From Ureibacillus manganicus DSM 26584 (GTDB taxonomy: Bacteria; Bacillota; Bacilli; Bacillales_A; Planococcaceae), in contig NZ_JPVN01000001.1 in NCBI RefSeq assembly GCF_000772945.1, positions 124,001-188,000 on the forward strand: a stretch of 64,000 nucleotides of DNA, given 5' to 3'. The notes under the pieces were generated by a model. That model ran no database searches. It saw only the letters and a program-made list of their open reading frames with translations, and was not told the DNA's origin. Shown piece after piece: positions 1-64,000 of the stretch. How positions within the stretch are numbered: the first letter of the stretch is position 1; every line of letters starts with the position of its first letter. Made by a program: the position numbers and the translations under genes.

Positions 1-1427
1 ATTCTCTTGAGATTGACTGCAAATATCGTTGTTGCTGCTTGAATTTGCATGCCAAATAAACCCGTGGATGCTGCTACATCATACCCGTGTCTATGCTTTA
101 ATTCACTATTTTTTGCTTCAATTTTATAGCGAGTACTTGCTAATTCTTTAAATTCTTCCGAATTTTGAAATGCTTGTTGATCTGTATGTTCCGTTGATTT
201 AATTGTTACATGATAAGTTTTTGTTTTTGCCCCTTCTTTATAACATCCCTTGCGGAACGGACAAATCTTGCATTTATTTACATCAAACAAATATTTCATT
301 CTTGGGTTTTTGTCTTTTCTATTTTCGAATTTTTTATTGATTGCCATATGTCCAGCAGGACATACAAACATCCCCGCATCTTTATTAAACTCAAATTCAT
401 CCTTTTTATTCCGAGTACCCCTTGAAGTAACTGGATGTAATTTAGAAACTAGAGCCATGTTTTTTTCTTTCGTATAAATAAGATTATCTTTTTCCGAGTA
501 CGCTGTATCACCAATAACTACATCAATTTCTATTCCTGCTTGTTCGCTTTTTTCTATTAACTCTTGTAGATATTTCCCGTCATTTTTTTCTCCTGTTGTT
601 ATAATAGCAGCTGTAATAATTCGTTCATCATTCATTGCAATATGTGATTTATAGCCGAAAAATGAAGAGTCCTCTGTTTTATGTCCAACGCGTGCGTCTG
701 AATCTGTAGAATAGCTTAGATGTTCCGAAAAATCTTCTACAACTTCTTTTAGTACATTTAATTTTTCCTTAACGGCAGGTATCTTAGCGATTTGTGGTTC
801 TTTTTCAATTACAGTAATAACACCCTTACAATAATTCAATTCATCTTTTACTTCGTTAGAAGTAGTTTTAGGTGGAAATTTCGCTTTCATCGATTCATCT
901 ATTCTATAAACTGCTTTCCGAACATTTTTGGATTTTTCCTGTAAGAATTCCTTCGGTGATTTTTGAATATAACGTGCTTTTGTATGAGTAGAATCCACAA
1001 TAACGCTTTTACTTTTAATGATTTCTTTTTGCAATGCAATCTCAACCGTTTTATTGATAAGCATGTCTAATAAATCCAGGTCTTGGAGACGGAGTTTACG
1101 GAATTTTGTTAGTGAGCTTGAATCAATTACGGAATCTTCTGGTGACATTTCGAGGAAATACTTAAAAGACATATCATATTTTGAACGTTCAACTACATCA
1201 ACATCTGATAAATCAAAAATTGATTTGAGTAATAAATATTTGAACATTCTAATTGGAGGAACTGCGTTCCTTCCGTTATCAAGACAATATTTTGTTTTCA
1301 ATTCTTCGAGTATGAACGTAAAATCTACTAGTTCATTAATTTGGCGAAGCATGTTATCCTTGGGTACCACAATATCGTATATTGCTAAATATGGACTGAG
1401 ATTAAGAGTTTTTTGATCTGAAATCAT
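1..1427 (-). CDS. IS1182-family-like transposase, C-terminus cut by window edge
   Basis: An open frame starts at ATG 1427 with AGGTGG about 8 nt upstream and runs without a stop to base 1, giving at least 475 residues. The N-terminal part (FKYLLLKSIFDLSD) and the later stretch VDSTHTKAR resemble IS5/IS1182-type DDE transposases. A Cys-rich segment (FVCPAGHM, then CKICPFRKGCY) is typical of the IS1182 group, and the C-terminal motif RYKIEAKNSELKHRHGYD fits the catalytic-Glu region. It would cut and rejoin its own element. The family call rests on recognition only; the stop codon and left IS end lie outside the window. Confidence 0.85.
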   Translation of the reverse strand, partial: MISDQKTLNLSPYLAIYDIVVPKDNMLRQINELVDFTFILEELKTKYCLDNGRNAVPPIRMFKYLLLKSIFDLSDVDVVERSKYDMSFKYFLEMSPEDSVIDSSSLTKFRKLRLQDLDLLDMLINKTVEIALQKEIIKSKSVIVDSTHTKARYIQKSPKEFLQEKSKNVRKAVYRIDESMKAKFPPKTTSNEVKDELNYCKGVITVIEKEPQIAKIPAVKEKLNVLKEVVEDFSEHLSYSTDSDARVGHKTEDSSFFGYKSHIAMNDERIITAAIITTGEKNDGKYLQELIEKSEQAGIEIDVVIGDTAYSEKDNLIYTKEKNMALVSKLHPVTSRGTRNKKDEFEFNKDAGMFVCPAGHMAINKKFENRKDKNPRMKYLFDVNKCKICPFRKGCYKEGAKTKTYHVTIKSTEHTDQQAFQNSEEFKELASTRYKIEAKNSELKHRHGYDVAASTGLFGMQIQAATTIFAVNLKR

Positions 1428-1473
1428 TTGGGATCCACCTACATACATTTAATACTAATATTATAGAGGAAAA

Positions 1474-1512
1474 GGCAGTTGAAAGCTCGATTAAATCGAA
1501 CTATCAACTGCC
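1474..1512. terminator. Hairpin between IS transposase and ileS
   Basis: GGCAGTTGA at 1474 pairs with TCAACTGCC ending at 1512; the inner arms (TCGATT with AAATCGA) extend the stem with mismatches. On the minus strand it is followed by TTTTCCT. It may terminate ileS read-through into the IS, or be the sub-terminal hairpin of the IS. Confidence 0.5.
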
Positions 1513-1546
1513 TAAATTAATAATTTTGGACTTTTTCAGTGGCCTC

Positions 1547-1647
1547 AGCTAAAGCTCTCCGGGGTCTCATGACTGCTTCTACGTCCTGCAGGAGTCTCCA
1601 CCTGCCTCTCCAACGAACGACTTTCTAATATAGTGTTAGCAGATTTT
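1547..1647 (-). repeat. Interspersed repeat, copy 1 (partner at 44036-44136)
   Basis: Read on the minus strand, this 101-nt stretch matches 44036-44136 on the plus strand with about five differences. It contains the shared core GACTCCTGCAGGACGTAG and GTCATGAGACCCCGGAG. Similar structured intergenic repeats are common in Bacillaceae genomes as I know them. The match stops exactly where the IS end begins, so this copy looks truncated by the IS. Confidence 0.85.
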
Positions 1648-1708
1648 GATTTTATCCAATACTGTCATCTGGTTGATAATATCTTATGTCTCAGCATCAT
1701 CAAAAATA

Positions 1709-4468
1709 TTAAACGTAGTACTTTTCAACAACATCTGCACAACGAGCACATAGTGTTGAATGATTCTCATGTTGTCCTACTGTATCTGAGTATGACCAAC
1801 AACGTTCACATTTTTCTCCGTTTGCTTTTTCGATAACAATCGAAGTCTTTTCAAGAACTAAAGCATTTTCAGGAGCTGATTCTTTAGATCCTACAACTTG
1901 TAACTGAGAAACGATGTTAATTTGAGCAAAGTTTACAGCTTCGTCATTAATAATATCTACAACATTGCTATCTGCATAAATTAATACGTTTGCTTCTAAT
2001 GATTTACCGATTACTTTTGCATTACGTGCTTGTTCTAAAGCTTTTAACACTTCATCACGAAGTGTAATTACTTTCGTCCATTTTTCACGTAATTGTGGGA
2101 AGTTACTGCGTTCGTCTACTTCTGGGAAGTCTGTTAACTGAACTGAAGCTTCCTCGGCATTTAAGTAAGACCATAATTCATCCGTCGTATGAGGAATGAT
2201 AGGTGTTAACACTTTTAGTAAAGTTAATAAAGTATCATACATTACTGTTTGCATTGCACGGCGAGCAGCATTATCTGTACCTTCAATATATACTACATCT
2301 TTTGCAATATCTAAGTAGAATGCTGAAAGTTCTACTGCTACAAAGTTATTTACAACGTGATATACATTTGCGAATTCGTAACGATCATAAGCAGCACGCA
2401 CTTGTTTTAACACGTCTTGTAAGCGCATGTACATATATTGATCCATTTCACGTAAATCTTCGTATGCTACACGATCAGTTTCAGGATTGAAATCAGACAC
2501 ATTACCGTGTAAGAAACGTAGAGTGTTACGGATTTTACGATATACTTCAGAAATTTGTTTTAACATATCCATTGAAATACGTACGTCGCCAGTATAATCT
2601 ACTGAAGCAACCCATAGGCGTAAAATATCTGCACCGTATTGATCCATAACCTTTTGTGGAATAATTACATTCCCTAATGACTTCGACATTTTACGGCCGT
2701 CCCCATCTAGTACAAATCCATGTGTTAATAGACCTTTATATGGTGCGTAGCCGTTAATTGCAACAGATGTGATTAATGATGAGTTAAACCATCCACGGTG
2801 TTGGTCAGAGCCTTCTAAGTAAAGGTCTGCTGGATATTTCATGCCACGTTCAACTAGTACACCTTGGTGAGTTGAACCTGAGTCGAACCATACGTCCATA
2901 ATATCGTTTTCTTTAGTAAACTTGCCATTTGGACTTCCTGGATGAGTGAAGCCTTCTGGTAATAATTCCTTCGCTTCTTTTTGGAACCAAATGTTTGAAC
3001 CATGTTCACGGAATAGTTTAGATACATGTTCGATTGTTTCAGGCGTAATAATTGGCTCCTCGTTTTCTGCATAGAAAATTGGAATAGGCACACCCCACGC
3101 ACGTTGACGAGAAATTACCCAGTCACCACGATCACGAATCATATTATATAGACGTGTTTCACCCCATGCAGGTGTGAATTCAGTATCACGTACCGCTTGT
3201 AATAATTCTTCACGGAACATTTCAACGGATGCAAACCATTGTGGTGTTGCGCGATAAATTACTGGTTTTTTCGTACGCCAGTCATGTGGGTATGAGTGAA
3301 CGAATTTTGAAACTTTTAATAATGCACCTAACTCTTGTAATTTTTCAACCATTACAGGATTTGCTTTTTCATAGAATAATCCTTCAAAACCAGGTGCTTC
3401 ATCAGTATAACATCCACGATTATCAACTGGGCTTAATACAGGTAAGTCATAACGTTTACCAACTTGATAGTCATCATCACCATGGCCAGGTGCTGTGTGT
3501 ACACAGCCAGTACCCGCTTCAGTTGTTACATGATCGCCAAGCATTACTAAGGAATCGCGTTTATAAATTGGATGTTCTGCTACTAATCGATCTAAATTCG
3601 CACCTTCGACTTCTTGAACGATTTCATAAGATTCCCAGCCTAATTCAGTTGCAACTTTTTCAACTAAATCTTTTGCTACGATATATTTATCATTATTTGC
3701 AGCTACTACCGCATATTTAAATTCTGGGTTAACTGAGATTCCTAAGTTTGCTGGAATAGTCCAAGGTGTTGTCGTCCAGATGATGAATTTTGCGTCTTCA
3801 GGTACTACACCCTTTGCATCCTTTAATCCGAATGCAACATAAATAGAATACGATTCAACATCTTTATATTCAATTTCAGCTTCAGCTAATGCAGATTCAG
3901 AAGATGGTGACCAGTACACAGGCTTTAATCCTTTGTAAATGTAGCCTTTCTCAGCCATTTTTCCGAATACTTCAATTTGTCTTGCTTCGAACTCTGGTTT
4001 TAATGTGATATAAGGGTTTTCCCAGTCCCCACGAACACCTAAACGACGGAACTGACCTTTTTGGTTTTCGATTTGTTCATATGCGTATTCTTCGCAAAGC
4101 TTACGGAATTCAGCAACAGTCATTTCTTTACGATTTACACCTTTGTTCGTTAAAGCTTGCTCGATTGGTAAACCATGAGTATCCCAACCAGGAACATAAG
4201 GTACGTGATAACCAGTCATTGAACGATGACGGTTAATCATATCTTTAATTACTTTGTTTAGGGCATGTCCGATGTGGATATCACCATTAGCATATGGAGG
4301 TCCATCATGTAATACGAAGTGAGGGCGTCCTTCTGTACGCTTATTCACTAACGCATTAATATCCATCTCATCCCATTTTTCTTGGACTTTTGGTTCATTT
4401 GCAGGTAAATTTCCGCGCATTGGGAAATCAGTTTTAGGCATTAATAATGTATCTTTATACTCTACCAC
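1709..4468 (-). CDS. ileS: Isoleucyl-tRNA synthetase
   Basis: IleS charges tRNA-Ile with isoleucine in the cytoplasm and edits mischarged valine. The 919-residue length is normal for bacterial IleS. The class I HIGH motif is exact at residues 65-68 (GDIHIGHAL), and KMSKS occurs near residue 595 ([10 protein letters not shown]). The editing domain lies between them. The C-terminal zinc-binding domain shows CERCW and CARC within the last 40 residues. The start is GTG 4468, with AGGAGG 8 nt upstream. It is the last gene of a minus-strand run after divIVA, as in B. subtilis, but has its own T-box leader, so expression should follow tRNA-Ile charging. Confidence 0.98.
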
Positions 4469-4501
4469 TACGTTTTCCTCCTATTTTGTTACTTAGTTAA
4501 T

Positions 4502-4830
4502 TTTTGACAAATAAAAAAGCCTCTCATCCCATAAAGGGACGAAAAGCTTAGCAATCCGTGGTACCACCCTAATTTGCGAAAATTAAGCAAAGCTTAATAT
4601 TCACCTCTTAGACACTGTAACGTCGTGTGTAGACGAAATCACTTACTGTTACCAAACTATTAGTTGCACATATTGTGCATCATAGCATAATGGATTTCAG
4701 TGATTTAGTTCAGGAGTGATTTTCTTTTTTGAATACTATGTTCGAGCTTCCACCAACCTCGAATCGCTTTTGTCAGCCTTCAAAAAGTACTGTCTCCATC
4801 AACACTATATAACATATCAAATTTCACATA
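4502..4830 (-). promoter_or_regulatory. T-box riboswitch leader of ileS
   Basis: On the minus strand the leader contains AGGGTGGTACCACGG (4553-4567), the T-box sequence that pairs with the acceptor end of uncharged tRNA. A terminator hairpin with a U-run follows (about 4512-4547: TCCC loop GGGA, then CTTTTTT). Upstream helices extend to about 4820 and contain ATC triplets suitable as an isoleucine specifier; I cannot say which is used. Uncharged tRNA-Ile should favour the antiterminator. Its position directly before ileS fixes the specificity. Confidence 0.95.
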
Positions 4831-4876
4831 TGTGAATCAGTATATGAAAAAGAATTATTTCAGTCAACTAAAAAGT

Positions 4877-4894
4877 GTAATTTTTCAAATTACA
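4877..4894. terminator. Weak hairpin after divIVA
   Basis: TGTAATTT and AAATTACA form an AT-only stem just downstream of the divIVA stop; a short T-run follows on each strand. It may separate divIVA transcription from the ileS leader promoter. Confidence 0.4.
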
Positions 4895-4904
4895 ATTGTT
4901 TTTA

Positions 4905-5522
4905 TTATAATAAATGATTTAATTCATCATTTGTAACTTCTCTTTTATTTGAATCTTCATCTTCGTCATAAAAAGAGTTATTTTTGTAATTATCCGCTTG
5001 ATATGAATTGAATTCATCATCGTTTCTATTATGATCTTGAATTTCTGTTAACCCTACATCATATTCCATAAGCGTATTCCAATCATCCGATTTTAACATG
5101 TCTAATTGAGCTTCTACTAGCATTTTAAAACGGTTACGGAAAACTTTAGATTGTTTTTTCAAATCATTAATTTCAATTGCAATTTTACGTGATTTTGTTA
5201 ATGACTCATTTATAATACGGTCAGCATTTTTTTCTGCTTCTTTAATGATTAACTTTGCTTCTTGTTGTGCATTGCGTCGAACTTCTTCGGCTGCTTCTTG
5301 GGCAACAACAATAGACTTTTGTAGTGTTTCTTCAAGTGTATTATAATGTGACATACGCTCTGTCATCGTTTTAATTTTTTCTTCAAGTTCTTTTTTCTCA
5401 CGTAAAATAATCTCGTAATCTTTTATTACTTGATCTAGAAATTCATTTACTTCGTCTTCTACATAACCGCGAAAGCCACGAGTAAATTCTTTGTTATGTA
5501 TATCAAGAGGTGATAATGGCAT
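4905..5522 (-). CDS. divIVA: Cell-division initiation protein DivIVA
   Basis: DivIVA binds negatively curved membrane at poles and septa and positions division and sporulation proteins. The N-terminal module (LSPLDIHNKEFTRGFRGY, residues 3-20) is the conserved lipid-binding domain with the exposed F and R residues. A long coiled coil follows (about 30-135), rich in E/K heptads. The last 60 residues are acidic and low-complexity (YDEDEDSN). At 205 residues it is somewhat longer than the B. subtilis protein (about 164), mostly through this tail. ATG 5522 has AAGGAG upstream. It ends the ylm block, next to ylmH and ileS, as in relatives. Confidence 0.96.
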   Translation of the reverse strand: MPLSPLDIHNKEFTRGFRGYVEDEVNEFLDQVIKDYEIILREKKELEEKIKTMTERMSHYNTLEETLQKSIVVAQEAAEEVRRNAQQEAKLIIKEAEKNADRIINESLTKSRKIAIEINDLKKQSKVFRNRFKMLVEAQLDMLKSDDWNTLMEYDVGLTEIQDHNRNDDEFNSYQADNYKNNSFYDEDEDSNKREVTNDELNHLL

Positions 5523-5617
5523 TTAACTACACTCCTTCTAAACGTGTCATTTTATTCTATTATACAGATGAAAAAGTAAATTCGCATCATAATTTGATAA
5601 AATTTAACAAAGAAGGT

Positions 5618-6403
5618 TCATTTTTGTTCCAAATAGCCTATTACTAGACGGATTTTTTCCTTCTTTGTGCGTCCTTCTATCTTCAAAATTTTTATTCTTC
5701 CAAACCCACTAATCGACAAAACGTCCCCATCATGTACTTCAAAAGAAACTGATTCTCTAACTGTCCAGTTTACTTTTACTTTTCCTGATTGAATGTATAA
5801 CTTTGATTTTTCACGAGATATTTTTAATGCTAATGATAGTATGGAGTCTAGTCGCATAGATGATACGGTTAACGTTTTTTCAACCCACTTTTCGTTGCTT
5901 TCAATAAGTTGGTCGACGTCTGTTAACGCACTTATTTGGATTTTTGCTTTGCCAATACTCACTAAGTTTGTTTGCACATAGTCTGCAATTTCCTCAGATA
6001 ATGCAAATTGTATAGTACTATCTATCATTTTTATATCTCCAAATTTGGATCGGCTCATCCCTAGCGAAAGCATAGCACCTAACACATCTCGATGTTGTAA
6101 CGTTAAAAATTTTGAAGGATAGTCTATTGTGAAAATAGAAATTTGAAAATCATCTGTAGTAAATTCCATATATGAAGGCGCGATAATCATTCTCTTTCTT
6201 TCTGCTTCTTCAAAAACTCCATATGAATGAAGTTGAAGCTCATCGTTTTGACTAATAATGGATGTAACAATAAATTGTTCCCTTGGATCTAAAAAATCCG
6301 TTAATCGCATTACATGACGATACTCGACATCACGTTTCCATTCCATCACACGTTCTATGAATGGTTGCTCATCTTTTCTGAAATGTTGGATAAGGTGTTC
6401 CAT
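5618..6403 (-). CDS. ylmH: YlmH, S4-domain RNA-binding protein
   Basis: YlmH-family proteins bind ribosome-associated RNA through an S4 domain; in B. subtilis YlmH has been linked to rescue of stalled or split ribosomes. The 261-residue protein has the expected layout: an N-terminal domain (AFIERV-type region, HVMRLTDFLDPRE) and a C-terminal S4 domain from about residue 183 (SMRLDSILSLALKISREKSKLYIQSGKVKVNW). ATG 6403 has AGGAG upstream. It sits between ylmG and divIVA in the conserved sepF cluster. There is no sign of damage. Confidence 0.93.
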   Translation of the reverse strand: MEHLIQHFRKDEQPFIERVMEWKRDVEYRHVMRLTDFLDPREQFIVTSIISQNDELQLHSYGVFEEAERKRMIIAPSYMEFTTDDFQISIFTIDYPSKFLTLQHRDVLGAMLSLGMSRSKFGDIKMIDSTIQFALSEEIADYVQTNLVSIGKAKIQISALTDVDQLIESNEKWVEKTLTVSSMRLDSILSLALKISREKSKLYIQSGKVKVNWTVRESVSFEVHDGDVLSISGFGRIKILKIEGRTKKEKIRLVIGYLEQK

Positions 6404-6505
6404 AATAACTCCTTTGAAATTTATATAATATATATTCTACACAAAATTTTATTAGGAAAGCACAACTCGCCTATAATCTGATTTCTTAAATAAAATGAAA
6501 AATAA

Positions 6506-6530
6506 AAAACCCTACAATCGTAGGGATTTT
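6506..6530 (-). terminator. Terminator after ylmG
   Basis: CCCTAC/GTAGGG stem with a 4-nt loop, flanked by A and T runs; on the minus strand TTTTTTATTTTT follows. It lies between ylmG and ylmH, so ylmH and divIVA may also need their own promoter. Confidence 0.75.
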
Positions 6531-6554
6531 ACTTTTTGAAAGAATACATACACA

Positions 6555-6839
6555 TTAATATAGGAATGCAATATATAATCTTTCTACAACGATATAAACA
6601 CCATTTTGAATGAAGTTAAGTAATAACAATGCAACAATTGGTGAAATATCAATCATTCCAATAGGTGGAATGAACTTTCTAAAGAATCCTAAATATGGTT
6701 CTACAACTTTTGCAAGTAATCGACCAATACTTGAATCTTGTGCAGATGGTATCCATGACATTAGTATGTAACCAATAATCATAAATTGATAAATAGTAAA
6801 TAAAAACGATATAAATCTTAGTATTTCATACAAACCCAT
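6555..6839 (-). CDS. ylmG: YggT-family membrane protein YlmG
   Basis: This is a 94-residue protein of the YggT family with two hydrophobic segments (about residues 7-30 and 64-88). The family signature GYILMSWIPSAQ and the conserved VEPYLGFFRKFIPPIGMIDISPI stretch (split here as VEPYLGFFRKF and IPPIGMIDISPI) are present. It is always found near sepF and is implicated in division or membrane organisation, though its molecular job is not settled. It follows sepF by 21 nt and is probably cotranscribed with it. A terminator follows. Confidence 0.92.
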   Translation of the reverse strand: MGLYEILRFISFLFTIYQFMIIGYILMSWIPSAQDSSIGRLLAKVVEPYLGFFRKFIPPIGMIDISPIVALLLLNFIQNGVYIVVERLYIAFLY

Positions 6840-6860
6840 AAATTTTTTTACCTCGCTAAT

Positions 6861-7319
6861 TTATTGTATATCATCGTATAGATAGTTAGATACTTCGCCA
6901 CTAACCTCAACATTTTCAGGTGTACATAAGAAGATATCTGTACCGATTCTTTGTATATCTCCTGCTAAGGCATAAACTGTTCCACTTAGAAAGTCAATGA
7001 TTCGAACACCTTGGTCACGGTCGATTCGTTGTAAATTGACAATAATGGCACGTTTGTTTTTTAAATGCTCTGCAATATCTTGTGCTTCGGCATAAACTCG
7101 TGGTTCTACGATGACAACTTTTGAATTTTTTAATGAATTGGCAGCTTGAATACTTACAACATTAAATGGTGTCTCTTGTTCAGTTTTACGCTCTTTTTTC
7201 ACACGGGTTTTAATTGGTTGCTCTTGTTGTTGTTGTTTTACTGGAGGTTGACTAGGTTGTACATCTTCTTCATCTTCTTCTAAGTAAAAGAAATTTTTGA
7301 TTTTATTTTTCATACTCAT
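6861..7319 (-). CDS. sepF: Cell-division protein SepF
   Basis: SepF anchors FtsZ filaments to the membrane and shapes the septum. The protein has 152 residues. An N-terminal amphipathic region ([18 protein letters not shown]) is the likely membrane anchor. It is followed by a Q/P-rich linker (to about residue 45) and the compact SepF domain from about residue 50 ([42 protein letters not shown]). A second in-frame ATG two codons in could also be used. It lies 16 nt after yggS, and ylmG follows directly. Confidence 0.96.
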
Positions 7320-7335
7320 TTAGTTTCCCTTCTTT

Positions 7336-8004
7336 CTATCCAACAAGCGCTGTCCCAATTCTTACAAATGTTGCACCTTCTTCTACTGCGATTTCGTAAT
7401 CATTGGACATTCCCATCGATAGTTCATTGCATGGTGCGTATGGTAGATGTAAATTGACAACTTCTTGTTGCAATTGTTTTAAATCTGAAAATACTTTTCT
7501 AATAACAGACTCATCTTCCGTATTTGGTGCCATAGTCATTAATCCAACAACTTGTATCTTTGTAAATTGGGCTAAGGATTGAATGAACGGGATGACATCT
7601 TCCTTATCTAACCCATGTTTCGATTGTTCTCCAGAAACATTTGCTTGTACAAAGCATTTGACAGGGTTTTCAGCTCTTTTTTCTATTTCCTCTGCTAAAC
7701 TTAGTCTGTCAAGGGAATGTAGATAGTCAATTTCATTAATTACTAGTTTAACTTTTCTAGTTTGTAAAGATCCGATATAATGCCAAATAGCTTTATCTTT
7801 TATTTCTTCTTTTTTAGCCAATAATCCTTCTGGTCGGTTTTCACCAAGATGAAAAAGATTATTTTCTAAAGCTTCACTTGCTCTTTCTGAAGATACTTCT
7901 TTTGTTACGGCAATAATTGAAACTTGGCCGTCATATTTTCGTTTCTTTTGTGCTTCATCTATTTTATTTTGTATATAAGATAAATTTTCACTAATTTTAG
8001 CCAT
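7336..8004 (-). CDS. yggS: PLP homeostasis protein YggS/YlmE
   Basis: YggS-family proteins bind pyridoxal phosphate in an alanine-racemase-like barrel and buffer PLP and amino-acid pools, without a known catalytic reaction. The PLP lysine lies in the motif IIAVTKEVSSE (K near residue 34). Later family motifs are present: LGENRPEGLLAK, WHYIGSLQTRK, and the phosphate-binding end LSMGMSNDYEIAVEEGATFVRIGTALVG (split as LSMGMSNDYEIAVEEG and FVRIGTALVG). The 222-residue length is normal. It sits between ylmC and sepF as in B. subtilis. Confidence 0.95.
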   Translation of the reverse strand: MAKISENLSYIQNKIDEAQKKRKYDGQVSIIAVTKEVSSERASEALENNLFHLGENRPEGLLAKKEEIKDKAIWHYIGSLQTRKVKLVINEIDYLHSLDRLSLAEEIEKRAENPVKCFVQANVSGEQSKHGLDKEDVIPFIQSLAQFTKIQVVGLMTMAPNTEDESVIRKVFSDLKQLQQEVVNLHLPYAPCNELSMGMSNDYEIAVEEGATFVRIGTALVG

Positions 8005-8076
8005 AAATTACCCAACTTTACTTCTTTTTTACTTATTGTATCAATGTGTATAGTAATTTTCAATGATTAGCGCGTC

Positions 8077-8316
8077 CTAATCGTAAGCTGACTTTACTAA
8101 AATCACATCTTTTCCTATTACTAATATATCACTGATCATAACTTTCATCACAGCTTCTTCACCTTGTAAAAAAGATAAGAACTTTTTAGGTTCAGAAACG
8201 AGAAAAGAAACGATTTTCCCTGTCTGTTCATCGACTTCCGCATCGACAATAAAACCAATAAATCTTCCACTAGATGCTTCTATAATTTCCTTTTGCTGTA
8301 CCGTTGAAAATCTCAC
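8077..8316 (-). CDS. ylmC: PRC-barrel protein YlmC/YmxH
   Basis: This is a small 79-residue PRC-barrel protein of the YlmC/YmxH sporulation-associated family. It has a beta-rich core (FIGFIVDAEVDEQTGKIVSF) and the end motif DILVIGKDVILV. The start is GTG 8316 with GGAGAGGAG upstream. It follows sigG after a strong terminator and leads into yggS-sepF. The family's function is not established; its place after sigG is conserved. Confidence 0.88.
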   Translation of the reverse strand: MRFSTVQQKEIIEASSGRFIGFIVDAEVDEQTGKIVSFLVSEPKKFLSFLQGEEAVMKVMISDILVIGKDVILVKSAYD

Positions 8317-8387
8317 TACCTAATTCTCCTCTCCGGTTAATAGTAAGGAATGCGACTAAAAATTTTACGCTGTCCCATTACACAAAT

Positions 8388-8423
8388 AAAAAATAAAAAC
8401 GCACTAAGCCTAACCTAGTGCGT
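8388..8423 (-). terminator. Terminator after sigG
   Basis: ACGCACTA (8399-8406) pairs with TAGTGCGT (8416-8423) around a 9-nt loop. On the minus strand the stem is followed by TTTTTATTTTTTATTTG. It lies about 50 nt past the sigG stop. Confidence 0.9.
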
Positions 8424-8474
8424 CATTGTTTTGATGATTTCATATATTATTTTTTAAGTGAAAATATGCAGTAA

Positions 8475-9257
8475 TTAGTTAACTTTATAATCTTTTTGCA
8501 TTGTCTCAATCGCATTTTTTTCTAGCCTTGAAATTTGAGCTTGTGAAATTCCTAATGACTTTGCAATTTCTGTTTGTGTTTCGCCATAGTAGAATCGTTT
8601 TGCTAAGATCATCTGTTGTCTTTCATCAAGTTTTTGTATACTCTCTTTCACACTAACATATGCCACCCACTGGTCTTCTGATACATCATCATCACGGAGC
8701 TGGTCCATAATAAATACTGCATCTCCCCCATCAGAATAGATTGGTTCTTGTAAAGATAATGGGTCTTGTATAGCATCTAGTGCATAGAGCACATCTTCTT
8801 TTTTCATTTCAATCATCTCAGCTAATTGTTCAATAGTTGGTTCATATAAGTTTTCTGAAATGAACTTCTCCTTTGCCTGCATTGCTTTATAAGCAATGTC
8901 CCTTAAAGACCTAGAAACTCTTAATGCATGGTGATCTCTAAGATGTCTTCTAATTTCACCAATTATCATTGGTACAGCATATGTTGAAAATCGAACATTA
9001 TGCTTTAAATCAAAATGATCAATTGCTTTTAGTAGTCCAATACAGCCTACTTGGAACAGGTCATCAGCTTGTTCGCCACGATATGAAAATCTACCTACGA
9101 TACTAAGAACGAGTCGTAAATTACATATAACAAGCTCATCTCTAACCCATTCCTCTCCACTTTGTAACCGAACAAACAACTCTCTCATTTCTTCATGTTT
9201 TAGTACTGGCAAAGAAGCTGTATCAACACCACAAAGCTCTACTTTTGTTCGCACCAT
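8475..9257 (-). CDS. sigG: Forespore sigma factor SigG
   Basis: SigG directs late forespore transcription. The 260-residue protein begins TKVELCGVDTASLPVLKHEEM, close to the SigG N-terminus of B. subtilis. Region 2 contains DDLFQVGCIGLLKAIDHFDLKHNVRFSTYAVPMIIGEIRR (read in parts: DDLFQVGCIGLLKAIDHFDL and VRFSTYAVPMIIGEIRR). Region 3 has VSRSLRDIAYKA, and region 4.2 has GISQAQISRLEKNAI. ATG 9257 has GGAGG upstream. It is separated from sigE by 229 nt containing a sigma-F/sigma-G-type promoter, as expected for forespore-specific expression. A terminator follows. Confidence 0.98.
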   Translation of the reverse strand: MVRTKVELCGVDTASLPVLKHEEMRELFVRLQSGEEWVRDELVICNLRLVLSIVGRFSYRGEQADDLFQVGCIGLLKAIDHFDLKHNVRFSTYAVPMIIGEIRRHLRDHHALRVSRSLRDIAYKAMQAKEKFISENLYEPTIEQLAEMIEMKKEDVLYALDAIQDPLSLQEPIYSDGGDAVFIMDQLRDDDVSEDQWVAYVSVKESIQKLDERQQMILAKRFYYGETQTEIAKSLGISQAQISRLEKNAIETMQKDYKVN

Positions 9258-9301
9258 CTTCTTTTCCTCCGAACTATTTTTATTTCTCTGAACTGTTTTT
9301 T

Positions 9302-9330
9302 AAGTTTGTCCGGAATAAAAAAGAATATGC
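9302..9330 (-). promoter_or_regulatory. Candidate sigma-F/sigma-G promoter of sigG
   Basis: On the minus strand GCATA (9330-9326) fits the forespore -35 patterns GYWTA and GNATR. GGACAAACTT (9311-9302) fits the sigma-F -10 pattern GGNRANAMTW with one mismatch, at a spacing of 14 nt. Measured as a sigma-G promoter, the spacing is 17 nt with a weaker -10. It lies about 45 nt upstream of the sigG start. Confidence 0.6.
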
Positions 9331-9486
9331 ACGAATCATTCGTCCAATTTCATCCAATGAACTCAACTTAACTTTCAAGTTCAAACAATGGTAATTTGAG
9401 AATGTGTGCATATAATGATTGATGGAATCGATATTTATTTAGTCTCATTTGCTAGTAGAAAGAATTTTCAGTTAATAATTTACGCA

Positions 9487-10194
9487 CTAAGAAATCGGCT
9501 GATTTAAATGTTCACGTAAATCTAAAATGATTTTTTTCTCAAGTCGAGAGATGTAAGATTGCGAAATTCCTAAATGATCAGCAACTTCTTTTTGCGTCAT
9601 TTCTTGTTTTCCATTTAACCCAAAACGACACTCCATGATATATCTTTCTCTTTCGCTCAAGCCATTAATAGCTTGGAACATAGTTGCTCTTTCAATCTTT
9701 TTCTCAACATCATTCATGATGATTTCTTCTTCTGTCCCTAATATATCTGATAATAATAACTCATTTCCATCTGGATCCGAATTTAATGGCTCATCTAAAG
9801 AGACTTCACCTTTCATTCGACTTGTTTTTCTTAAATGCATTAATATTTCATTTTCAATACAGCGGGATGCATAAGTAGCAAGTTTTATATTTTTTTCTGT
9901 GTTAAATGTTTCGATTGCCTTTATAAGTCCAATAGAGCCGATACTTATTAAATCTTCGATTGGTGTGCCTGTATTATCGAATCTTCTAGCAATATAAACA
10001 ACTAGTCTTAAATTTCTTTCGATTAAAGTATCGCGAGCTCGTAAATCCCCATTCATAAAGGCTTCAATAACTGTCATTTCTTCTTCTCTAGTTAATGGTA
10101 CTGGCAATGAATCGTGCCCCCCTATATAGTACGTTCCCTTAGTACGAAACTTACTGAATATTTTTTGAAAAAAAGCTATTACCGTTTTAAACAA
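9487..10194 (-). CDS. sigE: Mother-cell sigma factor pro-SigE
   Basis: SigE drives early mother-cell transcription after processing by SpoIIGA. The N-terminal stretch [25 protein letters not shown] is the amphipathic, membrane-bound pro-sequence (about 20-25 residues, read as [16 protein letters not shown] then GTYYIGG). Region 2 reads [33 protein letters not shown] and [18 protein letters not shown]. Region 4.2 has [14 protein letters not shown]. The length is 235 residues. The start is TTG 10194, with GGGGG 7 nt upstream. It lies 42 nt after spoIIGA, forming the spoIIG operon. Confidence 0.97.
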
Positions 10195-10236
10195 TCATTT
10201 TCCCCCTTTATGAAACAATTCAATAAACATATGAAG

Positions 10237-11061
10237 TTAAAGCGCTAAAACGTGTAATATCATTTGTGCATCTTGTGGGTACTTCGCATCATGGCGAGTA
10301 AATACAACGTATTCATCATAAATTTCTTTATTTGTAGTTCCACTTATTTTCAGTCGATCAAATCGAAATGCTAGTACTGTGGACTTCTCTTTTTGCACAG
10401 TGGAGAGTGTCAAAATTCGAATTTTAGGGTAAACATTTGATGGAAACATTCCTAACTGATATGGGTTTTTTTCATCCCAATTTAGCAAAGCATCGTGGAA
10501 TTCACTCGGTAAATTTTTCGATACTGCAGAATACGAGAGGAAATGCACTGGTTTTTGACTCATCGGCTCCAAGCATTCATTACCTGTATCTATAAAACCC
10601 TTTAATTGATATTCTTTTTGTAAAAGTTGTAATTCACAATCTACAACAAACGAATGCTGAATTTTCTCCTGTTTCATACTTCTCCACTTTAGATGAATCG
10701 CAGATAAACTTATGAATGCAATAGACGTACAGAAGATAAAAAACAGAAAATCAGATTGTTTGAGTAAGAAAGGCAATAAACTTGTTAATAAGCCGCCAAG
10801 AAAAAATGTTGCAATGAATAGTACAGTTCCTTGTTTTAATAGTGTTTGAATGTTAAATGAAAACGCTACCCCAATTAGAATGACGAAACTAAGCACAGCT
10901 CCAAGTAAAGAATGATGCAAAATACTTGCGATAAGTCCGCTACAAAATGCACTAATGATCAACCTACTTCGTTTAACATACAACCCCGTTATTTCTTGTG
11001 TGAATTTTAATAAAAAGTAATTGAATAACGTATTGTATAGTACGAGTAATTCTCCAATCAT
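10237..11061 (-). CDS. spoIIGA: Pro-sigma-E processing peptidase SpoIIGA
   Basis: SpoIIGA is a membrane aspartic protease of the septum that cleaves pro-SigE in response to SpoIIR. The N-terminal half has about five hydrophobic segments (residues 5-25, 32-52, 55-70, 78-100, 105-122). The cytosolic half carries the catalytic aspartate in GFIDTGNECLEP (D158, T159, G160). The length of 274 residues is slightly shorter than in B. subtilis. ATG 11061 has GGAGG upstream. It is the first gene of spoIIGA-sigE, and a Spo0A-type control region lies upstream. Confidence 0.95.
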   Translation of the reverse strand: MIGELLVLYNTLFNYFLLKFTQEITGLYVKRSRLIISAFCSGLIASILHHSLLGAVLSFVILIGVAFSFNIQTLLKQGTVLFIATFFLGGLLTSLLPFLLKQSDFLFFIFCTSIAFISLSAIHLKWRSMKQEKIQHSFVVDCELQLLQKEYQLKGFIDTGNECLEPMSQKPVHFLSYSAVSKNLPSEFHDALLNWDEKNPYQLGMFPSNVYPKIRILTLSTVQKEKSTVLAFRFDRLKISGTTNKEIYDEYVVFTRHDAKYPQDAQMILHVLAL

Positions 11062-11083
11062 TTTAGCGTCCTCCTATTGATAG

Positions 11084-11149
11084 ATTATCATTAGAAAGAT
11101 GTAGAAAATGTCAAACGGTCGTACATAATCTAAAAATAATTTTGACAAA
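11084..11149 (-). promoter_or_regulatory. spoIIG control region with Spo0A boxes
   Basis: On the minus strand TTTGTCAAAA (11149-11140) matches the 0A-box TTTGTCRAAA fully. TTGACA (11114-11109) and GATAAT (11089-11084) form a sigma-A-type promoter with a long 19-bp spacer. The opposite strand at 11109-11115 reads TGTCAAA, a partial second 0A box overlapping the -35. A weaker TGTCGAT occurs near 11177. A long promoter spacer and Spo0A activation are known for spoIIG in B. subtilis. Confidence 0.7.
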
Positions 11150-11323
11150 GCGTTTCATAAAGCTTAGAAAATCGACATATTACTCAAAAATAACGAAATT
11201 ATTAATGCAGATTCGCATGATTTCCTCCATAGAATTCGTTAATAAATATTGAAAAACTTGGAAGTTTATCGAATTTCCAAATTCCTTGTATGGCAGCTGA
11301 GAAAATAGATTGTAAAAAAAAAA

Positions 11324-11371
11324 CAGGGACGCACCTTGAAAGAATAGCTATCCTTTCAAGGTGCGTCCCTG
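11324..11371 (-). terminator. Strong terminator after ftsZ
   Basis: A perfect 19-bp stem (CAGGGACGCACCTTGAAAG with its complement) surrounds a 10-nt loop. It is bounded by a long A-run upstream and TTTTAT downstream, so it can act on both strands. On the minus strand it closes the division cluster 12 nt after the ftsZ stop and insulates spoIIGA. Confidence 0.97.
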
Positions 11372-11382
11372 CTTTTATATAA

Positions 11383-12534
11383 TTAACGATTTCGATTACG
11401 GTTTCTTAAAAATGTTGGAATATCTAAAATTTCTTCTTGAGCTTGGTTCGCTTGATTGTTGTTATTATTGCTTCTAATCGGCTCAGTTTGAGGTTGCTCC
11501 AAGCGTTCTCGACTAGTAGTAGTTTGTGTATTTCTTGTTGCACCATTAATAGAGCGTGCTTTTGGTTGTTGATGAACTGTTTCTTCAGTAAATCCTGTTG
11601 CAATAACAGTAACGATAATTTCGTCATTTAAGTTTTCATTAATAACAGAACCAAAGATCATATTCACTTCTTCATCTGATGCAGATGCAACAATATCCGC
11701 AGCTTCTTGCACTTCAAATAAACTTAAATTTGAGCCACCTGTAATGTTCATTATCACACCTTTTGCACCATCGATTGATGTTTCTAAAAGTGGACTTGAA
11801 ATTGCTTTTTTCGCAGCTTCTGTAGCGCGATTTTCACCAGTTGCAATACCGATACCCATTAGCGCAGAACCTTTGTCTGACATAATTGTTTTTACGTCAG
11901 CAAAATCCAAGTTAATTAAACCTGGTGTTGCGATTAAATCTGAAATACCTTGAACACCTTGGCGTAAAACGTTATCAGCTTCACGGAAAGCTTCTAGCAT
12001 TGGAGTGTTCTTATCTACAATTTGTAATAATTTATCGTTCGGAATGACAATAAGTGTATCTACTGCATCTTTCATCGCAGAAATACCACCGATTGCTTGA
12101 GTTTGGCGTTTCTTCCCTTCAAATGAAAACGGACGAGTGACTACCCCAACAGTTAGTGCACCTAAGTCACGAGCAATGGAAGCAATTACAGGTGCAGCAC
12201 CTGTTCCTGTACCGCCTCCCATTCCTGCAGTAACAAAGACCATATCAGCACCACGAAGTACTTCTTCGATTTGTTCACGGCTTTCTTCAGCCGCTTTCTT
12301 ACCAACCTCTGGATTTGCACCTGCACCTAATCCACGCGTTAACTTGTTACCAATCTGTAATTTATATTCAGCTTTTGATAGATTTAAAGCTTGAGCATCA
12401 GTATTAACCGCAATAAAGTCAACACCCTGTACTCCATGTTCAATCATTCTATTTACCGCATTATTACCGCCGCCACCAACGCCAATTACCTTGATGTTAG
12501 CTAGCTGGTCGATAGATGTATCAAATTCCAACAT
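11383..12534 (-). CDS. ftsZ: Cell-division GTPase FtsZ
   Basis: FtsZ is the tubulin-like GTPase that forms the Z ring. The start is ATG 12534 ([20 protein letters not shown]); the in-frame codon six residues upstream overlaps the ribosome-binding region. The tubulin signature GGGTGTG is at residues 106-112. T3 and T7 loops are present ([22 protein letters not shown]). A variable N/Q-rich linker precedes the C-terminal peptide DIPTFLRNR, which binds FtsA and SepF. The length is 383 residues, as usual. It follows ftsA and ends the cluster at a strong terminator. Confidence 0.99.
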
Positions 12535-12575
12535 TGTTCTTCCTCCTACCACACTAGTCGTAAAATTTACAGTTT

Positions 12576-13865
12576 CTATTCAAAGAACTTATCAAATAGT
12601 CTCTTTGCTTTGTTGATGACACTTGTTTTATTACTATTATCGGCTTTTTCGACAGAATTTGAATGCTTTTTAGTAGGAGTAGTACTTGCTCCAACTGTTG
12701 CATAAGATGCTTGGGAAGTATTACTTCTACCATAAAACTCATCGTCCATACTAGCATATTTTATTAATCCAACAGCTGTTGTATATGCTGGTTCTCTAAC
12801 ACCAATATAATCCGGTGTATAGACTCTTACACGTGTTTGCATTACTTGACGAGCTAATTGAGCTACACCTTCTACCTGAGCTACACCGCCAGATATTACA
12901 ATCCCACCAGGAAGGTCACGGACTCCTAATCTAGCAAGCTCATCTAATACCAGTTCAAACAATTCTTCTAATCGTACACCGATAATTTCAGAGATATATT
13001 TTTGATTGTACTGATCAACCATATCTGTACCTGATACAGGCACTTCAAATATTTCATCTTCTGAAGCATCATCGTAATAAGCATGTCCAAATTGTTTTTT
13101 TATCTTCTCTGCTTGCTCAGTTGTTGTTTTTAAGATGATGGATAAATCTTTAGTTATATGTTCTCCCCCAACAGGAATGACTCCTGCATGAGTTAAGAGT
13201 CCATCTTCAAAAACTGAAATAGTCGTTGAACCACCACCTAAATCAATGTAGGCAGTCCCCTGATTTTTTTCGTCTTCTGTTAAAGCAAAGAAACCAGCTG
13301 CTAAAGGTTGTAAATAAATCTCTCTAATTTTCAACCCTGAACGCTCCACACATCGCAGTAGGTTATGTAATAAAGTCTTTGATGTCGTGATCATAGTAGC
13401 ATCCATTTCTAGACGTATGCCGATCATTCCACGTGGATCTTTAATTTCATCTAAATTATCAACTATAAATTGTTTGGGTAATAAGTTTACTACTTCTCGT
13501 TCAGGTGGAATCGACATGACTTGTGCGGATTCAATCACTCTTTCTAAATCATCATCCGTAATTTCACGATTATCACTATTAACCGCAACAACCCCTTTTA
13601 CAGATTGTAATGCAGTCTGATTTGATGGAATTCCTAACACTACTTCATTTATAGCAATGCCTGTCATTCGCTCAGCTTCATCAATGGCTTTACGAATGGA
13701 TTGCACCGTTGCATCGATATCAACAATAGCTCCTTTTCGTACTCCGCTGGATTTTACATTTCCGACCCCGATGACATGCAATTGCTCATTATTCACTTCA
13801 CCGATCAACACTTTTATTGAAGATGAGCCTATATCAAGTGAAATATAAATATCTTGGTTTTTCAA
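12576..13865 (-). CDS. ftsA: Cell-division actin-like protein FtsA
   Basis: FtsA is an actin-fold ATPase that tethers FtsZ to the membrane. I place the start at TTG 13865: GGAGGTG lies 8-9 nt upstream, and the resulting N-terminus [16 protein letters not shown] aligns with the B. subtilis start. The longer frame would include the ribosome-binding site. Phosphate-binding motifs are DIGSSSIKV and DLGGGSTT; the adenosine motif is [10 protein letters not shown]. The C-terminal amphipathic helix is [12 protein letters not shown]. The protein has 429 residues. ftsZ follows 41 nt downstream. Confidence 0.97.
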
Positions 13866-13959
13866 CTTCACCGCACCTCCTTCGATTACTCTTACATTCA
13901 TTCTATTGTAAATTAATCATATTGTCTAAGTAATTACTACTTACTATAAGATTTTACCG

Positions 13960-14331
13960 CTAATCTATAGTTTTTTCACTCTTTTTTATATGTCTTTCAT
14001 CCCATTTTTGTATCAAAATTCGTCGAATGACAGCGATATTTTGGAAGAGTCGGACACCAAATGCAAAAATGGCAGCTAAATACAAATCAACACCTAGATG
14101 TACCCCTAAAAAAGCGAGCCCAGCTGCTAACACAATATTAAAGAAAAACCCGGAAATGAATACCTTATCATCATAAACTTGTTGCAAATATGCACGTATA
14201 CCTCCAAATAATGTATCTAGTGCAGCAAGTACTGCGATGGAAAGATAGTTTTCATACATAGAAGGGATTTGGATATCGGTTAACAATCCTAAGGCAAGTC
14301 CTAATATTAATCCTAAAAATGGCAACCACAT
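13960..14331 (-). CDS. sbp: Small basic membrane protein Sbp (DUF1290)
   Basis: This is a 123-residue protein with three or four hydrophobic segments (about 4-20, 28-45, 60-80, 83-100). It carries the family stretch AVLAALDTLFGGIRAYLQ and ends in a basic tail (RRILIQKWDERHIKKSEK). Its location between ylxX and ftsA matches sbp of B. subtilis. The function is unknown; placement suggests a link to division. Confidence 0.9.
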   Translation of the reverse strand: MWLPFLGLILGLALGLLTDIQIPSMYENYLSIAVLAALDTLFGGIRAYLQQVYDDKVFISGFFFNIVLAAGLAFLGVHLGVDLYLAAIFAFGVRLFQNIAVIRRILIQKWDERHIKKSEKTID

Positions 14332-14401
14332 GTTTTATTCCCCTTTATGTTGTTCAATTAAACTTACTGTTTTGTTAACCATTTAAATTTATAACATTTT
14401 G

Positions 14402-15121
14402 CTAAGAAACTCTATCTAAATATAGTAAGTATTCATTTGATAAAGTTCCATCAAATTCTGAAATGGTAATACTTTTTACAGGTTTACCTATACTTAAATT
14501 CAAATTATCAATATAAAAAGCATCTTTAAAAGAAGAAGCATTTAAATAGTTATTTAATTTCTCCGCTTTTTCAAAGCTTTCAGTAATTACTTTAATTTCC
14601 ACTAATGTTTCTCGAATGGGAATACCATTCACTGTCGTTGCGCCATTAATATCTCTAATTGCCGTAGTATGTACTACTCGTTGACCATCTATTTCTACAT
14701 AGAGTCCATCAAAGCGGTTAATTTCGTTTACTAAGCGATATAGTAATTCAGGGGATATTGGTTTTATAGAGAATCCAGATTGTACTAACTCCATTGCTGG
14801 ACTAATTGATAATATAATACCAGGTCCAGTTACTTCCAAAAGTCCTGCTCTTTGCTTTAAAGACTCCACTGTATTTGAAAGAATATCTCCTTGGTCTTCA
14901 GTCTCAGTATTTTTATATTTATTGACTGTATCGTTTAATGTTAATATCTCTGAAAGCAATTGGGAGTGTCTTTTCTTTTCTTCTGATAATGCTTGTCTTA
15001 ACTCCCATGAATCTCGTGTATCTCTTGCAGAAGGTTCTTTCACGGTATTATATTGTATTGCAATCATTAAACCTACAATAAACGACACAATTGTGATTCG
15101 GGTCACTACCTTCTTGTTCAT
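14402..15121 (-). CDS. ylxX: YlxX, DUF881 membrane-anchored protein
   Basis: The 239-residue protein has an N-terminal membrane anchor (ITIVSFIVGLMIAIQY, residues 9-24), a coiled coil (about 40-75) and a DUF881 domain. The domain is marked by GPGIILSI, LLYRLVNEI and the closing stretch TESFEKAEKLNNYLNA. It is a tandem paralogue of ylxW just upstream; the pair sits between divIB and sbp as in B. subtilis. The role is unknown, with the extracytoplasmic domain near the septum by inference. Confidence 0.88.
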   Translation of the reverse strand: MNKKVVTRITIVSFIVGLMIAIQYNTVKEPSARDTRDSWELRQALSEEKKRHSQLLSEILTLNDTVNKYKNTETEDQGDILSNTVESLKQRAGLLEVTGPGIILSISPAMELVQSGFSIKPISPELLYRLVNEINRFDGLYVEIDGQRVVHTTAIRDINGATTVNGIPIRETLVEIKVITESFEKAEKLNNYLNASSFKDAFYIDNLNLSIGKPVKSITISEFDGTLSNEYLLYLDRVS

Positions 15122-15146
15122 CCTGTTCCCCTCCTCAAAAGTCTAG

Positions 15147-15860
15147 TTAACTTTGATTTTCGTTTACAGAAGGAATTGACACTTGTGCACTTCTTTCAAT
15201 TGTTACCACGATTTGGTCATTAATGAGTTGGTCGAAAACTCCACCAACAATTTGTAATGATGATATTAATACTTCAGGATTCCCAACCGCTTCAATTACA
15301 AAAGGAGCAGGATATTGTTTTCCGTCAATTGTAATGACAGGGCCTGTACAATTTATATAAGAGTTTGCTTTAAGCCTTTGCCCATTAATAGTTATAGCTT
15401 CAGCACCGGAAATCTTTAGTTCATTTATCACTTTAAAAATGTGGCTTTCATGAACGATATACTCATTTGGATTTGAATTGTTTGGATTGTACTCAGAATC
15501 ATTTAAGGTGATTCGAATACCTTGTCCAACTGCAGGAATATCACCAAGCATTAATCGCAATTTTTCAGCTTCTTGTAGTAGCACATCATATTCATCTTGA
15601 TTTGAAGCAAAGGATTTTTCATAATCTCTAATCCTCTGATTGAGCTCATTTAATTCTTCAGAAAGTTCCTTATTTCTCTCTTGTTGCTTGATCAATTCCT
15701 CACGGTACGATTCATCTTTTTCTACATAAGGACTCGACAATTGTCGATTATCTTTTGTTAAATTGTAAGAATAACCGATAATAAATCCTGTGATGATGCA
15801 TACAATGAGAATAATCATACTTTTTCTAGAAGGCGGCTTCATATACTTACTTCTACTCAT
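15147..15860 (-). CDS. ylxW: YlxW, DUF881 membrane-anchored protein
   Basis: This is a 237-residue paralogue of YlxX with the same plan: a membrane anchor at about residues 15-31 (MIILIVCIITGFIIGYS), a coiled coil at about 45-100, then a DUF881 domain. Domain motifs include GQGIRITL, VINELKISGAEAITINGQRL and CTGPVITIDGKQYPAPF. ATG 15860 overlaps the end of divIB by 8 nt, so translation is probably coupled. The biochemical function is not known. Confidence 0.88.
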   Translation of the reverse strand: MSRSKYMKPPSRKSMIILIVCIITGFIIGYSYNLTKDNRQLSSPYVEKDESYREELIKQQERNKELSEELNELNQRIRDYEKSFASNQDEYDVLLQEAEKLRLMLGDIPAVGQGIRITLNDSEYNPNNSNPNEYIVHESHIFKVINELKISGAEAITINGQRLKANSYINCTGPVITIDGKQYPAPFVIEAVGNPEVLISSLQIVGGVFDQLINDQIVVTIERSAQVSIPSVNENQS

Positions 15861-16722
15861 TTGCTAACACTTCCTGTTCATCTGTATTAGCATTGTTATC
15901 ATTTGTAGGTAAATCTAAATCTAATGGTTGTTCAGAATTATCTTGTGTGTCTTCTGAATTTTTAAATGAATATTCTTCTGTATAGGATCTATAGAATGTC
16001 CCAACTTCAATATCAATAATGCCTTTTTCATATTCTGCAGCATTTTCAATCTGTGCAACAATTGATGGATAATAGTTTAGTTTTTCTGACAATGAAGTGA
16101 TTTCTGCCCTCACCTCATACCCATCATTCATAAATAACGTGATGGCATAAGGATCAGATTCTGTAGGGGTTGAATTGATTTGAGAAATCATTGCTAAAAC
16201 AGTTGGCTCAAGATCTGCAAGTTCCTTCAACAGTCGTTGTCGTTTGTCATTATCATCAAATGCTAAAAAAATTGGAGCGTCTATAGGCGCATTTGTGCTG
16301 GATTCTTTAAATATGACTCCATTTTCCAATATTGGATAAAAGATATTGTTTTCAGAAATGTAAGCTACCTTTTGCCATTCCTCAATTTTAATGTCTACTG
16401 TAGTAAGCCACTGTTTACTTACATCTACTTCTTTCACCCAGTCTAACTTTTTTATATATTCCTCAATTTCTTTCTCCTTAAAACTCCACATTGATTGTCC
16501 CATTTGTAAACCGGATTGTTTTATGTATACATCCTCACCAACAATGGCTGAACCCTTCACATTGATGGTATTTATGTCACTATACGGAGATTGGAAATAA
16601 AGGAGTAAAAATAAGGTGATAAAAAATAATGTAATTAAACTTATAAATTTTTTATTCGTTCTTCTTCTTCTTTTTTCCCGCAGCGTTGGAATACGATCTT
16701 CTATATCGATTATTTTTTCCAT
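15853..16722 (-). CDS. divIB: Cell-division protein DivIB (FtsQ-type)
   Basis: DivIB is a bitopic protein of the divisome that works with FtsL and DivIC to regulate septal synthesis. ATG 16722 is preferred, with GGAGGAG 5-10 nt upstream. A basic cytoplasmic tail (REKRRRRTNKKF) precedes the membrane span (about 27-45, ISLITLFFITLFLLLYF). The POTRA domain follows (INTINVKGSAIVGEDVYI, WVKEVDVSKQWLTTVDIKIEEW read in parts), then the beta domain and an acidic tail. The length is 289 residues. murG and murB, its usual upstream neighbours, are not here. Confidence 0.93.
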   Translation of the reverse strand: MEKIIDIEDRIPTLREKRRRRTNKKFISLITLFFITLFLLLYFQSPYSDINTINVKGSAIVGEDVYIKQSGLQMGQSMWSFKEKEIEEYIKKLDWVKEVDVSKQWLTTVDIKIEEWQKVAYISENNIFYPILENGVIFKESSTNAPIDAPIFLAFDDNDKRQRLLKELADLEPTVLAMISQINSTPTESDPYAITLFMNDGYEVRAEITSLSEKLNYYPSIVAQIENAAEYEKGIIDIEVGTFYRSYTEEYSFKNSEDTQDNSEQPLDLDLPTNDNNANTDEQEVLANE

Positions 16723-16802
16723 TTTTACTCCTCCTCCCAAACAACTATCCCTCGCGCAACTACCATCAGTGGTGGAATAACCCCACTGATAGAAGTGTCA
16801 CT

Positions 16803-17891
16803 TTATGATTTTGTTTCAACTCGATTTGAAAAACTAATTACAATTGCAACTATAAACCAAATAATCATTAGTGATGTTCCACCATAACTAATGAATGGTA
16901 AAGTCACTCCTGTAACTGGTATAAGACCAATAACTACTCCAATATTTAAACAAGCTTGGAAACCAATCATACTAACTAACGATACTACTGCATAGAAATG
17001 AGAACTTTGCGTCGCTTGCATAGCTAGTCCTACGCCCGAATATATAAACAGTCCAAAAAGTAGTAGTACTACGCAGCCACCAAAAAAACCAATTTCCTCC
17101 AAAATAATAGAGAAGATAAAATCATTTTGCGGTTCCGGTAAGTACAAGAATTTTTGACGACTATCTCCAAATCCATGACCTAATAATCCAGCAGGTCCAA
17201 TTGCAAGCATCGATTGAACTCCTTGGAACCCAGCACCTAAAGGGTCACCCCACGGATCAATAAAGGCAAAAATTCGCTGCAGTCGATAAGGTGCAGACAT
17301 GATTAATGCCGCTAACCCTACTACACCAAGTGCAATAATTCCAACATATAATTTAACTGGATATCGAGCGACAAAAAATAACATAAATGCTGAAACAATT
17401 AAGATAAAAACTGAACCAAAGTCTGGCTGTAACATGATTAATGCACAAGGAATGATTAAAATTAGAAAATGCTTTACTTGAACAACTCGTTCACTATTTC
17501 TTACTTTGCTAAGTAAAAAGCTTAAATACATTAAAGTAGTAATCTTCACCAATTCTGCTGGTTGCATTGTTAGTGGACCTAAACCAATCCAACTTTGTGA
17601 ACCATTACGAGAAAGGCCAATTCCCGGAACTAAAACAAGTACTAATAAAATTAATGAAATGATATATAAAGTAATCCACGTTTTTTCCTCAGTGAATAAT
17701 GACATTTTTATCACTGTAAAGAAAACGATCAGTGCTATAACTAAGTATATCGATTGTCTTATATAGAAAGGCGTATCTCCTTCATAATGAACCTGACTCC
17801 AATATGTTCCAGCAGAAAAAATAAACAGCACTCCAACTACTGATAACAATATGCTCGAGATGATGAAAAGCCTCTTATAAGTAAATTTCAG
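16803..17891 (-). CDS. spoVE: SEDS glycosyltransferase SpoVE/FtsW
   Basis: SEDS proteins polymerise lipid II into glycan strands together with a class B PBP. The frame is closed upstream by TAA at 17894-17892. The first plausible start is CTG 17891, with AAAGGA 8-12 nt upstream; it keeps a full first membrane span (LFIISSILLSVVGVLFIF). The next start, TTG 17849, would cut that span. Family motifs are NGSQSWIGLGPLTMQPAEL, LQPDFGSV, LPEPQNDFIF and TLPFISYGG. This gives 362 residues, ten predicted spans. It follows murD as spoVE does; a second SEDS gene lies at 56715-57902. Confidence 0.88.
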   Translation of the reverse strand: MKFTYKRLFIISSILLSVVGVLFIFSAGTYWSQVHYEGDTPFYIRQSIYLVIALIVFFTVIKMSLFTEEKTWITLYIISLILLVLVLVPGIGLSRNGSQSWIGLGPLTMQPAELVKITTLMYLSFLLSKVRNSERVVQVKHFLILIIPCALIMLQPDFGSVFILIVSAFMLFFVARYPVKLYVGIIALGVVGLAALIMSAPYRLQRIFAFIDPWGDPLGAGFQGVQSMLAIGPAGLLGHGFGDSRQKFLYLPEPQNDFIFSIILEEIGFFGGCVVLLLFGLFIYSGVGLAMQATQSSHFYAVVSLVSMIGFQACLNIGVVIGLIPVTGVTLPFISYGGTSLMIIWFIVAIVISFSNRVETKS

Positions 17892-17916
17892 TTATGGCAT
17901 CCTTTCTTAACAGTAC

Positions 17917-19269
17917 TTAATTTAGTTTCATAACAGCTTCTATAAAGACATCTCCGCGCACTTCGAAATTCGGATATTGGTCCCAACTTGCACATGCAGG
18001 AGATAATAAAATAATATTTCCTTGATTTGAAATCGTTGCAGCTTTCTGAACAGCATCCTCTACATCTTCTGCTTCTATCGCAACTTTCACACCACAAGAA
18101 CGAGCAAATTCTATGAAACGCTCCTTTGTTTCTCCAAAAGCAACAACACCTTCGACATTTTTCATGGAGTCACGTAATTCTTCGAAGGAATGACCGCGAT
18201 CGAGACCTCCAGCCAATAATATTGTTGGTGCAGTAAATGCATCGAGAGCAACTTTTGTAGCTAAGCAATTAGTCGCTTTAGAATCGTTATAAATTTTTCT
18301 TCCTTGCCACTCGCGAACAAATTGAGTACGATGACGAACGCCAGTAAATGTTTTAAGTACTTCTTCCATTTTCTCTTTATCACATCCATAAAGTATGGAT
18401 GCTGCAAGTGCTGCTAATATATTTTCTAGATTATGTTTACCAGGAAGGGCGATAATTGATCTGTCAATAAATGGTTCCCCTTGCCAGTAAATTGTTGTTT
18501 CGTCAGCACTAATTCCTTCTTCTGTTCTATGATCTGAATTAAATGGTACTTTTTTAGCTTTTGAATCCTTTACTGACTCCCTAAGAACCTCTTGATTTGT
18601 ATTAAAAATTAACCAATCAGATTCATCTTGATTTTTAGTAATATTCAACTTTGCATTTCTGTATTCATCAAAAGTTCCATGATAGTCCAGATGAGCATCA
18701 TATAAATTAGTTAAAATTGCAATTTTTGGTTTGAACTTTTGAATCCCCATTAATTGAAATGAAGATAATTCAATTACAATACAGTCATCTTTCGTTGCTT
18801 CTTTAGCCACACTGCAAGCAACAGTTCCAATGTTTCCTGCAATACGAGGATTTCTGTGCCCGTTATTTAACATTTCGTAAATTAACGTTGTTGTAGTCGT
18901 TTTTCCATTTGTTCCAGTAATCCCTATGAATGGTGCTTCACTTATTAAATAAGCTAGCTCAACTTCAGTAATAACTGGCAACTTTCGCTCAATAGCATTT
19001 TTTATAATTGGATTACTATATGGTATCCCTGGGTTTTTAACTATCAATTCAAAGCCTTCATCAAGTAAATCTTCCGGATGTCTACCACAAATAACAGTTA
19101 TCCCTTTTTGTAATAGACTTTGAGCTTGTGGGTTTTCCTCAAAAGGCTTCGAATCGTTGACTGTAACAAACGCACCTAATTCATGCAGCAGTTCTGCAGC
19201 AGCAACCCCACTTTTCGCAAGCCCTAAAACCAGTACTTTTTTAAATTGTAATTGTGCATATTGAATCAT
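17917..19269 (-). CDS. murD: UDP-MurNAc-L-alanine:D-glutamate ligase MurD
   Basis: MurD adds D-glutamate to UDP-MurNAc-Ala, using ATP, in peptidoglycan precursor synthesis. The start is ATG 19269 (MIQYAQLQFKKVLVLGLAKS), overlapping the mraY stop as ATGA; the longer frame runs back into mraY. The Rossmann-like N-domain has VLVLGLAKSGVAA. The ATP loop is GITGTNGKTTTT (near residue 116). Central-domain motifs are PGKHNLENILAA and YNDSKATN, with LLAGGLDRG in the C-domain. The length of 450 residues is typical. Confidence 0.98.
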   Translation of the reverse strand: MIQYAQLQFKKVLVLGLAKSGVAAAELLHELGAFVTVNDSKPFEENPQAQSLLQKGITVICGRHPEDLLDEGFELIVKNPGIPYSNPIIKNAIERKLPVITEVELAYLISEAPFIGITGTNGKTTTTTLIYEMLNNGHRNPRIAGNIGTVACSVAKEATKDDCIVIELSSFQLMGIQKFKPKIAILTNLYDAHLDYHGTFDEYRNAKLNITKNQDESDWLIFNTNQEVLRESVKDSKAKKVPFNSDHRTEEGISADETTIYWQGEPFIDRSIIALPGKHNLENILAALAASILYGCDKEKMEEVLKTFTGVRHRTQFVREWQGRKIYNDSKATNCLATKVALDAFTAPTILLAGGLDRGHSFEELRDSMKNVEGVVAFGETKERFIEFARSCGVKVAIEAEDVEDAVQKAATISNQGNIILLSPACASWDQYPNFEVRGDVFIEAVMKLN

Positions 19270-20243
19270 ACGATGGCCTCCGATAACACTCCTATTAATG
19301 CGACGATTAATGCTGTAAACCAAAAGACAAGTACTATTTTTCTTTCTGACCAACCAGATAATTCAAAGTGATGATGAATCGGTGTCATTTTAAAAATTCG
19401 TTTACCACCAGTTAACTTAAAATAAGCCACTTGAAGAATAACTGATAAGGTTTCTATAACAAAAACTATTCCGATGATAAGTAACAATAGTTCTTGGTTT
19501 ACTAAAATGGATACTAATGCTAGGGCTCCACCGAGTGCAAGAGACCCGGTATCACCCATAAATACTTTTGCAGGATTTGCATTGAAAAGTAAGAAACCTA
19601 GTAGGGCTCCAGTTATAGCAAATGTGAAGATTGCAACATCAACCTGGTTATTAAATAATGCAATAACACCGAATGCAGTGAATGCAATCGAAGCAGTTCC
19701 AGCAACAAGACCATCTAATCCATCTGTTAAGTTCACTGCATTTGAAAATCCTACTAACCAGAAAATTAAGAACCCTACATAGAAGATTCCTAAATTAATT
19801 GACCATTCAACAAATGGAACCGTTACCGTTGTATCAAAAGTTCCCTGTCGTAAAAGAAGAAACGCTAAGACAGAAATAATAATTTGCCCTACAAGCTTTT
19901 GTAAAGAAGTTAAACCTAAATTTCGTTTAAAGATTACTTTAATACCATCGTCTAAGAAGCCTATTAAACCAAATCCACACAAAACAAGTAAAAGTACGAC
20001 TGTTTGTGTTGTAAATACATTGTATAAATTACCAACAATGACCGTAGTAGCAATAATTGATATTAAAAAAATGATACCGCCCATCGTCGGGGTTCCCGCT
20101 TTTTTCATGTGAGATTTAGGACCCTCTTCGCGAATGCTTTGCCCAAACTTTAACCTACGAAGAATAGGTATTAAAATAGGTGCAAGAATCACTGAAATCA
20201 AGAATGAAATTGCTAAAATGGTAATTGTTGTTGCGATTGTCAT
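19266..20243 (-). CDS. mraY: Phospho-MurNAc-pentapeptide transferase MraY
   Basis: MraY transfers phospho-MurNAc-pentapeptide to undecaprenyl phosphate, making lipid I in the membrane. The 325-residue protein has about ten membrane spans. It shows the polyprenyl-phosphate transferase motifs AVNLTDGLDGLVAGT and FMGDTGSLALGG, and the MraY-specific KMTPIHHHFELSGWSE. ATG 20243 has AGGAG upstream. In B. subtilis murE lies between spoVD and mraY; here only 69 nt separate them and murE is missing. Confidence 0.98.
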   Translation of the reverse strand: MTIATTITILAISFLISVILAPILIPILRRLKFGQSIREEGPKSHMKKAGTPTMGGIIFLISIIATTVIVGNLYNVFTTQTVVLLLVLCGFGLIGFLDDGIKVIFKRNLGLTSLQKLVGQIIISVLAFLLLRQGTFDTTVTVPFVEWSINLGIFYVGFLIFWLVGFSNAVNLTDGLDGLVAGTASIAFTAFGVIALFNNQVDVAIFTFAITGALLGFLLFNANPAKVFMGDTGSLALGGALALVSILVNQELLLLIIGIVFVIETLSVILQVAYFKLTGGKRIFKMTPIHHHFELSGWSERKIVLVFWFTALIVALIGVLSEAIV

Positions 20244-20312
20244 GTTAAATCTCCTTTAAATCATGTTCTTCATACTGACTTTTAATTGTAATACACAAAC
20301 TAATTCGATTCA

Positions 20313-22298
20313 TTAATTCGTATTCTGTTCAGTATTGGAATCTTCTCCACTATTTGTATTATTTTTTGCTTTATTTGAATCATTTCCCAAATAAAGATGA
20401 ATAGTATCATCAACTTCAAGAATATTTTCTGGTTCCGGTAACTGAGAAACAACAAGTTCACCTTCACCATGTATTTCAATACGATAAGGGTATTGTAATT
20501 TTTTAATTTCATCAACTTTTAACCCTACTAAATTCGGCACTCTGTCCGTAATTGGGTCTCCCCAACGGTATTGTTTTTCCAATTGTCCTTCCCGGTCCAC
20601 TGCTAAGCCAATTGTTGGTGCTATATCTTCTATAATTTGACCAACGATTGGTGCTGCAATTGTACTACCGAATACTGTTGCACTTTTCGGATTATCTACT
20701 GCGACATACACGATAATTTCTGGATCATCAGCAGGAGCAAAGCCTATAAACGAAACGATGTAATTTCCATCCATATAGTGACCATCTTGTACTTTTTGAG
20801 CTGTCCCTGTTTTCCCACCAATACGTAAACCATCACGGAAAGCTTGTCGACCTGATCCATTTGCTACAACTGACTCAAGGGCATTTCTAACTTGAGCAGA
20901 AGTATCTTCGCTAATTACTTGTTGTTTTAGTTGCGGTGTATTTTCATGTATAACTTTTCCTGTTTCGGAATCCACAATTTTAGAAACTACGTATGGAGTA
21001 AATAATTTCCCACCATTAACTGCTGCTGCAACAGCTGTAATTTGTTGAATTGGTGTAACTGATATCCCTTGACCAAAGGAGGTTGTGGCATGTTCAACTG
21101 GTCCAAATCGTTCTTTAGAAAATAGTATTCCTTTCGCTTCACCCGGAATGTTAGATCCTGTTGCTTCACCAAATCCAAAATTATGGATATAATCCATTAA
21201 TTTATCTGGGCCAACTCGCTGTCCTAATTCAATAAAGCCTGGGTTACAAGAATTCTCAACTACTTGTAAAAATGTCTCGTCCTTATGTCCTTCACGTTTC
21301 CAACAGCGAAGTCTAGCACCCTCAACCATCGTATACCCAGGATCATAAAATCTATCTTTTTCTAAATTAACGACTCCTTCTTCTAAAGCAGCACTTAATG
21401 TAATGATTTTAAACGTTGAACCTGGCTCGTAGGTCATCCAAACTGGTAAATTACGATTATAAATGGACTGGTCTACCTCAGTAAAGTTCGATGGATCATA
21501 AGTTGGAAAAGATGCAAGTCCTAATATCTCCCCGGTTTTCGGGTTCATTGCAATAGCCAACGCTTGGTCAGCGTCATATTTCTCCATTGCTTGTGATAAT
21601 TCTCTCTCGACTACTTGCTGTACTTCCAAATCAATTGTTAACTCTACCGTTGCACCTTGCTCCCCATCTCTCCACTCATCATCAACATGAGGTAAGGCAT
21701 TTCCCGCGGCGTCTGTAAACAATCGGATCGCAGCAGATTTAGAAGTTAATAGCTTGTCATACTGATATTCAATACCTGCAAGTCCTTGAGTATCATATCC
21801 TGTAAACCCTAGGAATCGGGATAGTAGAGTACCATATGGATAATGTCTCACATAGTCTACACCACTATATAGCCCGTCTATTTTTAAACCTTGAATTTGT
21901 ACAGCTTGTTCATATGAAATATTTTTAGCCTCAGGTGCTAGTTTTACTAAATAAGCTCTCTTGTTCATTTTCTCAAATAGCTTTTTTTCATCTAGATTTA
22001 AAACACTCGCTATTTGTCTTGCGGCTTCTTCAATATTATCGTTTTGTGCAGGCATAAAATAAAGGGTAGGAGATAGTTTATTTGTTACAATAATTTCTCC
22101 ATTACGATCGGTAATTTCTCCACGCTCAGAAGCAAAAGGTACTTCTCTATCCCAATTCTCTTTTGCAAGTTCTGTTAATTCATCATGTTTGAGAACTTGT
22201 ACATAAAACAATCGAATGACGACAGCAAGCCCGAATATCATAAAGGCATATACTATTAGTCTTAATCGTTTTTTGGATACGCTCGAAATCCACTTCAT
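20313..22298 (-). CDS. spoVD: Class B penicillin-binding protein SpoVD-like, one PASTA domain
   Basis: This transpeptidase probably makes spore cortex peptidoglycan with the adjacent SEDS protein. The start is ATG 22298 (MKWISSVSKKRLRLIVYAF) with GAGGTG 10 nt upstream. Parts: membrane anchor about 14-34; dimerisation domain; transpeptidase with EPGSTFKI (active Ser), ENSCN (SxN position) and GGKTGTAQ; then one PASTA repeat (VPNLVGLKVDEIKKL) and an N/S-rich tail. The length is 661 residues, close to B. subtilis SpoVD. Its order after pbpB supports SpoVD over a vegetative PBP. Confidence 0.92.
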   Translation of the reverse strand: MKWISSVSKKRLRLIVYAFMIFGLAVVIRLFYVQVLKHDELTELAKENWDREVPFASERGEITDRNGEIIVTNKLSPTLYFMPAQNDNIEEAARQIASVLNLDEKKLFEKMNKRAYLVKLAPEAKNISYEQAVQIQGLKIDGLYSGVDYVRHYPYGTLLSRFLGFTGYDTQGLAGIEYQYDKLLTSKSAAIRLFTDAAGNALPHVDDEWRDGEQGATVELTIDLEVQQVVERELSQAMEKYDADQALAIAMNPKTGEILGLASFPTYDPSNFTEVDQSIYNRNLPVWMTYEPGSTFKIITLSAALEEGVVNLEKDRFYDPGYTMVEGARLRCWKREGHKDETFLQVVENSCNPGFIELGQRVGPDKLMDYIHNFGFGEATGSNIPGEAKGILFSKERFGPVEHATTSFGQGISVTPIQQITAVAAAVNGGKLFTPYVVSKIVDSETGKVIHENTPQLKQQVISEDTSAQVRNALESVVANGSGRQAFRDGLRIGGKTGTAQKVQDGHYMDGNYIVSFIGFAPADDPEIIVYVAVDNPKSATVFGSTIAAPIVGQIIEDIAPTIGLAVDREGQLEKQYRWGDPITDRVPNLVGLKVDEIKKLQYPYRIEIHGEGELVVSQLPEPENILEVDDTIHLYLGNDSNKAKNNTNSGEDSNTEQNTN

Positions 22299-22352
22299 TC
22301 GACATTCACACCTCGTTTTTAACAAGGTATGAAAAAAGTTGGACTTGTATTC

Positions 22353-22809
22353 GGAAAAGCGGAAAACGTTCGCTCAGCTCCGAAAAAAACTGGAAGAACT
22401 GTCATCAAGGACGCGCTCTTTGTCCTTGGTGGCAGTTCTGAAGTTTTCGAGGAGCTAACTTTTGGAGCTAGACATCAAGAAATGCGGAAAACGCTCGCCC
22501 AGCTCCGAAAGTAACTGGCCGTCCGTAAACGCGACGTCCTGTCGCACTCCCGGCACTCGTACATCCGTGTAATTCGGAGAAACCGACAAAAGGACACGCT
22601 CTTTGTCCTTGCAGGCGGTTTTGAAGTTACCGAGGAGCTAGCGTTTGAAGCTAGACACCACGAAATGCGAAAGATGCTCGCACAGCTCTTGAAGACTCTG
22701 CAGACTTCTGACAAGTGTGCTTGCACACGCAGGAAGAAGTTGAAGATTCAAAAGAGCTAGCATCTGGAGCTAGACAATAGAAAAGCGAAAAACGTTCCGC
22801 CTAGCTCCT
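22353..22809 (+). repeat. Tandem copies of a GC-rich modular hairpin repeat
   Basis: Three copies and a fragment follow each other: about 22353-22476, 22485-22658, 22667-22778 and 22780-22809. Each begins near GCTCAGCTCC or CGCTCGCCCAGCTCC and ends near GGAGCTAGAC. The second shares long blocks with the element at 58339-58575, including ACTGGCCGTCCGTAAACGCG and the end GAGGAGCTAGCGTTT. The stretch is visibly GC-richer than the flanking genes. It separates spoVD from pbpB, which are adjacent in B. subtilis. Confidence 0.9.
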
Positions 22810-22817
22810 ATAGTAAT

Positions 22818-25052
22818 TTAATCTTGAGGTAAATCATCAACTTCTAAATTTTCTTCTATAGGAGGTAAAAATGTTTCTTCTGGTGTTTTTAAGTTTAGTA
22901 CAATTAGTGATGAGTCATTTACAGTTAAACCTTTAGATACACTTTGACTTTCAACATAGCCTTCACCAGCAATCTCAATATTTAGTCCAGACATTGTTTT
23001 ATAAATTAGAACATTTCTAAGTGACCAATTTGTAAAATCAGGGATTGTTATTGCTCCGTCAGTTTTTAAATAAACGAGACTTCCTTTTGTTACTTCCAAT
23101 CCTTCACTAGGATATTGTTCAACAATCTTTCCTCCATCACCAATGATAATAGGATTTAGCCCTGATTCTATTAAACTTTGTTCTATATCATAGGCATTTT
23201 TAGATACATAGTCACCCATTTTAATCGTATCTACTTTCGCAACATTTTCCGGGTTAATATTTAAATATTTTAGACTGTTTTCCATAACCGATGTAAACAC
23301 TTTTGATACAGGGTCTGATCCGTATTCACCTGCTTCTAACTGAGGTCTCTTAACGGCAACATACATAATTAGCTGAGGATCATCTGCAGGCGCTAATCCT
23401 AAAAATGAATACAAATAATTATTTTGACCTGTTAAATATTGACCAGAGCCATCAGTATCTGCAATATAAGCTGTTCCTGTTTTACCTGCTACCTCATATC
23501 CATCAATGGCAAATTTCTTTGCAGTACCTACTTCCGATGTAAGTGTTGAAGCTAAAACTTCCCGAACTTGTTTTGCAGTTTCTTCAGAGATAGGATTACC
23601 TTTAACGGTAGGTTCATGATTTTGTACGATCTTACCCTCTGAGTCTACTACTTTTTCTATCACATAAGGTTGCATCATTTTCCCATCATTGGCTATAGCT
23701 GTCATAGCCTGTATAAGTTGGATAGGAGTAACAGTTGACCCTTGACCATATGAAGTCGTTACATAGTCTATAGCCCAATCTGTCTTAATCTTCCCACTCA
23801 CTTCACCAGGTAAATCAATCCCTGTCGGTTTTCCAAATCCGAATTTATCCAAGTATTCTACAAAAGTATCATTTCCTATATCCTCTAGCATATATGCCAT
23901 AGCTGTATTCGACGAACGCTGAATTCCTTCTAAATAAGTAATAGGACCCCAACCGACATAGTTATGATCTCGAATCGTTCTATCAAATACAGTATACGAA
24001 CCTGATTGGAAAAAAGCATTTGGATGCCAATTTCCTGTATCAATCGCTGACGCTAATGTAAATATTTTCATAGTCGAGCCTGGTTCTAGTATTTTTTGTG
24101 TGGATGTATTCAACCAATCTTCTAAACCAATTCTATTTTCAGGATTAAACGTAGGACGTTGACTCATTGCAAGTATTTCGCCAGTGTCTGGATCTGCAAT
24201 TACTGCAATCATCGATTCTGCTTCATACTCTTTAAAAACTTCAGTCATCGTTTCTTCCAAAAAGTTTTGAATAGATTTGTCAATCGTTAAATAAATATCG
24301 CTACCGTGTTTAGCGGGAGTAACCATTTGCTCACTATTAGGTAGAAGATAGTGAAAGGCATCACTTTTATATTGCATTGAACCATTTACACCAGTTAACT
24401 GTTCATTATAGAAAAGTTCTAAGCCCATCTTACCAACAGTTTTAAACGTTTTATCATCTTGTTCTTCTTTTAATGCAAAGCCCACTAAATGCGATGCAAA
24501 TGGACCGTTTGGATAGTATCTTTTTGAATCGCTTGAAAAAACGATTCCAGGCAATTTTTCAGCTTCAATTGCAGTTTTCACTTCATGACTGATGCTTCTA
24601 CCAGCTACACCAAACTCAACTTGATATGGCTGCTTTAACTCACCTGTTTTACTATCAGTTATTTTTTTTGTTAAATTTTTATAAATATCTGCTTCATCCA
24701 TCTGAATATATTTTGCTAGTATTTTCGCGGTTGTTTGTGGATCAGTAACGTGTCTTGGTTCACCTTTTTTAGAATCTTTCGAAGCTTTTGGGTCAACTAC
24801 TGCTATTAGTCGATAGCTTAATGTATCTTCTGCAATGATATTTCCACTTCGGTCTAGTATTTTTCCACGCTCAGCTGTTAGCACCGCTTCTTTTTCGTAC
24901 AATGCTGCAGCTCTTGCTTCTAAAACTTGTCCATTCACAACTCCTGTCGCTTGAATGTGAACGATTTTCACAAATAATGCAAAAAAGAGCCCTCCATAAA
25001 TAAATAACATTAGAAAGGCTCCCCATTGGAATCGAAATTTTTTCTTTTTCAT
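22818..25052 (-). CDS. pbpB: Class B penicillin-binding protein PbpB (PBP2B), two PASTA domains
   Basis: PbpB is the septal transpeptidase that works with FtsW, DivIB and FtsL. The 744-residue protein has a membrane anchor at about 12-32 (GAFLMLFIYGGLFFALF). Its transpeptidase domain has EPGSTMKI (active Ser), RSSNTAM and AGKTGTAY. Two C-terminal PASTA repeats follow (about 610-730; SKNAYDIEQSLIESGLNP and IPDFTNWSLRNVLIYK). The N-terminal hydrophobic region and size match PBP2B. ATG 25052 overlaps the ftsL stop by 4 nt. Downstream it is separated from spoVD by about 520 nt of repeats. Confidence 0.95.
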   Translation of the reverse strand: MKKKKFRFQWGAFLMLFIYGGLFFALFVKIVHIQATGVVNGQVLEARAAALYEKEAVLTAERGKILDRSGNIIAEDTLSYRLIAVVDPKASKDSKKGEPRHVTDPQTTAKILAKYIQMDEADIYKNLTKKITDSKTGELKQPYQVEFGVAGRSISHEVKTAIEAEKLPGIVFSSDSKRYYPNGPFASHLVGFALKEEQDDKTFKTVGKMGLELFYNEQLTGVNGSMQYKSDAFHYLLPNSEQMVTPAKHGSDIYLTIDKSIQNFLEETMTEVFKEYEAESMIAVIADPDTGEILAMSQRPTFNPENRIGLEDWLNTSTQKILEPGSTMKIFTLASAIDTGNWHPNAFFQSGSYTVFDRTIRDHNYVGWGPITYLEGIQRSSNTAMAYMLEDIGNDTFVEYLDKFGFGKPTGIDLPGEVSGKIKTDWAIDYVTTSYGQGSTVTPIQLIQAMTAIANDGKMMQPYVIEKVVDSEGKIVQNHEPTVKGNPISEETAKQVREVLASTLTSEVGTAKKFAIDGYEVAGKTGTAYIADTDGSGQYLTGQNNYLYSFLGLAPADDPQLIMYVAVKRPQLEAGEYGSDPVSKVFTSVMENSLKYLNINPENVAKVDTIKMGDYVSKNAYDIEQSLIESGLNPIIIGDGGKIVEQYPSEGLEVTKGSLVYLKTDGAITIPDFTNWSLRNVLIYKTMSGLNIEIAGEGYVESQSVSKGLTVNDSSLIVLNLKTPEETFLPPIEENLEVDDLPQD

Positions 25053-25414
25053 TCTCCCGGCACTACCTTTACATTTTTCTCATTAAGAGTGAAACCGAGT
25101 GCTTTTGCTTTTTCCATAATTCGATCGTACGTTGAGAGTTCAGCAACTTTAACTTTTAGATCGACATTTTGATTCGATAGTTCTTTAATTTCACTTTGAA
25201 TTGTTTGTATCTCTATCGTGGATTGTTGTATTGAACTTTGCTTATGTAATATCGTAACTGAAAGTAACGCTACTACTACAATAAAAGCAATATAGAGTAC
25301 TTTTTCTTTCGCTGTAATTCGTTTCTTTTTCACTTGCTGCTTTATCTTAGGTTTAGGCTGTTCTATAATCGGTTGCTCTACGTACGTTTGAAATTGCCTT
25401 GCTCTAACGGCCAT
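25049..25414 (-). CDS. ftsL: Cell-division protein FtsL
   Basis: FtsL is a small bitopic divisome protein that pairs with DivIC and regulates septal synthesis. The 121 residues have a basic cytoplasmic part (KIKQQVKKKRITAKEKV), one membrane span at about 38-57 (VLYIAFIVVVALLSVTIL) and an extracellular leucine-zipper-like coil (SSIQQSTIEIQTIQSEIKEL onwards). The gene lies 4 nt after rsmH and overlaps pbpB by 4 nt, so the three are likely translated together. Confidence 0.93.
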   Translation of the reverse strand: MAVRARQFQTYVEQPIIEQPKPKIKQQVKKKRITAKEKVLYIAFIVVVALLSVTILHKQSSIQQSTIEIQTIQSEIKELSNQNVDLKVKVAELSTYDRIMEKAKALGFTLNEKNVKVVPGE

Positions 25415-25418
25415 TTAA

Positions 25419-26366
25419 TCACTTCCCTTTTTCATTTATTTTTTCAGCTACGCGAAGCTTTGCTGATCTTGACCTGTTATTATTTTGTAATTCATCTTCA
25501 GTAGGGAGGATTGGTTTTCTTGAAATTAATTTAAGTGTTGGTTTAAATTCATCTGGTACTATTGGCAACCCCGGTGGTAAATCTGGCATTTGAGATGCTT
25601 CCTTAAAAATCGTTTTTGTTAATCTATCTTCTAATGAATGGAATGTGATAACGCTTATACGTCCGCCAATTTTTAATAGATTAATCGCATCTACTAGTGA
25701 ATCCTCCGCTGCTCCAAGCTCATCGTTGACTGCAATTCTTATCGCTTGGAATATTCTTTTTGCTGGGTGCCCACCTGTTCTACGTGCTGGGGCAGGGATG
25801 CCCTCTTTGATCAAATCAACTAATTGACCTGTCGTTTCAATTTTCCCGTGCTTTCTTGCTTCTTCAATTTTCCGAGCAACTTGTTTTGAGAATTTTTCCT
25901 CACCATATCGGAAGAAGATTCGAACTAAATCTTCATACGGCCATTCATTAACTACATGGTAAGCGCTTAATTCAGCATGTTGATCCATACGCATATCTAG
26001 TGGTGCATCATGATGATAACTAAAGCCACGCTCTGGTGTGTCAAGTTGCGGAGAAGAAACTCCTAAATCATATAAAATGCCATCAACCTTATAAATATCG
26101 AGTTTTTCAAGTTCCTCTTTGATATAACGGAAATTAGAGTGTACAAAGGTAACACGATCTAGGTAATCTGCTAATCGCAATTTTGCATGCTCGATAGCTG
26201 TCATATCTTGATCAAAACATATTAGTCGACCACTTTCTGAAAGCTGTTTCACTAAATATTCGCTGTGTCCAGCTCCACCTAAAGTACAATCCACATAAAC
26301 TCCATCCGGTTTGATGTTCAACCCATCAACAGTTTCTCTAAGTAATACAGTTGTATGATCGAACAT
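25419..26366 (-). CDS. rsmH: 16S rRNA (cytosine-1402-N4) methyltransferase RsmH
   Basis: RsmH methylates C1402 of 16S rRNA using S-adenosylmethionine. The 315-residue length is usual. Motifs: [13 protein letters not shown] at the N-terminus, SAM-binding [26 protein letters not shown], the [15 protein letters not shown] region, and [12 protein letters not shown] near the end. It is the second gene after mraZ, 30 nt downstream, as in nearly all division clusters. Confidence 0.98.
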
Positions 26367-26396
26367 AATAAATACTCCTTTTTGGCGCTAGTTTAA

Positions 26397-26828
26397 CTAG
26401 AAGTCAAAGCCAATTAAATTTTCTGCAATTTCATTGAAAGATTCCTCTGCTTCTTCAGCATATGATTCCCAAGCTTCTTTCGCCCAGATCTCAATTTTGC
26501 TCGAAACTCCTATAACTACACACTCTTTCTCTATCTTTGCGTATGTAGCTAATGTTGCTGGGATATTAATACGCCCCTGTTTATCTATTTCAACTTCGGT
26601 TGCACCAGAGAAAAAGAATCTAGTAAATGCTCTCGCATCCTTTTTCGTCATTGGCAACTGTTTTAACTTTTCTTCGAGTTTTCGCCATTCATCCATAGGA
26701 TATCCAAATAGACAGTTATCAAGTCCGCGCGTAATAACAAAAGTATTTCCTAAATCCTCCCGAAATTTAGAGGGAACTATTAGTCGTCCTTTTGTATCAA
26801 CGGAATGTTGATATTCTCCCATGAACAT
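26397..26828 (-). CDS. mraZ: Transcriptional regulator MraZ
   Basis: MraZ forms rings of SpoVT/AbrB-like domains that bind repeats in its own promoter and repress the division cluster. The start is ATG 26828 ([20 protein letters not shown]), giving 143 residues, the same as in B. subtilis; an in-frame GTG three codons upstream overlaps the ribosome-binding region. Two half-domains each carry a DxKGR-type motif ([14 protein letters not shown] and [15 protein letters not shown]). Four 10-bp direct repeats that fit its known binding pattern lie at 26836-26885. Confidence 0.97.
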
Positions 26829-26835
26829 GCTACTC

Positions 26836-26885
26836 ACCCCACTTTAGTAAATAATGTACCACATTCCCCCACTTTCCTCCACATT
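26836..26885 (-). promoter_or_regulatory. MraZ operator: four 10-bp direct repeats
   Basis: On the minus strand three abutting units read AATGTGGAGG, AAAGTGGGGG and AATGTGGTAC (26885-26856). A fourth, AAAGTGGGGT, sits exactly 20 bp from the third (26845-26836). They match the AAAGTG(G/T)-type repeats known for MraZ boxes. The unit next to the start overlaps the ribosome-binding region of mraZ. Confidence 0.85.
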
Positions 26886-26968
26886 TTTAAGTAAATTATT
26901 GACTTCTTTTCACAATTAATGCGAATAGTCCATTCGTTAACCAGCAGCTATATGAGAAAAGACATAAA

Positions 26969-26998
26969 AAAGAGTTATCTCATACGAGATAACTCTTT
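26969..26998 (-). terminator. Terminator after bshC
   Basis: A perfect 13-bp stem (AAAGAGTTATCTC with its complement) surrounds the 4-nt loop ATAC. It is followed on the minus strand by TTTTTTATG. It lies just past the bshC stop and insulates the mraZ promoter. Confidence 0.93.
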
Positions 26999-27005
26999 AA
27001 AACCA

Positions 27006-28622
27006 CTACATTCGAACTATGTAATGAGTATTAGTAAATTCAAATGGTAAATCTAATAAATCAGAAATAAATGACGGACCATAAATATTTACATATTGGT
27101 ATGGGTTAAATACTCTTTCTTGATAGTTATTCATTGGATTTATTTCTGATGAGATTGTATTAAACTGACGGATCATTTTTTCATGTTTCATAACAATTTG
27201 TTGTTCAATTTTACTTTGTAAAAAATCAAACTGTTGCTGATGATAATTTTTGTTTTTCTCTACAATATTATCTAAGTGAATCTGTTGGCCATGCAAATGT
27301 TCTAGAAGTTTACCATAATGCACTTCAACAAGCTCGTGTAGTTGGTTTATTTGTTCTTTTGCTTGATAGTCTTGAACACTTTCTAAAAACTTGTTCTTTA
27401 ATTCATTAACATTACCATCAAACACATTTTCAACTTTTAACTCGAAGTCCTTCAATAATTGCTCTACCTGTCTAGTGACTAGTGTCACGTTTAAGCGAGG
27501 TACGATGATTGGCATTTGTAAATTTAATACTTCAAAAGCATCTTTTAATGTTGCCCAATAGGCTAACTCGCCAGGACCACCAACAAAAGCAAGTACTGGA
27601 AGTGTCATTTCCTGCATTAATGGGCGCGTAACAACGTTATTACTTAGGTTCTCGGGATTTTTATTAGCAATTTCCTGGAGTTCTTCCTTCGAAAATTTAA
27701 CATTTGCTTGTTTATTGATATAAAAATTTTCATTTCTTTCTAGTAAAAATCGTTCTCCATCACGAACAAAAAACAAATTTGCATTTTCAATTGTCGCTAC
27801 AATAGGTGTACCAAATCCAGAATCGCTTAATATACGCTCTTTTAGTACCACTACCTCAGCAATTTTTTCATTTTCCTCAATGATTTGATTGAAAAAATTG
27901 GATTCAAACTTACGAAATGGCACATATGCTGCATCAATCATTAATAGCCCTTCATCTTTAAAGAATGAATGCATACATCTTACGAAGAAATCAGTAAATG
28001 TATTACTCTCATCTATTGAATGAATAATGAATTGATATAAATTTTGTGTATACTCTGTTTCTCCAAAGTCTTTAAAGATGTCGTCAATTGTATTTTTCAA
28101 TTCAATTTTATTAATATCAGTTGTTGAAGCCATTGTTTTACGATTTTTTCGTACACTATAAACTCGCTTCTTTGGTTCTGCTTTTAGTATTGTATATGTG
28201 TGGTTTATTTCTTCTATATCATGGTCTTCACCGGCTATCCAAAATAACGGAAGTACTTTAATACCGAGCTTTTGAGTTTGTTCTTTCGCAAGTAATATGA
28301 CGGTAATTGCTTTATATACAGAATATAATGGCCCTGTTAATATGCCAGCCTGTTGCCCACCTACAATCACCGGAGATCCATCGGCTAGGTACGAAAGATT
28401 TTCTTTTATTTTATCTGTTAATCCATAAGGCTCCATAAACGAACGTATTATTTCGCTTAATTGCTTCGTTTGATAATTTCTGTTCTTCAAATACTTAGCG
28501 CGCTCTAAGTATGATTCATCTTGTAACGGGTATTGAAAAAAAGTATGTAATTTTTCGCTACCTGACCAATATTCAGATAACAATGTATTGTTAACTGGCA
28601 ATGAAATCTGTTCCAGCTTCAT
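27006..28622 (-). CDS. bshC: Bacillithiol biosynthesis cysteine-adding enzyme BshC
   Basis: BshC joins cysteine to glucosaminyl-malate to complete bacillithiol, the low-molecular-weight thiol of Firmicutes. The 538-residue length is typical. Recognisable stretches are PVIVGGQQAGILTGPLYSVYK, LPLFWIAGEDHDIEEINHTY (split) and PVLAFVGGPGELAYWA, with a coiled-coil region near residues 420-490. It follows the DUF3397-like gene and precedes mraZ, the same place as B. subtilis yllA/bshC. Confidence 0.95.
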   Translation of the reverse strand: MKLEQISLPVNNTLLSEYWSGSEKLHTFFQYPLQDESYLERAKYLKNRNYQTKQLSEIIRSFMEPYGLTDKIKENLSYLADGSPVIVGGQQAGILTGPLYSVYKAITVILLAKEQTQKLGIKVLPLFWIAGEDHDIEEINHTYTILKAEPKKRVYSVRKNRKTMASTTDINKIELKNTIDDIFKDFGETEYTQNLYQFIIHSIDESNTFTDFFVRCMHSFFKDEGLLMIDAAYVPFRKFESNFFNQIIEENEKIAEVVVLKERILSDSGFGTPIVATIENANLFFVRDGERFLLERNENFYINKQANVKFSKEELQEIANKNPENLSNNVVTRPLMQEMTLPVLAFVGGPGELAYWATLKDAFEVLNLQMPIIVPRLNVTLVTRQVEQLLKDFELKVENVFDGNVNELKNKFLESVQDYQAKEQINQLHELVEVHYGKLLEHLHGQQIHLDNIVEKNKNYHQQQFDFLQSKIEQQIVMKHEKMIRQFNTISSEINPMNNYQERVFNPYQYVNIYGPSFISDLLDLPFEFTNTHYIVRM

Positions 28623-28731
28623 TCTTAAAATCCCCTCTACTATCGGCTAATATCTATTCACTTATTATAGGTTTTATTTCGAATTCATAATATATTGTAA
28701 ACGTTTATTGGTCGTCTGCAAATGAAAATGC

Positions 28732-29124
28732 TTAAGTTAGAAAAACATATGTCACTATTTTATAAAGCATGCCAACAATCCAAATAAGTATGTAAACAAC
28801 TATAAATACTACAAATAAGAATCTCCATATTTTTTTCATCAACGGAAGTATTTCAATCTCTTTTTTTGTTTTCCAATCGAAAAATGTAAATATGATTGCA
28901 ATAAGTATGGCACTGCAAATGACGTATGCACTTACATTTATATTCCACAAACTACTTATAAAAAGAGGTATTGAAAAGAATAGCACAAAAGTAGTCGCAT
29001 CAGCTGCTAACCCGAAAGATTTAACCTTACTAACCTTTCTGCTTCTACAAATTGAGTATACTCCGATTAAAAGCAATATGGGAAATAGAATAATAAAGCT
29101 AACTAGATAAAGTAAAATACTCAC
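28732..29124 (-). CDS. DUF3397-like small membrane protein
   Basis: This 130-residue protein has four hydrophobic segments (about 4-24, 44-62, 68-85 and 101-124), with a basic loop after the first (CRSRKVSKVK) and another after the third (DWKTKKE). Size, topology and location between panE and bshC fit the DUF3397 family found at this site in Bacillaceae. No function is known. ATG 29124 overlaps the panE stop as ATGA, so the two genes are probably translationally coupled. Confidence 0.7.
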   Translation of the reverse strand: MSILLYLVSFIILFPILLLIGVYSICRSRKVSKVKSFGLAADATTFVLFFSIPLFISSLWNINVSAYVICSAILIAIIFTFFDWKTKKEIEILPLMKKIWRFLFVVFIVVYILIWIVGMLYKIVTYVFLT

Positions 29125-30023
29125 ATTTTCTCAACTCTTTTCCCCTCTTCAGCTTTTAATAAATAATATAAGTTAGTAAGTGTAGGTAACTTGATTTCTT
29201 TTTTAGATGCTTTCCTAATGATGGCTCCTGCAATTGTCTCTATTTCAGTTGGCCTCTCATTTAAAATATCCGCTAACATTGAAGATGTATTTGTTGCAGT
29301 TTTTTCACACAAGGATTTCACATCATCAAATGAGAACTTGGCCATTTCTTTCGGGAAAGCATTTTTTAATTCGACATACATTTGTTTTAGTATTTGTAAA
29401 GTAGCTTCTTGTTCAATTAAATATCCGTTCTTCACCTTTAAAATGGCCGTTAGTGGGTTGATAAAACAATTTAACAATGCTTTTTCAAAGAGCATTTGTT
29501 CAGCATTAGGGGCATACTCTAGTTCAAATTTCGGGTTTTTATTTTTTAAAAGTGTTGAAAACTGTTCTTTACTGCCGCGTTCAACTGCAATTTTAAGTAC
29601 TCCCGCACCTCTATGGATGACTGTATGATCATTTTCTTTTTGCGCTCCAAACTGGCAAGACCCAAATGCGATAGTGTTTTGCGGCAATGTTAATGCTTCT
29701 TCAAAGTGTGCTAACCCATTTTGCAAAAATAATAAAGGTATTTGTTTTGGCAACGAGTTTAATAGCGGATAAATGGATTGTAATTGTCCGTATTTTACAG
29801 CTACAATTACGATTGTATTAGCGTTCATAAGAGGAAGTTTTAGACTAGCAGTAATCGTTGAATGATGAATTGTCTGATCTAGATTAACGCGTTTAAGTCC
29901 ATGACGATTCAATTGTTCTGCTTGTTGTGATCTTCTCGTAACTAATGTCACTTGATGATCCATAGACAAGAAACTTGCCACTAACATTCCAATAGCCCCA
30001 GCTCCGATGACTACAACTTTCAC
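29121..30023 (-). CDS. panE: 2-dehydropantoate 2-reductase (PanE/YlbQ type)
   Basis: PanE reduces ketopantoate to pantoate with NADPH for coenzyme A synthesis. I take GTG 30023 as the start: GGAGG lies 7-8 nt upstream and the product begins MKVVVIGAGAIGMLVASFL, a complete dinucleotide-binding fold. The longer frame adds residues unlike the family. Further motifs are VAVKYGQL, LFLQNGLAH and the C-domain helix KALLNCFINPLTAILKVKNG. The protein has 300 residues. It is followed by the DUF3397-like gene and bshC. Confidence 0.9.
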   Translation of the reverse strand: MKVVVIGAGAIGMLVASFLSMDHQVTLVTRRSQQAEQLNRHGLKRVNLDQTIHHSTITASLKLPLMNANTIVIVAVKYGQLQSIYPLLNSLPKQIPLLFLQNGLAHFEEALTLPQNTIAFGSCQFGAQKENDHTVIHRGAGVLKIAVERGSKEQFSTLLKNKNPKFELEYAPNAEQMLFEKALLNCFINPLTAILKVKNGYLIEQEATLQILKQMYVELKNAFPKEMAKFSFDDVKSLCEKTATNTSSMLADILNERPTEIETIAGAIIRKASKKEIKLPTLTNLYYLLKAEEGKRVEKM

Positions 30024-30232
30024 AATATTACCTCCATTTACCACATGAAAAGGCCCACCTATTTGGTAGACCTTATAACTTTTAACAATATTATACTGGA
30101 TAAATAGCATGTTTACGAGCAGGTTATGCATTTTGTTTTGGTAGAATGAAGCTGCAACCTCTTAGACTAATTAACTCTCATTTGACTCGGCTCGATAATA
30201 TCATCAATGACCAATTCTAATTCAAGTTTGTA

Positions 30233-30261
30233 AAAGGTTAAAAAGGCTATTTAACTTTTTA
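30233..30261 (-). terminator. Probable terminator after ylbO
   Basis: AAAGGTTAAA and TTTAACTTTT form an AT-rich stem with a 7-nt loop, with T-runs on both sides. It lies about 65 nt past the ylbO stop in the 301-nt panE-ylbO gap, where I see nothing else. Confidence 0.55.
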
Positions 30262-30324
30262 ATTCTTTAATTTTTCTTATCGATTATTGCATTAAAATGT
30301 GTTTGATAGTTCAATTATTTGATA

Positions 30325-30708
30325 TTACTTTTGATGTTCAAGGAAATTTACACCTTGATTTAGCCATTTGATGAGTTTGTCATGTTCTGACTGTAACTCT
30401 CTATATTTAATTTCTAATTCGTTATATGCTTCAGTTAATTCATCAAAACTACTCAATGCTAGTTTTAGATGGCTTCGCATTAGTTGTTTTGGTCGTTTTC
30501 TAACACTGTTTAACATTTGACCATATTGAGTACGCAATGTTTTATTCCAACGGAAACCACATGCTTGTTTTGTACGATTTAGTACATTGGCTGCCTCAGC
30601 AAATGCCTCTAATTGTGTCTTACCATTTTGCACTGCTTGAATAACGATTTCTGCTAATTTCTCATCATCATCAGCAGTCCATTGATCTTTTCTTCTTTTC
30701 CCTTCCAC
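30325..30708 (-). CDS. ylbO: RsfA-family sporulation transcription regulator YlbO
   Basis: The family includes RsfA, a forespore-specific regulator of sigma-F genes in B. subtilis. The 127-residue protein has an N-terminal Myb/SANT-like domain (RRKDQWTADDDEKLAEIVIQ, with helix to NRTKQACGFRWNKTLR). A basic linker (RKRPKQLMRSH) and a C-terminal coiled coil (YNELEIKYRELQSEHDKLIK) follow. It sits between the enoyl-CoA hydratase gene and panE, matching ylbO. DNA binding is inferred from the domain; targets are unknown. Confidence 0.88.
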   Translation of the reverse strand: MEGKRRKDQWTADDDEKLAEIVIQAVQNGKTQLEAFAEAANVLNRTKQACGFRWNKTLRTQYGQMLNSVRKRPKQLMRSHLKLALSSFDELTEAYNELEIKYRELQSEHDKLIKWLNQGVNFLEHQK

Positions 30709-30791
30709 TTTCTATCACCTCACATTTTTTACTACTATATGCACATAATGAGATTAAATAGAATAGAAGTATTTATAAAAAATAGGTAGTA

Positions 30792-30813
30792 ACATTTTTT
30801 ACGTAAAAAATGT
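30792..30813. other. Perfect 22-bp palindrome
   Basis: ACATTTTTTAC and its exact complement form an uninterrupted 22-bp palindrome centred on ACGT. It lies between ylbO (start 30708) and the enoyl-CoA hydratase stop (30939). It could be an operator for ylbO or a terminator for the hydratase gene; the lack of a loop favours a protein site. Confidence 0.6.
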
Positions 30814-30938
30814 TTATATTATGAGATATATACGCAAATAAAAAGACGGCAACTTGAACTATCGTGTTCCGAATAGCATCTTTCTAATGTTATTACTAAA
30901 CTTTTCATCTAGAAAGGGCACAAAAACCATTTACAAAG

Positions 30939-31703
30939 CTATTTATTAGATTTATTTAAAAAGTTATTTACTGCTTCGTTATGAGCATCACTTTCCCATA
31001 GCTTTGCACAAAGTTTAATTTCTTCCATCACACGCTCAAACATATTTTTCTCTTTCCAGCTTCGAAGTTTCATTTCTTTATAGGCATGGTGTACGGAAGG
31101 ATGTATCTTTTTCATATTAACTATGAAATCTTCAAGAGCTTGTTCTTGCGAATGCTCGAATACTCTTGTTGCCCAACCGATTTCAAGTAATTTATCTGAA
31201 TCATACGTACTTGAATCTACTAACATTTTTAAAGCAAAATCTTGTTTTATCCCGCTTTCGATTAAGTATGTACCACCACCCCAACCGCTCGTAATTCCTA
31301 ATGTGCCTTGGATGAACCCACATTTCACACCACGTTTGACTAAACGGAAATCACAGGCTGTTGCAATCTCACAACCACCTCCTACAGCAGCACCATTAAC
31401 TAAAGCAATGGTCGGTACAGGCAACGTTGCAATATCATATAATATTTTTCCCATCTTACTTAACATTCCAAAGGCTTCTTGTTCGGTTTGTAACTTATGA
31501 AACTCTGATAAGTCTCCACCAGAACAAAAAGCCTTTTCACCTGTACCTGTTATTATTAAAAATCGAACATCGTTATGCTCGTTAATATAAGTAACAATTT
31601 CTTTAAATCCGTTCATAACTTCATCATTTATAGCATTTCTTTTATCTTCACGATCAATTGTAAAAGTTAAAACCCCATCTGTAAGATCAATTTTATATGT
31701 CAA
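30939..31703 (-). CDS. Enoyl-CoA hydratase/isomerase family protein
   Basis: This crotonase-fold protein of 254 residues should act on an acyl-CoA thioester; the substrate is not evident. The start is TTG 31703 with AAGGGG 8 nt upstream, giving MTYKIDLTDGVLTFTIDREDK. The oxyanion-hole motifs are FCSGGDLSEF and ALVNGAAVGGGCEIATACDF. In the second, the Glu of classical hydratases is placed differently (GTLGITSGWGGGTYL), which suggests a specialised activity. The gene stands alone between a repeat array upstream and ylbO. Confidence 0.85.
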   Translation of the reverse strand: MTYKIDLTDGVLTFTIDREDKRNAINDEVMNGFKEIVTYINEHNDVRFLIITGTGEKAFCSGGDLSEFHKLQTEQEAFGMLSKMGKILYDIATLPVPTIALVNGAAVGGGCEIATACDFRLVKRGVKCGFIQGTLGITSGWGGGTYLIESGIKQDFALKMLVDSSTYDSDKLLEIGWATRVFEHSQEQALEDFIVNMKKIHPSVHHAYKEMKLRSWKEKNMFERVMEEIKLCAKLWESDAHNEAVNNFLNKSNK

Positions 31704-31940
31704 AAGATCCAACCCCTTTTCTATTTTCATTTTCATAGTAAAACAGTCAAAATGTTTTGACAAGTATGGTTGGTGAAGATTGAACGCTGAGGACTAGTTT
31801 TAGTCGTACTAATTAGAAGGGGTTATTAGGTAGAGGTTCATAGAAAGAAATAAGTGGAATGGGATTTTTAGTGATTTGATTTGGGAAGGATTGGTTACAT
31901 GCTTGTTTCGGGATATCTTAGGATGATTTATCCGTTTTAG

Positions 31941-32250
31941 CGTCACGTAAGATCTGCTTTTGTGACAACTCAGGGTGATTTCTTCACCCTATTGTCACGT
32001 AAACTTGTTTTACTAGACATTTCAGGCTCGGATCTTCCCTTTACTGTCGCGTAAACTTGCTTTTCGTGACAACTCAGGCTCGTTTCTCCCCTTTACTGTC
32101 ACGTAAACTTGCTTTTCGTGACAACTCAGGCTCGTTTCTTCCCTTTACTGTCACGTAAACTTGCTTTTCGTGACAACTCAGGCTCGTTTCTTCCCTTTAC
32201 TGTCACGTAAACTTACTTTTCGTGACAACTCAGGCTCGTTTCTTCTTTGA
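31941..32250. repeat. 52-bp tandem repeat array 1 (six units)
   Basis: Units begin at 31941, 31993, 32045, 32097, 32149 and 32201, exactly 52 bp apart. Each starts with a 27-nt dyad: TGTCACG pairs with CGTGACA, there is one mismatch at position 8/20, then AAA/TTT and a 5-nt loop. A 25-nt spacer follows (ACTCAGGCTCGTTTCTTCCC and five more). Unit 2 has a different right arm (CTAGACATTTC) like array 2. The rest of 31704-32310 shows no gene. Confidence 0.95.
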
Positions 32251-32312
32251 GATGTCTTATAACTCCCAGGTTTTGAACATCAAGTGTTTCAAAACTACTC
32301 TTATAAATAGAA

Positions 32313-32355
32313 AAAAAGGCTAATAGAGAGCCATGGCCTCTCTATTAGCCTTTTT
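32313..32355. terminator. Bidirectional terminator after rpmF
   Basis: An 18-bp perfect stem (AAAAAGGCTAATAGAGAG with its complement) and the 7-nt loop CCATGGC. T-runs follow on both strands. It lies 30 nt past the rpmF stop and separates it from repeat array 1. Confidence 0.95.
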
Positions 32356-32384
32356 GTTTTTAGAGCTTTTTCGTACAAGCTCGA

Positions 32385-32558
32385 TTATTTGCTAACTACT
32401 TCTTTACCTTTGTAATGTCCGCAAGATTTGCAAACGTGGTGAGATAAAGTTGCTTCACCACAGTTTGGGCAAGCTACCATACCAGGTACAGATAATTTGA
32501 AATGCGTACGACGCTTTCTTTTAGCAGTTTTAGAAGTTCTTCTAAATGGTACAGCCAT
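32385..32558 (-). CDS. rpmF: Ribosomal protein L32
   Basis: This is a 57-residue L32 of the large ribosomal subunit. The start is ATG 32558 ([20 protein letters not shown]); the ATG three codons upstream adds residues not found in the family. Zinc-ligand cysteines are intact ([20 protein letters not shown]), so this is the zinc-binding form. It is 23 nt after ylbN, as in most bacteria. Confidence 0.98.
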
Positions 32559-32581
32559 TATTGGCACCTCCTTACAGATAG

Positions 32582-33115
32582 TTATTCATCTGTTTGATCA
32601 AAATACTTAGCTAAATCAGCTAGTCTCGGATCTACTTTTGGTTCGTCACTTTCCTTTTGACGAGCAACATCTTCATCTGTTGAATAACTCCAGTTTTTAC
32701 CACCGTGCACTTGTCCTTCAGAACCTTCTTTAAACACTTGCATAGGTATTTCGAGAAGAACTAACTCCTCTAAAACTGGTTTTAAATCGATAACTTCTCC
32801 ATCAACATAATGGATATCTTCATCGTCACTTCCTCGGAGTTCCGGGTCAATCCAACTAAAGACTTCAACCGTATCAACGTTTATAGGAAATTCAACATCC
32901 TCCCACGTTCTAGAACAGGGTAATGTTAATGTTGCAGTCATGGTAAACTGACAAGTCATTTGCGATGCACCGAATGTACAGTGCCCTTTTACATGTACAG
33001 GTGAAATATGGCGAATCTCACTGTTTCGCTTTTTTACTTCCTCTAACTGTACGTTTGTATCAATAGGCATCCCTTTTTGGCGATACTTTGATAATTCATG
33101 AATAGACCATTTCAT
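32582..33115 (-). CDS. ylbN: YceD-family protein YlbN (DUF177)
   Basis: DUF177/YceD proteins are encoded before rpmF across bacteria and are implicated in 23S rRNA or L32-related ribosome biogenesis. The 177-residue protein shows the family stretch [24 protein letters not shown] (read as [19 protein letters not shown]) and the late motif [24 protein letters not shown] 33115 follows a very strong sigma-A promoter (33145-33173). Divergent from tmcAL. Confidence 0.92.
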
Positions 33116-33144
33116 TCATTCATCACCTCGAGACAACAATGTTG

Positions 33145-33173
33145 ATTATATAATGTGAAAATATAGATGTCAA
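33145..33173 (-). promoter_or_regulatory. Consensus sigma-A promoter of ylbN-rpmF
   Basis: On the minus strand TTGACA (33173-33168) and TATAAT (33150-33145) are both perfect and 17 bp apart. This fits strong growth-rate expression of a ribosomal protein operon. Confidence 0.9.
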
Positions 33174-33182
33174 GTTATTTTC

Positions 33183-33212
33183 TTGTCACCACTATAAAAC
33201 CTATACTATAAT
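33183..33212 (+). promoter_or_regulatory. Sigma-A promoter of tmcAL (ylbM)
   Basis: TTGTCA (33183-33188) and a perfect TATAAT (33207-33212) are 18 bp apart, about 35 nt upstream of the tmcAL start. Back-to-back with the ylbN promoter. Confidence 0.75.
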
Positions 33213-33246
33213 TTGGATAATCCAAAAGCTAGGAGTGCAAATACTT

Positions 33247-34455
33247 ATGAAAGCAGTCGGCGTAGTCGTAGAATATAACCCTTTTCACAACGGTCATCAC
33301 TATCATATCAAACAATCTAAAAAGAAAACAGATGCAGATGTTGTTGTTGCAGTAATGAGCGGACATTTTCTTCAAAGAGGAGAACCAGCTCTTGTAGACA
33401 AATGGCACCGGGCAAGAATGGCGCTTCTATCAGGAGTTGATATCGTCATTGAATTACCATATGCATTTGCTACAAGTAAAGCTGAACAGTTTGCAAAAGG
33501 TGCAATTCAACTACTAACTGCCATGAAATGTGAAACATTTGCTTTTGGTAGCGAAGATGGAAATATCGAACCTTTTAACAATACTTACTCTCTACTTCAC
33601 GACTATCGAACGGAATATGAAGAACTTATTAAATATTTTGTTACAAAAGGCAATAGCTATCCAAAAAGTTTATTTGAAGCATATGAACAACTTAAACAAA
33701 AAAGACCTCAATTATACATTGATTTATCACAACCAAATAATATTTTAGGCTATCATTATATTGAAGCGGTTCATAAAATAAATAGCTCTATAAAACCTGT
33801 CACTATTCAAAGAATACAAGCAGGTTTCCATGATGACATTAGCTTGGATTCCACTATTGCAAGTGCAACAGGTATAAGAAAAGCCTTATTTGAAGATGGT
33901 GAATTAAAAAGGATCAACGACTATGTACCAAATACTTCTTTTGAACAATTAATACAATGGGAAAAATCACATCGTCAATTTGTCCATTGGGAAGCTTTTT
34001 GGCCACTTCTGCGTTATACGATTTCCAGGTACTTGCCGAAAGATTTAACCCAATTTGCAGATGTTTCAGAAGGTATTGAGTTTGCTCTAGTGAAATATGC
34101 AAAAGTTAGTAACTCATTTACAGAATTTATGAATCATATTAAATCGAAACGCTACACATGGACAAGACTTCAGCGTATGTTAACTCATATTTTTACTGGA
34201 GTCACAAAAGAACAATTACACAAATTCGATTCGCCCACTTATATTCGTTTATTAGGGATGACAGGAATAGGACAACAATATCTAGGGGAAAAGAAAAAAG
34301 AGTTTGACTTACCACTTATTAGTCGTGTTGCTCAAACAAAAGATGAATTACTACAAATTGATCTACGTACAACCGAGATTTACGCGCAAGGAATTCAATT
34401 ATTTTCAAACAAAAAAATAGACGGAGATTTTCAAACTCCGCCTATCCGAATTTAA
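33247..34455 (+). CDS. tmcAL: tRNA(Met) cytidine acetate ligase TmcAL (YlbM)
   Basis: TmcAL makes N4-acetylcytidine at the wobble base of elongator tRNA-Met, using acetate and ATP. The start is ATG 33247 (MKAVGVVVEYNPFHNGHHYH); an in-frame GTG four codons upstream lies too close to the AGGAG. The nucleotidyltransferase HxGH motif is FHNGHHYH. Further motifs are VVAVMSGHFLQRGEPALVDK, ELPYAFATSKAEQFAKGAI and the C-terminal RLLGMTGIGQQYL. The length of 402 residues is normal. It is one of few plus-strand genes and converges with ylbL, with only 4 nt between stops. Confidence 0.94.
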   Translation: MKAVGVVVEYNPFHNGHHYHIKQSKKKTDADVVVAVMSGHFLQRGEPALVDKWHRARMALLSGVDIVIELPYAFATSKAEQFAKGAIQLLTAMKCETFAFGSEDGNIEPFNNTYSLLHDYRTEYEELIKYFVTKGNSYPKSLFEAYEQLKQKRPQLYIDLSQPNNILGYHYIEAVHKINSSIKPVTIQRIQAGFHDDISLDSTIASATGIRKALFEDGELKRINDYVPNTSFEQLIQWEKSHRQFVHWEAFWPLLRYTISRYLPKDLTQFADVSEGIEFALVKYAKVSNSFTEFMNHIKSKRYTWTRLQRMLTHIFTGVTKEQLHKFDSPTYIRLLGMTGIGQQYLGEKKKEFDLPLISRVAQTKDELLQIDLRTTEIYAQGIQLFSNKKIDGDFQTPPIRI

Positions 34456-34459
34456 CAAC

Positions 34460-35503
34460 TTATTTTTCAGGAAGATCTTCTAAAAATTTTAGTGCATCAT
34501 CAATTGTTTTTACAGGTACGATTTTCATAGTCGTACCTATTTTTTCTGCGGTGATGACTGCAGCTTCATAATTTGATTTAATATCTGGGTTAAGTTCTCT
34601 CATGGAATCAGTAATCTCATCATCTGGAGCGAAGAAAATTTCAATGCCATCTTCGTGAGCTGCAACTACTTTTTTCTCAACGCCACCAATTCGTCCTACC
34701 GTACCATCTTCATTCATTTCCCCTGTTCCTGCGACTAAGTGCCCTTTTGTTAAATCTTCGTCTAACAACTGGTTTAGTACTTCTAAAGTGAACATGAGAC
34801 CTGCTGATGGCCCACCAATCTCCTGTGCATCAACATTTACAAAGGGTTCTGTTTTAATGGATTTACTTTGTGAATAGGTAATGCCAATCCCAATTCGTTT
34901 TGGATCGCTTTTGGGAATTTCTTTTAATGTTAGTGTTCGATCTATTAATTCACCATCTCGATTGAGCACTAAATGAACTTGTTCATTTTCTTTCTTAGCT
35001 TTTAGTAATTCTGTTAATTCCTCAGCTTTATGAATAAATTGACCATCTATTTCTACAATCTCATCTCCTGGTTCAATTTCCCCATCAGCAGCACCCCCCG
35101 ATAGGACATTCAATACAGTAATCCCATTGTAGGTCACCGTAAAAGGTAGCTGTGCTCTTTGAAATGCAATAAATAGGGCATTAAATTGTGAATCAGTCAT
35201 AAGCTTTAATTGACGAACATTGTACTCATTCTCATCTTCTTCTTCGTGTCTAACATCATTTATTTTCATAATATCTTGATATTCGTTGAAATAAGCAAGA
35301 GCATATGTAAGTGGTGTCGCTTGGAACATCGCTACCGTCATTAAGTGAAAGGTTCCCTGATCATCAATATCTCCATCTTGCACAGTAACAAATCTACTTA
35401 CATCATAGGCGCTTCCTGGTTTCATAACATAATACTCTAATCGATAAAAGCATAAGATTAACACGATAACAAAAATTATTATAGAACTAATAATCTTTTT
35501 CAA
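34460..35503 (-). CDS. ylbL: PDZ and Lon-like (S16) membrane protease YlbL
   Basis: YlbL-family proteases have an N-terminal membrane span, a PDZ domain and a Lon-type serine/lysine protease domain facing outward. The start is probably TTG 35503 (MKKIISSIIIFVIVLILC), with AGGAGG 11 nt upstream; the GTG at 35515 overlaps that site. The PDZ core is NVLSGGAADGEIEPGDEIVEIDG (read as GGAADGEIEPGDEIVEIDG). The catalytic Ser is in EIGGPSAGLMFTLEV and the Lys in GGVEKKVVAAHEDG. In B. subtilis YlbL contributes to degradation of a division inhibitor. The length is 347 residues. Confidence 0.92.
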   Translation of the reverse strand: MKKIISSIIIFVIVLILCFYRLEYYVMKPGSAYDVSRFVTVQDGDIDDQGTFHLMTVAMFQATPLTYALAYFNEYQDIMKINDVRHEEEDENEYNVRQLKLMTDSQFNALFIAFQRAQLPFTVTYNGITVLNVLSGGAADGEIEPGDEIVEIDGQFIHKAEELTELLKAKKENEQVHLVLNRDGELIDRTLTLKEIPKSDPKRIGIGITYSQSKSIKTEPFVNVDAQEIGGPSAGLMFTLEVLNQLLDEDLTKGHLVAGTGEMNEDGTVGRIGGVEKKVVAAHEDGIEIFFAPDDEITDSMRELNPDIKSNYEAAVITAEKIGTTMKIVPVKTIDDALKFLEDLPEK

Positions 35504-35825
35504 ATTCCAAAGCACCTCCTAGTTCCGATGCAAGACTAAAAAATTTAGCTAATGCATATATTAGTTTATCATTCCTTTTAACTTCATTCAGTTCAAGTCC
35601 CCACACTAATTTCGGGACAAACTCCATACATTTTTTAAGTAGTTGAATGAAGAAAAACCACCTGGCAGAAATCTGTTGTTTTTTAAATATATGAGTTTAG
35701 CTGAAGATATACGAACCTTACCTAACCAGACTATTATCACTATTGTTATGTACAGGCTAAGCAATAAACAATCAGGTATTCTAATACGCTTTGGTGTTTT
35801 TGATTTGGACAAAATATGAAAAGAG

Positions 35826-36740
35826 TTGGTGTATATTCCTCTAGTATATTTATTTATTTGTATTACCCTAATTATTTTACTATTATTATTTCCTGGTGTG
35901 GCACATGAAGGTACTGATTTAGGTGTAAATTTATTTATGGAAGCTTTGTTTCCTTACCTTCTACCATACTTAATACTAACACAATGGTTTATTCGTTTAA
36001 CGCCGAATCGCAGGCATACATCTTCAAGATTACAATTATATTTAAAAACTTATGGCATCAGTGCTTTAGGTGGATTTCCTACAGGTGCAGCAACAATTGC
36101 CTTTTTAAAAAAAAGCAAACAAATATCCGCTAAAGAAGCAAACGGCCTTTTAAGTATTTGTCATAGTCCAAGCCCCTTATTCGTCATTGGGTTCGTAGGG
36201 TATGACCTATTAAATGATACCATGTTTAGTTGGCGCTTTTTAATTTTATACCATGTTGTATCATTAATTATATTGTTTTTTTTCTATCGAAGTTCAAAAA
36301 AAGAACATTTCGACTTTACTATGGTTACATCTGAAAAAATACCAAAACCACAAAATCCATTTATCAGTAGTATAAAAGATAGTGTACCAACAGTCTTAGT
36401 CGTCGGATCAACATTAGTATTTTTTACGACAATCTATACCGTTGTCATGCATACGATTTCGACATTTATACCTACTATACATAATAGCTTAATACTTTTA
36501 ACCGCAGCATCTCTTGAGATGACGAACGGTCTTCAAATTGCTTCACAGCTTTTCACAAGCGAATCTACGATACTATATTTACTTCTTGCGGCATTTTTAA
36601 CGTCACAAAGTCTTAGCATTCATATGCAAGTCGCAGTTCTCGCAAAAACGGAAAGGATTTCATTAAGACCTTACGTTGCACTTCGATTCCTGTTAACATT
36701 ATTAATTCCTGCATTATATTATGTTTTATTTTTATTATAA
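35826..36740 (+). CDS. ylbJ: YlbJ-like sporulation membrane protein, short form
   Basis: YlbJ is a multi-span protein needed for spore cortex formation in B. subtilis. The 304 residues resemble it along the whole length: an N-terminal span followed by FMEALFPYLLPYLILT, GISALGGFPTGAATIAFLKK, ICHSPSPLFVIGFVGYD and LTSQSLSIHMQVAVLAKTE. It is about 100 residues shorter than the B. subtilis protein, mainly in the middle. The start is uncertain: an in-frame stop at 35817 leaves only TTG 35826 or GTG 35829, with AAAAGAG directly before them. Function is inferred. Confidence 0.8.
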   Translation: MVYIPLVYLFICITLIILLLLFPGVAHEGTDLGVNLFMEALFPYLLPYLILTQWFIRLTPNRRHTSSRLQLYLKTYGISALGGFPTGAATIAFLKKSKQISAKEANGLLSICHSPSPLFVIGFVGYDLLNDTMFSWRFLILYHVVSLIILFFFYRSSKKEHFDFTMVTSEKIPKPQNPFISSIKDSVPTVLVVGSTLVFFTTIYTVVMHTISTFIPTIHNSLILLTAASLEMTNGLQIASQLFTSESTILYLLLAAFLTSQSLSIHMQVAVLAKTERISLRPYVALRFLLTLLIPALYYVLFLL

Positions 36741-36800
36741 AAATTGACAAAGAGAAAAGAAATCGGCGAAAGTCTAAATATCTTCGTCGATTTCTTTTTT

Positions 36801-37866
<1,066 letters not shown>

Positions 37867-37884
37867 ATCTTTCACCACTTTTCG

Positions 37885-39306
37885 TTATTGTAGTGTTGTA
37901 ATAGGTGAAACAATAATTTCATTATTAGTTTTTTCTATTTCAACTAAAAATAATCGTTGAAGCCAAGATTCTTCAATATATCTCTTTCCTTCAAGATTTA
38001 TAATAGGATCTGATATTGTATCGTATCGTCTTTGATTAAAGACATAGAAATTATGATCATTTGGAAAACGGAATTGTCTAAGTTCATTATTCACATAATA
38101 ACCATTTTCTCCATCCGATACTTTATAGCCTAACATCGTTAAAATTTCATCTGATGAGTAGTAAAGTAATCCATTTTGATAAACAAGCCTAACATCTTCT
38201 GCATTGTAATTATCAACCATAAGTTGACGCTCATCAGAGAATAATAGTGGATAAACATCTTCTACAGTTTCATTTAGAGAGAAGAAATTTGTATGCTGAC
38301 CAAATACTTCGGAAAGTTTTTCGTCTAATAACTTCGTGCTAATTTTTGCGCTCTCTATTTCTTTTAAACTTTGAATCCATTTTTCTAATTGTTTATCAGA
38401 CATTTTTTCAATTAATCCATTAACAACTTTTGAAGATTTGCCATCACCAGTTACAGAACCAGTCAAAAATGCAGCTACTACTTCTTTAACCCAAGATGGA
38501 TTATCTGTAAAATCGTATAACGAATCTATTTGAGATAATAAAACACTTTGATTTAGAGCTTCAATGGTTAAATCTTTTAAAAATATAATTCTTTCGCCTT
38601 GTTGCGAAGTCAAGTTTTCTCCATGGACAATAGCAACATGTTCGTCATTTAAAAATTGAATATCTTGTAATGACTGGTTAAACTGGTCACCCAGTGCTTC
38701 TTTTGAATATATCGATATTACATCTGTCGATTTTTGCAATTGAAGATTGTCCGATTGGTAGTAAATTTCTTTAACATTACCCTCTCCACTAAACATTGAA
38801 TAATTTACTAATGAAAGAGATTGCTGACCTATTAAAGGCAAACCAGTAATCCATTGTCCAGTAATTGCGCTATCTGTTGATATATGTATTGTAGAATAGG
38901 TAACATTGCCATTTTCTAAAGAAACAAATAAATCTTTCAATAATTGTTTCGGTTGTAACGCTCCATCTAAGGGAATCACGTAAGATAGTGACTGTGATCT
39001 TGAATCGCCAATTTCAAACTTCGTTTTATCTTCACTTAATCTTTCACAAGTTTGTTCACTTTCTAAAAAACAATCTGGATTTGTTGCATGATTTGGCCAT
39101 CTAATTGCAATTTTTTGTTTTGGAAGATTTTTAAAATGCTGTCTAATATCCAGACTTTCGTTACGATAATCTATTTCAATTTCTTGCGTGTATGTAAATT
39201 CACCCTGACCTGCCTCTAGCTTGTCCGAATATACTTGATATTGGAAAAATAACAACCCACTAACAATGAATAACAAAACTATAAAAAAGCTAACTGCATA
39301 TTTCAT
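37885..39306 (-). CDS. Membrane-anchored secreted protein of unknown function
   Basis: I do not recognise this 473-residue protein. An N-terminal hydrophobic segment (AVSFFIVLLFIVSGLLFFQY, residues 4-23) would anchor it with the rest outside. The body is beta-rich with few cysteines (a pair in DCFLESEQTCE). Residues about 270-330 look helical. The C-terminal 100 residues (VRLVYQNGLLYYSSDEILTM, YYVNNELRQFRF, GKRYIEESWLQRLF) resemble the stalk/copper-amine-oxidase-N fold, with its strand-helix plan. It lies 18 nt upstream of rsmD on the same strand, so cotranscription is likely. It is absent from this position in B. subtilis. Confidence 0.8.
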   Translation of the reverse strand: MKYAVSFFIVLLFIVSGLLFFQYQVYSDKLEAGQGEFTYTQEIEIDYRNESLDIRQHFKNLPKQKIAIRWPNHATNPDCFLESEQTCERLSEDKTKFEIGDSRSQSLSYVIPLDGALQPKQLLKDLFVSLENGNVTYSTIHISTDSAITGQWITGLPLIGQQSLSLVNYSMFSGEGNVKEIYYQSDNLQLQKSTDVISIYSKEALGDQFNQSLQDIQFLNDEHVAIVHGENLTSQQGERIIFLKDLTIEALNQSVLLSQIDSLYDFTDNPSWVKEVVAAFLTGSVTGDGKSSKVVNGLIEKMSDKQLEKWIQSLKEIESAKISTKLLDEKLSEVFGQHTNFFSLNETVEDVYPLLFSDERQLMVDNYNAEDVRLVYQNGLLYYSSDEILTMLGYKVSDGENGYYVNNELRQFRFPNDHNFYVFNQRRYDTISDPIINLEGKRYIEESWLQRLFLVEIEKTNNEIIVSPITTLQ

Positions 39307-39360
39307 GTGCTCAAACCTCCTCCTTCATGGTACTATGGGTACTGGAAAGGATGTGTAAAA

Positions 39361-39750
39361 ATGATTCAACAATTTATAGAATTAGGACAAGGTTATGGAG
39401 ATGTTTACGAACTTTGCGAATTAATCCAAACAAATGAAAAAAGAATTCATAATGCAATTATCATTATTTCAAATAACGGCGAAAAAAAAGTAGCTTCACC
39501 AGCTGTAGCCTTTAAACCTGTTGGTGAAAGTAAATTTATGCCAATATATATTTGTCGGGAAGGTATACCTTATAATCCTGAAAAACCTTCAAAACGAATT
39601 GAGTTATTTGAACAAGCATTAGAACGAATAGGAAAAAAAGCCATCCAAATGGATGTCAAACATTCATCATATTATTCAGAAACCGCATTATTTTACAATC
39701 ATTTAATAGGAATATTAAGATTGAATCATTTAATTCCACCAATGCAATAG
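39361..39750 (+). CDS. DUF7147-like conserved protein
   Basis: This 129-residue soluble protein of unknown function starts at ATG 39361 (MIQQFIELGQGYGDVYELCE), with AAAGGATG 6-12 nt upstream. The earlier in-frame start at 39307 overlaps the control region between two divergent genes. The central part (IIIISNNGEKKVASPAVAFK, FMPIYICREGIPYNP) resembles proteins found at the ylb locus of Bacillaceae that I know as the DUF7147 family. It stands between the unknown anchored protein (divergent) and ylbG (convergent). Some databases label relatives as methylthioribose kinase, which the sequence does not support. Confidence 0.7.
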   Translation: MIQQFIELGQGYGDVYELCELIQTNEKRIHNAIIIISNNGEKKVASPAVAFKPVGESKFMPIYICREGIPYNPEKPSKRIELFEQALERIGKKAIQMDVKHSSYYSETALFYNHLIGILRLNHLIPPMQ

Positions 39751-39780
39751 AAAAAGACTGCGCTATTGGTGTGATTAAAT

Positions 39781-40053
39781 TTACAATCCAATTTTATAAT
39801 CATATTCCTTCGCTTTATCTGGTTTTGCATTTTCAAATTCAGTCTTCAAAAATGGACGATATGACGGAGCAACGTCTTTCACAAAAGGAAGACGTTGTAT
39901 TTTATTTATTGCCATTTCGATTTCATCTCGATTACAATAGAGTACAACATATTTTAACTTGCGGGAAATATAGTGGACATTTCCATATTTCCTTAAAGTT
40001 TTTGCATGTTTTAGTTGATTAACATATACGACCAGGCCTTGTCTTTCCTTCAT
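39781..40053 (-). CDS. ylbG: YlbG (UPF0298) conserved protein
   Basis: This is a 90-residue protein of the UPF0298 family. The start is ATG 40053 ([20 protein letters not shown]) with GAGG 8 nt upstream, matching the length and N-terminus of B. subtilis YlbG. Conserved stretches are [20 protein letters not shown] and [20 protein letters not shown]. No function is established. In B. subtilis it lies directly after ylbF; here the GDPD gene lies between them. Confidence 0.92.
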
Positions 40054-40250
40054 TTCAATTCCCTCATTTCTTAAATAAAGCATACCATATTGTTATTTCT
40101 TATACCAACAGAGTTTAGCTGACAGGGTGATAGATTTTCCGTTATAATCATCATAAAAGATTATATTTAATATATTATAAAATGTGGAAATTGGAAAATG
40201 ATAAACTGGTGAAAAAGACGAAATTTAATTCTAACCTGAGGAGGGCTTAT

Positions 40251-41183
40251 ATGGGAAAAAAGACAAAATTAGCACTTGCGATCGCAGCAGCTAGTGCAGC
40301 TGCATGGGCAGGAAGTAAGGCTGTGTTAAAACCACAGAAGCGTGAAAGAAAAGATGTTTTACAATTCGATCGTCCAATTGTACTTGCGCATAGAGGAGGA
40401 TCCCATTTAGCTCCAGAACATACGAAACCTGCATTCGAGAAAGCAGTTGAATTAGGCGTTGATGGTTTTGAAGTGGATATCCGTTTAACGAAAGATGAAG
40501 AAATTATAGTTTTCCACGATGACACGGTCGATCGTACAACAGACGGTACAGGATTTGTGAAAGATTACACTTTACAAGAATTGAGTCAATTAAACCATGG
40601 CTTTCATTTTATAGATTTAGAGGGCAATGCTCCTTATAAAGAAGAAAAGTTATCTGTTTTAACATTAAGAGAATTACTAGTAGAGTTTCCTGACATATAC
40701 ATCAACATAGATATTAAAGATTCTCCAGACACTTATGAAGGAAGTTTAATGCCGTCAAAATTATGGAGATTAATCGAAGAATTACAAGCTCAGAATCGAG
40801 TAGTTGTAACAAGCTTTTATAGTGAACAAATAGACCGTTTCAATCTATATGCTCAAAATCGGGTCGCTTTAGGTGCTGGTGAAACTGACATTCGAAAAGC
40901 ATTTGCAGCATTCACTAGTCAGTTTGGCCATTTCTATCATCCAAAGGTTGACGTATTTCAAATTCCACCAAAACACGGGGTCATTTCACTTGACATGCCA
41001 AAATTCATTGCCTATTTGGGTAATTTAAATATTCCAGTACATTATTGGACAATTAATGAACCAGATATGATGGAGCGTCTTATAAAACGTGGCGCAAAAG
41101 GAATTGTTACTGACCGTCCTGATCTTGCAGTTCCATTAGTACAAAAACTACATGACAAGAGTAATTCAGATAGTGAACAATAA
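40251..41183 (+). CDS. Glycerophosphodiester phosphodiesterase
   Basis: GDPD enzymes hydrolyse glycerophosphodiesters to glycerol-3-phosphate and an alcohol. The start is ATG 40251 (MGKKTKLALAIAAASAAAWA) with GAGGAGGG upstream. The N-terminus has a hydrophobic Ala-rich segment (residues 6-20), a possible membrane anchor or signal peptide. Catalytic motifs are LAHRGGSHLAPEHT, GFEVDIRLTKD and VFHDDTVDRTTDGTG, then INIDIKD and the end motif YWTINEPDM. It is 310 residues long. It stands alone, inserted between ylbG and ylbF. Confidence 0.93.
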   Translation: MGKKTKLALAIAAASAAAWAGSKAVLKPQKRERKDVLQFDRPIVLAHRGGSHLAPEHTKPAFEKAVELGVDGFEVDIRLTKDEEIIVFHDDTVDRTTDGTGFVKDYTLQELSQLNHGFHFIDLEGNAPYKEEKLSVLTLRELLVEFPDIYINIDIKDSPDTYEGSLMPSKLWRLIEELQAQNRVVVTSFYSEQIDRFNLYAQNRVALGAGETDIRKAFAAFTSQFGHFYHPKVDVFQIPPKHGVISLDMPKFIAYLGNLNIPVHYWTINEPDMMERLIKRGAKGIVTDRPDLAVPLVQKLHDKSNSDSEQ

Positions 41184-41204
41184 ACTTAAATTTTATAAAA
41201 AACA

Positions 41205-41238
41205 AAGTCTCCCTAGATTTATTCTAATGGAGACTTTT
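41205..41238. terminator. Bidirectional terminator between GDPD gene and ylbF
   Basis: AAAGTCTCC and GGAGACTTT form the stem, with the loop near CTAGATTTATTCTAAT partly paired. T-runs follow on both strands. It serves the convergent GDPD and ylbF genes. Confidence 0.85.
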
Positions 41239-41248
41239 ATTTATATAA

Positions 41249-41695
41249 TTAAGCTGAGCAAGAACAACCTCCGCCAGTACCGCAACCGCTACCACAAGAT
41301 GAACTTGTTGCAAAAAACGGATTGCTTACAGGCACTTTAACAGATTCTGAAACCGATTTCCCTATTATTAGACTAATCTCGTCTAACAAATCTTGATAAT
41401 CGTTTTCAGCAAGCTTTAAATTCGCTACACGTTCATCGAAATCTAATTCGCGTTTAATTTTACGAATTTCTTTCATAATAATATTGTAATCAGGATGGTA
41501 TTTGCCAAATCTTTGTACATCTTCATATTGCTCTTTCATCTTTGTAAAAGTAGTAATTTTTTGTACAAGTAATTGGTCGCTATATACATTTTGATACGCT
41601 TCACGTAGTTTTTGAGCTTGTTCAGAGGAAAGTATCATGGAACTTAATTTGTCTGTTTCATCAAGTACAGTTACCCATTCAGAAGTTATTAACAT
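41249..41695 (-). CDS. ylbF: RNase Y specificity/biofilm regulator YlbF
   Basis: YlbF acts with YmcA and YaaT (the Y-complex), which carries iron-sulfur clusters and modulates RNase Y cleavage, sporulation and competence. The 148-residue protein is mostly helical, with the core MKEQYEDVQRFGKYHPDY followed by KIKRELDFDERVANLKLAEN. It has the cysteine-rich C-terminus CGSGCGTGGGCSCS, the likely cluster ligand. The SESVKVPVSNPFF stretch matches B. subtilis YlbF. Confidence 0.95.
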   Translation of the reverse strand: MLITSEWVTVLDETDKLSSMILSSEQAQKLREAYQNVYSDQLLVQKITTFTKMKEQYEDVQRFGKYHPDYNIIMKEIRKIKRELDFDERVANLKLAENDYQDLLDEISLIIGKSVSESVKVPVSNPFFATSSSCGSGCGTGGGCSCSA

Positions 41696-41799
41696 CTTTC
41701 ATCCTCCATTCAACTATATGATAGCAGATTATTAGACTACGTGGTAGTTAGAAAACTTACCAACGTATCCTTTAGTCCGTTAGTTGAATGGAGGAAATT

Positions 41800-43272
41800 T
41801 TACCCCATATTTAGTTTCGTTTCAAGTACAGATTGAACACATTCTATATCAGAAAAATGGATTTGGGTCTTACCAATCGTTTGTGTATTTTCATGTCCTT
41901 TTCCTGCAATCAATATCGTATCGCCTTCTTTAGCTGACAGAATTGCTTTAGTAATAGCATCTCCGCGATTTAATATCGTTTCGTATTTTTGAGTTGATAA
42001 AAAACCAGCAGCAATTTGAGAATTGATTACTTCTGGATCTTCACTTCGAGGATTATCAGTTGTTAAGTAAATCATATCTGCATACTTTGAAGCGACTGCA
42101 CCCATTTTAATACGTTTAGCTTTATCTCTGTCACCACCACAGCTAAAGACGACAATCAATTGTCCCTTCACCGTTTTCTTTAATGTTTGGAGTACTGCTC
42201 TTAAAGCTGCTTCTGTATGGGCATAGTCAATATATATATCTAAATTTAAATTATTACTAATGTATTGTAGTCTTCCTTTTGGCAAGCTTAAGCTTTCTGC
42301 AGCTTGACATACTTCTTCAATATCAAAACCAAGCTCACTAACAGTTGTTATTGCAGCAATCGAATTTTGTAGGTGATGGTCACCGACAAATGGTAAAGTA
42401 AACACTTTTTGTCCTTTTTTACTTTGTAAACAACATGTAGAGGAATTACTTCCATCTGCAAGTAACTGCAATTGATAATCAACACGATTTCCTAATCCAA
42501 AATAGACTTTAGGTTTCTTTGCCTGTAAACCTACAGTTCGACAAAATGAATCATCACCATTCAAAACAAGTCGTTCCGAAAGTGTAGCTAAAATTTGTTT
42601 GGCGGCTTTGTATTTTTCATAGGATCCATGGTCTTCGATATGATCTTCTGCTAAATTTAAAAATACGCCTATATTTATTGAACAATCGTCCAATCTATGT
42701 TTTGACAGTCCCATCGATGAAGCTTCTAATACCGCATACTGAACACCTTTTGAAACCCCATGTTGGAAAATTTTGTGAAGATGCTTTGGCTGAAGTGTAG
42801 TTAAATGTTCATAGTCTAAATCAATTTCTTTTCCATTGATAAATACTCCGTTTGTTCCGATAACCATTACTTTTTTATGTAGCGTATTTAAAATTTGACC
42901 AATGAAATGACTAACTGTTGTTTTACCATTTGTACCTGTAATGGCAATAACCTGTAATGCCTCTGCAGGAAATCGGTTTAGTTTAGCCGCACTGTAAGAC
43001 AAAAATTTCAAACTATTTGGGACCCAAATGATAGGAACTGGTAGGCTTAATTTATCTAATAGTTTTTCGTCTTCAATGACAACACCAATTGCACCATTTT
43101 GTATAGCTATTTCAATATATTTGAATCCGTCATCATTCGTCCCCTTTCGGACAACGAACAAATCCCCTTCTTTTACTTTTTGTGCATAATCTTCTATACC
43201 AAGAACTTCTATTCGAATGGATCCACCTTTTACTGTACACGGCCAGTCTTTTAAAAGCTCTGCTAGTTGCAA
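41800..43272 (-). CDS. murE: Stand-alone MurE-like ligase with diaminopimelate-type DNPR motif
   Basis: MurE ligases add the third peptide-stem residue to UDP-MurNAc-Ala-Glu. The start is TTG 43272 with AAGGAG 7 nt upstream, giving 490 residues (MQLAELLKDW). The ATP loop TGTNGKTT is at residues 112-119; EASSMGLSKHR and NLAEDHIEDHGSYEKYKAAK follow. The substrate motif is DNPRSEDP at 406-413; DNPR marks meso-diaminopimelate enzymes, whereas lysine-adding MurE differs there. The gene is alone, away from the division cluster, where murE is missing. GCATACTAT at 43303-43295 resembles a sigma-E -10, so mother-cell expression is possible. It may also be the only murE. Confidence 0.9.
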   Translation of the reverse strand: MQLAELLKDWPCTVKGGSIRIEVLGIEDYAQKVKEGDLFVVRKGTNDDGFKYIEIAIQNGAIGVVIEDEKLLDKLSLPVPIIWVPNSLKFLSYSAAKLNRFPAEALQVIAITGTNGKTTVSHFIGQILNTLHKKVMVIGTNGVFINGKEIDLDYEHLTTLQPKHLHKIFQHGVSKGVQYAVLEASSMGLSKHRLDDCSINIGVFLNLAEDHIEDHGSYEKYKAAKQILATLSERLVLNGDDSFCRTVGLQAKKPKVYFGLGNRVDYQLQLLADGSNSSTCCLQSKKGQKVFTLPFVGDHHLQNSIAAITTVSELGFDIEEVCQAAESLSLPKGRLQYISNNLNLDIYIDYAHTEAALRAVLQTLKKTVKGQLIVVFSCGGDRDKAKRIKMGAVASKYADMIYLTTDNPRSEDPEVINSQIAAGFLSTQKYETILNRGDAITKAILSAKEGDTILIAGKGHENTQTIGKTQIHFSDIECVQSVLETKLNMG

Positions 43273-43545
43273 TGTGTCACTCCTTCTTTTCCATATAGTA
43301 TGCCTAAGCCAAAAACATGACACAAATATTTGAAGAATAGGAATGAATTAAGCCAATGTTTTTTTACAAAAAAAACATTCAATTGGACATAGTAAGCTAT
43401 ATAAGTTTTCAATCTAGTAATTTGTAATATTTATCTAATTTACTTATTTCTTGACACAATGTTGTCATTGCCAGGATTAATATTTTAATCTATTATTAAT
43501 AATGAGCGTATACTATGTACGATTTGCTAAAGGAGGAAATATATA

Positions 43546-43914
43546 ATGTATTTTGAAAACAAAACTCTTGAAAATATAACTTCTGAACAAGAACTACTTG
43601 TTAGTGTTATGAAAAAAAATGGCTTAGAATGTCACGGCGGATGGGATTGGGATCGTATGGCATTTGACAAACGCTTCGACTTAAAAGAAGGTCGTTTCTA
43701 TTTACGCGTGTTCGCAACTACTGTTTCAGGTGACGTTGGAAACAATACAGCAATCTTAAAACTTTTAAAACCTGCACTTGGTAAATACTACTATCCACAT
43801 GGAGTAGAATATGATGAAAAAGAAGAAGTTTTCCCAACTCATTTAGTAAAAGAATGTGAAGGTATTTTAGCGAACATTAAAAAACAATTCGCCGCTCATG
43901 GAATTGAAGCGTAA
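43546..43914 (+). CDS. YugN-like family protein
   Basis: This 122-residue protein resembles the YugN family of Bacillaceae. It shows CHGGWDWDRMAFDKRFDLKE, FYLRVFATTVSGDVG and LLKPALGKYYYPHGVEYD. No catalytic role is known. ATG 43546 has AAAGGAGG about 8 nt upstream, a strong site. Upstream, 43316-43535 is AT-rich without an obvious second gene. It is monocistronic, with a terminator just after it. Confidence 0.85.
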   Translation: MYFENKTLENITSEQELLVSVMKKNGLECHGGWDWDRMAFDKRFDLKEGRFYLRVFATTVSGDVGNNTAILKLLKPALGKYYYPHGVEYDEKEEVFPTHLVKECEGILANIKKQFAAHGIEA

Positions 43915-43931
43915 TTCTAACTATATAAGAA

Positions 43932-43978
43932 AATGGAGAATCTGATAATTTGATCAATTCTTCATTTTTTTTATTTTT
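43932..43978 (+). terminator. Terminator after the YugN-like gene
   Basis: AATGGAGAAT (43932) pairs with ATTCTTCATT (43957-43966) with one G-T pair, followed by a run of T residues. Confidence 0.75.
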
Positions 43979-43986
43979 AAAATAGT

Positions 43987-44255
43987 CTGGGACAAAAGAT
44001 TAGCTTTTAACCAAAAGTCAGTATTACGTATAATAAAAATCTGCTAACGCTATATTAGAAAGTGGTTCGTTGGAGAGGCATGCGAAGACTCCTGCAGGAC
44101 GTAGAAGCAGTCATGAGACCCCGGAGAGCTTTAGCTCCCGGAGGCTCATGGCTTCCCTGCGGAAAGCGAAGCATGCATCGGAAACGAACATTGTTATATC
44201 AAAAAGGTACAATCCAAATTGAATGATGGATTGTACCTTTTCACTTATGTCCCAG
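43987..44255 (+). repeat. About 270-bp repeat element bounded by CTGGGACA/TGTCCCAG
   Basis: The element is framed by CTGGGACA (43987-43994) and its complement TGTCCCAG (44248-44255). Inside it, 44036-44136 is the intact partner of the repeat at 1547-1647, continuing as CCCGGAGGCTCATGGCTTCC and GCGGAAAGCGAAGCATGC. It fills the gap between the YugN-like gene and ctaM. It looks like a structured, non-coding, possibly MITE-like element; no ORF is supported. Confidence 0.75.
44202..44241. terminator. Terminator after ctaM
   Basis: A 14-bp stem (AAAAGGTACAATCC with GGATTGTACCTTTT) and a 12-nt loop, 26 nt past the ctaM stop; T-runs on both strands. Confidence 0.88.
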
Positions 44256-44266
44256 CCTGTTTTTGT

Positions 44267-44731
44267 TTAAAACCCGAATATTGCTTTAATAACTGATGTT
44301 GTTTCACCTGGTTCAAATAGAATATAAAGAAGTAAATAAACCATAACACCAGTAATTGCGACGAAGAACCAAATAACACTAGTAATTGGACCTAATCTTT
44401 TATGAACTTTAAGTTTATTTTTAAACCCTGTAACTAAACTAACAATTCCAAATACAGCCCCTGATGTAGCTAATATAATATGGAAGATTAAAAAGAATGT
44501 GTAATAACCTTTTAAGTCTTCAGGTCCACCAAATGCCGTGTTGCCAATAAATACGGTTCTTGAAGCATAAATTAAGAAGAAAATTAAAGCTGAAATACCT
44601 GCAGCAGTCATAACTTTTTTATGAGCCTCAATATTTCTTTTGGCAATTAATACCCATCCGATTGCAACTAACACAGCACTTAGAACAATAAATGTAGTAC
44701 TAATAGTTGGAAGTAAATAAAATAGTGACAT
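44267..44731 (-). CDS. ctaM: DUF420 membrane protein CtaM
   Basis: CtaM-type DUF420 proteins are needed for maturation of heme-copper oxidases in Firmicutes (known for Staphylococcus aureus). The 154 residues hold about five membrane spans. Family residues include the conserved histidines in NIEAHKKVMTAAG, FLIFHIILA and KLKVHKRLGPITSVIW. The gene lies 36 nt after ctaG on the same strand and closes the oxidase cluster. Role in this organism is inferred from family and location. Confidence 0.88.
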   Translation of the reverse strand: MSLFYLLPTISTTFIVLSAVLVAIGWVLIAKRNIEAHKKVMTAAGISALIFFLIYASRTVFIGNTAFGGPEDLKGYYTFFLIFHIILATSGAVFGIVSLVTGFKNKLKVHKRLGPITSVIWFFVAITGVMVYLLLYILFEPGETTSVIKAIFGF

Positions 44732-44767
44732 TCAAAACATTCTCCTAACATCGGTTTCTATCTCTTT

Positions 44768-45697
44768 TTAATGTTGTTGACTTTGCTTTAACGCTTGGAA
44801 ATCCTTTAAAGCTTTTTCATTTATTTCTTCTTCAGTAGTGCTATGTTCATCTTTCCACCATTGTCTGAACACTTTCCAAAGAATAATCCCAAATATAATT
44901 TCTTGTATAATTTTCATTAATACTCCACCAGTTTGTTGATCGCCTAGTGTTGTCATATTTCCTGGGAAAAACAATTCTGGACCCGACAAACTTAATCCTG
45001 ATAAAGTACCTAAAGGAACACATAATTCCATTGCTTTTAACCAAGCTTCTCCATCATAATATGTAGCAAATAATGGTTGTCCTGCAAATATAATTAAGGC
45101 ACAAGCTGGAGTAATTAAAACAGCATTTGAAATTATATAAGCAATTTTATATAAGCTTTTCATCTTCGGCATATCTTTTACTGGGTTCATTAATGGCCAG
45201 CTCATGAAAAAGCCTGATAAAAATAGGATAAATGTAAAAATACCATGGAAAGTTTCATCCAACTTTATCGTATCGAAAATAGCTGGTAGATGATAAAGTG
45301 AAAACATAAAAGCAAATCCAAATGCAGCAACCACCGGCTGAGTAAATATTTTGAATATAGTACGAACTACTGGCGCATTCACAACAACTCTCCATACCCA
45401 CCATGGAATCCCTTTTATCAATAAAATCGGGAGAAGTAGGAGGAGAAACGCCATTTGCACCATATGCATTGTAAATAAAATGTGTGATAGTAAATCAATT
45501 GGTGAACCCTTAATAATATAAAGAGTTACCATTGCTAATAAGAAAAAGATCGCTTCACTTTTTTTAAGAGGTTCATTTACCTTAAAGTCATTTCTCCATT
45601 TTACTGTTATCAAGAAGTAAACAACCGTTAAAAATACAATGACTCCTATTAAATATGGACTCCACAACGCTTGCCAACCAAATATACTTAACGGCAT
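44768..45697 (-). CDS. ctaG: Cytochrome c oxidase assembly factor CtaG
   Basis: CtaG of the Bacillus type (caa3_CtaG) helps form the copper A and B centres of caa3 oxidase. The start is ATG 45697 (MPLSIFGWQALWSPYLIGVI) with AAGGAGAG upstream. The 309 residues have about seven spans. Metal-ligand candidates are in LLSHILFTMHMVQMAFLL and LYHLPAIFDTI. The C-terminus is acidic. It follows ctaF after a 346-nt gap with a terminator, so it has its own promoter. Confidence 0.92.
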   Translation of the reverse strand: MPLSIFGWQALWSPYLIGVIVFLTVVYFLITVKWRNDFKVNEPLKKSEAIFFLLAMVTLYIIKGSPIDLLSHILFTMHMVQMAFLLLLLPILLIKGIPWWVWRVVVNAPVVRTIFKIFTQPVVAAFGFAFMFSLYHLPAIFDTIKLDETFHGIFTFILFLSGFFMSWPLMNPVKDMPKMKSLYKIAYIISNAVLITPACALIIFAGQPLFATYYDGEAWLKAMELCVPLGTLSGLSLSGPELFFPGNMTTLGDQQTGGVLMKIIQEIIFGIILWKVFRQWWKDEHSTTEEEINEKALKDFQALKQSQQH

Positions 45698-45718
45698 TTT
45701 AAGCTCTCCTTTAACTAG

Positions 45719-45766
45719 ATTTAGCATAAAACATTGAAATCAAATGTGATTATCAAAATGCTAAAT
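45719..45766 (-). other. Inverted repeat in the ctaG leader
   Basis: ATTTAGCAT (45719-45727) pairs exactly with ATGCTAAAT (45758-45766), about 10 nt upstream of the ctaG ribosome-binding site. A second dyad, TTCTATAA with TTATAGAA separated by 8 nt, lies at 45904-45927. Either could be a leader hairpin or an operator. I see no gene in 45698-46043. Confidence 0.5.
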
Positions 45767-45987
45767 AATTTTTCTTTTGCAGATATAGTTTTTGATCGTT
45801 CGATTTTAAAACTTTAGTTGGATACAGCAGATTTTAAATGATGAATTTTTGATTTCGCACAAAAGAATCTGGGCGTACATAAAAATAAGCCATCGAATTT
45901 ATATTTCTATAATATCATTATTATAGAACGCTTACATCTTAACATCAATGAACGAACTATGACAATTATATCTTGCTTCTCCAAAAA

Positions 45988-46030
45988 AATAGGTGTAGAT
46001 AAGTTGCAAAACAACCTATCTACACCTATT
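45988..46030 (-). terminator. Terminator after ctaF
   Basis: A 19-bp stem with one mismatch (AATAGGTGTAGATAAGTTG against its complement) and the 5-nt loop CAAAA. A T-run follows on the minus strand. It ends the ctaBCDEF run. Confidence 0.92.
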
Positions 46031-46043
46031 TAATATCCCGTTC

Positions 46044-46385
46044 TTACCACCAAATGATTGTTAAGAAACATAGGAAGAATGTAAATGCAATTACCGCACC
46101 TAACCATACAAATGTGTTAATTACACCAATAAATGGTGCTTTTTTCTCACCCATATGCATAAATGCATATAATTGTAGTGCAACTTGTACACCTGCTAGT
46201 AAAAGAATTACTGGCTTAATGAAGTATGGCGAAAAGTCTGCTACCACTACTGCGAATGCAATAAAGGTAAACAAAATCATGATCGCAAAGTTTACAACTT
46301 GTTTACGCATTTCAACCGCATTTTTTTTACGGTTAAATTCGTATTGTGCAACAGATTTCTCTTGAACATGTGTATCGTGTCCCAT
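46044..46385 (-). CDS. ctaF: Cytochrome c oxidase subunit IVB
   Basis: CtaF is the small membrane subunit of caa3 oxidase. The 113 residues contain three spans (about 30-50, 57-76, 84-108), with the family stretches MRKQVVNFAIMILFTFIAFAVV (split) and QLYAFMHMGEKK. It starts 1 nt after the ctaE stop, so translation is coupled. A strong terminator follows. Confidence 0.93.
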   Translation of the reverse strand: MGHDTHVQEKSVAQYEFNRKKNAVEMRKQVVNFAIMILFTFIAFAVVVADFSPYFIKPVILLLAGVQVALQLYAFMHMGEKKAPFIGVINTFVWLGAVIAFTFFLCFLTIIWW

Positions 46386-46386
46386 A

Positions 46387-47016
46387 TTATCCTAGCACCC
46401 CCATTAAGTAAACTACTGTGAAGATGAATACCCAAACCACGTCGATAAAGTGCCAATAAATTGACGCTGCGAAGAATTTAGGCGCGTTGTATAAGTTTAA
46501 TCCGCGTTTCATGTTGCGGATAATTAAACCCGTAATCCATACTAAACCAATGATAACGTGTAATCCGTGTGTTCCTACAAGTACATAGAACGAAGATGAG
46601 AATGCTGAATGTGTAAATCCAAAACCTTCATGAACTGTATACTCATAGAACTCGTAAATTTCAAGACCTAAGAATCCAAGTCCTAATAGAACTGTGATTC
46701 CCATCCAAATTAATACACCTTTAGAATTAAAGTTTTTCATATGATACATTGCATAAACACTTGTTAAAGATGAAGTTAAAAGTAACATAGTCATAACAAA
46801 TGCTAACTCTAATCCAAATAATTCAGCAGCTGAGATATCCATTCCAGCTGGTCCTTTATCTTTTAATGAAAGGTAAGTAGCAAATACGCTGGCAAATAAT
46901 ACGATATCACTACAGATAAAAATCCAAATTCCAACGAATTTATTTTTTCCTTCCAATGTTGCTTGTTCAGCATGATCTGGCCAAGATTTTGGGGTGAATT
47001 TAGTATTAAGATCCAT
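46387..47016 (-). CDS. ctaE: Cytochrome c oxidase subunit III
   Basis: CtaE is the third core subunit of caa3 oxidase. The 209 residues hold five spans and begin with PKSWPDHAEQATLEGKNKFV. Family motifs are GIWIFICSDIVLFASVFATYL (split) and GTHGLHVIIGLVWI, with FWHFIDVVW-type YWHFIDVVWVFIF near the end. The start overlaps the ctaD stop by one base (TAATG). Confidence 0.96.
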   Translation of the reverse strand: MDLNTKFTPKSWPDHAEQATLEGKNKFVGIWIFICSDIVLFASVFATYLSLKDKGPAGMDISAAELFGLELAFVMTMLLLTSSLTSVYAMYHMKNFNSKGVLIWMGITVLLGLGFLGLEIYEFYEYTVHEGFGFTHSAFSSSFYVLVGTHGLHVIIGLVWITGLIIRNMKRGLNLYNAPKFFAASIYWHFIDVVWVFIFTVVYLMGVLG

Positions 47017-48908
47017 TATTTGTTACCCCCTTTTCCATATAATTCTTCTTCAAGAGCAATAATTTCTTCTTTATGAACATGATAACCTAAGTCATCTTTG
47101 AATGAACGAAGAATCATACATGCTACTGTAATACCAATACCTAAAATAATTACTGGTACTGACCAAGATACACCATCTGGATGATATAGTGCACCAAATG
47201 CAGCAATAAACATACCAATAGACATAATTAGCGGTAAAATCGAGCCGTGTGGCATATGGATGTCCCCAAGAGGTTCAGCATATGTCATACCTTCTTTATT
47301 ACCTTCATGTTTTTCAATCCAATAAGGATCGTATCCACGAATAAGTGGAGTTTGTTTAAAGTTATAGAATGGAACTGGAGTTACAAGAGCCCATTCAAGT
47401 GAGCGTCCATCTCCCCAGTAATCGCGTTGATTTACTGGTTTACCTTTAATAGATAACAGCATGTTTACTACTAATAATATTACCCCAATACCCATCATAA
47501 TAGCACCGATAGATGAGATGAAGTTATATAGATCCCAACCTTGATCTGCTTGGTAAGTGAACACACGACGTGGCATACCCATTAAACCAAGGAAATGTTG
47601 TAGGAAGAATGTTAAATGGAATCCGATAAAGAATACCCAGAATACGATATAACCTAATTTTTCATTTAACACACGGTTAAACATAATTGGCCAATAGAAA
47701 TGTGTTGCACCAAAGATCGCCGTTACGATACCACCAACGATTACATAGTGGAAGTGAGCAACGATGAAGTATGAATCGTGTAATTGGTAGTCAAGTGGAG
47801 CAGTTGCCTGCATAACACCTGTAACCCCACCAGCAACGAATGATGGTATAAATCCTAAAGCATAAATCATTGGAACTGTTACTTTAATCGAACCGCCCCA
47901 AATTGTAAGAATCCAGTTAAATACTTTCATACCTGTTGGTACTGCGATCGCCATTGTTGCAACAGCGAAAATTGCGTTAGCTGTTGGCCCAAGACCAGTT
48001 GTAAACATGTGGTGAGCCCAAACCATGAATCCTAAGAAACCAATTAAGATTGTAGCGAATACCATTGAAGAATATCCGAATAAACGTTTACGAGCAAATA
48101 CTGGAATAATTTCAGAGAATAAACCAAATGCAGGTAAAACTAAGATATAAACTTCTGGGTGTCCGAAGATCCAGAATAAGTGTTCCCAAATAATTGTGTT
48201 ACCACCCATAGTATGATCGAAGAAGTTCGCTCCAAACATACGGTCAACTAACATGAAGAATAAACCTACAGTTAGTGGAGGGAAAGCAAATAAAATTAAT
48301 GCACTTGAAATTAGTGTTGTCCAAGTGAATAATGGCATACGCATAAACGTCATACCAGGTGCACGCATAGTAATGATCGTAACGATAAAGTTAATACCTG
48401 AGATCAATGTACCAGCACCAGAAATTTGTAAACCTAAAACATAGAAGTCAATACCATGTCCTGGTGAATATAAAGATAAAGATGCATAAGATGTCCATCC
48501 AGCATCAGGTGCTCCACCCATAAAGAATGATAAGTGTAAAAACAAAGCACCTAGAAAGAATAACCAAAATCCTAAAGAGTTTAGGAATGGGAATGCTACG
48601 TCACGTGCACCAATTTGTAAAGGTACGATCGCGTTCATAAATCCAAATAGCAATGGTGTCGCAGCTAAGAATAGCATTGTCGTACCATGCATTGTTAGTA
48701 ATTCGTTGAAAAGACCTGCGGAAACAAAATCATTGTTTGGTACCATTAACTGAATACGTATTAATAAAGCTTCAAAACCAGCAATTGCAAAGAATAATAA
48801 CCCTGCAAAGAAATACATATTACCTAATTTTTTATGGTCAACAGTTGTTAAATAGTCCCAAAGAGTTGCTCCAAAGCCCGTTTTCTTACTAATTGCAACA
48901 GAGCTCAC
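47016..48908 (-). CDS. ctaD: Cytochrome c oxidase subunit I
   Basis: CtaD holds heme a and the heme a3-CuB centre where oxygen is reduced. The 630-residue protein has the full core of 12 or more spans. Ligands are seen in LTMHGTTMLFL (heme a His), WIFGHPEVYILVLPAFG (CuB His and cross-linked Tyr), WAHHMFTTG (CuB His pair) and YFIVAHFHYVIVGG (heme a3 and heme a His). The glutamate of the D-channel and the LPAFG context fit the A1-type. Its place after ctaC matches the B. subtilis caa3 operon. Confidence 0.98.
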   Translation of the reverse strand: MSSVAISKKTGFGATLWDYLTTVDHKKLGNMYFFAGLLFFAIAGFEALLIRIQLMVPNNDFVSAGLFNELLTMHGTTMLFLAATPLLFGFMNAIVPLQIGARDVAFPFLNSLGFWLFFLGALFLHLSFFMGGAPDAGWTSYASLSLYSPGHGIDFYVLGLQISGAGTLISGINFIVTIITMRAPGMTFMRMPLFTWTTLISSALILFAFPPLTVGLFFMLVDRMFGANFFDHTMGGNTIIWEHLFWIFGHPEVYILVLPAFGLFSEIIPVFARKRLFGYSSMVFATILIGFLGFMVWAHHMFTTGLGPTANAIFAVATMAIAVPTGMKVFNWILTIWGGSIKVTVPMIYALGFIPSFVAGGVTGVMQATAPLDYQLHDSYFIVAHFHYVIVGGIVTAIFGATHFYWPIMFNRVLNEKLGYIVFWVFFIGFHLTFFLQHFLGLMGMPRRVFTYQADQGWDLYNFISSIGAIMMGIGVILLVVNMLLSIKGKPVNQRDYWGDGRSLEWALVTPVPFYNFKQTPLIRGYDPYWIEKHEGNKEGMTYAEPLGDIHMPHGSILPLIMSIGMFIAAFGALYHPDGVSWSVPVIILGIGITVACMILRSFKDDLGYHVHKEEIIALEEELYGKGGNK

Positions 48909-48970
48909 AACTTTAACCTCCTCTATGTTTCAATCAATCGAGTATAAATCAAATTCGCCTTTGAATGATG

Positions 48971-50071
48971 TTATTTTTCTACAGATAAACTCATGATATA
49001 GTCAGCAACTGCGCTAATTTCTTCATCAGATAGTTCATCAGGATTATTATTTCCAACTTTATACTTACCAGTCATTAAGTTTCCTGGTTTGTATTTTTCA
49101 GGATTTTTAATCCAGCTTACTAGGTTTTCTTTATTAAAGTCTAAGAAACCAGCGATATGACTACGGTCTCCAAATGCAGATAAGTTTGGTCCCATTGCAG
49201 TACCAGATGGCATACCAGTTACTGAAGAAACTGCGTGACATCCTAAACAGCTTGCAGCAAATGTCGCTTCACCTAAGTCTGCAGAATCTTTAGATGCAGT
49301 TTGACCTTCAGTTGCTTTCATTGATGCAACCCAAGCGTCAAATGCTTCAGGAGCTAAAGTTTTTACTTTGAAATCCATTAAAGCATGTGATGGACCACAA
49401 AGCTCAGCACATTTACCGTAGAATACTCCGTCTTTAAGACCTTCTGATTCTTCATCAAATTCTAAATAGAACTTGTTAATATTTTCAACGTTTGTATCCA
49501 TTTTACCACCGATTGATGGAATCCAGAAAGAGTGCTTTACATCAGCAGCTAACAAGTTAAAGTAAACTTTTTCACCAGTAGGAACTACAAGCTCTTGTGC
49601 TGTTACAATTCCTAAATCTGGATATGCAAACTCCCACCAGTATAATTTAGCAGTAACATCAACTATTAAAGCTGTTTTATTACCATTTTCGTCAACGTGT
49701 TCCATTGCAGCTACATCTCCAAATTTATAAGTAGAGATTAATGTAGGAACAGTTAAAATTAATAAAAATACGATTGGAATGACTGTCCAAATTACTTCAA
49801 GTGTGTGGCTACCTTCAACTTGCTTTGGCATATAGTCCTCACCTTGTTTTGAGCGGCGGAACTTTAAGAAAGCATATATATATAGTACTGAAACCACAAC
49901 TACAACTAACGCCATAATAGTAATAGAGAATAGCAATAAGTTAAATTGTTCTTTTCCGACTGCTCCAGCTGGTTTAAGTGTAGAAATATACTCTTCACCA
50001 CAAGCAGAAAGGAAAACTGTCATAACAGCTAATAGCGAGAACAAACGCCATTTTTTAAGCCCTTTCATCAT
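48971..50071 (-). CDS. ctaC: Cytochrome c oxidase subunit II with fused cytochrome c
   Basis: CtaC receives electrons and passes them to subunit I. The 366-residue precursor is a lipoprotein (lipobox LSAC, Cys near residue 25), with two spans (about 43-65 and 88-112). The CuA domain has HSFWIPSIGGKMDTN and YGKCAELCGPSHALM. A C-terminal cytochrome c domain is fused, with heme motif CLGCH and axial Met in NLMTGKYK. This fusion defines the caa3 type, so no separate soluble cytochrome c is required. Confidence 0.98.
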   Translation of the reverse strand: MMKGLKKWRLFSLLAVMTVFLSACGEEYISTLKPAGAVGKEQFNLLLFSITIMALVVVVVSVLYIYAFLKFRRSKQGEDYMPKQVEGSHTLEVIWTVIPIVFLLILTVPTLISTYKFGDVAAMEHVDENGNKTALIVDVTAKLYWWEFAYPDLGIVTAQELVVPTGEKVYFNLLAADVKHSFWIPSIGGKMDTNVENINKFYLEFDEESEGLKDGVFYGKCAELCGPSHALMDFKVKTLAPEAFDAWVASMKATEGQTASKDSADLGEATFAASCLGCHAVSSVTGMPSGTAMGPNLSAFGDRSHIAGFLDFNKENLVSWIKNPEKYKPGNLMTGKYKVGNNNPDELSDEEISAVADYIMSLSVEK

Positions 50072-50247
50072 AGCTTAATAAAACCCCTCTTTCTTTGTTG
50101 TATTTTCATGTGTAACTCTGGACTTGGTATTTGCATATATGTGAATTCTATTAAAAGAAGAATCCCCTAAAAACAATTACTTCTAGAATAACCATAAGTT
50201 TTTTTCAAACTTAACACTAATCTAAATCGCAATTTTACTATAATACT

Positions 50248-51165
50248 TTACATAAAGATTGCGAAAATAATCATTAATACAAAGGTGATTGTTAAATAGT
50301 TTAATGAATAAACGAACATCTTAGATGCCCATTTAAGATCATCCTCAGTTTTGAAACCTCGAATAGCTAAGATTAGCCATCCTAAATTCAGCAACGTAAC
50401 TAAAGCAATAAATGCTACACCTAGTTCTTTTAATAGAAAAGGTAATGGGAATAACAGTAGTATCCATAATAACATAGAAACCTTTGTCCGTTTAAAACCC
50501 TTTACAACAGGTAGCATTGGAATATTTGCAGCACTATATTCATTTTTCCGTCTCATTGCAAGTGCATAAAAATGAGGTGGTTGCCATGCAAACATAATTA
50601 AGAATAATGCTAATGCCCCAAAACTTAATGTTGGCTCTACTGCAGCCCAGCCTATTACAGGTGGAATCGCACCAGAGATACTTCCAATAACCGTGTTGCT
50701 TACATACCTTCTTTTAGCCCAAATAGTATAAAGAACTACATAAGCTAATATACCAATTAGTCCCCACATGCCGGCAGAAAATGAAGCCGTAAATAACAAA
50801 ATTTCACCTACAATTAGAAATGAGAGAGAAATAGTCAATACGACATTTGGTTTAAATCTACCTGTAACTGTTGGTCTATTCTTTGTACGTTTCATAATTG
50901 GGTCGATATCTTTGTCTAGAAAATTATTCATAGCCGCAGATCCACCAATAATTAGCGCTGCACCGAAGATTGTGTAAGCGATTAAATTTATGTGCTGTAA
51001 AAAGTGACCACCTGTAAACTGAAAAGCCAACCACATTCCAGTAAATGTAGTAACTAAATTAGAATTTACTATTCCAATCTTAATAAGTGCAAGAAAATCT
51101 TTAATTATAGATTCAGTTTCAGGACCAGTTTTTCTAGTAGCACTCACAATCTGGCCGTTTGACAT
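50248..51165 (-). CDS. ctaB: Heme O synthase (protoheme IX farnesyltransferase)
   Basis: CtaB adds a farnesyl group to heme B, giving heme O, the first step to heme A. The start is ATG 51165 (MSNGQIVSATRKTGPETESI) with AGGAGGAG upstream. The 305 residues have about nine spans. The prenyl-diphosphate-binding motif is NNFLDKDIDPIMKRTKNRP, and a second Asp-bearing loop sits near YTIWAKRRY. The gene is divergent from ctaA and upstream of ctaC, the standard arrangement. Confidence 0.97.
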   Translation of the reverse strand: MSNGQIVSATRKTGPETESIIKDFLALIKIGIVNSNLVTTFTGMWLAFQFTGGHFLQHINLIAYTIFGAALIIGGSAAMNNFLDKDIDPIMKRTKNRPTVTGRFKPNVVLTISLSFLIVGEILLFTASFSAGMWGLIGILAYVVLYTIWAKRRYVSNTVIGSISGAIPPVIGWAAVEPTLSFGALALFLIMFAWQPPHFYALAMRRKNEYSAANIPMLPVVKGFKRTKVSMLLWILLLFPLPFLLKELGVAFIALVTLLNLGWLILAIRGFKTEDDLKWASKMFVYSLNYLTITFVLMIIFAIFM

Positions 51166-51289
51166 TTTACTCCTCCTTTCATTTTTGTAAGCATATTCCG
51201 CTAACACTAACTATATCGAAATTCTTTAGTTATTTCTAGATATTAAAGTGAAATTTAAATGAATTCGTCGAAATAGGGTGTTAGCGTGT

Positions 51290-51301
51290 TGTGTTAACAC
51301 A
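51290..51301. promoter_or_regulatory. 12-bp palindrome in the ctaA-ctaB intergenic region
   Basis: TGTGTTAACACA is a perfect palindrome; the related half-site GTGTTAGC lies just before it at 51279-51286. A candidate operator for the ctaB side; the protein is unknown. Confidence 0.45.
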
Positions 51302-51334
51302 TTACGTCTATATTATCGCATTTCATGGATTTTT

Positions 51335-51374
51335 TTGTGAAAGTTACCATACAAAGTTGTGAACAATTTGTGAA
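51335..51374 (+). promoter_or_regulatory. Three phased TTGTGAA sites upstream of ctaA (ResD-type)
   Basis: TTGTGAA occurs at 51335-51341, 51357-51363 and 51368-51374, spaced 22 and 11 bp, about two and one helical turns, so they face the same side. TTTGTGAA-like sites are what is described for the response regulator ResD, which controls ctaA in B. subtilis. They end 38 bp before the ctaA -35. Confidence 0.65.
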
Positions 51375-51411
51375 ATGGACTTGTGCTAACTTAAGTATCA
51401 ATTGTTTGAAG

Positions 51412-51440
51412 TTGTCATTTGTCTTTTTATTCGATATCAT
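51412..51440 (+). promoter_or_regulatory. Candidate sigma-A promoter of ctaA
   Basis: TTGTCA (51412-51417) and TATCAT (51435-51440) with 17-bp spacing, 56 nt before the ctaA start; imperfect, consistent with activator dependence. Confidence 0.5.
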
Positions 51441-51495
51441 CATAAAAGCAGAGACAATTTTAATAGTGTTGATAATAAAGTAGGTGGCGCGTTAC

Positions 51496-52425
51496 ATGCA
51501 ATATAAACAAAGTAAAATATTAAAATGGATTGCTGTACTGACTACTCTTGGAATGTTGCTAATTCTATTAGGTGGGGCACTCGTTACAAAAACAGATAGC
51601 GGATTAGGCTGCGGTAGACATTGGCCTGGTTGTAATGGTGAACTAATACCAACTACCATTACTCCGGAAGTATTAATTGAATTTTCTCACCGACTAACAA
51701 CTGGTTCCGTGTCAATTCTAGTACTGATTTTAGTTATTTGGACGTGGAAATCATTAGGACATATCCGTGAAGTTAAATTCTTAGGAGTACTAGCAATCTT
51801 CTTCCTAGTAGCTCAAGCATTAATTGGGGCAGCGCAAGTTTTATGGGGACAAGGTGACTTTATTTTAGCATTGCATTTCGGAATATCTTTAATTTCCTTT
51901 GCATCTATAATGTTACTAGCAATGATTGTTTTTGAAGTTGATACTAAATTTGATGCTGATAAAGTACATATAGGTAGTAAGTTAAAATGGCATACGATTG
52001 GTGTTACATTCTTCTCTTACATTGTTATTTATACAGGTGCACTTGTTCGACATACTGGTTCTAGTTTAAGTTGTTCCGACTGGCCGTTTTGTGATAACAG
52101 CCAACCGTTTGCATTACCTAATGGAATGTTTGAATGGGTACAAATGGGGCATCGTTTCGCGGTTCTATTAATTTTTATTTGGATCGCATATATTACCTGG
52201 CATGCAGTGAAACATTATAAAGATCAACGTGTAATCTATTGGGGATGGATTGTTGCTTTCATTCTTGTAATCTTACAAATTATTGCAGGAATGCTTGTTG
52301 TACTAACAAAGCTTGATTTAATCGTATCTCTATTACACTCATTGTTTATCACATTACTGTTCGGCTTATTCTGTTACAAAATACTATTGATTGCACGTAG
52401 CAATCACAACCAAAAGAATAATTAA
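51496..52425 (+). CDS. ctaA: Heme A synthase
   Basis: CtaA oxidises the C8 methyl of heme O to the formyl group of heme A. The start is ATG 51496 (MQYKQSKILKWIAVLTTLGM) with AGGTGG 8 nt upstream; the GTG four codons earlier overlaps that site. The 309 residues form eight spans. Conserved elements are the cysteine pairs CGRHWPGC and CSDWPFC, and heme-ligand histidines in EFSHRLTTG, LALHFGISL, QMGHRFAVLL and SLLHSLFI. It is divergent from ctaB across 330 nt of regulatory DNA. Confidence 0.97.
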   Translation: MQYKQSKILKWIAVLTTLGMLLILLGGALVTKTDSGLGCGRHWPGCNGELIPTTITPEVLIEFSHRLTTGSVSILVLILVIWTWKSLGHIREVKFLGVLAIFFLVAQALIGAAQVLWGQGDFILALHFGISLISFASIMLLAMIVFEVDTKFDADKVHIGSKLKWHTIGVTFFSYIVIYTGALVRHTGSSLSCSDWPFCDNSQPFALPNGMFEWVQMGHRFAVLLIFIWIAYITWHAVKHYKDQRVIYWGWIVAFILVILQIIAGMLVVLTKLDLIVSLLHSLFITLLFGLFCYKILLIARSNHNQKNN

Positions 52426-52436
52426 TTAATATGAAT

Positions 52437-52482
52437 GGGGAACCTGCTTTATAGGATAGGGTTCCCTATTTTTATTTTTTAC
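52437..52482 (+). terminator. Terminator after ctaA
   Basis: GGGAACC (52438-52444) and GGTTCCC (52460-52466) pair, followed by TATTTTTATTTTTT. Confidence 0.85.
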
Positions 52483-52668
52483 AGATGAATTACTTTACAG
52501 GAAATACTAGAGTTGCAATAGTTTTTGTTCATAATTTAGGGATGTAAGTTTCGAATAGCACTACCTTACGTTTCACTTCACTTGTTTTGACGGCTGAATG
52601 TTAAATTCGTGAAACCATGTCGATTAAATCAATTTTTCTAGACAGTCTCACAAGTTTTCTCCTAATTC

Positions 52669-53035
52669 TTTCTAGTAGACCGCTTCTACAAGACATTTCA
52701 TAAGCAAGGTGCACTTATTATGCCTCATAAACCGCTTCTACTAGACACTTCATTAGCAAATTCCATTTATAATGTCTCATAGACCCCTTCTACTAGACAC
52801 TTCATTAGCAAATTCCATTTATAATGTCTCATAGACCCCTTCTACTAGACACTTCATTAGCAAAGTCCACTTATTATGTCTCATAGACCCCTTCTACTAG
52901 ACATTTCATTAGCAAAATCCACTGGTAATGTCTCATAGACCCCTTCTACTAGACACTTCATTAGCAAAATCCACTGGTAATGTCTCATACACCGCTTCTA
53001 CAAGTCTTTTCATAATCTAAACTCACCATAGTGTC
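52669..53035. repeat. 52-bp tandem repeat array 2 (seven units)
   Basis: Dyads start at 52669, 52721, 52773, 52825, 52877, 52929 and 52981, all 52 bp apart. The typical 27-nt dyad pairs TGTCT with AGACA, has a 2x2 mismatch, then TAGA/TCTA and a 5-nt loop. The 25-nt spacer reads CTTCATTAGCAAATTCCATT plus five. The first and last units are degenerate. The array fills the gap between convergent ctaA and pyc; 52483-52668 and 53036-53170 show no gene. Confidence 0.95.
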
Positions 53036-53177
53036 TCGTAACCATTCGTTTCATAAAACTTACTCAGTAAATTCACTTTCAATTATCTCTAACTTAAGTT
53101 TGTTGGACGCTTCTCCCTAAAACTAATACCAAAATCCTACTATTACTTCTTAGAAGATTACTATCTTAATTCACAAA

Positions 53178-53236
53178 AAAAACCGATCCATCATGAAATT
53201 CTCTGAAAATAGAATTCATTAAATAGATCGGTTTTT
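53178..53236 (-). terminator. Terminator after pyc
   Basis: AAAAACCGATC and GATCGGTTTTT form the outer stem; AATGAATTC and GAATTTCAT inside can extend it. A long T-run follows on the minus strand. Confidence 0.85.
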
Positions 53237-53278
53237 ATGCGCCAAAAACAACTACTAATCTATAGCTATTCTTAAACC

Positions 53279-56200
53279 TTATTCAATCTCTATCAATAAA
53301 TCGCCAGTTGAAATTGCATCTCCTGCTTGTGCAAAGACTTCTTTTACAACCCCATCTTTTGGAGCTTGTACAGTTGTTTCCATTTTCATAGCTTCTGTGA
53401 TCATCAAATGATCACCACGCTTGACAGTGCTTCCCTTGGAAACTACAACTTTTAGGACAGTACCTGGCATCGTTGCACCGATTTGATTTGGATTACTTGG
53501 ATCAGCCTTTAAAGTTATTTTACCATCTACTTCAACTGTCAAATCTTGAATTACTAATTCACGAGATTGACCATTTAATTCAAAATAGAGTGTACGTGTT
53601 CCATCATGCTGTGGTTCACCAATTTCAATCAGCTTGATGATTAACGTTTTTCCTTTTTCAATTTCTACTTCTATTTCTTCACCAAGCTTCAGACCGTATA
53701 GGAATGTCGGTGTATCTAACACAGAAATGTCTCCAAATGCATCGGTTGCTGCAATATATTCTTCAAACACTTTCGGATACAGTGCATAAGCTAGTACATC
53801 TTGTTTTGTTATCGTGCGATTATATTTCGTAGCTAACATACTTTCTATTTTTTCAAAATCAACTGGTTCAAGTAATTCACCCGGACGAACTGTAATTGCT
53901 TCTTTATCCTTTAAGACTATCTCTTGTAATTCTTTTGGGAATCCTCCATGAACTTGCCCTATATAACCTTGGAAAAATTCTACTACCGAATCAGGGAAAT
54001 CAATCGTTAATCCACGAGTAAAAATATTATCTTCATTTAAGTCATTTTGAACCATAAACAAAGCCATATCCCCAACAACTTTAGATGAAGGTGTCACTTT
54101 TACGATATCACCGAACATTAAATTAACAGTTGAGTACATCTTCTTCACTTCGTCAAATCGATCTCCTAAACCAACTGCTCTAGCTTGTTGTTGTAAATTA
54201 CTATATTGTCCACCAGGCATTTCATGAACGTATATTTCAGAGTGCGGACTCTTCATACCACTTTCAAAGTCACTATAGAAGCTTCGCACATCTTCCCAGT
54301 AATAAGATAATTGTTCAAGAGCATCGATATCTACTTTTAGTTCACGTTTACTTCCCTTCATTGCATAATATAATGAGTTAATGCTTGGTTGGGATGTAAA
54401 TCCAGACATAGAACCTAAAGCTGTATCAATAATGTCTACACCTGCTTCGATTGCCTTGGCATACGTGTAAACTCCATTACCACTTGTGTCATGCGTATGG
54501 AGATGAATTGGTAAATTTGTTGTTTCTTTCAGCTCTGAAATTAGACGATAAGCTGCTTCAGGTTTTAACAATCCAGCCATATCTTTAATTGCTAAAATGT
54601 GTGCTCCAGCTGCTTCTAATTCCTTCGCCATATTTTTGTAATACTGAACGGAGTATTTAGCTCGCGAGTCATCAAGAATGTCTCCTGTATAACAAACTGC
54701 TGCTTCAGCAACCTTTCCAGTGTTACGTACTTCATCAATTGCAACTTCCATTCCTTTAATCCAATTTAGACTATCGAATATTCTGAAAACATCAACACCA
54801 CTATTTGCAGACTCTCTAATAAATTCTCTGATTAAATTATCCGGATAATTTTTATAGCCAACTGCATTTGCCCCTCTAAGCAGCATTTGGAATAATACAT
54901 TCGGCATTTTTTCTCGCAACGTTTCAAGTCTTGCCCAAGGATCCTCTTTTAAGAAACGATAGGCTACGTCAAATGTTGCCCCTCCCCACAATTCAAATGA
55001 GAAGAAATTATGCATCATCCGCGCATTATAGTCTGCAATTTGGTACATGTCTTGAGATCGTACTCTTGTTGCTAGTAATGATTGATGCGCGTCACGGAAC
55101 GTAGTATCTGTAAGTAATACATCCTGCTGTTCCTTGATCCATTGAACGAGACCATCTGCACCTTTACTATCTAAAATCTGCTTTGTACCTACAGGAATTT
55201 CAGATTTTAAATCTAGTTTAGGTTTAGTAGGTTGGACTAAGATCGGTTTTTTACGTTTTTCTATTCCAGGGAAGCCGTTTAAAGTGATATTCCCAATATA
55301 GTTTAATAATTTCGTACCACGATCTTTTCGAATTGGAAATTCAAATAATTCAGGTGTAGTGTCAATAAAACTTGTATCGAAATCCCCAGTGATAAATTTT
55401 TCATGTAAAACGACATTTTCTAAAAATGGAATATTCGTTTTCACACCACGAATTCGGAATTCACGCAAGTTTCTATCCATTTTGGCAGCAGCATCTCGGA
55501 ATGTTCTTCCCCATGTAGATATTTTCACTAGTAGTGAATCGTAGTATGGTGTGACAACTGCACCTTGGAATCCATTTCCAGCATCTAGACGAACTCCAAA
55601 TCCGCCACTTGAACGATACACCATTAACTTCCCTGTATCTGGCATAAAGTTATTTGCCGGATCTTCTGTTGTTACTCGCGATTGAATCGCATATCCAAAA
55701 ATAGGAATCTCGTTTTGTTTTGGTATATTCATATATTCCGAATAAAGTTCAGAACCTTCTGAAATTTTAATTTGTGCGTGTACAATATCTATTCCTGTAA
55801 TCATTTCTGTAATTGTATGTTCCACTTGAATACGTGGATTTACTTCGATGAAATAAAACTCGTCACCTGCAACTAAAAATTCTACTGTTCCTGCATTCAC
55901 ATAATTTACATTGCTCATTAATTGAACTGCTGCTGCGCAAATTCGGTTACGTAGTTCTTCACTTAAAGTATTTGATGGTGCAATTTCAACTACCTTTTGG
56001 TGTCTACGTTGAATTGAGCAATCTCGTTCATAAAGGTGGATAATATTCCCTGAATGATCACCTAGAATTTGAACTTCAATATGCTTCGGTTTAATAATTG
56101 CCTTTTCTACATACACCTCATCGGAACCAAAGGCAGCTTTTGCTTCGGATTTAGCTCGCTCATAGCTACTTTGTAAATCATCTTCAGTTTGGACTAGTCG

Positions 56201-56713
56201 CATTCCACGTCCACCGCCACCAAGTGCAGCTTTGATCATTAGAGGATAGCCATATTTTTCACCAAAAGTCTTCAATTCTTCGATGGAAGAAACAGGTCCG
56301 TCACTACCAGGGATGACTGGAATATCAGCCTCAATTGCTTGTTGTCTAGCTTTCACTTTATCTCCGAATATATCCAAATGGTAAGAAGATGGTCCGATGA
56401 AAATTATCCCTTCTTCTTCACATCTTCTTGCAAAATGAACATTTTCAGATAAAAAACCATATCCAGGATGGATTGCATCCACTTCAGCATGCTTTGCAAT
56501 TTCGATAATCCCTTCAATATCTAAATATGCATCAATTGGTTTTTTCCCAACTCCAACAAGATATGACTCATCTGATTTGTAACGATGATGGGATCCGCTA
56601 TCTTCCCTTGAATAAATTGCTACTGTTTTAATATTCAACTCATTGCATGCTCGAAAAATACGAATTGCAATTTCCCCTCTATTTGCAACTAATATTTTAC
56701 TAATCTTCTTCAC
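53279..56713 (-). CDS. pyc: Pyruvate carboxylase
   Basis: Pyc carboxylates pyruvate to oxaloacetate with biotin, ATP and bicarbonate, refilling the TCA cycle. The start is probably GTG 56713, with AGGGGTGG upstream, giving MKKISKILVANRGEIAIRIF and 1144 residues. Order: biotin carboxylase (about 1-450; IKAALGGGGRGMR, FIEVNPRIQVEHT), carboxyltransferase (about 520-820; DTTFRDAHQSLLATR, with IKDMAGLL), and biotin carrier at the end (TEAMKMETT, Lys is biotinylated). It starts 1 nt after ftsW, as in B. subtilis ftsW-pycA. Confidence 0.98.
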   Translation of the reverse strand: MKKISKILVANRGEIAIRIFRACNELNIKTVAIYSREDSGSHHRYKSDESYLVGVGKKPIDAYLDIEGIIEIAKHAEVDAIHPGYGFLSENVHFARRCEEEGIIFIGPSSYHLDIFGDKVKARQQAIEADIPVIPGSDGPVSSIEELKTFGEKYGYPLMIKAALGGGGRGMRLVQTEDDLQSSYERAKSEAKAAFGSDEVYVEKAIIKPKHIEVQILGDHSGNIIHLYERDCSIQRRHQKVVEIAPSNTLSEELRNRICAAAVQLMSNVNYVNAGTVEFLVAGDEFYFIEVNPRIQVEHTITEMITGIDIVHAQIKISEGSELYSEYMNIPKQNEIPIFGYAIQSRVTTEDPANNFMPDTGKLMVYRSSGGFGVRLDAGNGFQGAVVTPYYDSLLVKISTWGRTFRDAAAKMDRNLREFRIRGVKTNIPFLENVVLHEKFITGDFDTSFIDTTPELFEFPIRKDRGTKLLNYIGNITLNGFPGIEKRKKPILVQPTKPKLDLKSEIPVGTKQILDSKGADGLVQWIKEQQDVLLTDTTFRDAHQSLLATRVRSQDMYQIADYNARMMHNFFSFELWGGATFDVAYRFLKEDPWARLETLREKMPNVLFQMLLRGANAVGYKNYPDNLIREFIRESANSGVDVFRIFDSLNWIKGMEVAIDEVRNTGKVAEAAVCYTGDILDDSRAKYSVQYYKNMAKELEAAGAHILAIKDMAGLLKPEAAYRLISELKETTNLPIHLHTHDTSGNGVYTYAKAIEAGVDIIDTALGSMSGFTSQPSINSLYYAMKGSKRELKVDIDALEQLSYYWEDVRSFYSDFESGMKSPHSEIYVHEMPGGQYSNLQQQARAVGLGDRFDEVKKMYSTVNLMFGDIVKVTPSSKVVGDMALFMVQNDLNEDNIFTRGLTIDFPDSVVEFFQGYIGQVHGGFPKELQEIVLKDKEAITVRPGELLEPVDFEKIESMLATKYNRTITKQDVLAYALYPKVFEEYIAATDAFGDISVLDTPTFLYGLKLGEEIEVEIEKGKTLIIKLIEIGEPQHDGTRTLYFELNGQSRELVIQDLTVEVDGKITLKADPSNPNQIGATMPGTVLKVVVSKGSTVKRGDHLMITEAMKMETTVQAPKDGVVKEVFAQAGDAISTGDLLIEIE

Positions 56714-56714
56714 T

Positions 56715-57902
56715 TCATCCACCCCTAAGTTTTTTCTTCGATTCAAGCTTCACATACATTGATACGTTTAACAATATACCCATCGCTAAAGACAACATTA
56801 TAATGGAAGATCCACCATAACTGATATATGGTAAAGTTACCCCCGTTAACGGGATTAAGCCTGATACCCCTCCCAAATTGATGAAGGTTTGTATTGCAAT
56901 CCAACTAGAGATACCCGCAGCTATCATTCTAGCAAGTGGATCTTCTGTTTTCATAGCAATCTGTAACCCTCTAAAAACGATAAAACCTAGTCCAGCTAAT
57001 ACAAGAATAACACCTAATACCCCAAGTTCTTCAGCAATAATCGCCATGATGAAGTCATTATGTGGTTCAGGTAAATAACCTAGTTTTTGAACGGATTGTC
57101 CTAAACCAACCCCTTCTAACCCACCAGCACCAATCGCAATATATCCGTTAATAATTTGGTAACCAGAGCCTGTTTCATATTCAAATGGATTTAAGAAAAC
57201 TTTCAATCGGCCTAATCGATTTTCTGTGAAGATTTTATCTCCCTTCACTAGTAATATAAACGCGATTAAAAGTCCACCTAGAATTGCAAATACTGAGAAA
57301 AACTTTAAATAGGCTTTAAAACTCATTCCACTAGCGGCTATAACAGCAAAAGCAATCCCTGATAAGATCATAACAGCACCGATATCCGGTTCATTGGCAA
57401 CGCAAAAAATAACAAAAATCCAAATTAGAATGGGATAAATAATATTATTTGGTTGCAAATTTTCTAATGGGTTATTTAAGCTTTTCCTGTAAAATGCACC
57501 AGCAAAATATAATATGATAAAGAGCTTCGCAACCTCTGAAGGCTGGAAGTTCATAAACCCTAAATCTAACCAACTTTTAGAACCAGTTTGTTCGAAGCCA
57601 ACCCCGAAAATCCATAACCATATTAGTACTATGATCATTCCAAGTGTCATCATGACCATTAATTTTTTATTACTATAATGTTTATATGGAAAAAAGGCAC
57701 CTATAATAAATGGAATTGATGCAACAGTTAAATTTATTAATTGCTTTATATAATAATAATCCGGAGCTTCTTCTTCTTTAACAATCGCCACCATCATACT
57801 CGAACTGTAGATCATAATTAGTCCGAACAAACATAAAAAAACATATGTAAAAAACAGTGGATAATCAAAATTTCTAATATAATAACCGATGTATTTTCTC
57901 AT
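56715..57902 (-). CDS. ftsW: SEDS glycosyltransferase FtsW
   Basis: FtsW polymerises septal peptidoglycan with PbpB. The 395 residues have about ten spans. Family motifs are GSKSWLDLGFMNFQPSEVAK, VANEPDIGAVMIL, LPEPHNDFIMAIIAEELG and GVTLPYISYGGSSI. Neighbours ylaN and pyc identify it as ftsW rather than rodA or spoVE. The SEDS protein in the division cluster (16803-17891) is its paralogue. Confidence 0.94.
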   Translation of the reverse strand: MRKYIGYYIRNFDYPLFFTYVFLCLFGLIMIYSSSMMVAIVKEEEAPDYYYIKQLINLTVASIPFIIGAFFPYKHYSNKKLMVMMTLGMIIVLIWLWIFGVGFEQTGSKSWLDLGFMNFQPSEVAKLFIILYFAGAFYRKSLNNPLENLQPNNIIYPILIWIFVIFCVANEPDIGAVMILSGIAFAVIAASGMSFKAYLKFFSVFAILGGLLIAFILLVKGDKIFTENRLGRLKVFLNPFEYETGSGYQIINGYIAIGAGGLEGVGLGQSVQKLGYLPEPHNDFIMAIIAEELGVLGVILVLAGLGFIVFRGLQIAMKTEDPLARMIAAGISSWIAIQTFINLGGVSGLIPLTGVTLPYISYGGSSIIMLSLAMGILLNVSMYVKLESKKKLRGG

Positions 57903-57929
57903 TGCTATAAAACCTCTTTTTAGAAAAAA

Positions 57930-57961
57930 AACTCAAATCGCGAACATAGGCGTTTTGAGTT
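57930..57961 (-). terminator. Probable terminator or attenuator after ylaN
   Basis: AACTCAAA (57930) pairs with TTTGAGTT (57954-57961), with GCGAACATAGGCG in the loop; on the minus strand TTTTTTTT follows. It sits between ylaN and ftsW. Confidence 0.7.
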
Positions 57962-57968
57962 GATTCTA

Positions 57969-58250
57969 TTATTTGTTTGTATATGCTTCATGTAACAAAG
58001 AAAGTTCTTTTTCTAGCGTATCCAGAATTTCCTTTCCTCGTTCACGTGTTAATAATCCTAGCTTAACAGCAAAATCAATCTCACGTGATAAGCCAAACAT
58101 TTGTGTATCAAGTACTTCTTCGTATAATGGACAGGATGGCATCGTTAGATGGTCCATCTGAACTTTTATTAACTTAGCAATTTTATCTGCATCAGCAAGC
58201 AATAATTCTAACGCTTTCTCGCTAAAGGAAGCTGGTGATTTCGTATCCAC
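57969..58250 (-). CDS. ylaN: YlaN (UPF0358) protein
   Basis: This is a 93-residue helical protein of the UPF0358 family. It is essential in some B. subtilis conditions and has been tied to iron homeostasis and Fur in Gram-positives. The stretch [20 protein letters not shown] and [20 protein letters not shown] is nearly identical to B. subtilis YlaN. The start appears to be GTG 58250 with a G-rich stretch just upstream. It precedes ftsW, as in relatives. Confidence 0.94.
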
Positions 58251-58338
58251 GAGGACGCCCCCATTTTTTTGATATTTCTTCTATTCTATCTTTATAAATT
58301 TTATCTTCATAAAGATAAAAAAGCAAGTGAATTCATTA

Positions 58339-58575
58339 GAAAAGCGAAGAACGCTCGCCCAGCTCCGCGTCGGCGAAAACGCAACTTCCTGTTGCATCGC
58401 CGACATGACCCACATCGTGTGGGCCGCAGCAACTGGCCGTCCGTAAACGCGACCTCCTGTCGCACTACCGGCACTCGTACATCCATGTACTTCGGAGAAA
58501 CCGACAAAAGAGCGCTCTTTGCTCTTGCAGGCGGTTTTGAAGTTGCCGAGGAGCTAGCGTTTGGAGCTAGACAAT
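58339..58575 (+). repeat. GC-rich modular hairpin repeat, long form
   Basis: It starts with AAAGCGAAGAACGCTCGCCC and ends with TTTGGAGCTAGAC. Compared with the 22485-22658 copy it carries an extra module with a nested hairpin (GTCGGCGA with TCGCCGAC) and CCCAC/GTGGG. Later hairpins are GCGAC/GTCGC, GTACAT/ATGTAC and AAGAGC/GCTCTT. ORFs on both strands through it (to 116 codons) are by-products. It occupies most of the 457-nt ylaN-ylaL gap. Confidence 0.9.
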
Positions 58576-58707
58576 GTCCAAATTCTCCAAAAATATATAC
58601 TTTCATAACTACATGAATAATAGCTTTTAAACGATATTTCTTTATTAAATTGTACATGTAGCGGTATACTGTAATATGAGAAATAAATTAGGGGGATTGA
58701 CTCACAC

Positions 58708-59208
58708 ATGGAAACTATCATTCCTATAACAGGTGCTGTAACATATAAAATAACTATAGATCCGACAGTTTGGATTTTTGATGACCGACGTTTAGACTTA
58801 AAAACTTACTTTACTCAAAAGGTCGAAGAAGACTCTGAAGATATGAAATACTTATTATCTATGGGTAAACACTGGTCACGCGAAATAATGGAAGGTGCGA
58901 CATTCCCACCAACATTAAAAACAGAAAGAAAATTTGACCGCCAAGGTATGAAAACAGGTACCTTTGGAATGGAAATTAAATATTTCTTAAAAAATGCTGA
59001 AATTCATGAAGATGCAACACGTGTCGTTTTTGAATGTGAAGGTGGAACTGAACATGCATTTTCTATTGAAGATGCTACTCGTTTAATCTTTAAATTTAGT
59101 GAAGATGGTAAACCAATACTAGAAGATGGACCTGTACATTTATTATTACCAGATGGTTCAAATGTAGATAATCCTATTAAAAATATCCGTGCCATTCGTG
59201 TAGAATAG
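58708..59208 (+). CDS. ylaL: YlaL-like conserved protein
   Basis: This is a 166-residue soluble protein. It begins METIIPITGAVTYKITIDPT and has the conserved-looking core WIFDDRRLDLKTYF, MGKHWSREIMEGATFPPT and a beta-rich end (GPVHLLLPDGSNVDNPI). Position next to ylaI and ylaN matches B. subtilis ylaL. Relatives are sometimes labelled peptidyl-prolyl isomerases, which I cannot support here. ATG 58708 has GGGGGA upstream. ylaI follows 10 nt later. Confidence 0.78.
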   Translation: METIIPITGAVTYKITIDPTVWIFDDRRLDLKTYFTQKVEEDSEDMKYLLSMGKHWSREIMEGATFPPTLKTERKFDRQGMKTGTFGMEIKYFLKNAEIHEDATRVVFECEGGTEHAFSIEDATRLIFKFSEDGKPILEDGPVHLLLPDGSNVDNPIKNIRAIRVE

Positions 59209-59218
59209 GAGGAACATA

Positions 59219-59425
59219 ATGCGCGTCAAATGTGTGCTTTGTGATGCAATTAACAACTTAGACGAAGAATTACCGCTCTCAAAAAAATTACGTAATCGGC
59301 CTATTCATACTTACATGTGTTCTTCTTGTTATGATCGTATAGCAATAAAAACTGAAGAACGTGTAGCTACGGGTAAATTTCGTTTTTATCGTGATTCTCC
59401 AAAAAGTGCTGAGGATTACCTTTAA
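59219..59425 (+). CDS. ylaI: YlaI, small zinc-ribbon-like protein (DUF2197)
   Basis: The 68-residue protein has two CxxC pairs (CVLCDAINN and CSSCYDRI) about 30 residues apart, a probable zinc ribbon. The stretch LRNRPIHTYMCSSCYDRIA and the end FRFYRD match B. subtilis YlaI. It starts at ATG 59219 with AGGAGG 6-10 nt upstream, and lies 10 nt after ylaL. The function is unknown. Confidence 0.9.
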   Translation: MRVKCVLCDAINNLDEELPLSKKLRNRPIHTYMCSSCYDRIAIKTEERVATGKFRFYRDSPKSAEDYL

Positions 59426-59448
59426 GAAATTAACCTACAATTATAAAG

Positions 59449-59483
59449 AAAAAACCTTGAACTTTTTTCGTTCAAGGTTTTTT
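59449..59483. terminator. Bidirectional terminator between ylaI and the ABC operon
   Basis: A 14-bp stem (AAAAAACCTTGAAC with its complement) around a 7-nt loop, T-runs on both sides; it serves convergent ylaI and the ABC permease gene. Confidence 0.93.
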
Positions 59484-59501
59484 ATGTGCACTTTTTTAAA
59501 A

Positions 59502-60296
59502 CTATTCATTTTTTATTAACCTTTTTTCAAGTAATTCTACTAATTGATACATAATGGTTGCAAAGACCGCAATGACGAGTAAAGACAATAATACGAGGTT
59601 AAAATTGAATACTTGGAATCCGTAAATGATTAGATAACCTAAACCTTGTGAGGATACGAGGAATTCCCCTACAATAACCCCTACCCAAGATAAGCCTACA
59701 TTTACTTTCAAAGTTGATATAATCGTTGGAAATGATGCAGGTAATATTGCCTCTTTAAACATTTGTGTTCGTGATGCGTTAAAGGTTTGTAATACTTTTA
59801 AATAGTTTGAATCCACCGTTCTAAAGGCTGTATATATTACAATCGTAGAAATAATAACTGAAATTAATGCTCCCATAGTGATAATCGAACTCATTCCTGG
59901 ACCTAATGCTACGATTAAAATCGGCCCAAGCGCTACTTTAGGCATAGAGTTTAATACTACTAAATAGGGATCCAGAACTTTCGATAAAAATGGAGACCAC
60001 CATAATATTGCAGCTAAAATTGTTCCTACCAATGTTCCTAATATAAAACCAAGGACCGTTTCAAACAACGTATAGCTAGAGTGATAGAGTAGTGAATAAT
60101 CAGCTACTTTTTCAACAAATAAATGACCTATTTTTGATGGGGAGCTAAAGATGAGCTGATCAATCCATCGTAATGTGGATGCTACTTCCCAAATTACAAA
60201 AAATAAAACTAAAATTAATAGCTGGTAGAAACGAACCCACATTCTTTCTTTTCTCAAACTTGCTTTGTAATCTTCATGAAGTTTATTAATGTTCAA
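59502..60296 (-). CDS. ABC importer permease (SsuC/TauC/YtlD type)
   Basis: The permease has 264 residues and about six spans. It carries the EAA loop with the G ([40 protein letters not shown]) that contacts the ATPase. The start is TTG 60296 with AAGGAG 10 nt upstream, overlapping the ATPase gene by 11 nt; the longer frame lies inside the ATPase gene. It is the last gene of a three-gene importer. The substrate is not determined by this subunit. Confidence 0.9.
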
Positions 60297-61056
60297 GACT
60301 CTCCAGCTCCTTCCAAATAGTCTGGAATAGCGAAGAATACATTGGATTCGCACGCGCTTCAAAAGGCGTTAAATTTCTAACTTCTTCTGGCACTTCAAAG
60401 GTTTGATAAAGTCGACCTGGTTTTGCAGAAAATAGGAAAATGCGATCACTCATTGCAATTGCTTCACCTATGTCGTGAGTTACAAGTACTGCGGTTTTTC
60501 CATATTCCTTCATTAACTTATGAACTAAATCTTCAAGCTTTAATTTTGATTGGTAGTCAAGTGCTGAGAAGGGTTCATCAAGTAGTAGTATTTTAGGATC
60601 TACAGCTAACGTTCTTGCTAATGCTACCCTTTGTCTCATTCCACCGGATAGTTCCCTTGGATACTTCTTTTCGATTGATGGTAAACCTACATCGGCAAGT
60701 AGTTTCGAAGCAAGTTTTTCCGATTCATCTTTATTTACTTTTAATAGTTTTAAACCAAGCGTGACGTTCTCCTCAATTGTTCTCCAAGGGAATAAATAAT
60801 CTTGTTGAAGCATATATCCAATCGACAAGTCAGCATTTGCAAAAACATCTTGTTCTTCAATTAGTACTTTTCCTGCTGTAGGTGGAAATAATCCCGCAAG
60901 TATTGATAAAAGAGTCGTTTTACCACAGCCACTAGGACCAATAAACGAAACAAACTCTCCTTTTTCAATCGTTAAATTTATATCTTGTAATGCTTCGGTT
61001 GCAGTTTTGCTAGAGAAATACGTATGATGAACTTTGCTGACGGTAAGAAAGCTCAT
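60286..61056 (-). CDS. ABC importer ATPase (SsuB/TauB/YtlC type)
   Basis: The 256-residue ATPase powers the importer. Walker A is GPSGCGKTT (residues 41-49), followed by the Q-loop LQQDYLFPW, the signature [14 protein letters not shown], Walker [13 protein letters not shown] and the switch His in LVTHDIGEA. It groups with nitrate/sulfonate/taurine-type ATPases by its [13 protein letters not shown] stretch. It starts 1 nt after the binding-protein gene. Confidence 0.94.
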
Positions 61057-61057
61057 T

Positions 61058-62056
61058 TTACTTCGACACCTTATCAGCGAAAGTCGTATTCACTAAGTCT
61101 TCATACGGTATTCTCGCAGGTAATTCTCCAGCTTCATCCATAATATTTTGTAAGTTATCCCATTCTTCCTGATCTAAAATTGGATCTTTTGCATAAGATT
61201 CTTGAGAACGATAACGATCGACAACCGTAGCTATCAAATCAACGTCGGTATTTTCAAAATAAGGAACAATTGCTTTTGCAACTTCTTCCGCAGAGCTTGA
61301 GTATACAAAATCTTGTGCTTTTTTAATCGCTCTTGTGAAGGCTTCAATTGTTTCAGGATTTGACGAAATCATACTATCCTTTGTCATAAATACAGTGTAA
61401 GGTACATGACCGGACTCTGTTCCAAATGACGCTACGATATATCCAACACCTTCAGCTTCAAAAATGCTAGCAGTTGGCTCAAATAATTGAACAAAGTCAC
61501 CAGTTCCTGAAGCAAATGCTGTTGAGATATTAGCAAAATCAATATTTTGAATTAACTCTAAATCCGCATGTGGATCAATTCCATGCTGTTTTAATACATA
61601 CTCCCCTACCATTTGCGGCATACCGCCCTTACGTTGACCTAGGAAAGTAGAATCCTTTAACATATCCCAAGTAAAGTTTTCAATCGGCTCACGGGAAACT
61701 AAAAACGTTCCATCAGTTTGTGTTAACTGTGCGAAGTTCTTAATCGGGTCATTTGCTCCTTGCGCTGATACATAAATGGATGTTTCAGCTCCAACAAGTG
61801 CTACATCGATGCCATCTGATAATAGGGCCGTCATCGTTTTATCTCCACCAGGAATCGTCGATAGTTCGATTTTTAGGCCTTCTTCCTCAAAATACCCTTT
61901 CTCAATTGCTACATATAGTGGTGCATAGAAAATAGAACGAGTTACTTCACCAACCTTTACAGTTTTAAGTTCTTCTTTTCCACCACATGCGGCAAGAACG
62001 AGAACCATTAAACTAGAAAAGACAACTAGTAACAAAGGCTTTAACCATCTTTTCAC
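61058..62056 (-). CDS. ABC importer substrate-binding lipoprotein (NMT1/SsuA-like)
   Basis: The start is GTG 62056, with AGGAGG 9 nt upstream, giving MKRWLKPLLLVVFSSLMVLV and the lipobox LAAC (Cys about residue 24). The mature protein is a periplasmic-binding-protein type II fold of the NMT1/SsuA kind (VGEVTRSIFYAPLYVAIEKG, DVALVGAETSIYVSAQ, GTFLVSREP). It should capture a small organic solute outside the membrane. Candidates are a sulfonate, a pyrimidine precursor or similar; B. subtilis YtlA is the closest type I know. The length is 332 residues. A dyad (TAGGCAA with TTGCCTA) lies in the leader at about 62106-62138. Confidence 0.9.
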   Translation of the reverse strand: MKRWLKPLLLVVFSSLMVLVLAACGGKEELKTVKVGEVTRSIFYAPLYVAIEKGYFEEEGLKIELSTIPGGDKTMTALLSDGIDVALVGAETSIYVSAQGANDPIKNFAQLTQTDGTFLVSREPIENFTWDMLKDSTFLGQRKGGMPQMVGEYVLKQHGIDPHADLELIQNIDFANISTAFASGTGDFVQLFEPTASIFEAEGVGYIVASFGTESGHVPYTVFMTKDSMISSNPETIEAFTRAIKKAQDFVYSSSAEEVAKAIVPYFENTDVDLIATVVDRYRSQESYAKDPILDQEEWDNLQNIMDEAGELPARIPYEDLVNTTFADKVSK

Positions 62057-62240
62057 GCACACTTTCCTCCTCTTTATTTCGACTGTTTTATCTAGAGTAG
62101 AGTATGCTAGGCAAAGAAAATGTGTTAATTGCCTATATCTAAAGTAATGCGCGCTCACTTAATCTTTTTAAAAAAATTGTCTTCATCTTTTAATACATCA
62201 CTTTTCAAGTTTGAAAATCGCTCACAGACGGAATTGACAT

Positions 62241-62291
62241 ACGACATATTGAAAATTAAGTGCAGTTTGCACATAATTCTGGATATGTCGT
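62241..62291 (+). other. Nested inverted repeat in a gene-free gap
   Basis: ACGACATAT (62241-62249) pairs exactly with ATATGTCGT (62283-62291); inside, GTGCA (62260) pairs with TGCAC (62268-62272) around GTT. TTGACA precedes it directly (62235-62240). The 383-nt gap 62057-62439 holds this and the hairpin at 62335-62354, with no supportable gene. Confidence 0.55.
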
Positions 62292-62334
62292 GTGTTATTT
62301 TTGGAAATACGGATGTTTATGAGAAATAGATCGC

Positions 62335-62365
62335 CTAGAATAATTGGTTTCTAGACAATTTTTTA
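62335..62365 (+). terminator. Plus-strand terminator-like hairpin
   Basis: CTAGAA (62335-62340) and TTCTAG (62349-62354) form a stem, followed by ACAATTTTTTAATTTTT. There is no plus-strand gene before it, so it may end a small transcript. Confidence 0.5.
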
Positions 62366-62439
62366 ATTTTTACTTAGATTTATTCCTTATAATTTATAAC
62401 TGAGGCTTATCAAAGTCGATACGATTCTAATTTGTTGGG

Positions 62440-63003
62440 TTATTCAATTGGTCTTGAAGACATAAATTCATTTCCATTAGAATCCATAAAAATACGGGGG
62501 GCCACTTTTACTAATTCCATATAAAATTCACCTTCGCCGGTAATATAAAATGTATTACCTTTCGTTGTAATTTTTATATTATCAATTTCCATCTCAATTC
62601 GTTTTTGACTTAGTATTTCCTTTTCCTTTTCAGGATTCATTCCAGGTTTATAATTGTTCAAAATCGGATCTTCAATAACCTTTAACTTCCCCTTAAAAAA
62701 TTCCAATTTATTGTGCTGATCAATTCTCCCAACTAATATGTTATCTTCTAGATCACTTTCTTTAGCTATATAATATGGTTCATTTCCTGTAGTTAGTTGA
62801 TTTCCTTGATTCATATAGAAATAAATTAAACCAAAAGAAATGAATAGTACCAATGCTACTACTAGTTTAGGAATAAAGAATCTTTTCTTTTGATTCACCT
62901 GCAATCGATTATGAACAATCATTTTATCTCTCACTGTAAACTTTGGTTCTGAAAATATTGAGTCATCTAATGCCTGACGCAAGTTCTTTAATTGTTCATC
63001 CAT
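62440..63003 (-). CDS. Probable anti-sigma factor, single membrane span
   Basis: The 187-residue protein has a cytoplasmic N-terminal part of about 43 residues (LRQALDDSIFSEPKFTVRDK), one span at about 45-64 (PKLVVALVLFISFGLIYFY) and an extracytoplasmic domain. That topology, and its 8-nt overlap with the ECF sigma gene, make it the cognate anti-sigma factor by inference. No zinc-binding HxxxCxxC motif is present in the N-terminal part, so it is not a ZAS-type anti-sigma. The outer domain is not one I recognise. Confidence 0.72.
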   Translation of the reverse strand: MDEQLKNLRQALDDSIFSEPKFTVRDKMIVHNRLQVNQKKRFFIPKLVVALVLFISFGLIYFYMNQGNQLTTGNEPYYIAKESDLEDNILVGRIDQHNKLEFFKGKLKVIEDPILNNYKPGMNPEKEKEILSQKRIEMEIDNIKITTKGNTFYITGEGEFYMELVKVAPRIFMDSNGNEFMSSRPIE

Positions 63004-63553
63004 TTAAATCGCTCCCTTCTAGTATCATTCTTAAAGATTCACGGGCCCTCATAAGTCTGGATTTAATTGTGTTTTGGTTTTTATTTAATACATTTGATAT
63101 TTCTTTTATAGATAATTCCTCGTAATAATATAACAAAACCACTTCTCTATACTTTAATGGTAAGGATAAAACAGCTTGAACTAATTTTGACTGTGATTCA
63201 TGATTTTCATATAGTTTCTCTGGTGAAGGTTGTTTTGATTGGATATGTGAGAAGAAATTATTTAATACAAGCACTCTTCTGAACCAAGCAGTACGTGTTG
63301 CATCCTTTGCTCGATTGATAGCAATACGGTAAACCCAAGCTTTATAAGATGTGATTTGCTTATGGTTTTCATAGTGATCATAACAAGTCACAAATACATC
63401 TTGTACTATTTCTTGTGCTTTTCCCCAGTCTTTCACATATGTGAATACTAAATTCACAAGAGCATTACCGTACTCATTCATAAGATCTTCCAACCACAAT
63501 TCAGCTGTATCGAGTACATTTGAGTTTTCACTACGAGGCTGTGATAAGTCCAT
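62996..63553 (-). CDS. ECF-family RNA polymerase sigma factor
   Basis: The start is ATG 63553 (MDLSQPRSENSNVLDTAELW) with AGGAGAGGAG upstream; the longer frame would contain the gene's own promoter. The 185-residue length is typical for ECF sigmas, with only regions 2 and 4. Region 2 shows LVFTYVKDWGKAQEIVQDVF and YKAWVYRIAINRAKD. Region 4 shows LPLKYREVVLLYYYEELSIK and LNKNQNTIKSRLMRARE. The promoter at 63589-63615 fits ECF recognition, so it is probably autoregulated. Next gene downstream is the anti-sigma candidate. I cannot assign a named sigma. Confidence 0.92.
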   Translation of the reverse strand: MDLSQPRSENSNVLDTAELWLEDLMNEYGNALVNLVFTYVKDWGKAQEIVQDVFVTCYDHYENHKQITSYKAWVYRIAINRAKDATRTAWFRRVLVLNNFFSHIQSKQPSPEKLYENHESQSKLVQAVLSLPLKYREVVLLYYYEELSIKEISNVLNKNQNTIKSRLMRARESLRMILEGSDLNG

Positions 63554-63588
63554 AATTAACTCAACTCCTCTCCTTGCGTTTCCCCTAA

Positions 63589-63615
63589 GACGAGTTAGCA
63601 TTCGTTTTCGTTTCA
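63589..63615 (-). promoter_or_regulatory. ECF-type autoregulatory promoter
   Basis: On the minus strand TGAAAC (63615-63610) and CGTC (63592-63589) are 17 bp apart, the pattern known for sigma-M and related ECF promoters of B. subtilis. It would start transcription about 30 nt before ATG 63553. Confidence 0.85.
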
Positions 63616-63667
63616 TTTTTTATGTAAATTTTAACAGATTTAGGTTTTCATCTTCCAATTTATTTAA

Positions 63668-64000
63668 TACATCTTCATCACTTTATGAAGACCTTTTCTT
63701 TCACATATTTCAATTCAAAAGGTCTTCATCGCCTTATCAAGACCTTTTCCCTCGCATTTTCCAATTCAAAAGGTCTTCATCACCCTTATCAAGACCTTTT
63801 CCCTCGCATTTTCCATTTCAAAAGGTCTTCATCGCCCTTATCAAGACCTTTTCCCTCGCATTTTCCAATTCAAAAGGTCTTCATCGCCCTTATCAAGACC
63901 TTTTCCCTCGCATTTTCCAATTCAAAAGGTCTTCATCGCCCTTATCAAGACCTTTTCCCTCGCATTTTCCAATTCAAAAGGTCTTCATCGCCCTTATCAA
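63668..64000. repeat. 52-bp tandem repeat array 3 (at least seven units, runs off the window)
   Basis: Dyads start near 63668 (degenerate), then at 63720, 63771, 63823, 63875, 63927 and 63979. The interval is 52 bp, with one of 51. AGGTCTT pairs with AAGACCT, extended outward by AAA/TTT; there is a C-C mismatch at position 8/20, then AT/AT and a small loop. The spacer reads TTTCCCTCGCATTTTCCAAT plus five. The right end of the array is outside the window. Confidence 0.95.

Follow-up and report, generated by a model that had tools for sequence, protein, structure and literature searches.

Arrays in the window and their surroundings

Three tandem repeat arrays lie between genes in the window, which is the whole stretch of 64,000 nucleotides from Ureibacillus manganicus DSM 26584 that was analysed here. 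Their positions and those of the neighbouring features are given in Table 1. Tandem Repeats Finder reported all three arrays at period 52 with scores of 452-574 (its seven remaining rows in the window scored 40-54), and a sequence-agnostic self-match scan recovered the three arrays at period 52 and its multiples, confirming the period given in the preliminary description. The 27-nt dyad with its 25-nt spacer, the named arms and the places of the mismatches likewise agreed with that description. The self-match scan additionally returned one 183-bp repeat at 22.4 kb.

Table 1. Arrays and adjacent features in the window
Feature	Position	Tandem Repeats Finder interval	Strand	Description
Purine-rich stretch	31764..31940			Non-repetitive; between enoyl-CoA hydratase start and array 1
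Array 1	31941..32292	31942-32245	-	About six 52-bp units, followed at the right edge by a decayed one; dyad TGTCACG...CGTGACA
Terminator-like hairpin	32312..32355			Flanks array 1 on the right; lies downstream of a short ORF that precedes the YceD gene
Terminator-like hairpin	52437..52480		+	Of COX15/CtaA-family gene (51484-52425); directed at array 2
Array 2	52643..53053	52676-53001	-	About seven to eight 52-bp units, edges decayed; dyad on plus strand TGTCTCATAG...CTACTAGACA
Terminator-like hairpin	53176..53237		-	Of pyruvate-carboxylase-like gene (53279-56746); directed at array 2 from the opposite side
Array 3	63668..64000	63672-64000	-	Dyad AGGTCTT...AAGACCT; GGTC class of the family

Read by eye, the arrays are uniform in their centres and decay at their edges. 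The minus strand of array 1 is the purine-rich (skew-leading) side, and similar arrays occur elsewhere in the same genome. Array 3 is truncated by the window end and runs on for about 75 bp (contig piece L006 1688-2075, corresponding to window 63688-64075). The three arrays had been described as different in sequence; this holds for their arms, but they are not unrelated, as arrays 1 and 2 fit a loose common spacer profile. On the purine-rich strand this profile is G-rich at about position 34, with an A-run at about 38-41 and GAR preceding the next TGTC. It was derived from 56 TGTC arrays including arrays 1 and 2 (56 of 73 kept, those with fewer than two hairpins being dropped); array 3 was outside this set and fits the profile by eye only. 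Visual inspection had suggested a further conserved hairpin within the spacer, for which pair counting gave no support (45.3%, against 46.2% after shuffling). Unlike those of a CRISPR array, the spacers are not unique and repeat together with the dyads.

The flanking genes of arrays 1 and 2 carry their own terminators (terminator-like hairpins, read by eye). The hairpin beside array 1, which follows a short ORF that we take to be rpmF, is also present in four aligned relatives. Most of the purine-rich stretch seems to belong to an insertion absent from relatives, judging from sequences read by eye and from gap lengths, as automatic alignment misplaces the gap there.

Distribution and period of the array family

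The three arrays are members of an intergenic family restricted to the genus Ureibacillus. Pairs of TGTC-N19-GACA at periods of 37-67 were found in 13 of 25 genus genomes, with 1,622 matches (reversed control, 0), and the spacing among the matches listed was 51 or 52, with one at 53. Outside the genus, the family-wide search, which covered the TGTC core only, gave one off-period match in each of 3 of 236 genomes. The source genome perhaps holds a hundred array loci. No covering ORF of at least 90 aa was present for 69 of the 76 TGTC arrays, and the other seven were taken to be covered by chance open frames. A plasmid search with array 1 gave no match. Two viral contigs matched the multi-unit pattern, one with a true array (L229) and one a GC-rich sequence without a periodic array, and a YceD query against viral contigs found nothing.

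A broad spread of periods would have spoken against a shared geometry. Instead the periods peak: in three collinear blocks taken whole, 28 of 42 tandem arrays had a period of 51, of 52 or of a multiple, and the remaining 14 were scattered. Among hairpin distances in arrays preselected for periods 51-53, 400 of 485 were 52 bp and 47 were 51 bp. The array set behind the distance, profile, purine, gene-strand and within-array counts came partly from our own array searches and is not a random sample. Many U. acetophenoni arrays have period 51, which is also seen in the source genome. A light sample of genus members other than the array-rich ones (L209-L228, L042-L053; 557 kb) contained two arrays with a period of 51-52 or a multiple of it: one of 103 bp with direct motifs, in G021, and one of 52 bp, in L. 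yapensis.

The two periods bear on the proposal that 52 bp, as five helical turns, would place all dyads on one face of the DNA. Both 51 and 52 bp are near five turns, with a difference in twist of about 35 degrees for each unit. Helical phasing in this form is not supported, as arrays of 51 bp and of 52 bp are found together in a single genome.

Turnover of array sites

Array sites come and go between species. No array was present at the array 1 site in 24 of 24 genus genomes. The array 2 site likewise has no array in relatives; it spans 844 bp in the source genome vs 122-262 bp in the ten measurable relatives among twelve examined. At the array 3 site, the source genome, U. acetophenoni and the complete genome G022 each carry a different unit, with periods of 52, 51 and 52, respectively. 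A comparison of 118 flanks from three genomes revealed no shared mobile flank around arrays; the matches were to orthologous loci, to adjacent arrays and to what appear to be IS copies, apart from a small number of short or weak hits.

Arm pairing and covariation

The units largely retain their length and fold as their sequence changes, genome-wide and across species, as periods and covariation both indicate; here the preliminary description held well beyond the three arrays on which it was based. The TGTC/GACA core was fixed by the choice of units in our alignments (30 units, mostly picked by regular expression, and the 75-array set), so only inner pairs count. Across 75 arrays (75 of 76, one duplicate hairpin being removed), arm covariation was 0.387 vs 0.131 in shuffled data, with 0 of 500 shuffles as high. 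Five or six standard pair types occurred at arm positions 5-8, with no single conserved palindrome, and compensated changes were also seen at one locus common to two species. The expectation that arm changes are compensated was thus borne out by covariation, but not at every pair. Array L111, with three adjacent inner mismatches, persists, and array L138 of G012 has nearly no inner pairing (1/7 pairs).

In G022, arm sequence differs among arrays yet agrees within an array (125 vs 104.3, 0/1000). Unit-level covariation within G022 arrays was absent, with 662 Watson-Crick cells vs 659.5±2.9 shuffled (37 arrays kept, those with fewer than four distinct units being dropped). Two papers bear on the source of the compensated changes: replication template switching can make compensatory stem changes (PMC8794818), and quasipalindrome mutation shows strand bias (PMC7202029). 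Selection on structure or spacing had been suggested. The largely kept geometry and covarying arms agree with it, but it is not proven, because arm letters vary independently within G022 arrays, inner pairing is nearly absent from one array and template switching can compensate.

The main alternative to the reading that we develop below is that the arrays are spaced sites for a putative dimeric DNA-binding protein of the nucleoid or of chromosome segregation, with TGTC...GACA half-sites at 51-52 bp and a polarity that gives the direction of replication. Many arrays retain TGTC/GACA although their inner arms vary, the spacing is narrow, arrays with poor inner pairing exist, and arm letters in G022 are independent within arrays, as degenerate half-site positions would be. 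However, one sequence-specific protein does not explain arms that match within an array and differ among arrays, 51 and 52 bp would not keep a single helical face, and the sites are gained and lost. The TGTC core is, moreover, a requirement of the search, and GGTC and other cores exist in the family. We regard such protein-binding arrays as a rather unlikely explanation.

Orientation relative to replication and transcription

Array orientation follows replication more than neighbouring genes. In 68 of 76 arrays the purine fraction of the spacers, taken on the skew-leading strand, exceeded 0.5, a count that leaves out 11 arrays classed as 'other' and 6 GGTC arrays; eight of the 76 do not follow the polarity. 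In the array set, array 3 was counted once, through L006, and its window copy was dropped. Where |GC skew| was at least 0.05, the proportion was 56/60. GGTC-array spacers were above 0.5 in 5 of 6 cases (range 0.45-0.71). Mean spacer purine by genome was 0.50-0.76, and background intergenic purine on that strand was 0.525-0.531 in three genomes; U. aquaedulcis (G003) had no purine bias (mean 0.50 over 5 arrays). The oriented triple pattern gave 59 reverse and 213 forward matches in the complete genome G022. Among the 100 matches listed, all 58 reverse ones lay at 0.23-1.93 Mb and all 42 forward ones at 2.80-3.50 Mb, and GC skew had opposite signs in stretches sampled from the two regions.

This polarity resembles that of translocase-guiding motifs, which again suits protein-binding sites, but none of the polar motifs tested (SRS, KOPS, chi-like and Spo0A (0A) box) was common to all arrays. 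AGCGG was enriched in G022 arrays (13/25), where GAGAAG[CG]G is abundant as well; its enrichment was weaker in the source genome (7/27) and absent in U. acetophenoni (0.45 vs 0.40 per kb). A broader version is a chromosome-wide replication-polar system whose 51-52-bp hairpin units, free in sequence and fixed in geometry and polarity, would be recognised by a putative dedicated protein, either at the fork or on the lagging-strand template, and would mark replication direction or fork handling in a way specific to the genus. We consider this unlikely. If a protein does read the arrays, a chromosome-organising system present throughout the genus has gone unnoticed.

With respect to transcription, array sites lie outside transcription units and look tolerated. 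Terminator-like sites pointing into arrays were found in 17 of 81 and 19 of 76 cases, compared with 11 of 320 random windows, and a terminator-like site at the leading-strand 3' side of an array was found in 1 of 76. Both neighbouring genes are on the array's strand in only 20 of 57 cases. These counts do not favour the earlier alternative of a structured RNA array, in which the units would be transcribed as tandem structured RNAs, either an sRNA array or an RNA sponge, whose linkers are rich in A and G on the leading strand. The strong arm covariation and the succession of hairpin and unstructured purine linker are RNA-like, and G022 mismatches show a mild excess of G-T over A-C (20 vs 10). 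Overall, however, there was no clear wobble excess (G-T 44 vs A-C 36, p 0.43), and no Rfam family was detected in the window's arrays with covariance models at gathering score, the only hits being T-box and Bacillaceae-1, both elsewhere. Transcribed arrays are thus improbable. Because terminators point into arrays and seldom out, and G-T and A-C counts are similar, the observations argue for a DNA element rather than RNA.

A further alternative is that the arrays act as tandem terminators or roadblocks that halt transcription head-on to replication. By a simple terminator rule, a hairpin followed by T-rich DNA was present on the lagging strand in 32 of 82 arrays vs 3 of 82 on the leading strand, but this excess may follow from spacer composition alone, and the conserved T-run lies about 11-14 nt past the hairpin, not directly behind it. 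Convergent gaps held 6 of 25 arrays (24%, vs 13% of gaps) and divergent gaps 2 of 25 (8%, vs 17%), a tendency in the direction expected of terminators, although the numbers are small. The genes flanking arrays 1 and 2 already have terminators. A terminator function appears very unlikely.

A proposed replication-coupled hairpin satellite

Our results point, tentatively, to a replication-coupled hairpin DNA satellite, selfish or structural, as the best explanation of the arrays. Each unit is a 27-nt imperfect inverted repeat, usually TGTC-N19-GACA, followed by a 24-25-nt spacer that is A/G-rich on the strand with the leading-strand sequence. At the fork, the strand with the leading-strand sequence is the single-stranded lagging-strand template, on which hairpins would alternate with unstructured purine linkers. 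Arrays may grow, shrink, homogenise and copy to new places through replication-coupled events at these hairpins, with slippage, unequal recombination and template switching as candidates, and presumably have no sequence-specific host function. Such events would yield fork-relative orientation, uniform centres with decayed edges, a near-fixed period and complementary arm changes.

Several observations count against this satellite. TGTC/GACA and the 51-52 period are kept across many sequence classes in 13 genomes, which is not required of a neutral satellite and looks like recognition. Several array loci are common to different species, and arrays can therefore persist. U. aquaedulcis and the eight arrays off polarity depart from the expected orientation, and G022 does not show the unit-level covariation within arrays that single-unit template switching would predict.

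The arrays offer a natural data set, since their sequence turns over but their unit length, dyad geometry and replication polarity are for the most part preserved. Orthologous loci with species-specific units make it testable whether selection or template switching is the source of compensatory changes, and the arrays allow a test of whether lagging-strand hairpins drive bacterial repeat arrays.

Comparison with known repeat systems

In agreement with the preliminary description, which knew of no such family, no description of one with these properties was found among the matches listed from open-licence papers. KOPS, SpoIIIE SRS and chi are short polar leading-strand motifs of fixed sequence; array orientation likewise follows replication, but none of those tested is common to all arrays. 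In the neisserial intergenic mosaic elements (dRS3/RS), short inverted repeats also alternate with spacers in intergenic arrays, but there the inverted repeat has a fixed sequence and the spacers vary in length, whereas in Ureibacillus the spacing is near-fixed and the arm sequence changes. BIMEs, the tandem REP clusters of enterobacteria, are tandem palindromes with short spacers outside genes, as are the Ureibacillus arrays, which differ in that their polarity goes by replichore, that their sequence is not known to be related, and that several array-rich genomes gave no Y1 transposase match.

Elements of the REP/BIME/REPIN type, spread by a RAYT (Y1 tyrosine) transposase, were considered as an explanation of the arrays, with which they share imperfect palindromes outside genes and tandem arrangement. 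Passages on the P. fluorescens SBW25 tandem REPs and REPINs describe extragenic palindromes in ordered tandem arrays with opposite orientation on opposite chromosome sides, as found here, with spacings of 112 and 72 bp and links to RAYT genes (PMC3116915). Ureibacillus differs in its 51-52 bp spacing and many arm sequences, and Y1_Tnp (PF01797, E <= 0.001) had no match in six genomes that all bear arrays (the source genome, G003, G008, G011, G015 and G022), and RAYT-driven spread was rejected on this ground. PF01797 was positive in 14 of 25 genus genomes without tracking array richness, and genomes without TGTC matches, including G002, G006, G017 and G021, have it. The REP-type explanation is thus largely refuted and retains hardly any likelihood. 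The beta-proteobacterial repeat element BRE is similar in being mostly intergenic, in that it can be tandem, and in copy number and sites that vary between related species, according to passages of its description, which put the full-length unit in Bordetella at 75-91 bp and in which the authors state that there is no co-orientation with the replication fork (PMC3110155). In contrast, the Ureibacillus units are 51-52 bp long and are usually oriented with replication.

Results

The three tandem arrays of the window (bases 124001-188000 of contig 1 in a 4.05-Mb genome) were recovered by TRF and by a sequence-agnostic self-match scan, and all are real with a period of 52. Beyond them, the scan yielded one 183-bp repeat, with a best identity of about 83%, that overlaps a small 83-aa ORF and sits immediately upstream of a 670-aa ORF. 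Array 3 extends about 75 bp beyond the window end. The array neighbours are ordinary (genes of the enoyl-CoA hydratase, YceD, and COX15/CtaA families, a pyruvate-carboxylase-like gene, and a sigma-70 family factor). As read from the sequence, array 1 has a terminator-like hairpin on one side and the neighbouring gene's start region on the other, and array 2 lies between terminator-like hairpins of two convergent genes. The window also carries a T-box leader, ahead of a 919-aa ORF, and a Bacillaceae-1 RNA.

Coordinates of arrays and other features in the window and in sampled DNA stretches (L numbers)
Feature	Sequence	Positions	Strand	Period	Method
Array 1	window	31942-32245		52	TRF
Array 2	window	52676-53001		52	TRF
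Array 3	window	63672-64000		52	TRF
183-bp repeat	window	22381-22713
670-aa ORF	window	20313-22325	-
T-box leader	window	4532-4811	-
Bacillaceae-1 RNA (RF01690)	window	58361-58423	+
Direct-motif array	U. manganicus L011	5694-6299
Direct-motif array	U. manganicus L040	12417-12873
Direct-motif array	U. manganicus L102	622-876
Direct-motif array	U. acetophenoni L088	5308-6050
Direct-motif array	U. acetophenoni L086	12415-12866
Direct-motif array	genus genome G021, L226	13587-13950
Different-core array	L107	6001-6257		52
TGTC array	L229 (IMGVR_UViG_3300007759_000741)	3462-3729		52

The DNA of array 1 matched arrays on other contigs of this genome, several close to contig ends, and further arm pairs were seen in the sampled stretches (TGTCTTAATAA/TTATTAGGACA, TGTCCAATAT/ATATTGGACA, TGTCTCATAG/CTACTAGACA, and GGTCTTCAT/ATGAAGACC). 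Several assembly breaks lie near or within arrays (contigs C17, C18, C24, C36, and C47); the units at the ends of C47 and C36 are similar, and the two ends may belong to a single array. Relatives with names are assigned to Ureibacillus or to species that still carry the name Lysinibacillus. Periods of 51, 52 or a multiple were found in 9 of 11 tandem arrays on one whole contig (346 kb), and in the collinear blocks of U. acetophenoni (12/18) and of G022, a complete genome of the genus (7/13). Pooled, these are 28 of 42 arrays, including at least one direct-motif array without a dyad (locus E); the remaining 14, some of them within ORFs, are spread over 13 periods. Extrapolation from 9 arrays in 346 kb suggests about 100 in this genome.

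The pattern TGTC-N19-GACA-N{10,40}-TGTC-N19-GACA, which allows periods of 37-67, matched 13 of the 25 genus genomes, with 1,622 forward matches in all and between 1 and 460 in each, and the reversed pattern gave 0 in the 25. Among the matches listed, the spacing was 51 or 52, with one 53. Outside the genus, 3 of 236 genomes (261 family genomes were searched) had a single match each, with periods of 49, 41, and 60, in line with chance, and up to 3 matches in single genomes were obtained there with the reversed control. In arrays selected for periods 51-53, 485 hairpin distances were 52 (400), 51 (47), 53 (2), and for the rest mostly multiples. The period is sharp, yet it is 51 or 52, and the existence of two values weakens the earlier argument that 52 bp represents five helical turns. 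The recurrence of the TGTC/GACA core and the period across species is the main reason for keeping, as a rather unlikely alternative, a reading of the arrays as binding sites of a putative protein. A contig filed as viral (L229), of uncertain host and phage nature, also carries a genuine 52-bp TGTC array whose spacers are similar in style.

A second kind of intergenic array repeats a 9-13-bp motif (TTCTAATAA, ATCGCAAATAA, TTCGCCAAAAT, TTTGACTATTAAG) in direct orientation every 25.5-26 bp or so, half of the dyad-array period. A further class, likewise of 52 bp, has another core (GGTAACAGAG...CTCAGTGCCC); it was seen in a block of contig C25 of G001 (locus D) and in L107, and adjoins a TGTC array in one case.

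Array sites turn over between species. The array 2 site measures 844 bp here versus 122-262 bp in ten relatives, and none of 24 genus genomes has an array at the array 1 site, where the gap in U. aquaedulcis is long but array-free. Seven contig-1 arrays could be bracketed in U. acetophenoni, where three of the sites carry a 51-52-bp array and four lack one; in G022, one of seven bracketed sites carries one. The array 3 site bears arrays in all three genomes, with three unit sequences and periods of 52, 51 (U. acetophenoni), and 52. One array locus is common to U. acetophenoni and G022, and locus E holds a direct-motif array in the former and a dyad array in the latter. Comparison of array flanks revealed no common element. 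In G022, IS256-family (Transposase_mut) elements directly adjoin arrays (L105, L111, L113, L114, and L116), four of them with identical flanks; thus, arrays seem to be landing sites of these elements.

Terminators called by a simple rule point into arrays at 17 of 81 5' sides (same strand) and 19 of 76 3' sides (opposite strand). They point outward in 1/76 cases on the leading strand and 8/81 on the lagging strand, and random windows gave 11/320. Of 25 arrays, 6 fall in convergent gaps, which make up 13% of all gaps, and 2 in divergent gaps, which make up 17%. Judged by these inward-aimed terminators and the gap distribution, the arrays seem to lie outside transcription units.

Spacer purine exceeded half on the leading strand, as marked by GC skew, for 68 of the 76 arrays; among the 60 with a skew of at least 0.05, it did so for 56. 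The five arrays of U. aquaedulcis, without purine bias, are an exception. The intergenic background on that strand is only 0.525-0.531 in three genomes, so skew alone falls short of the usual array values (means by genome, 0.50 to 0.76). An oriented triple pattern gave 59 reverse and 213 forward matches in G022; among the matches listed, 58/58 at 0.23-1.93 Mb were reverse and 42/42 at 2.80-3.50 Mb forward. Skew in the sampled array-bearing stretches was negative at 0.2-1.9 Mb and positive from 2.8 Mb on. Both flanking genes were antiparallel to the array in 11 of 57 arrays. Array polarity tracks replication more than it does neighbouring genes. G022 arrays are also rich in AGCGG, a chi-like motif, on the leading strand (5.08 versus 0.48 per kb background, in 13/25 arrays); this enrichment was not found in U. 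acetophenoni arrays.

When each of 75 arrays (12 genomes) was represented by a single unit, standard pairs filled 85.5% of cells versus 70.4±1.0 after shuffling; here the TGTC/GACA pairs, fixed by the way units were chosen, carry no weight, and related arrays are not independent. The arms covaried across arrays, at 0.387 versus 0.131 shuffled (0/500) and at most 0.119 when the partner was slid along; whole-arm shuffles gave 222±12 Watson-Crick cells versus 361 observed. At locus B (U. manganicus and U. acetophenoni), the spacers look alike; pairs 5, 7, and 9 are altered on both sides and still paired, pair 6 has turned into T-G, and pairs 8 and 11 no longer form. Pair 6 is compensated at locus C, and pairs 5, 6, and 10 at locus A (U. 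acetophenoni versus G022). Within arrays, arm letters covary from unit to unit in the other genomes (575 versus 530±8.5) and are independent in G022 (662 versus 659.5±2.9). When folded as single-stranded DNA, four of six units clearly beat shuffles and two (L112 and L138) did not. L138, from U. sinduriensis, keeps 1 of 7 inner pairs and folds without the dyad hairpin. The preliminary claim of a conserved fold with changing sequence is largely supported by the covariation over the 75 arrays; G022 and L138 speak against strict pairing. A structured RNA array, the other reading proposed earlier, loses ground, because mismatches show no clear one-strand wobble excess (G-T 44, A-C 36, p 0.43; G022 alone, 20 versus 10), and the stem is not clearly maintained as RNA of one strand.

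Discussion

Most likely, the arrays are a DNA satellite that would be sustained by fork events where hairpins are exposed on the template of the lagging strand. Consistent with this are the replication-tied polarity, the uniform centres and decayed edges of arrays, the turnover of sites, and compensation that is neutral as to strand. Template switching can reportedly change several stem bases in a single event with compensation (PMC8794818), and a strand bias of quasipalindrome correction is on record (PMC7202029). Switching within single units is disfavoured in G022, because unit-level covariation is absent there.

Among the matches listed, no account of this family was found in titles or abstract beginnings of the open-licence literature. 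A 2006 survey of low-GC Firmicutes reported most stable intergenic stem-loops as terminator-like and found that large repeat families do not account for them (PMC1590033). BRE repeats are reported not to be oriented with the fork (PMC3110155). The nearest report among those found concerns P. fluorescens SBW25 and its tandem REP arrays. Those REPs are linked to RAYT transposases (PMC3116915), and several array-rich Ureibacillus genomes have no Y1 transposase match. The SBW25 arrays are reported as forward near 2 Mb and reverse near 4 Mb (PMC3116915).
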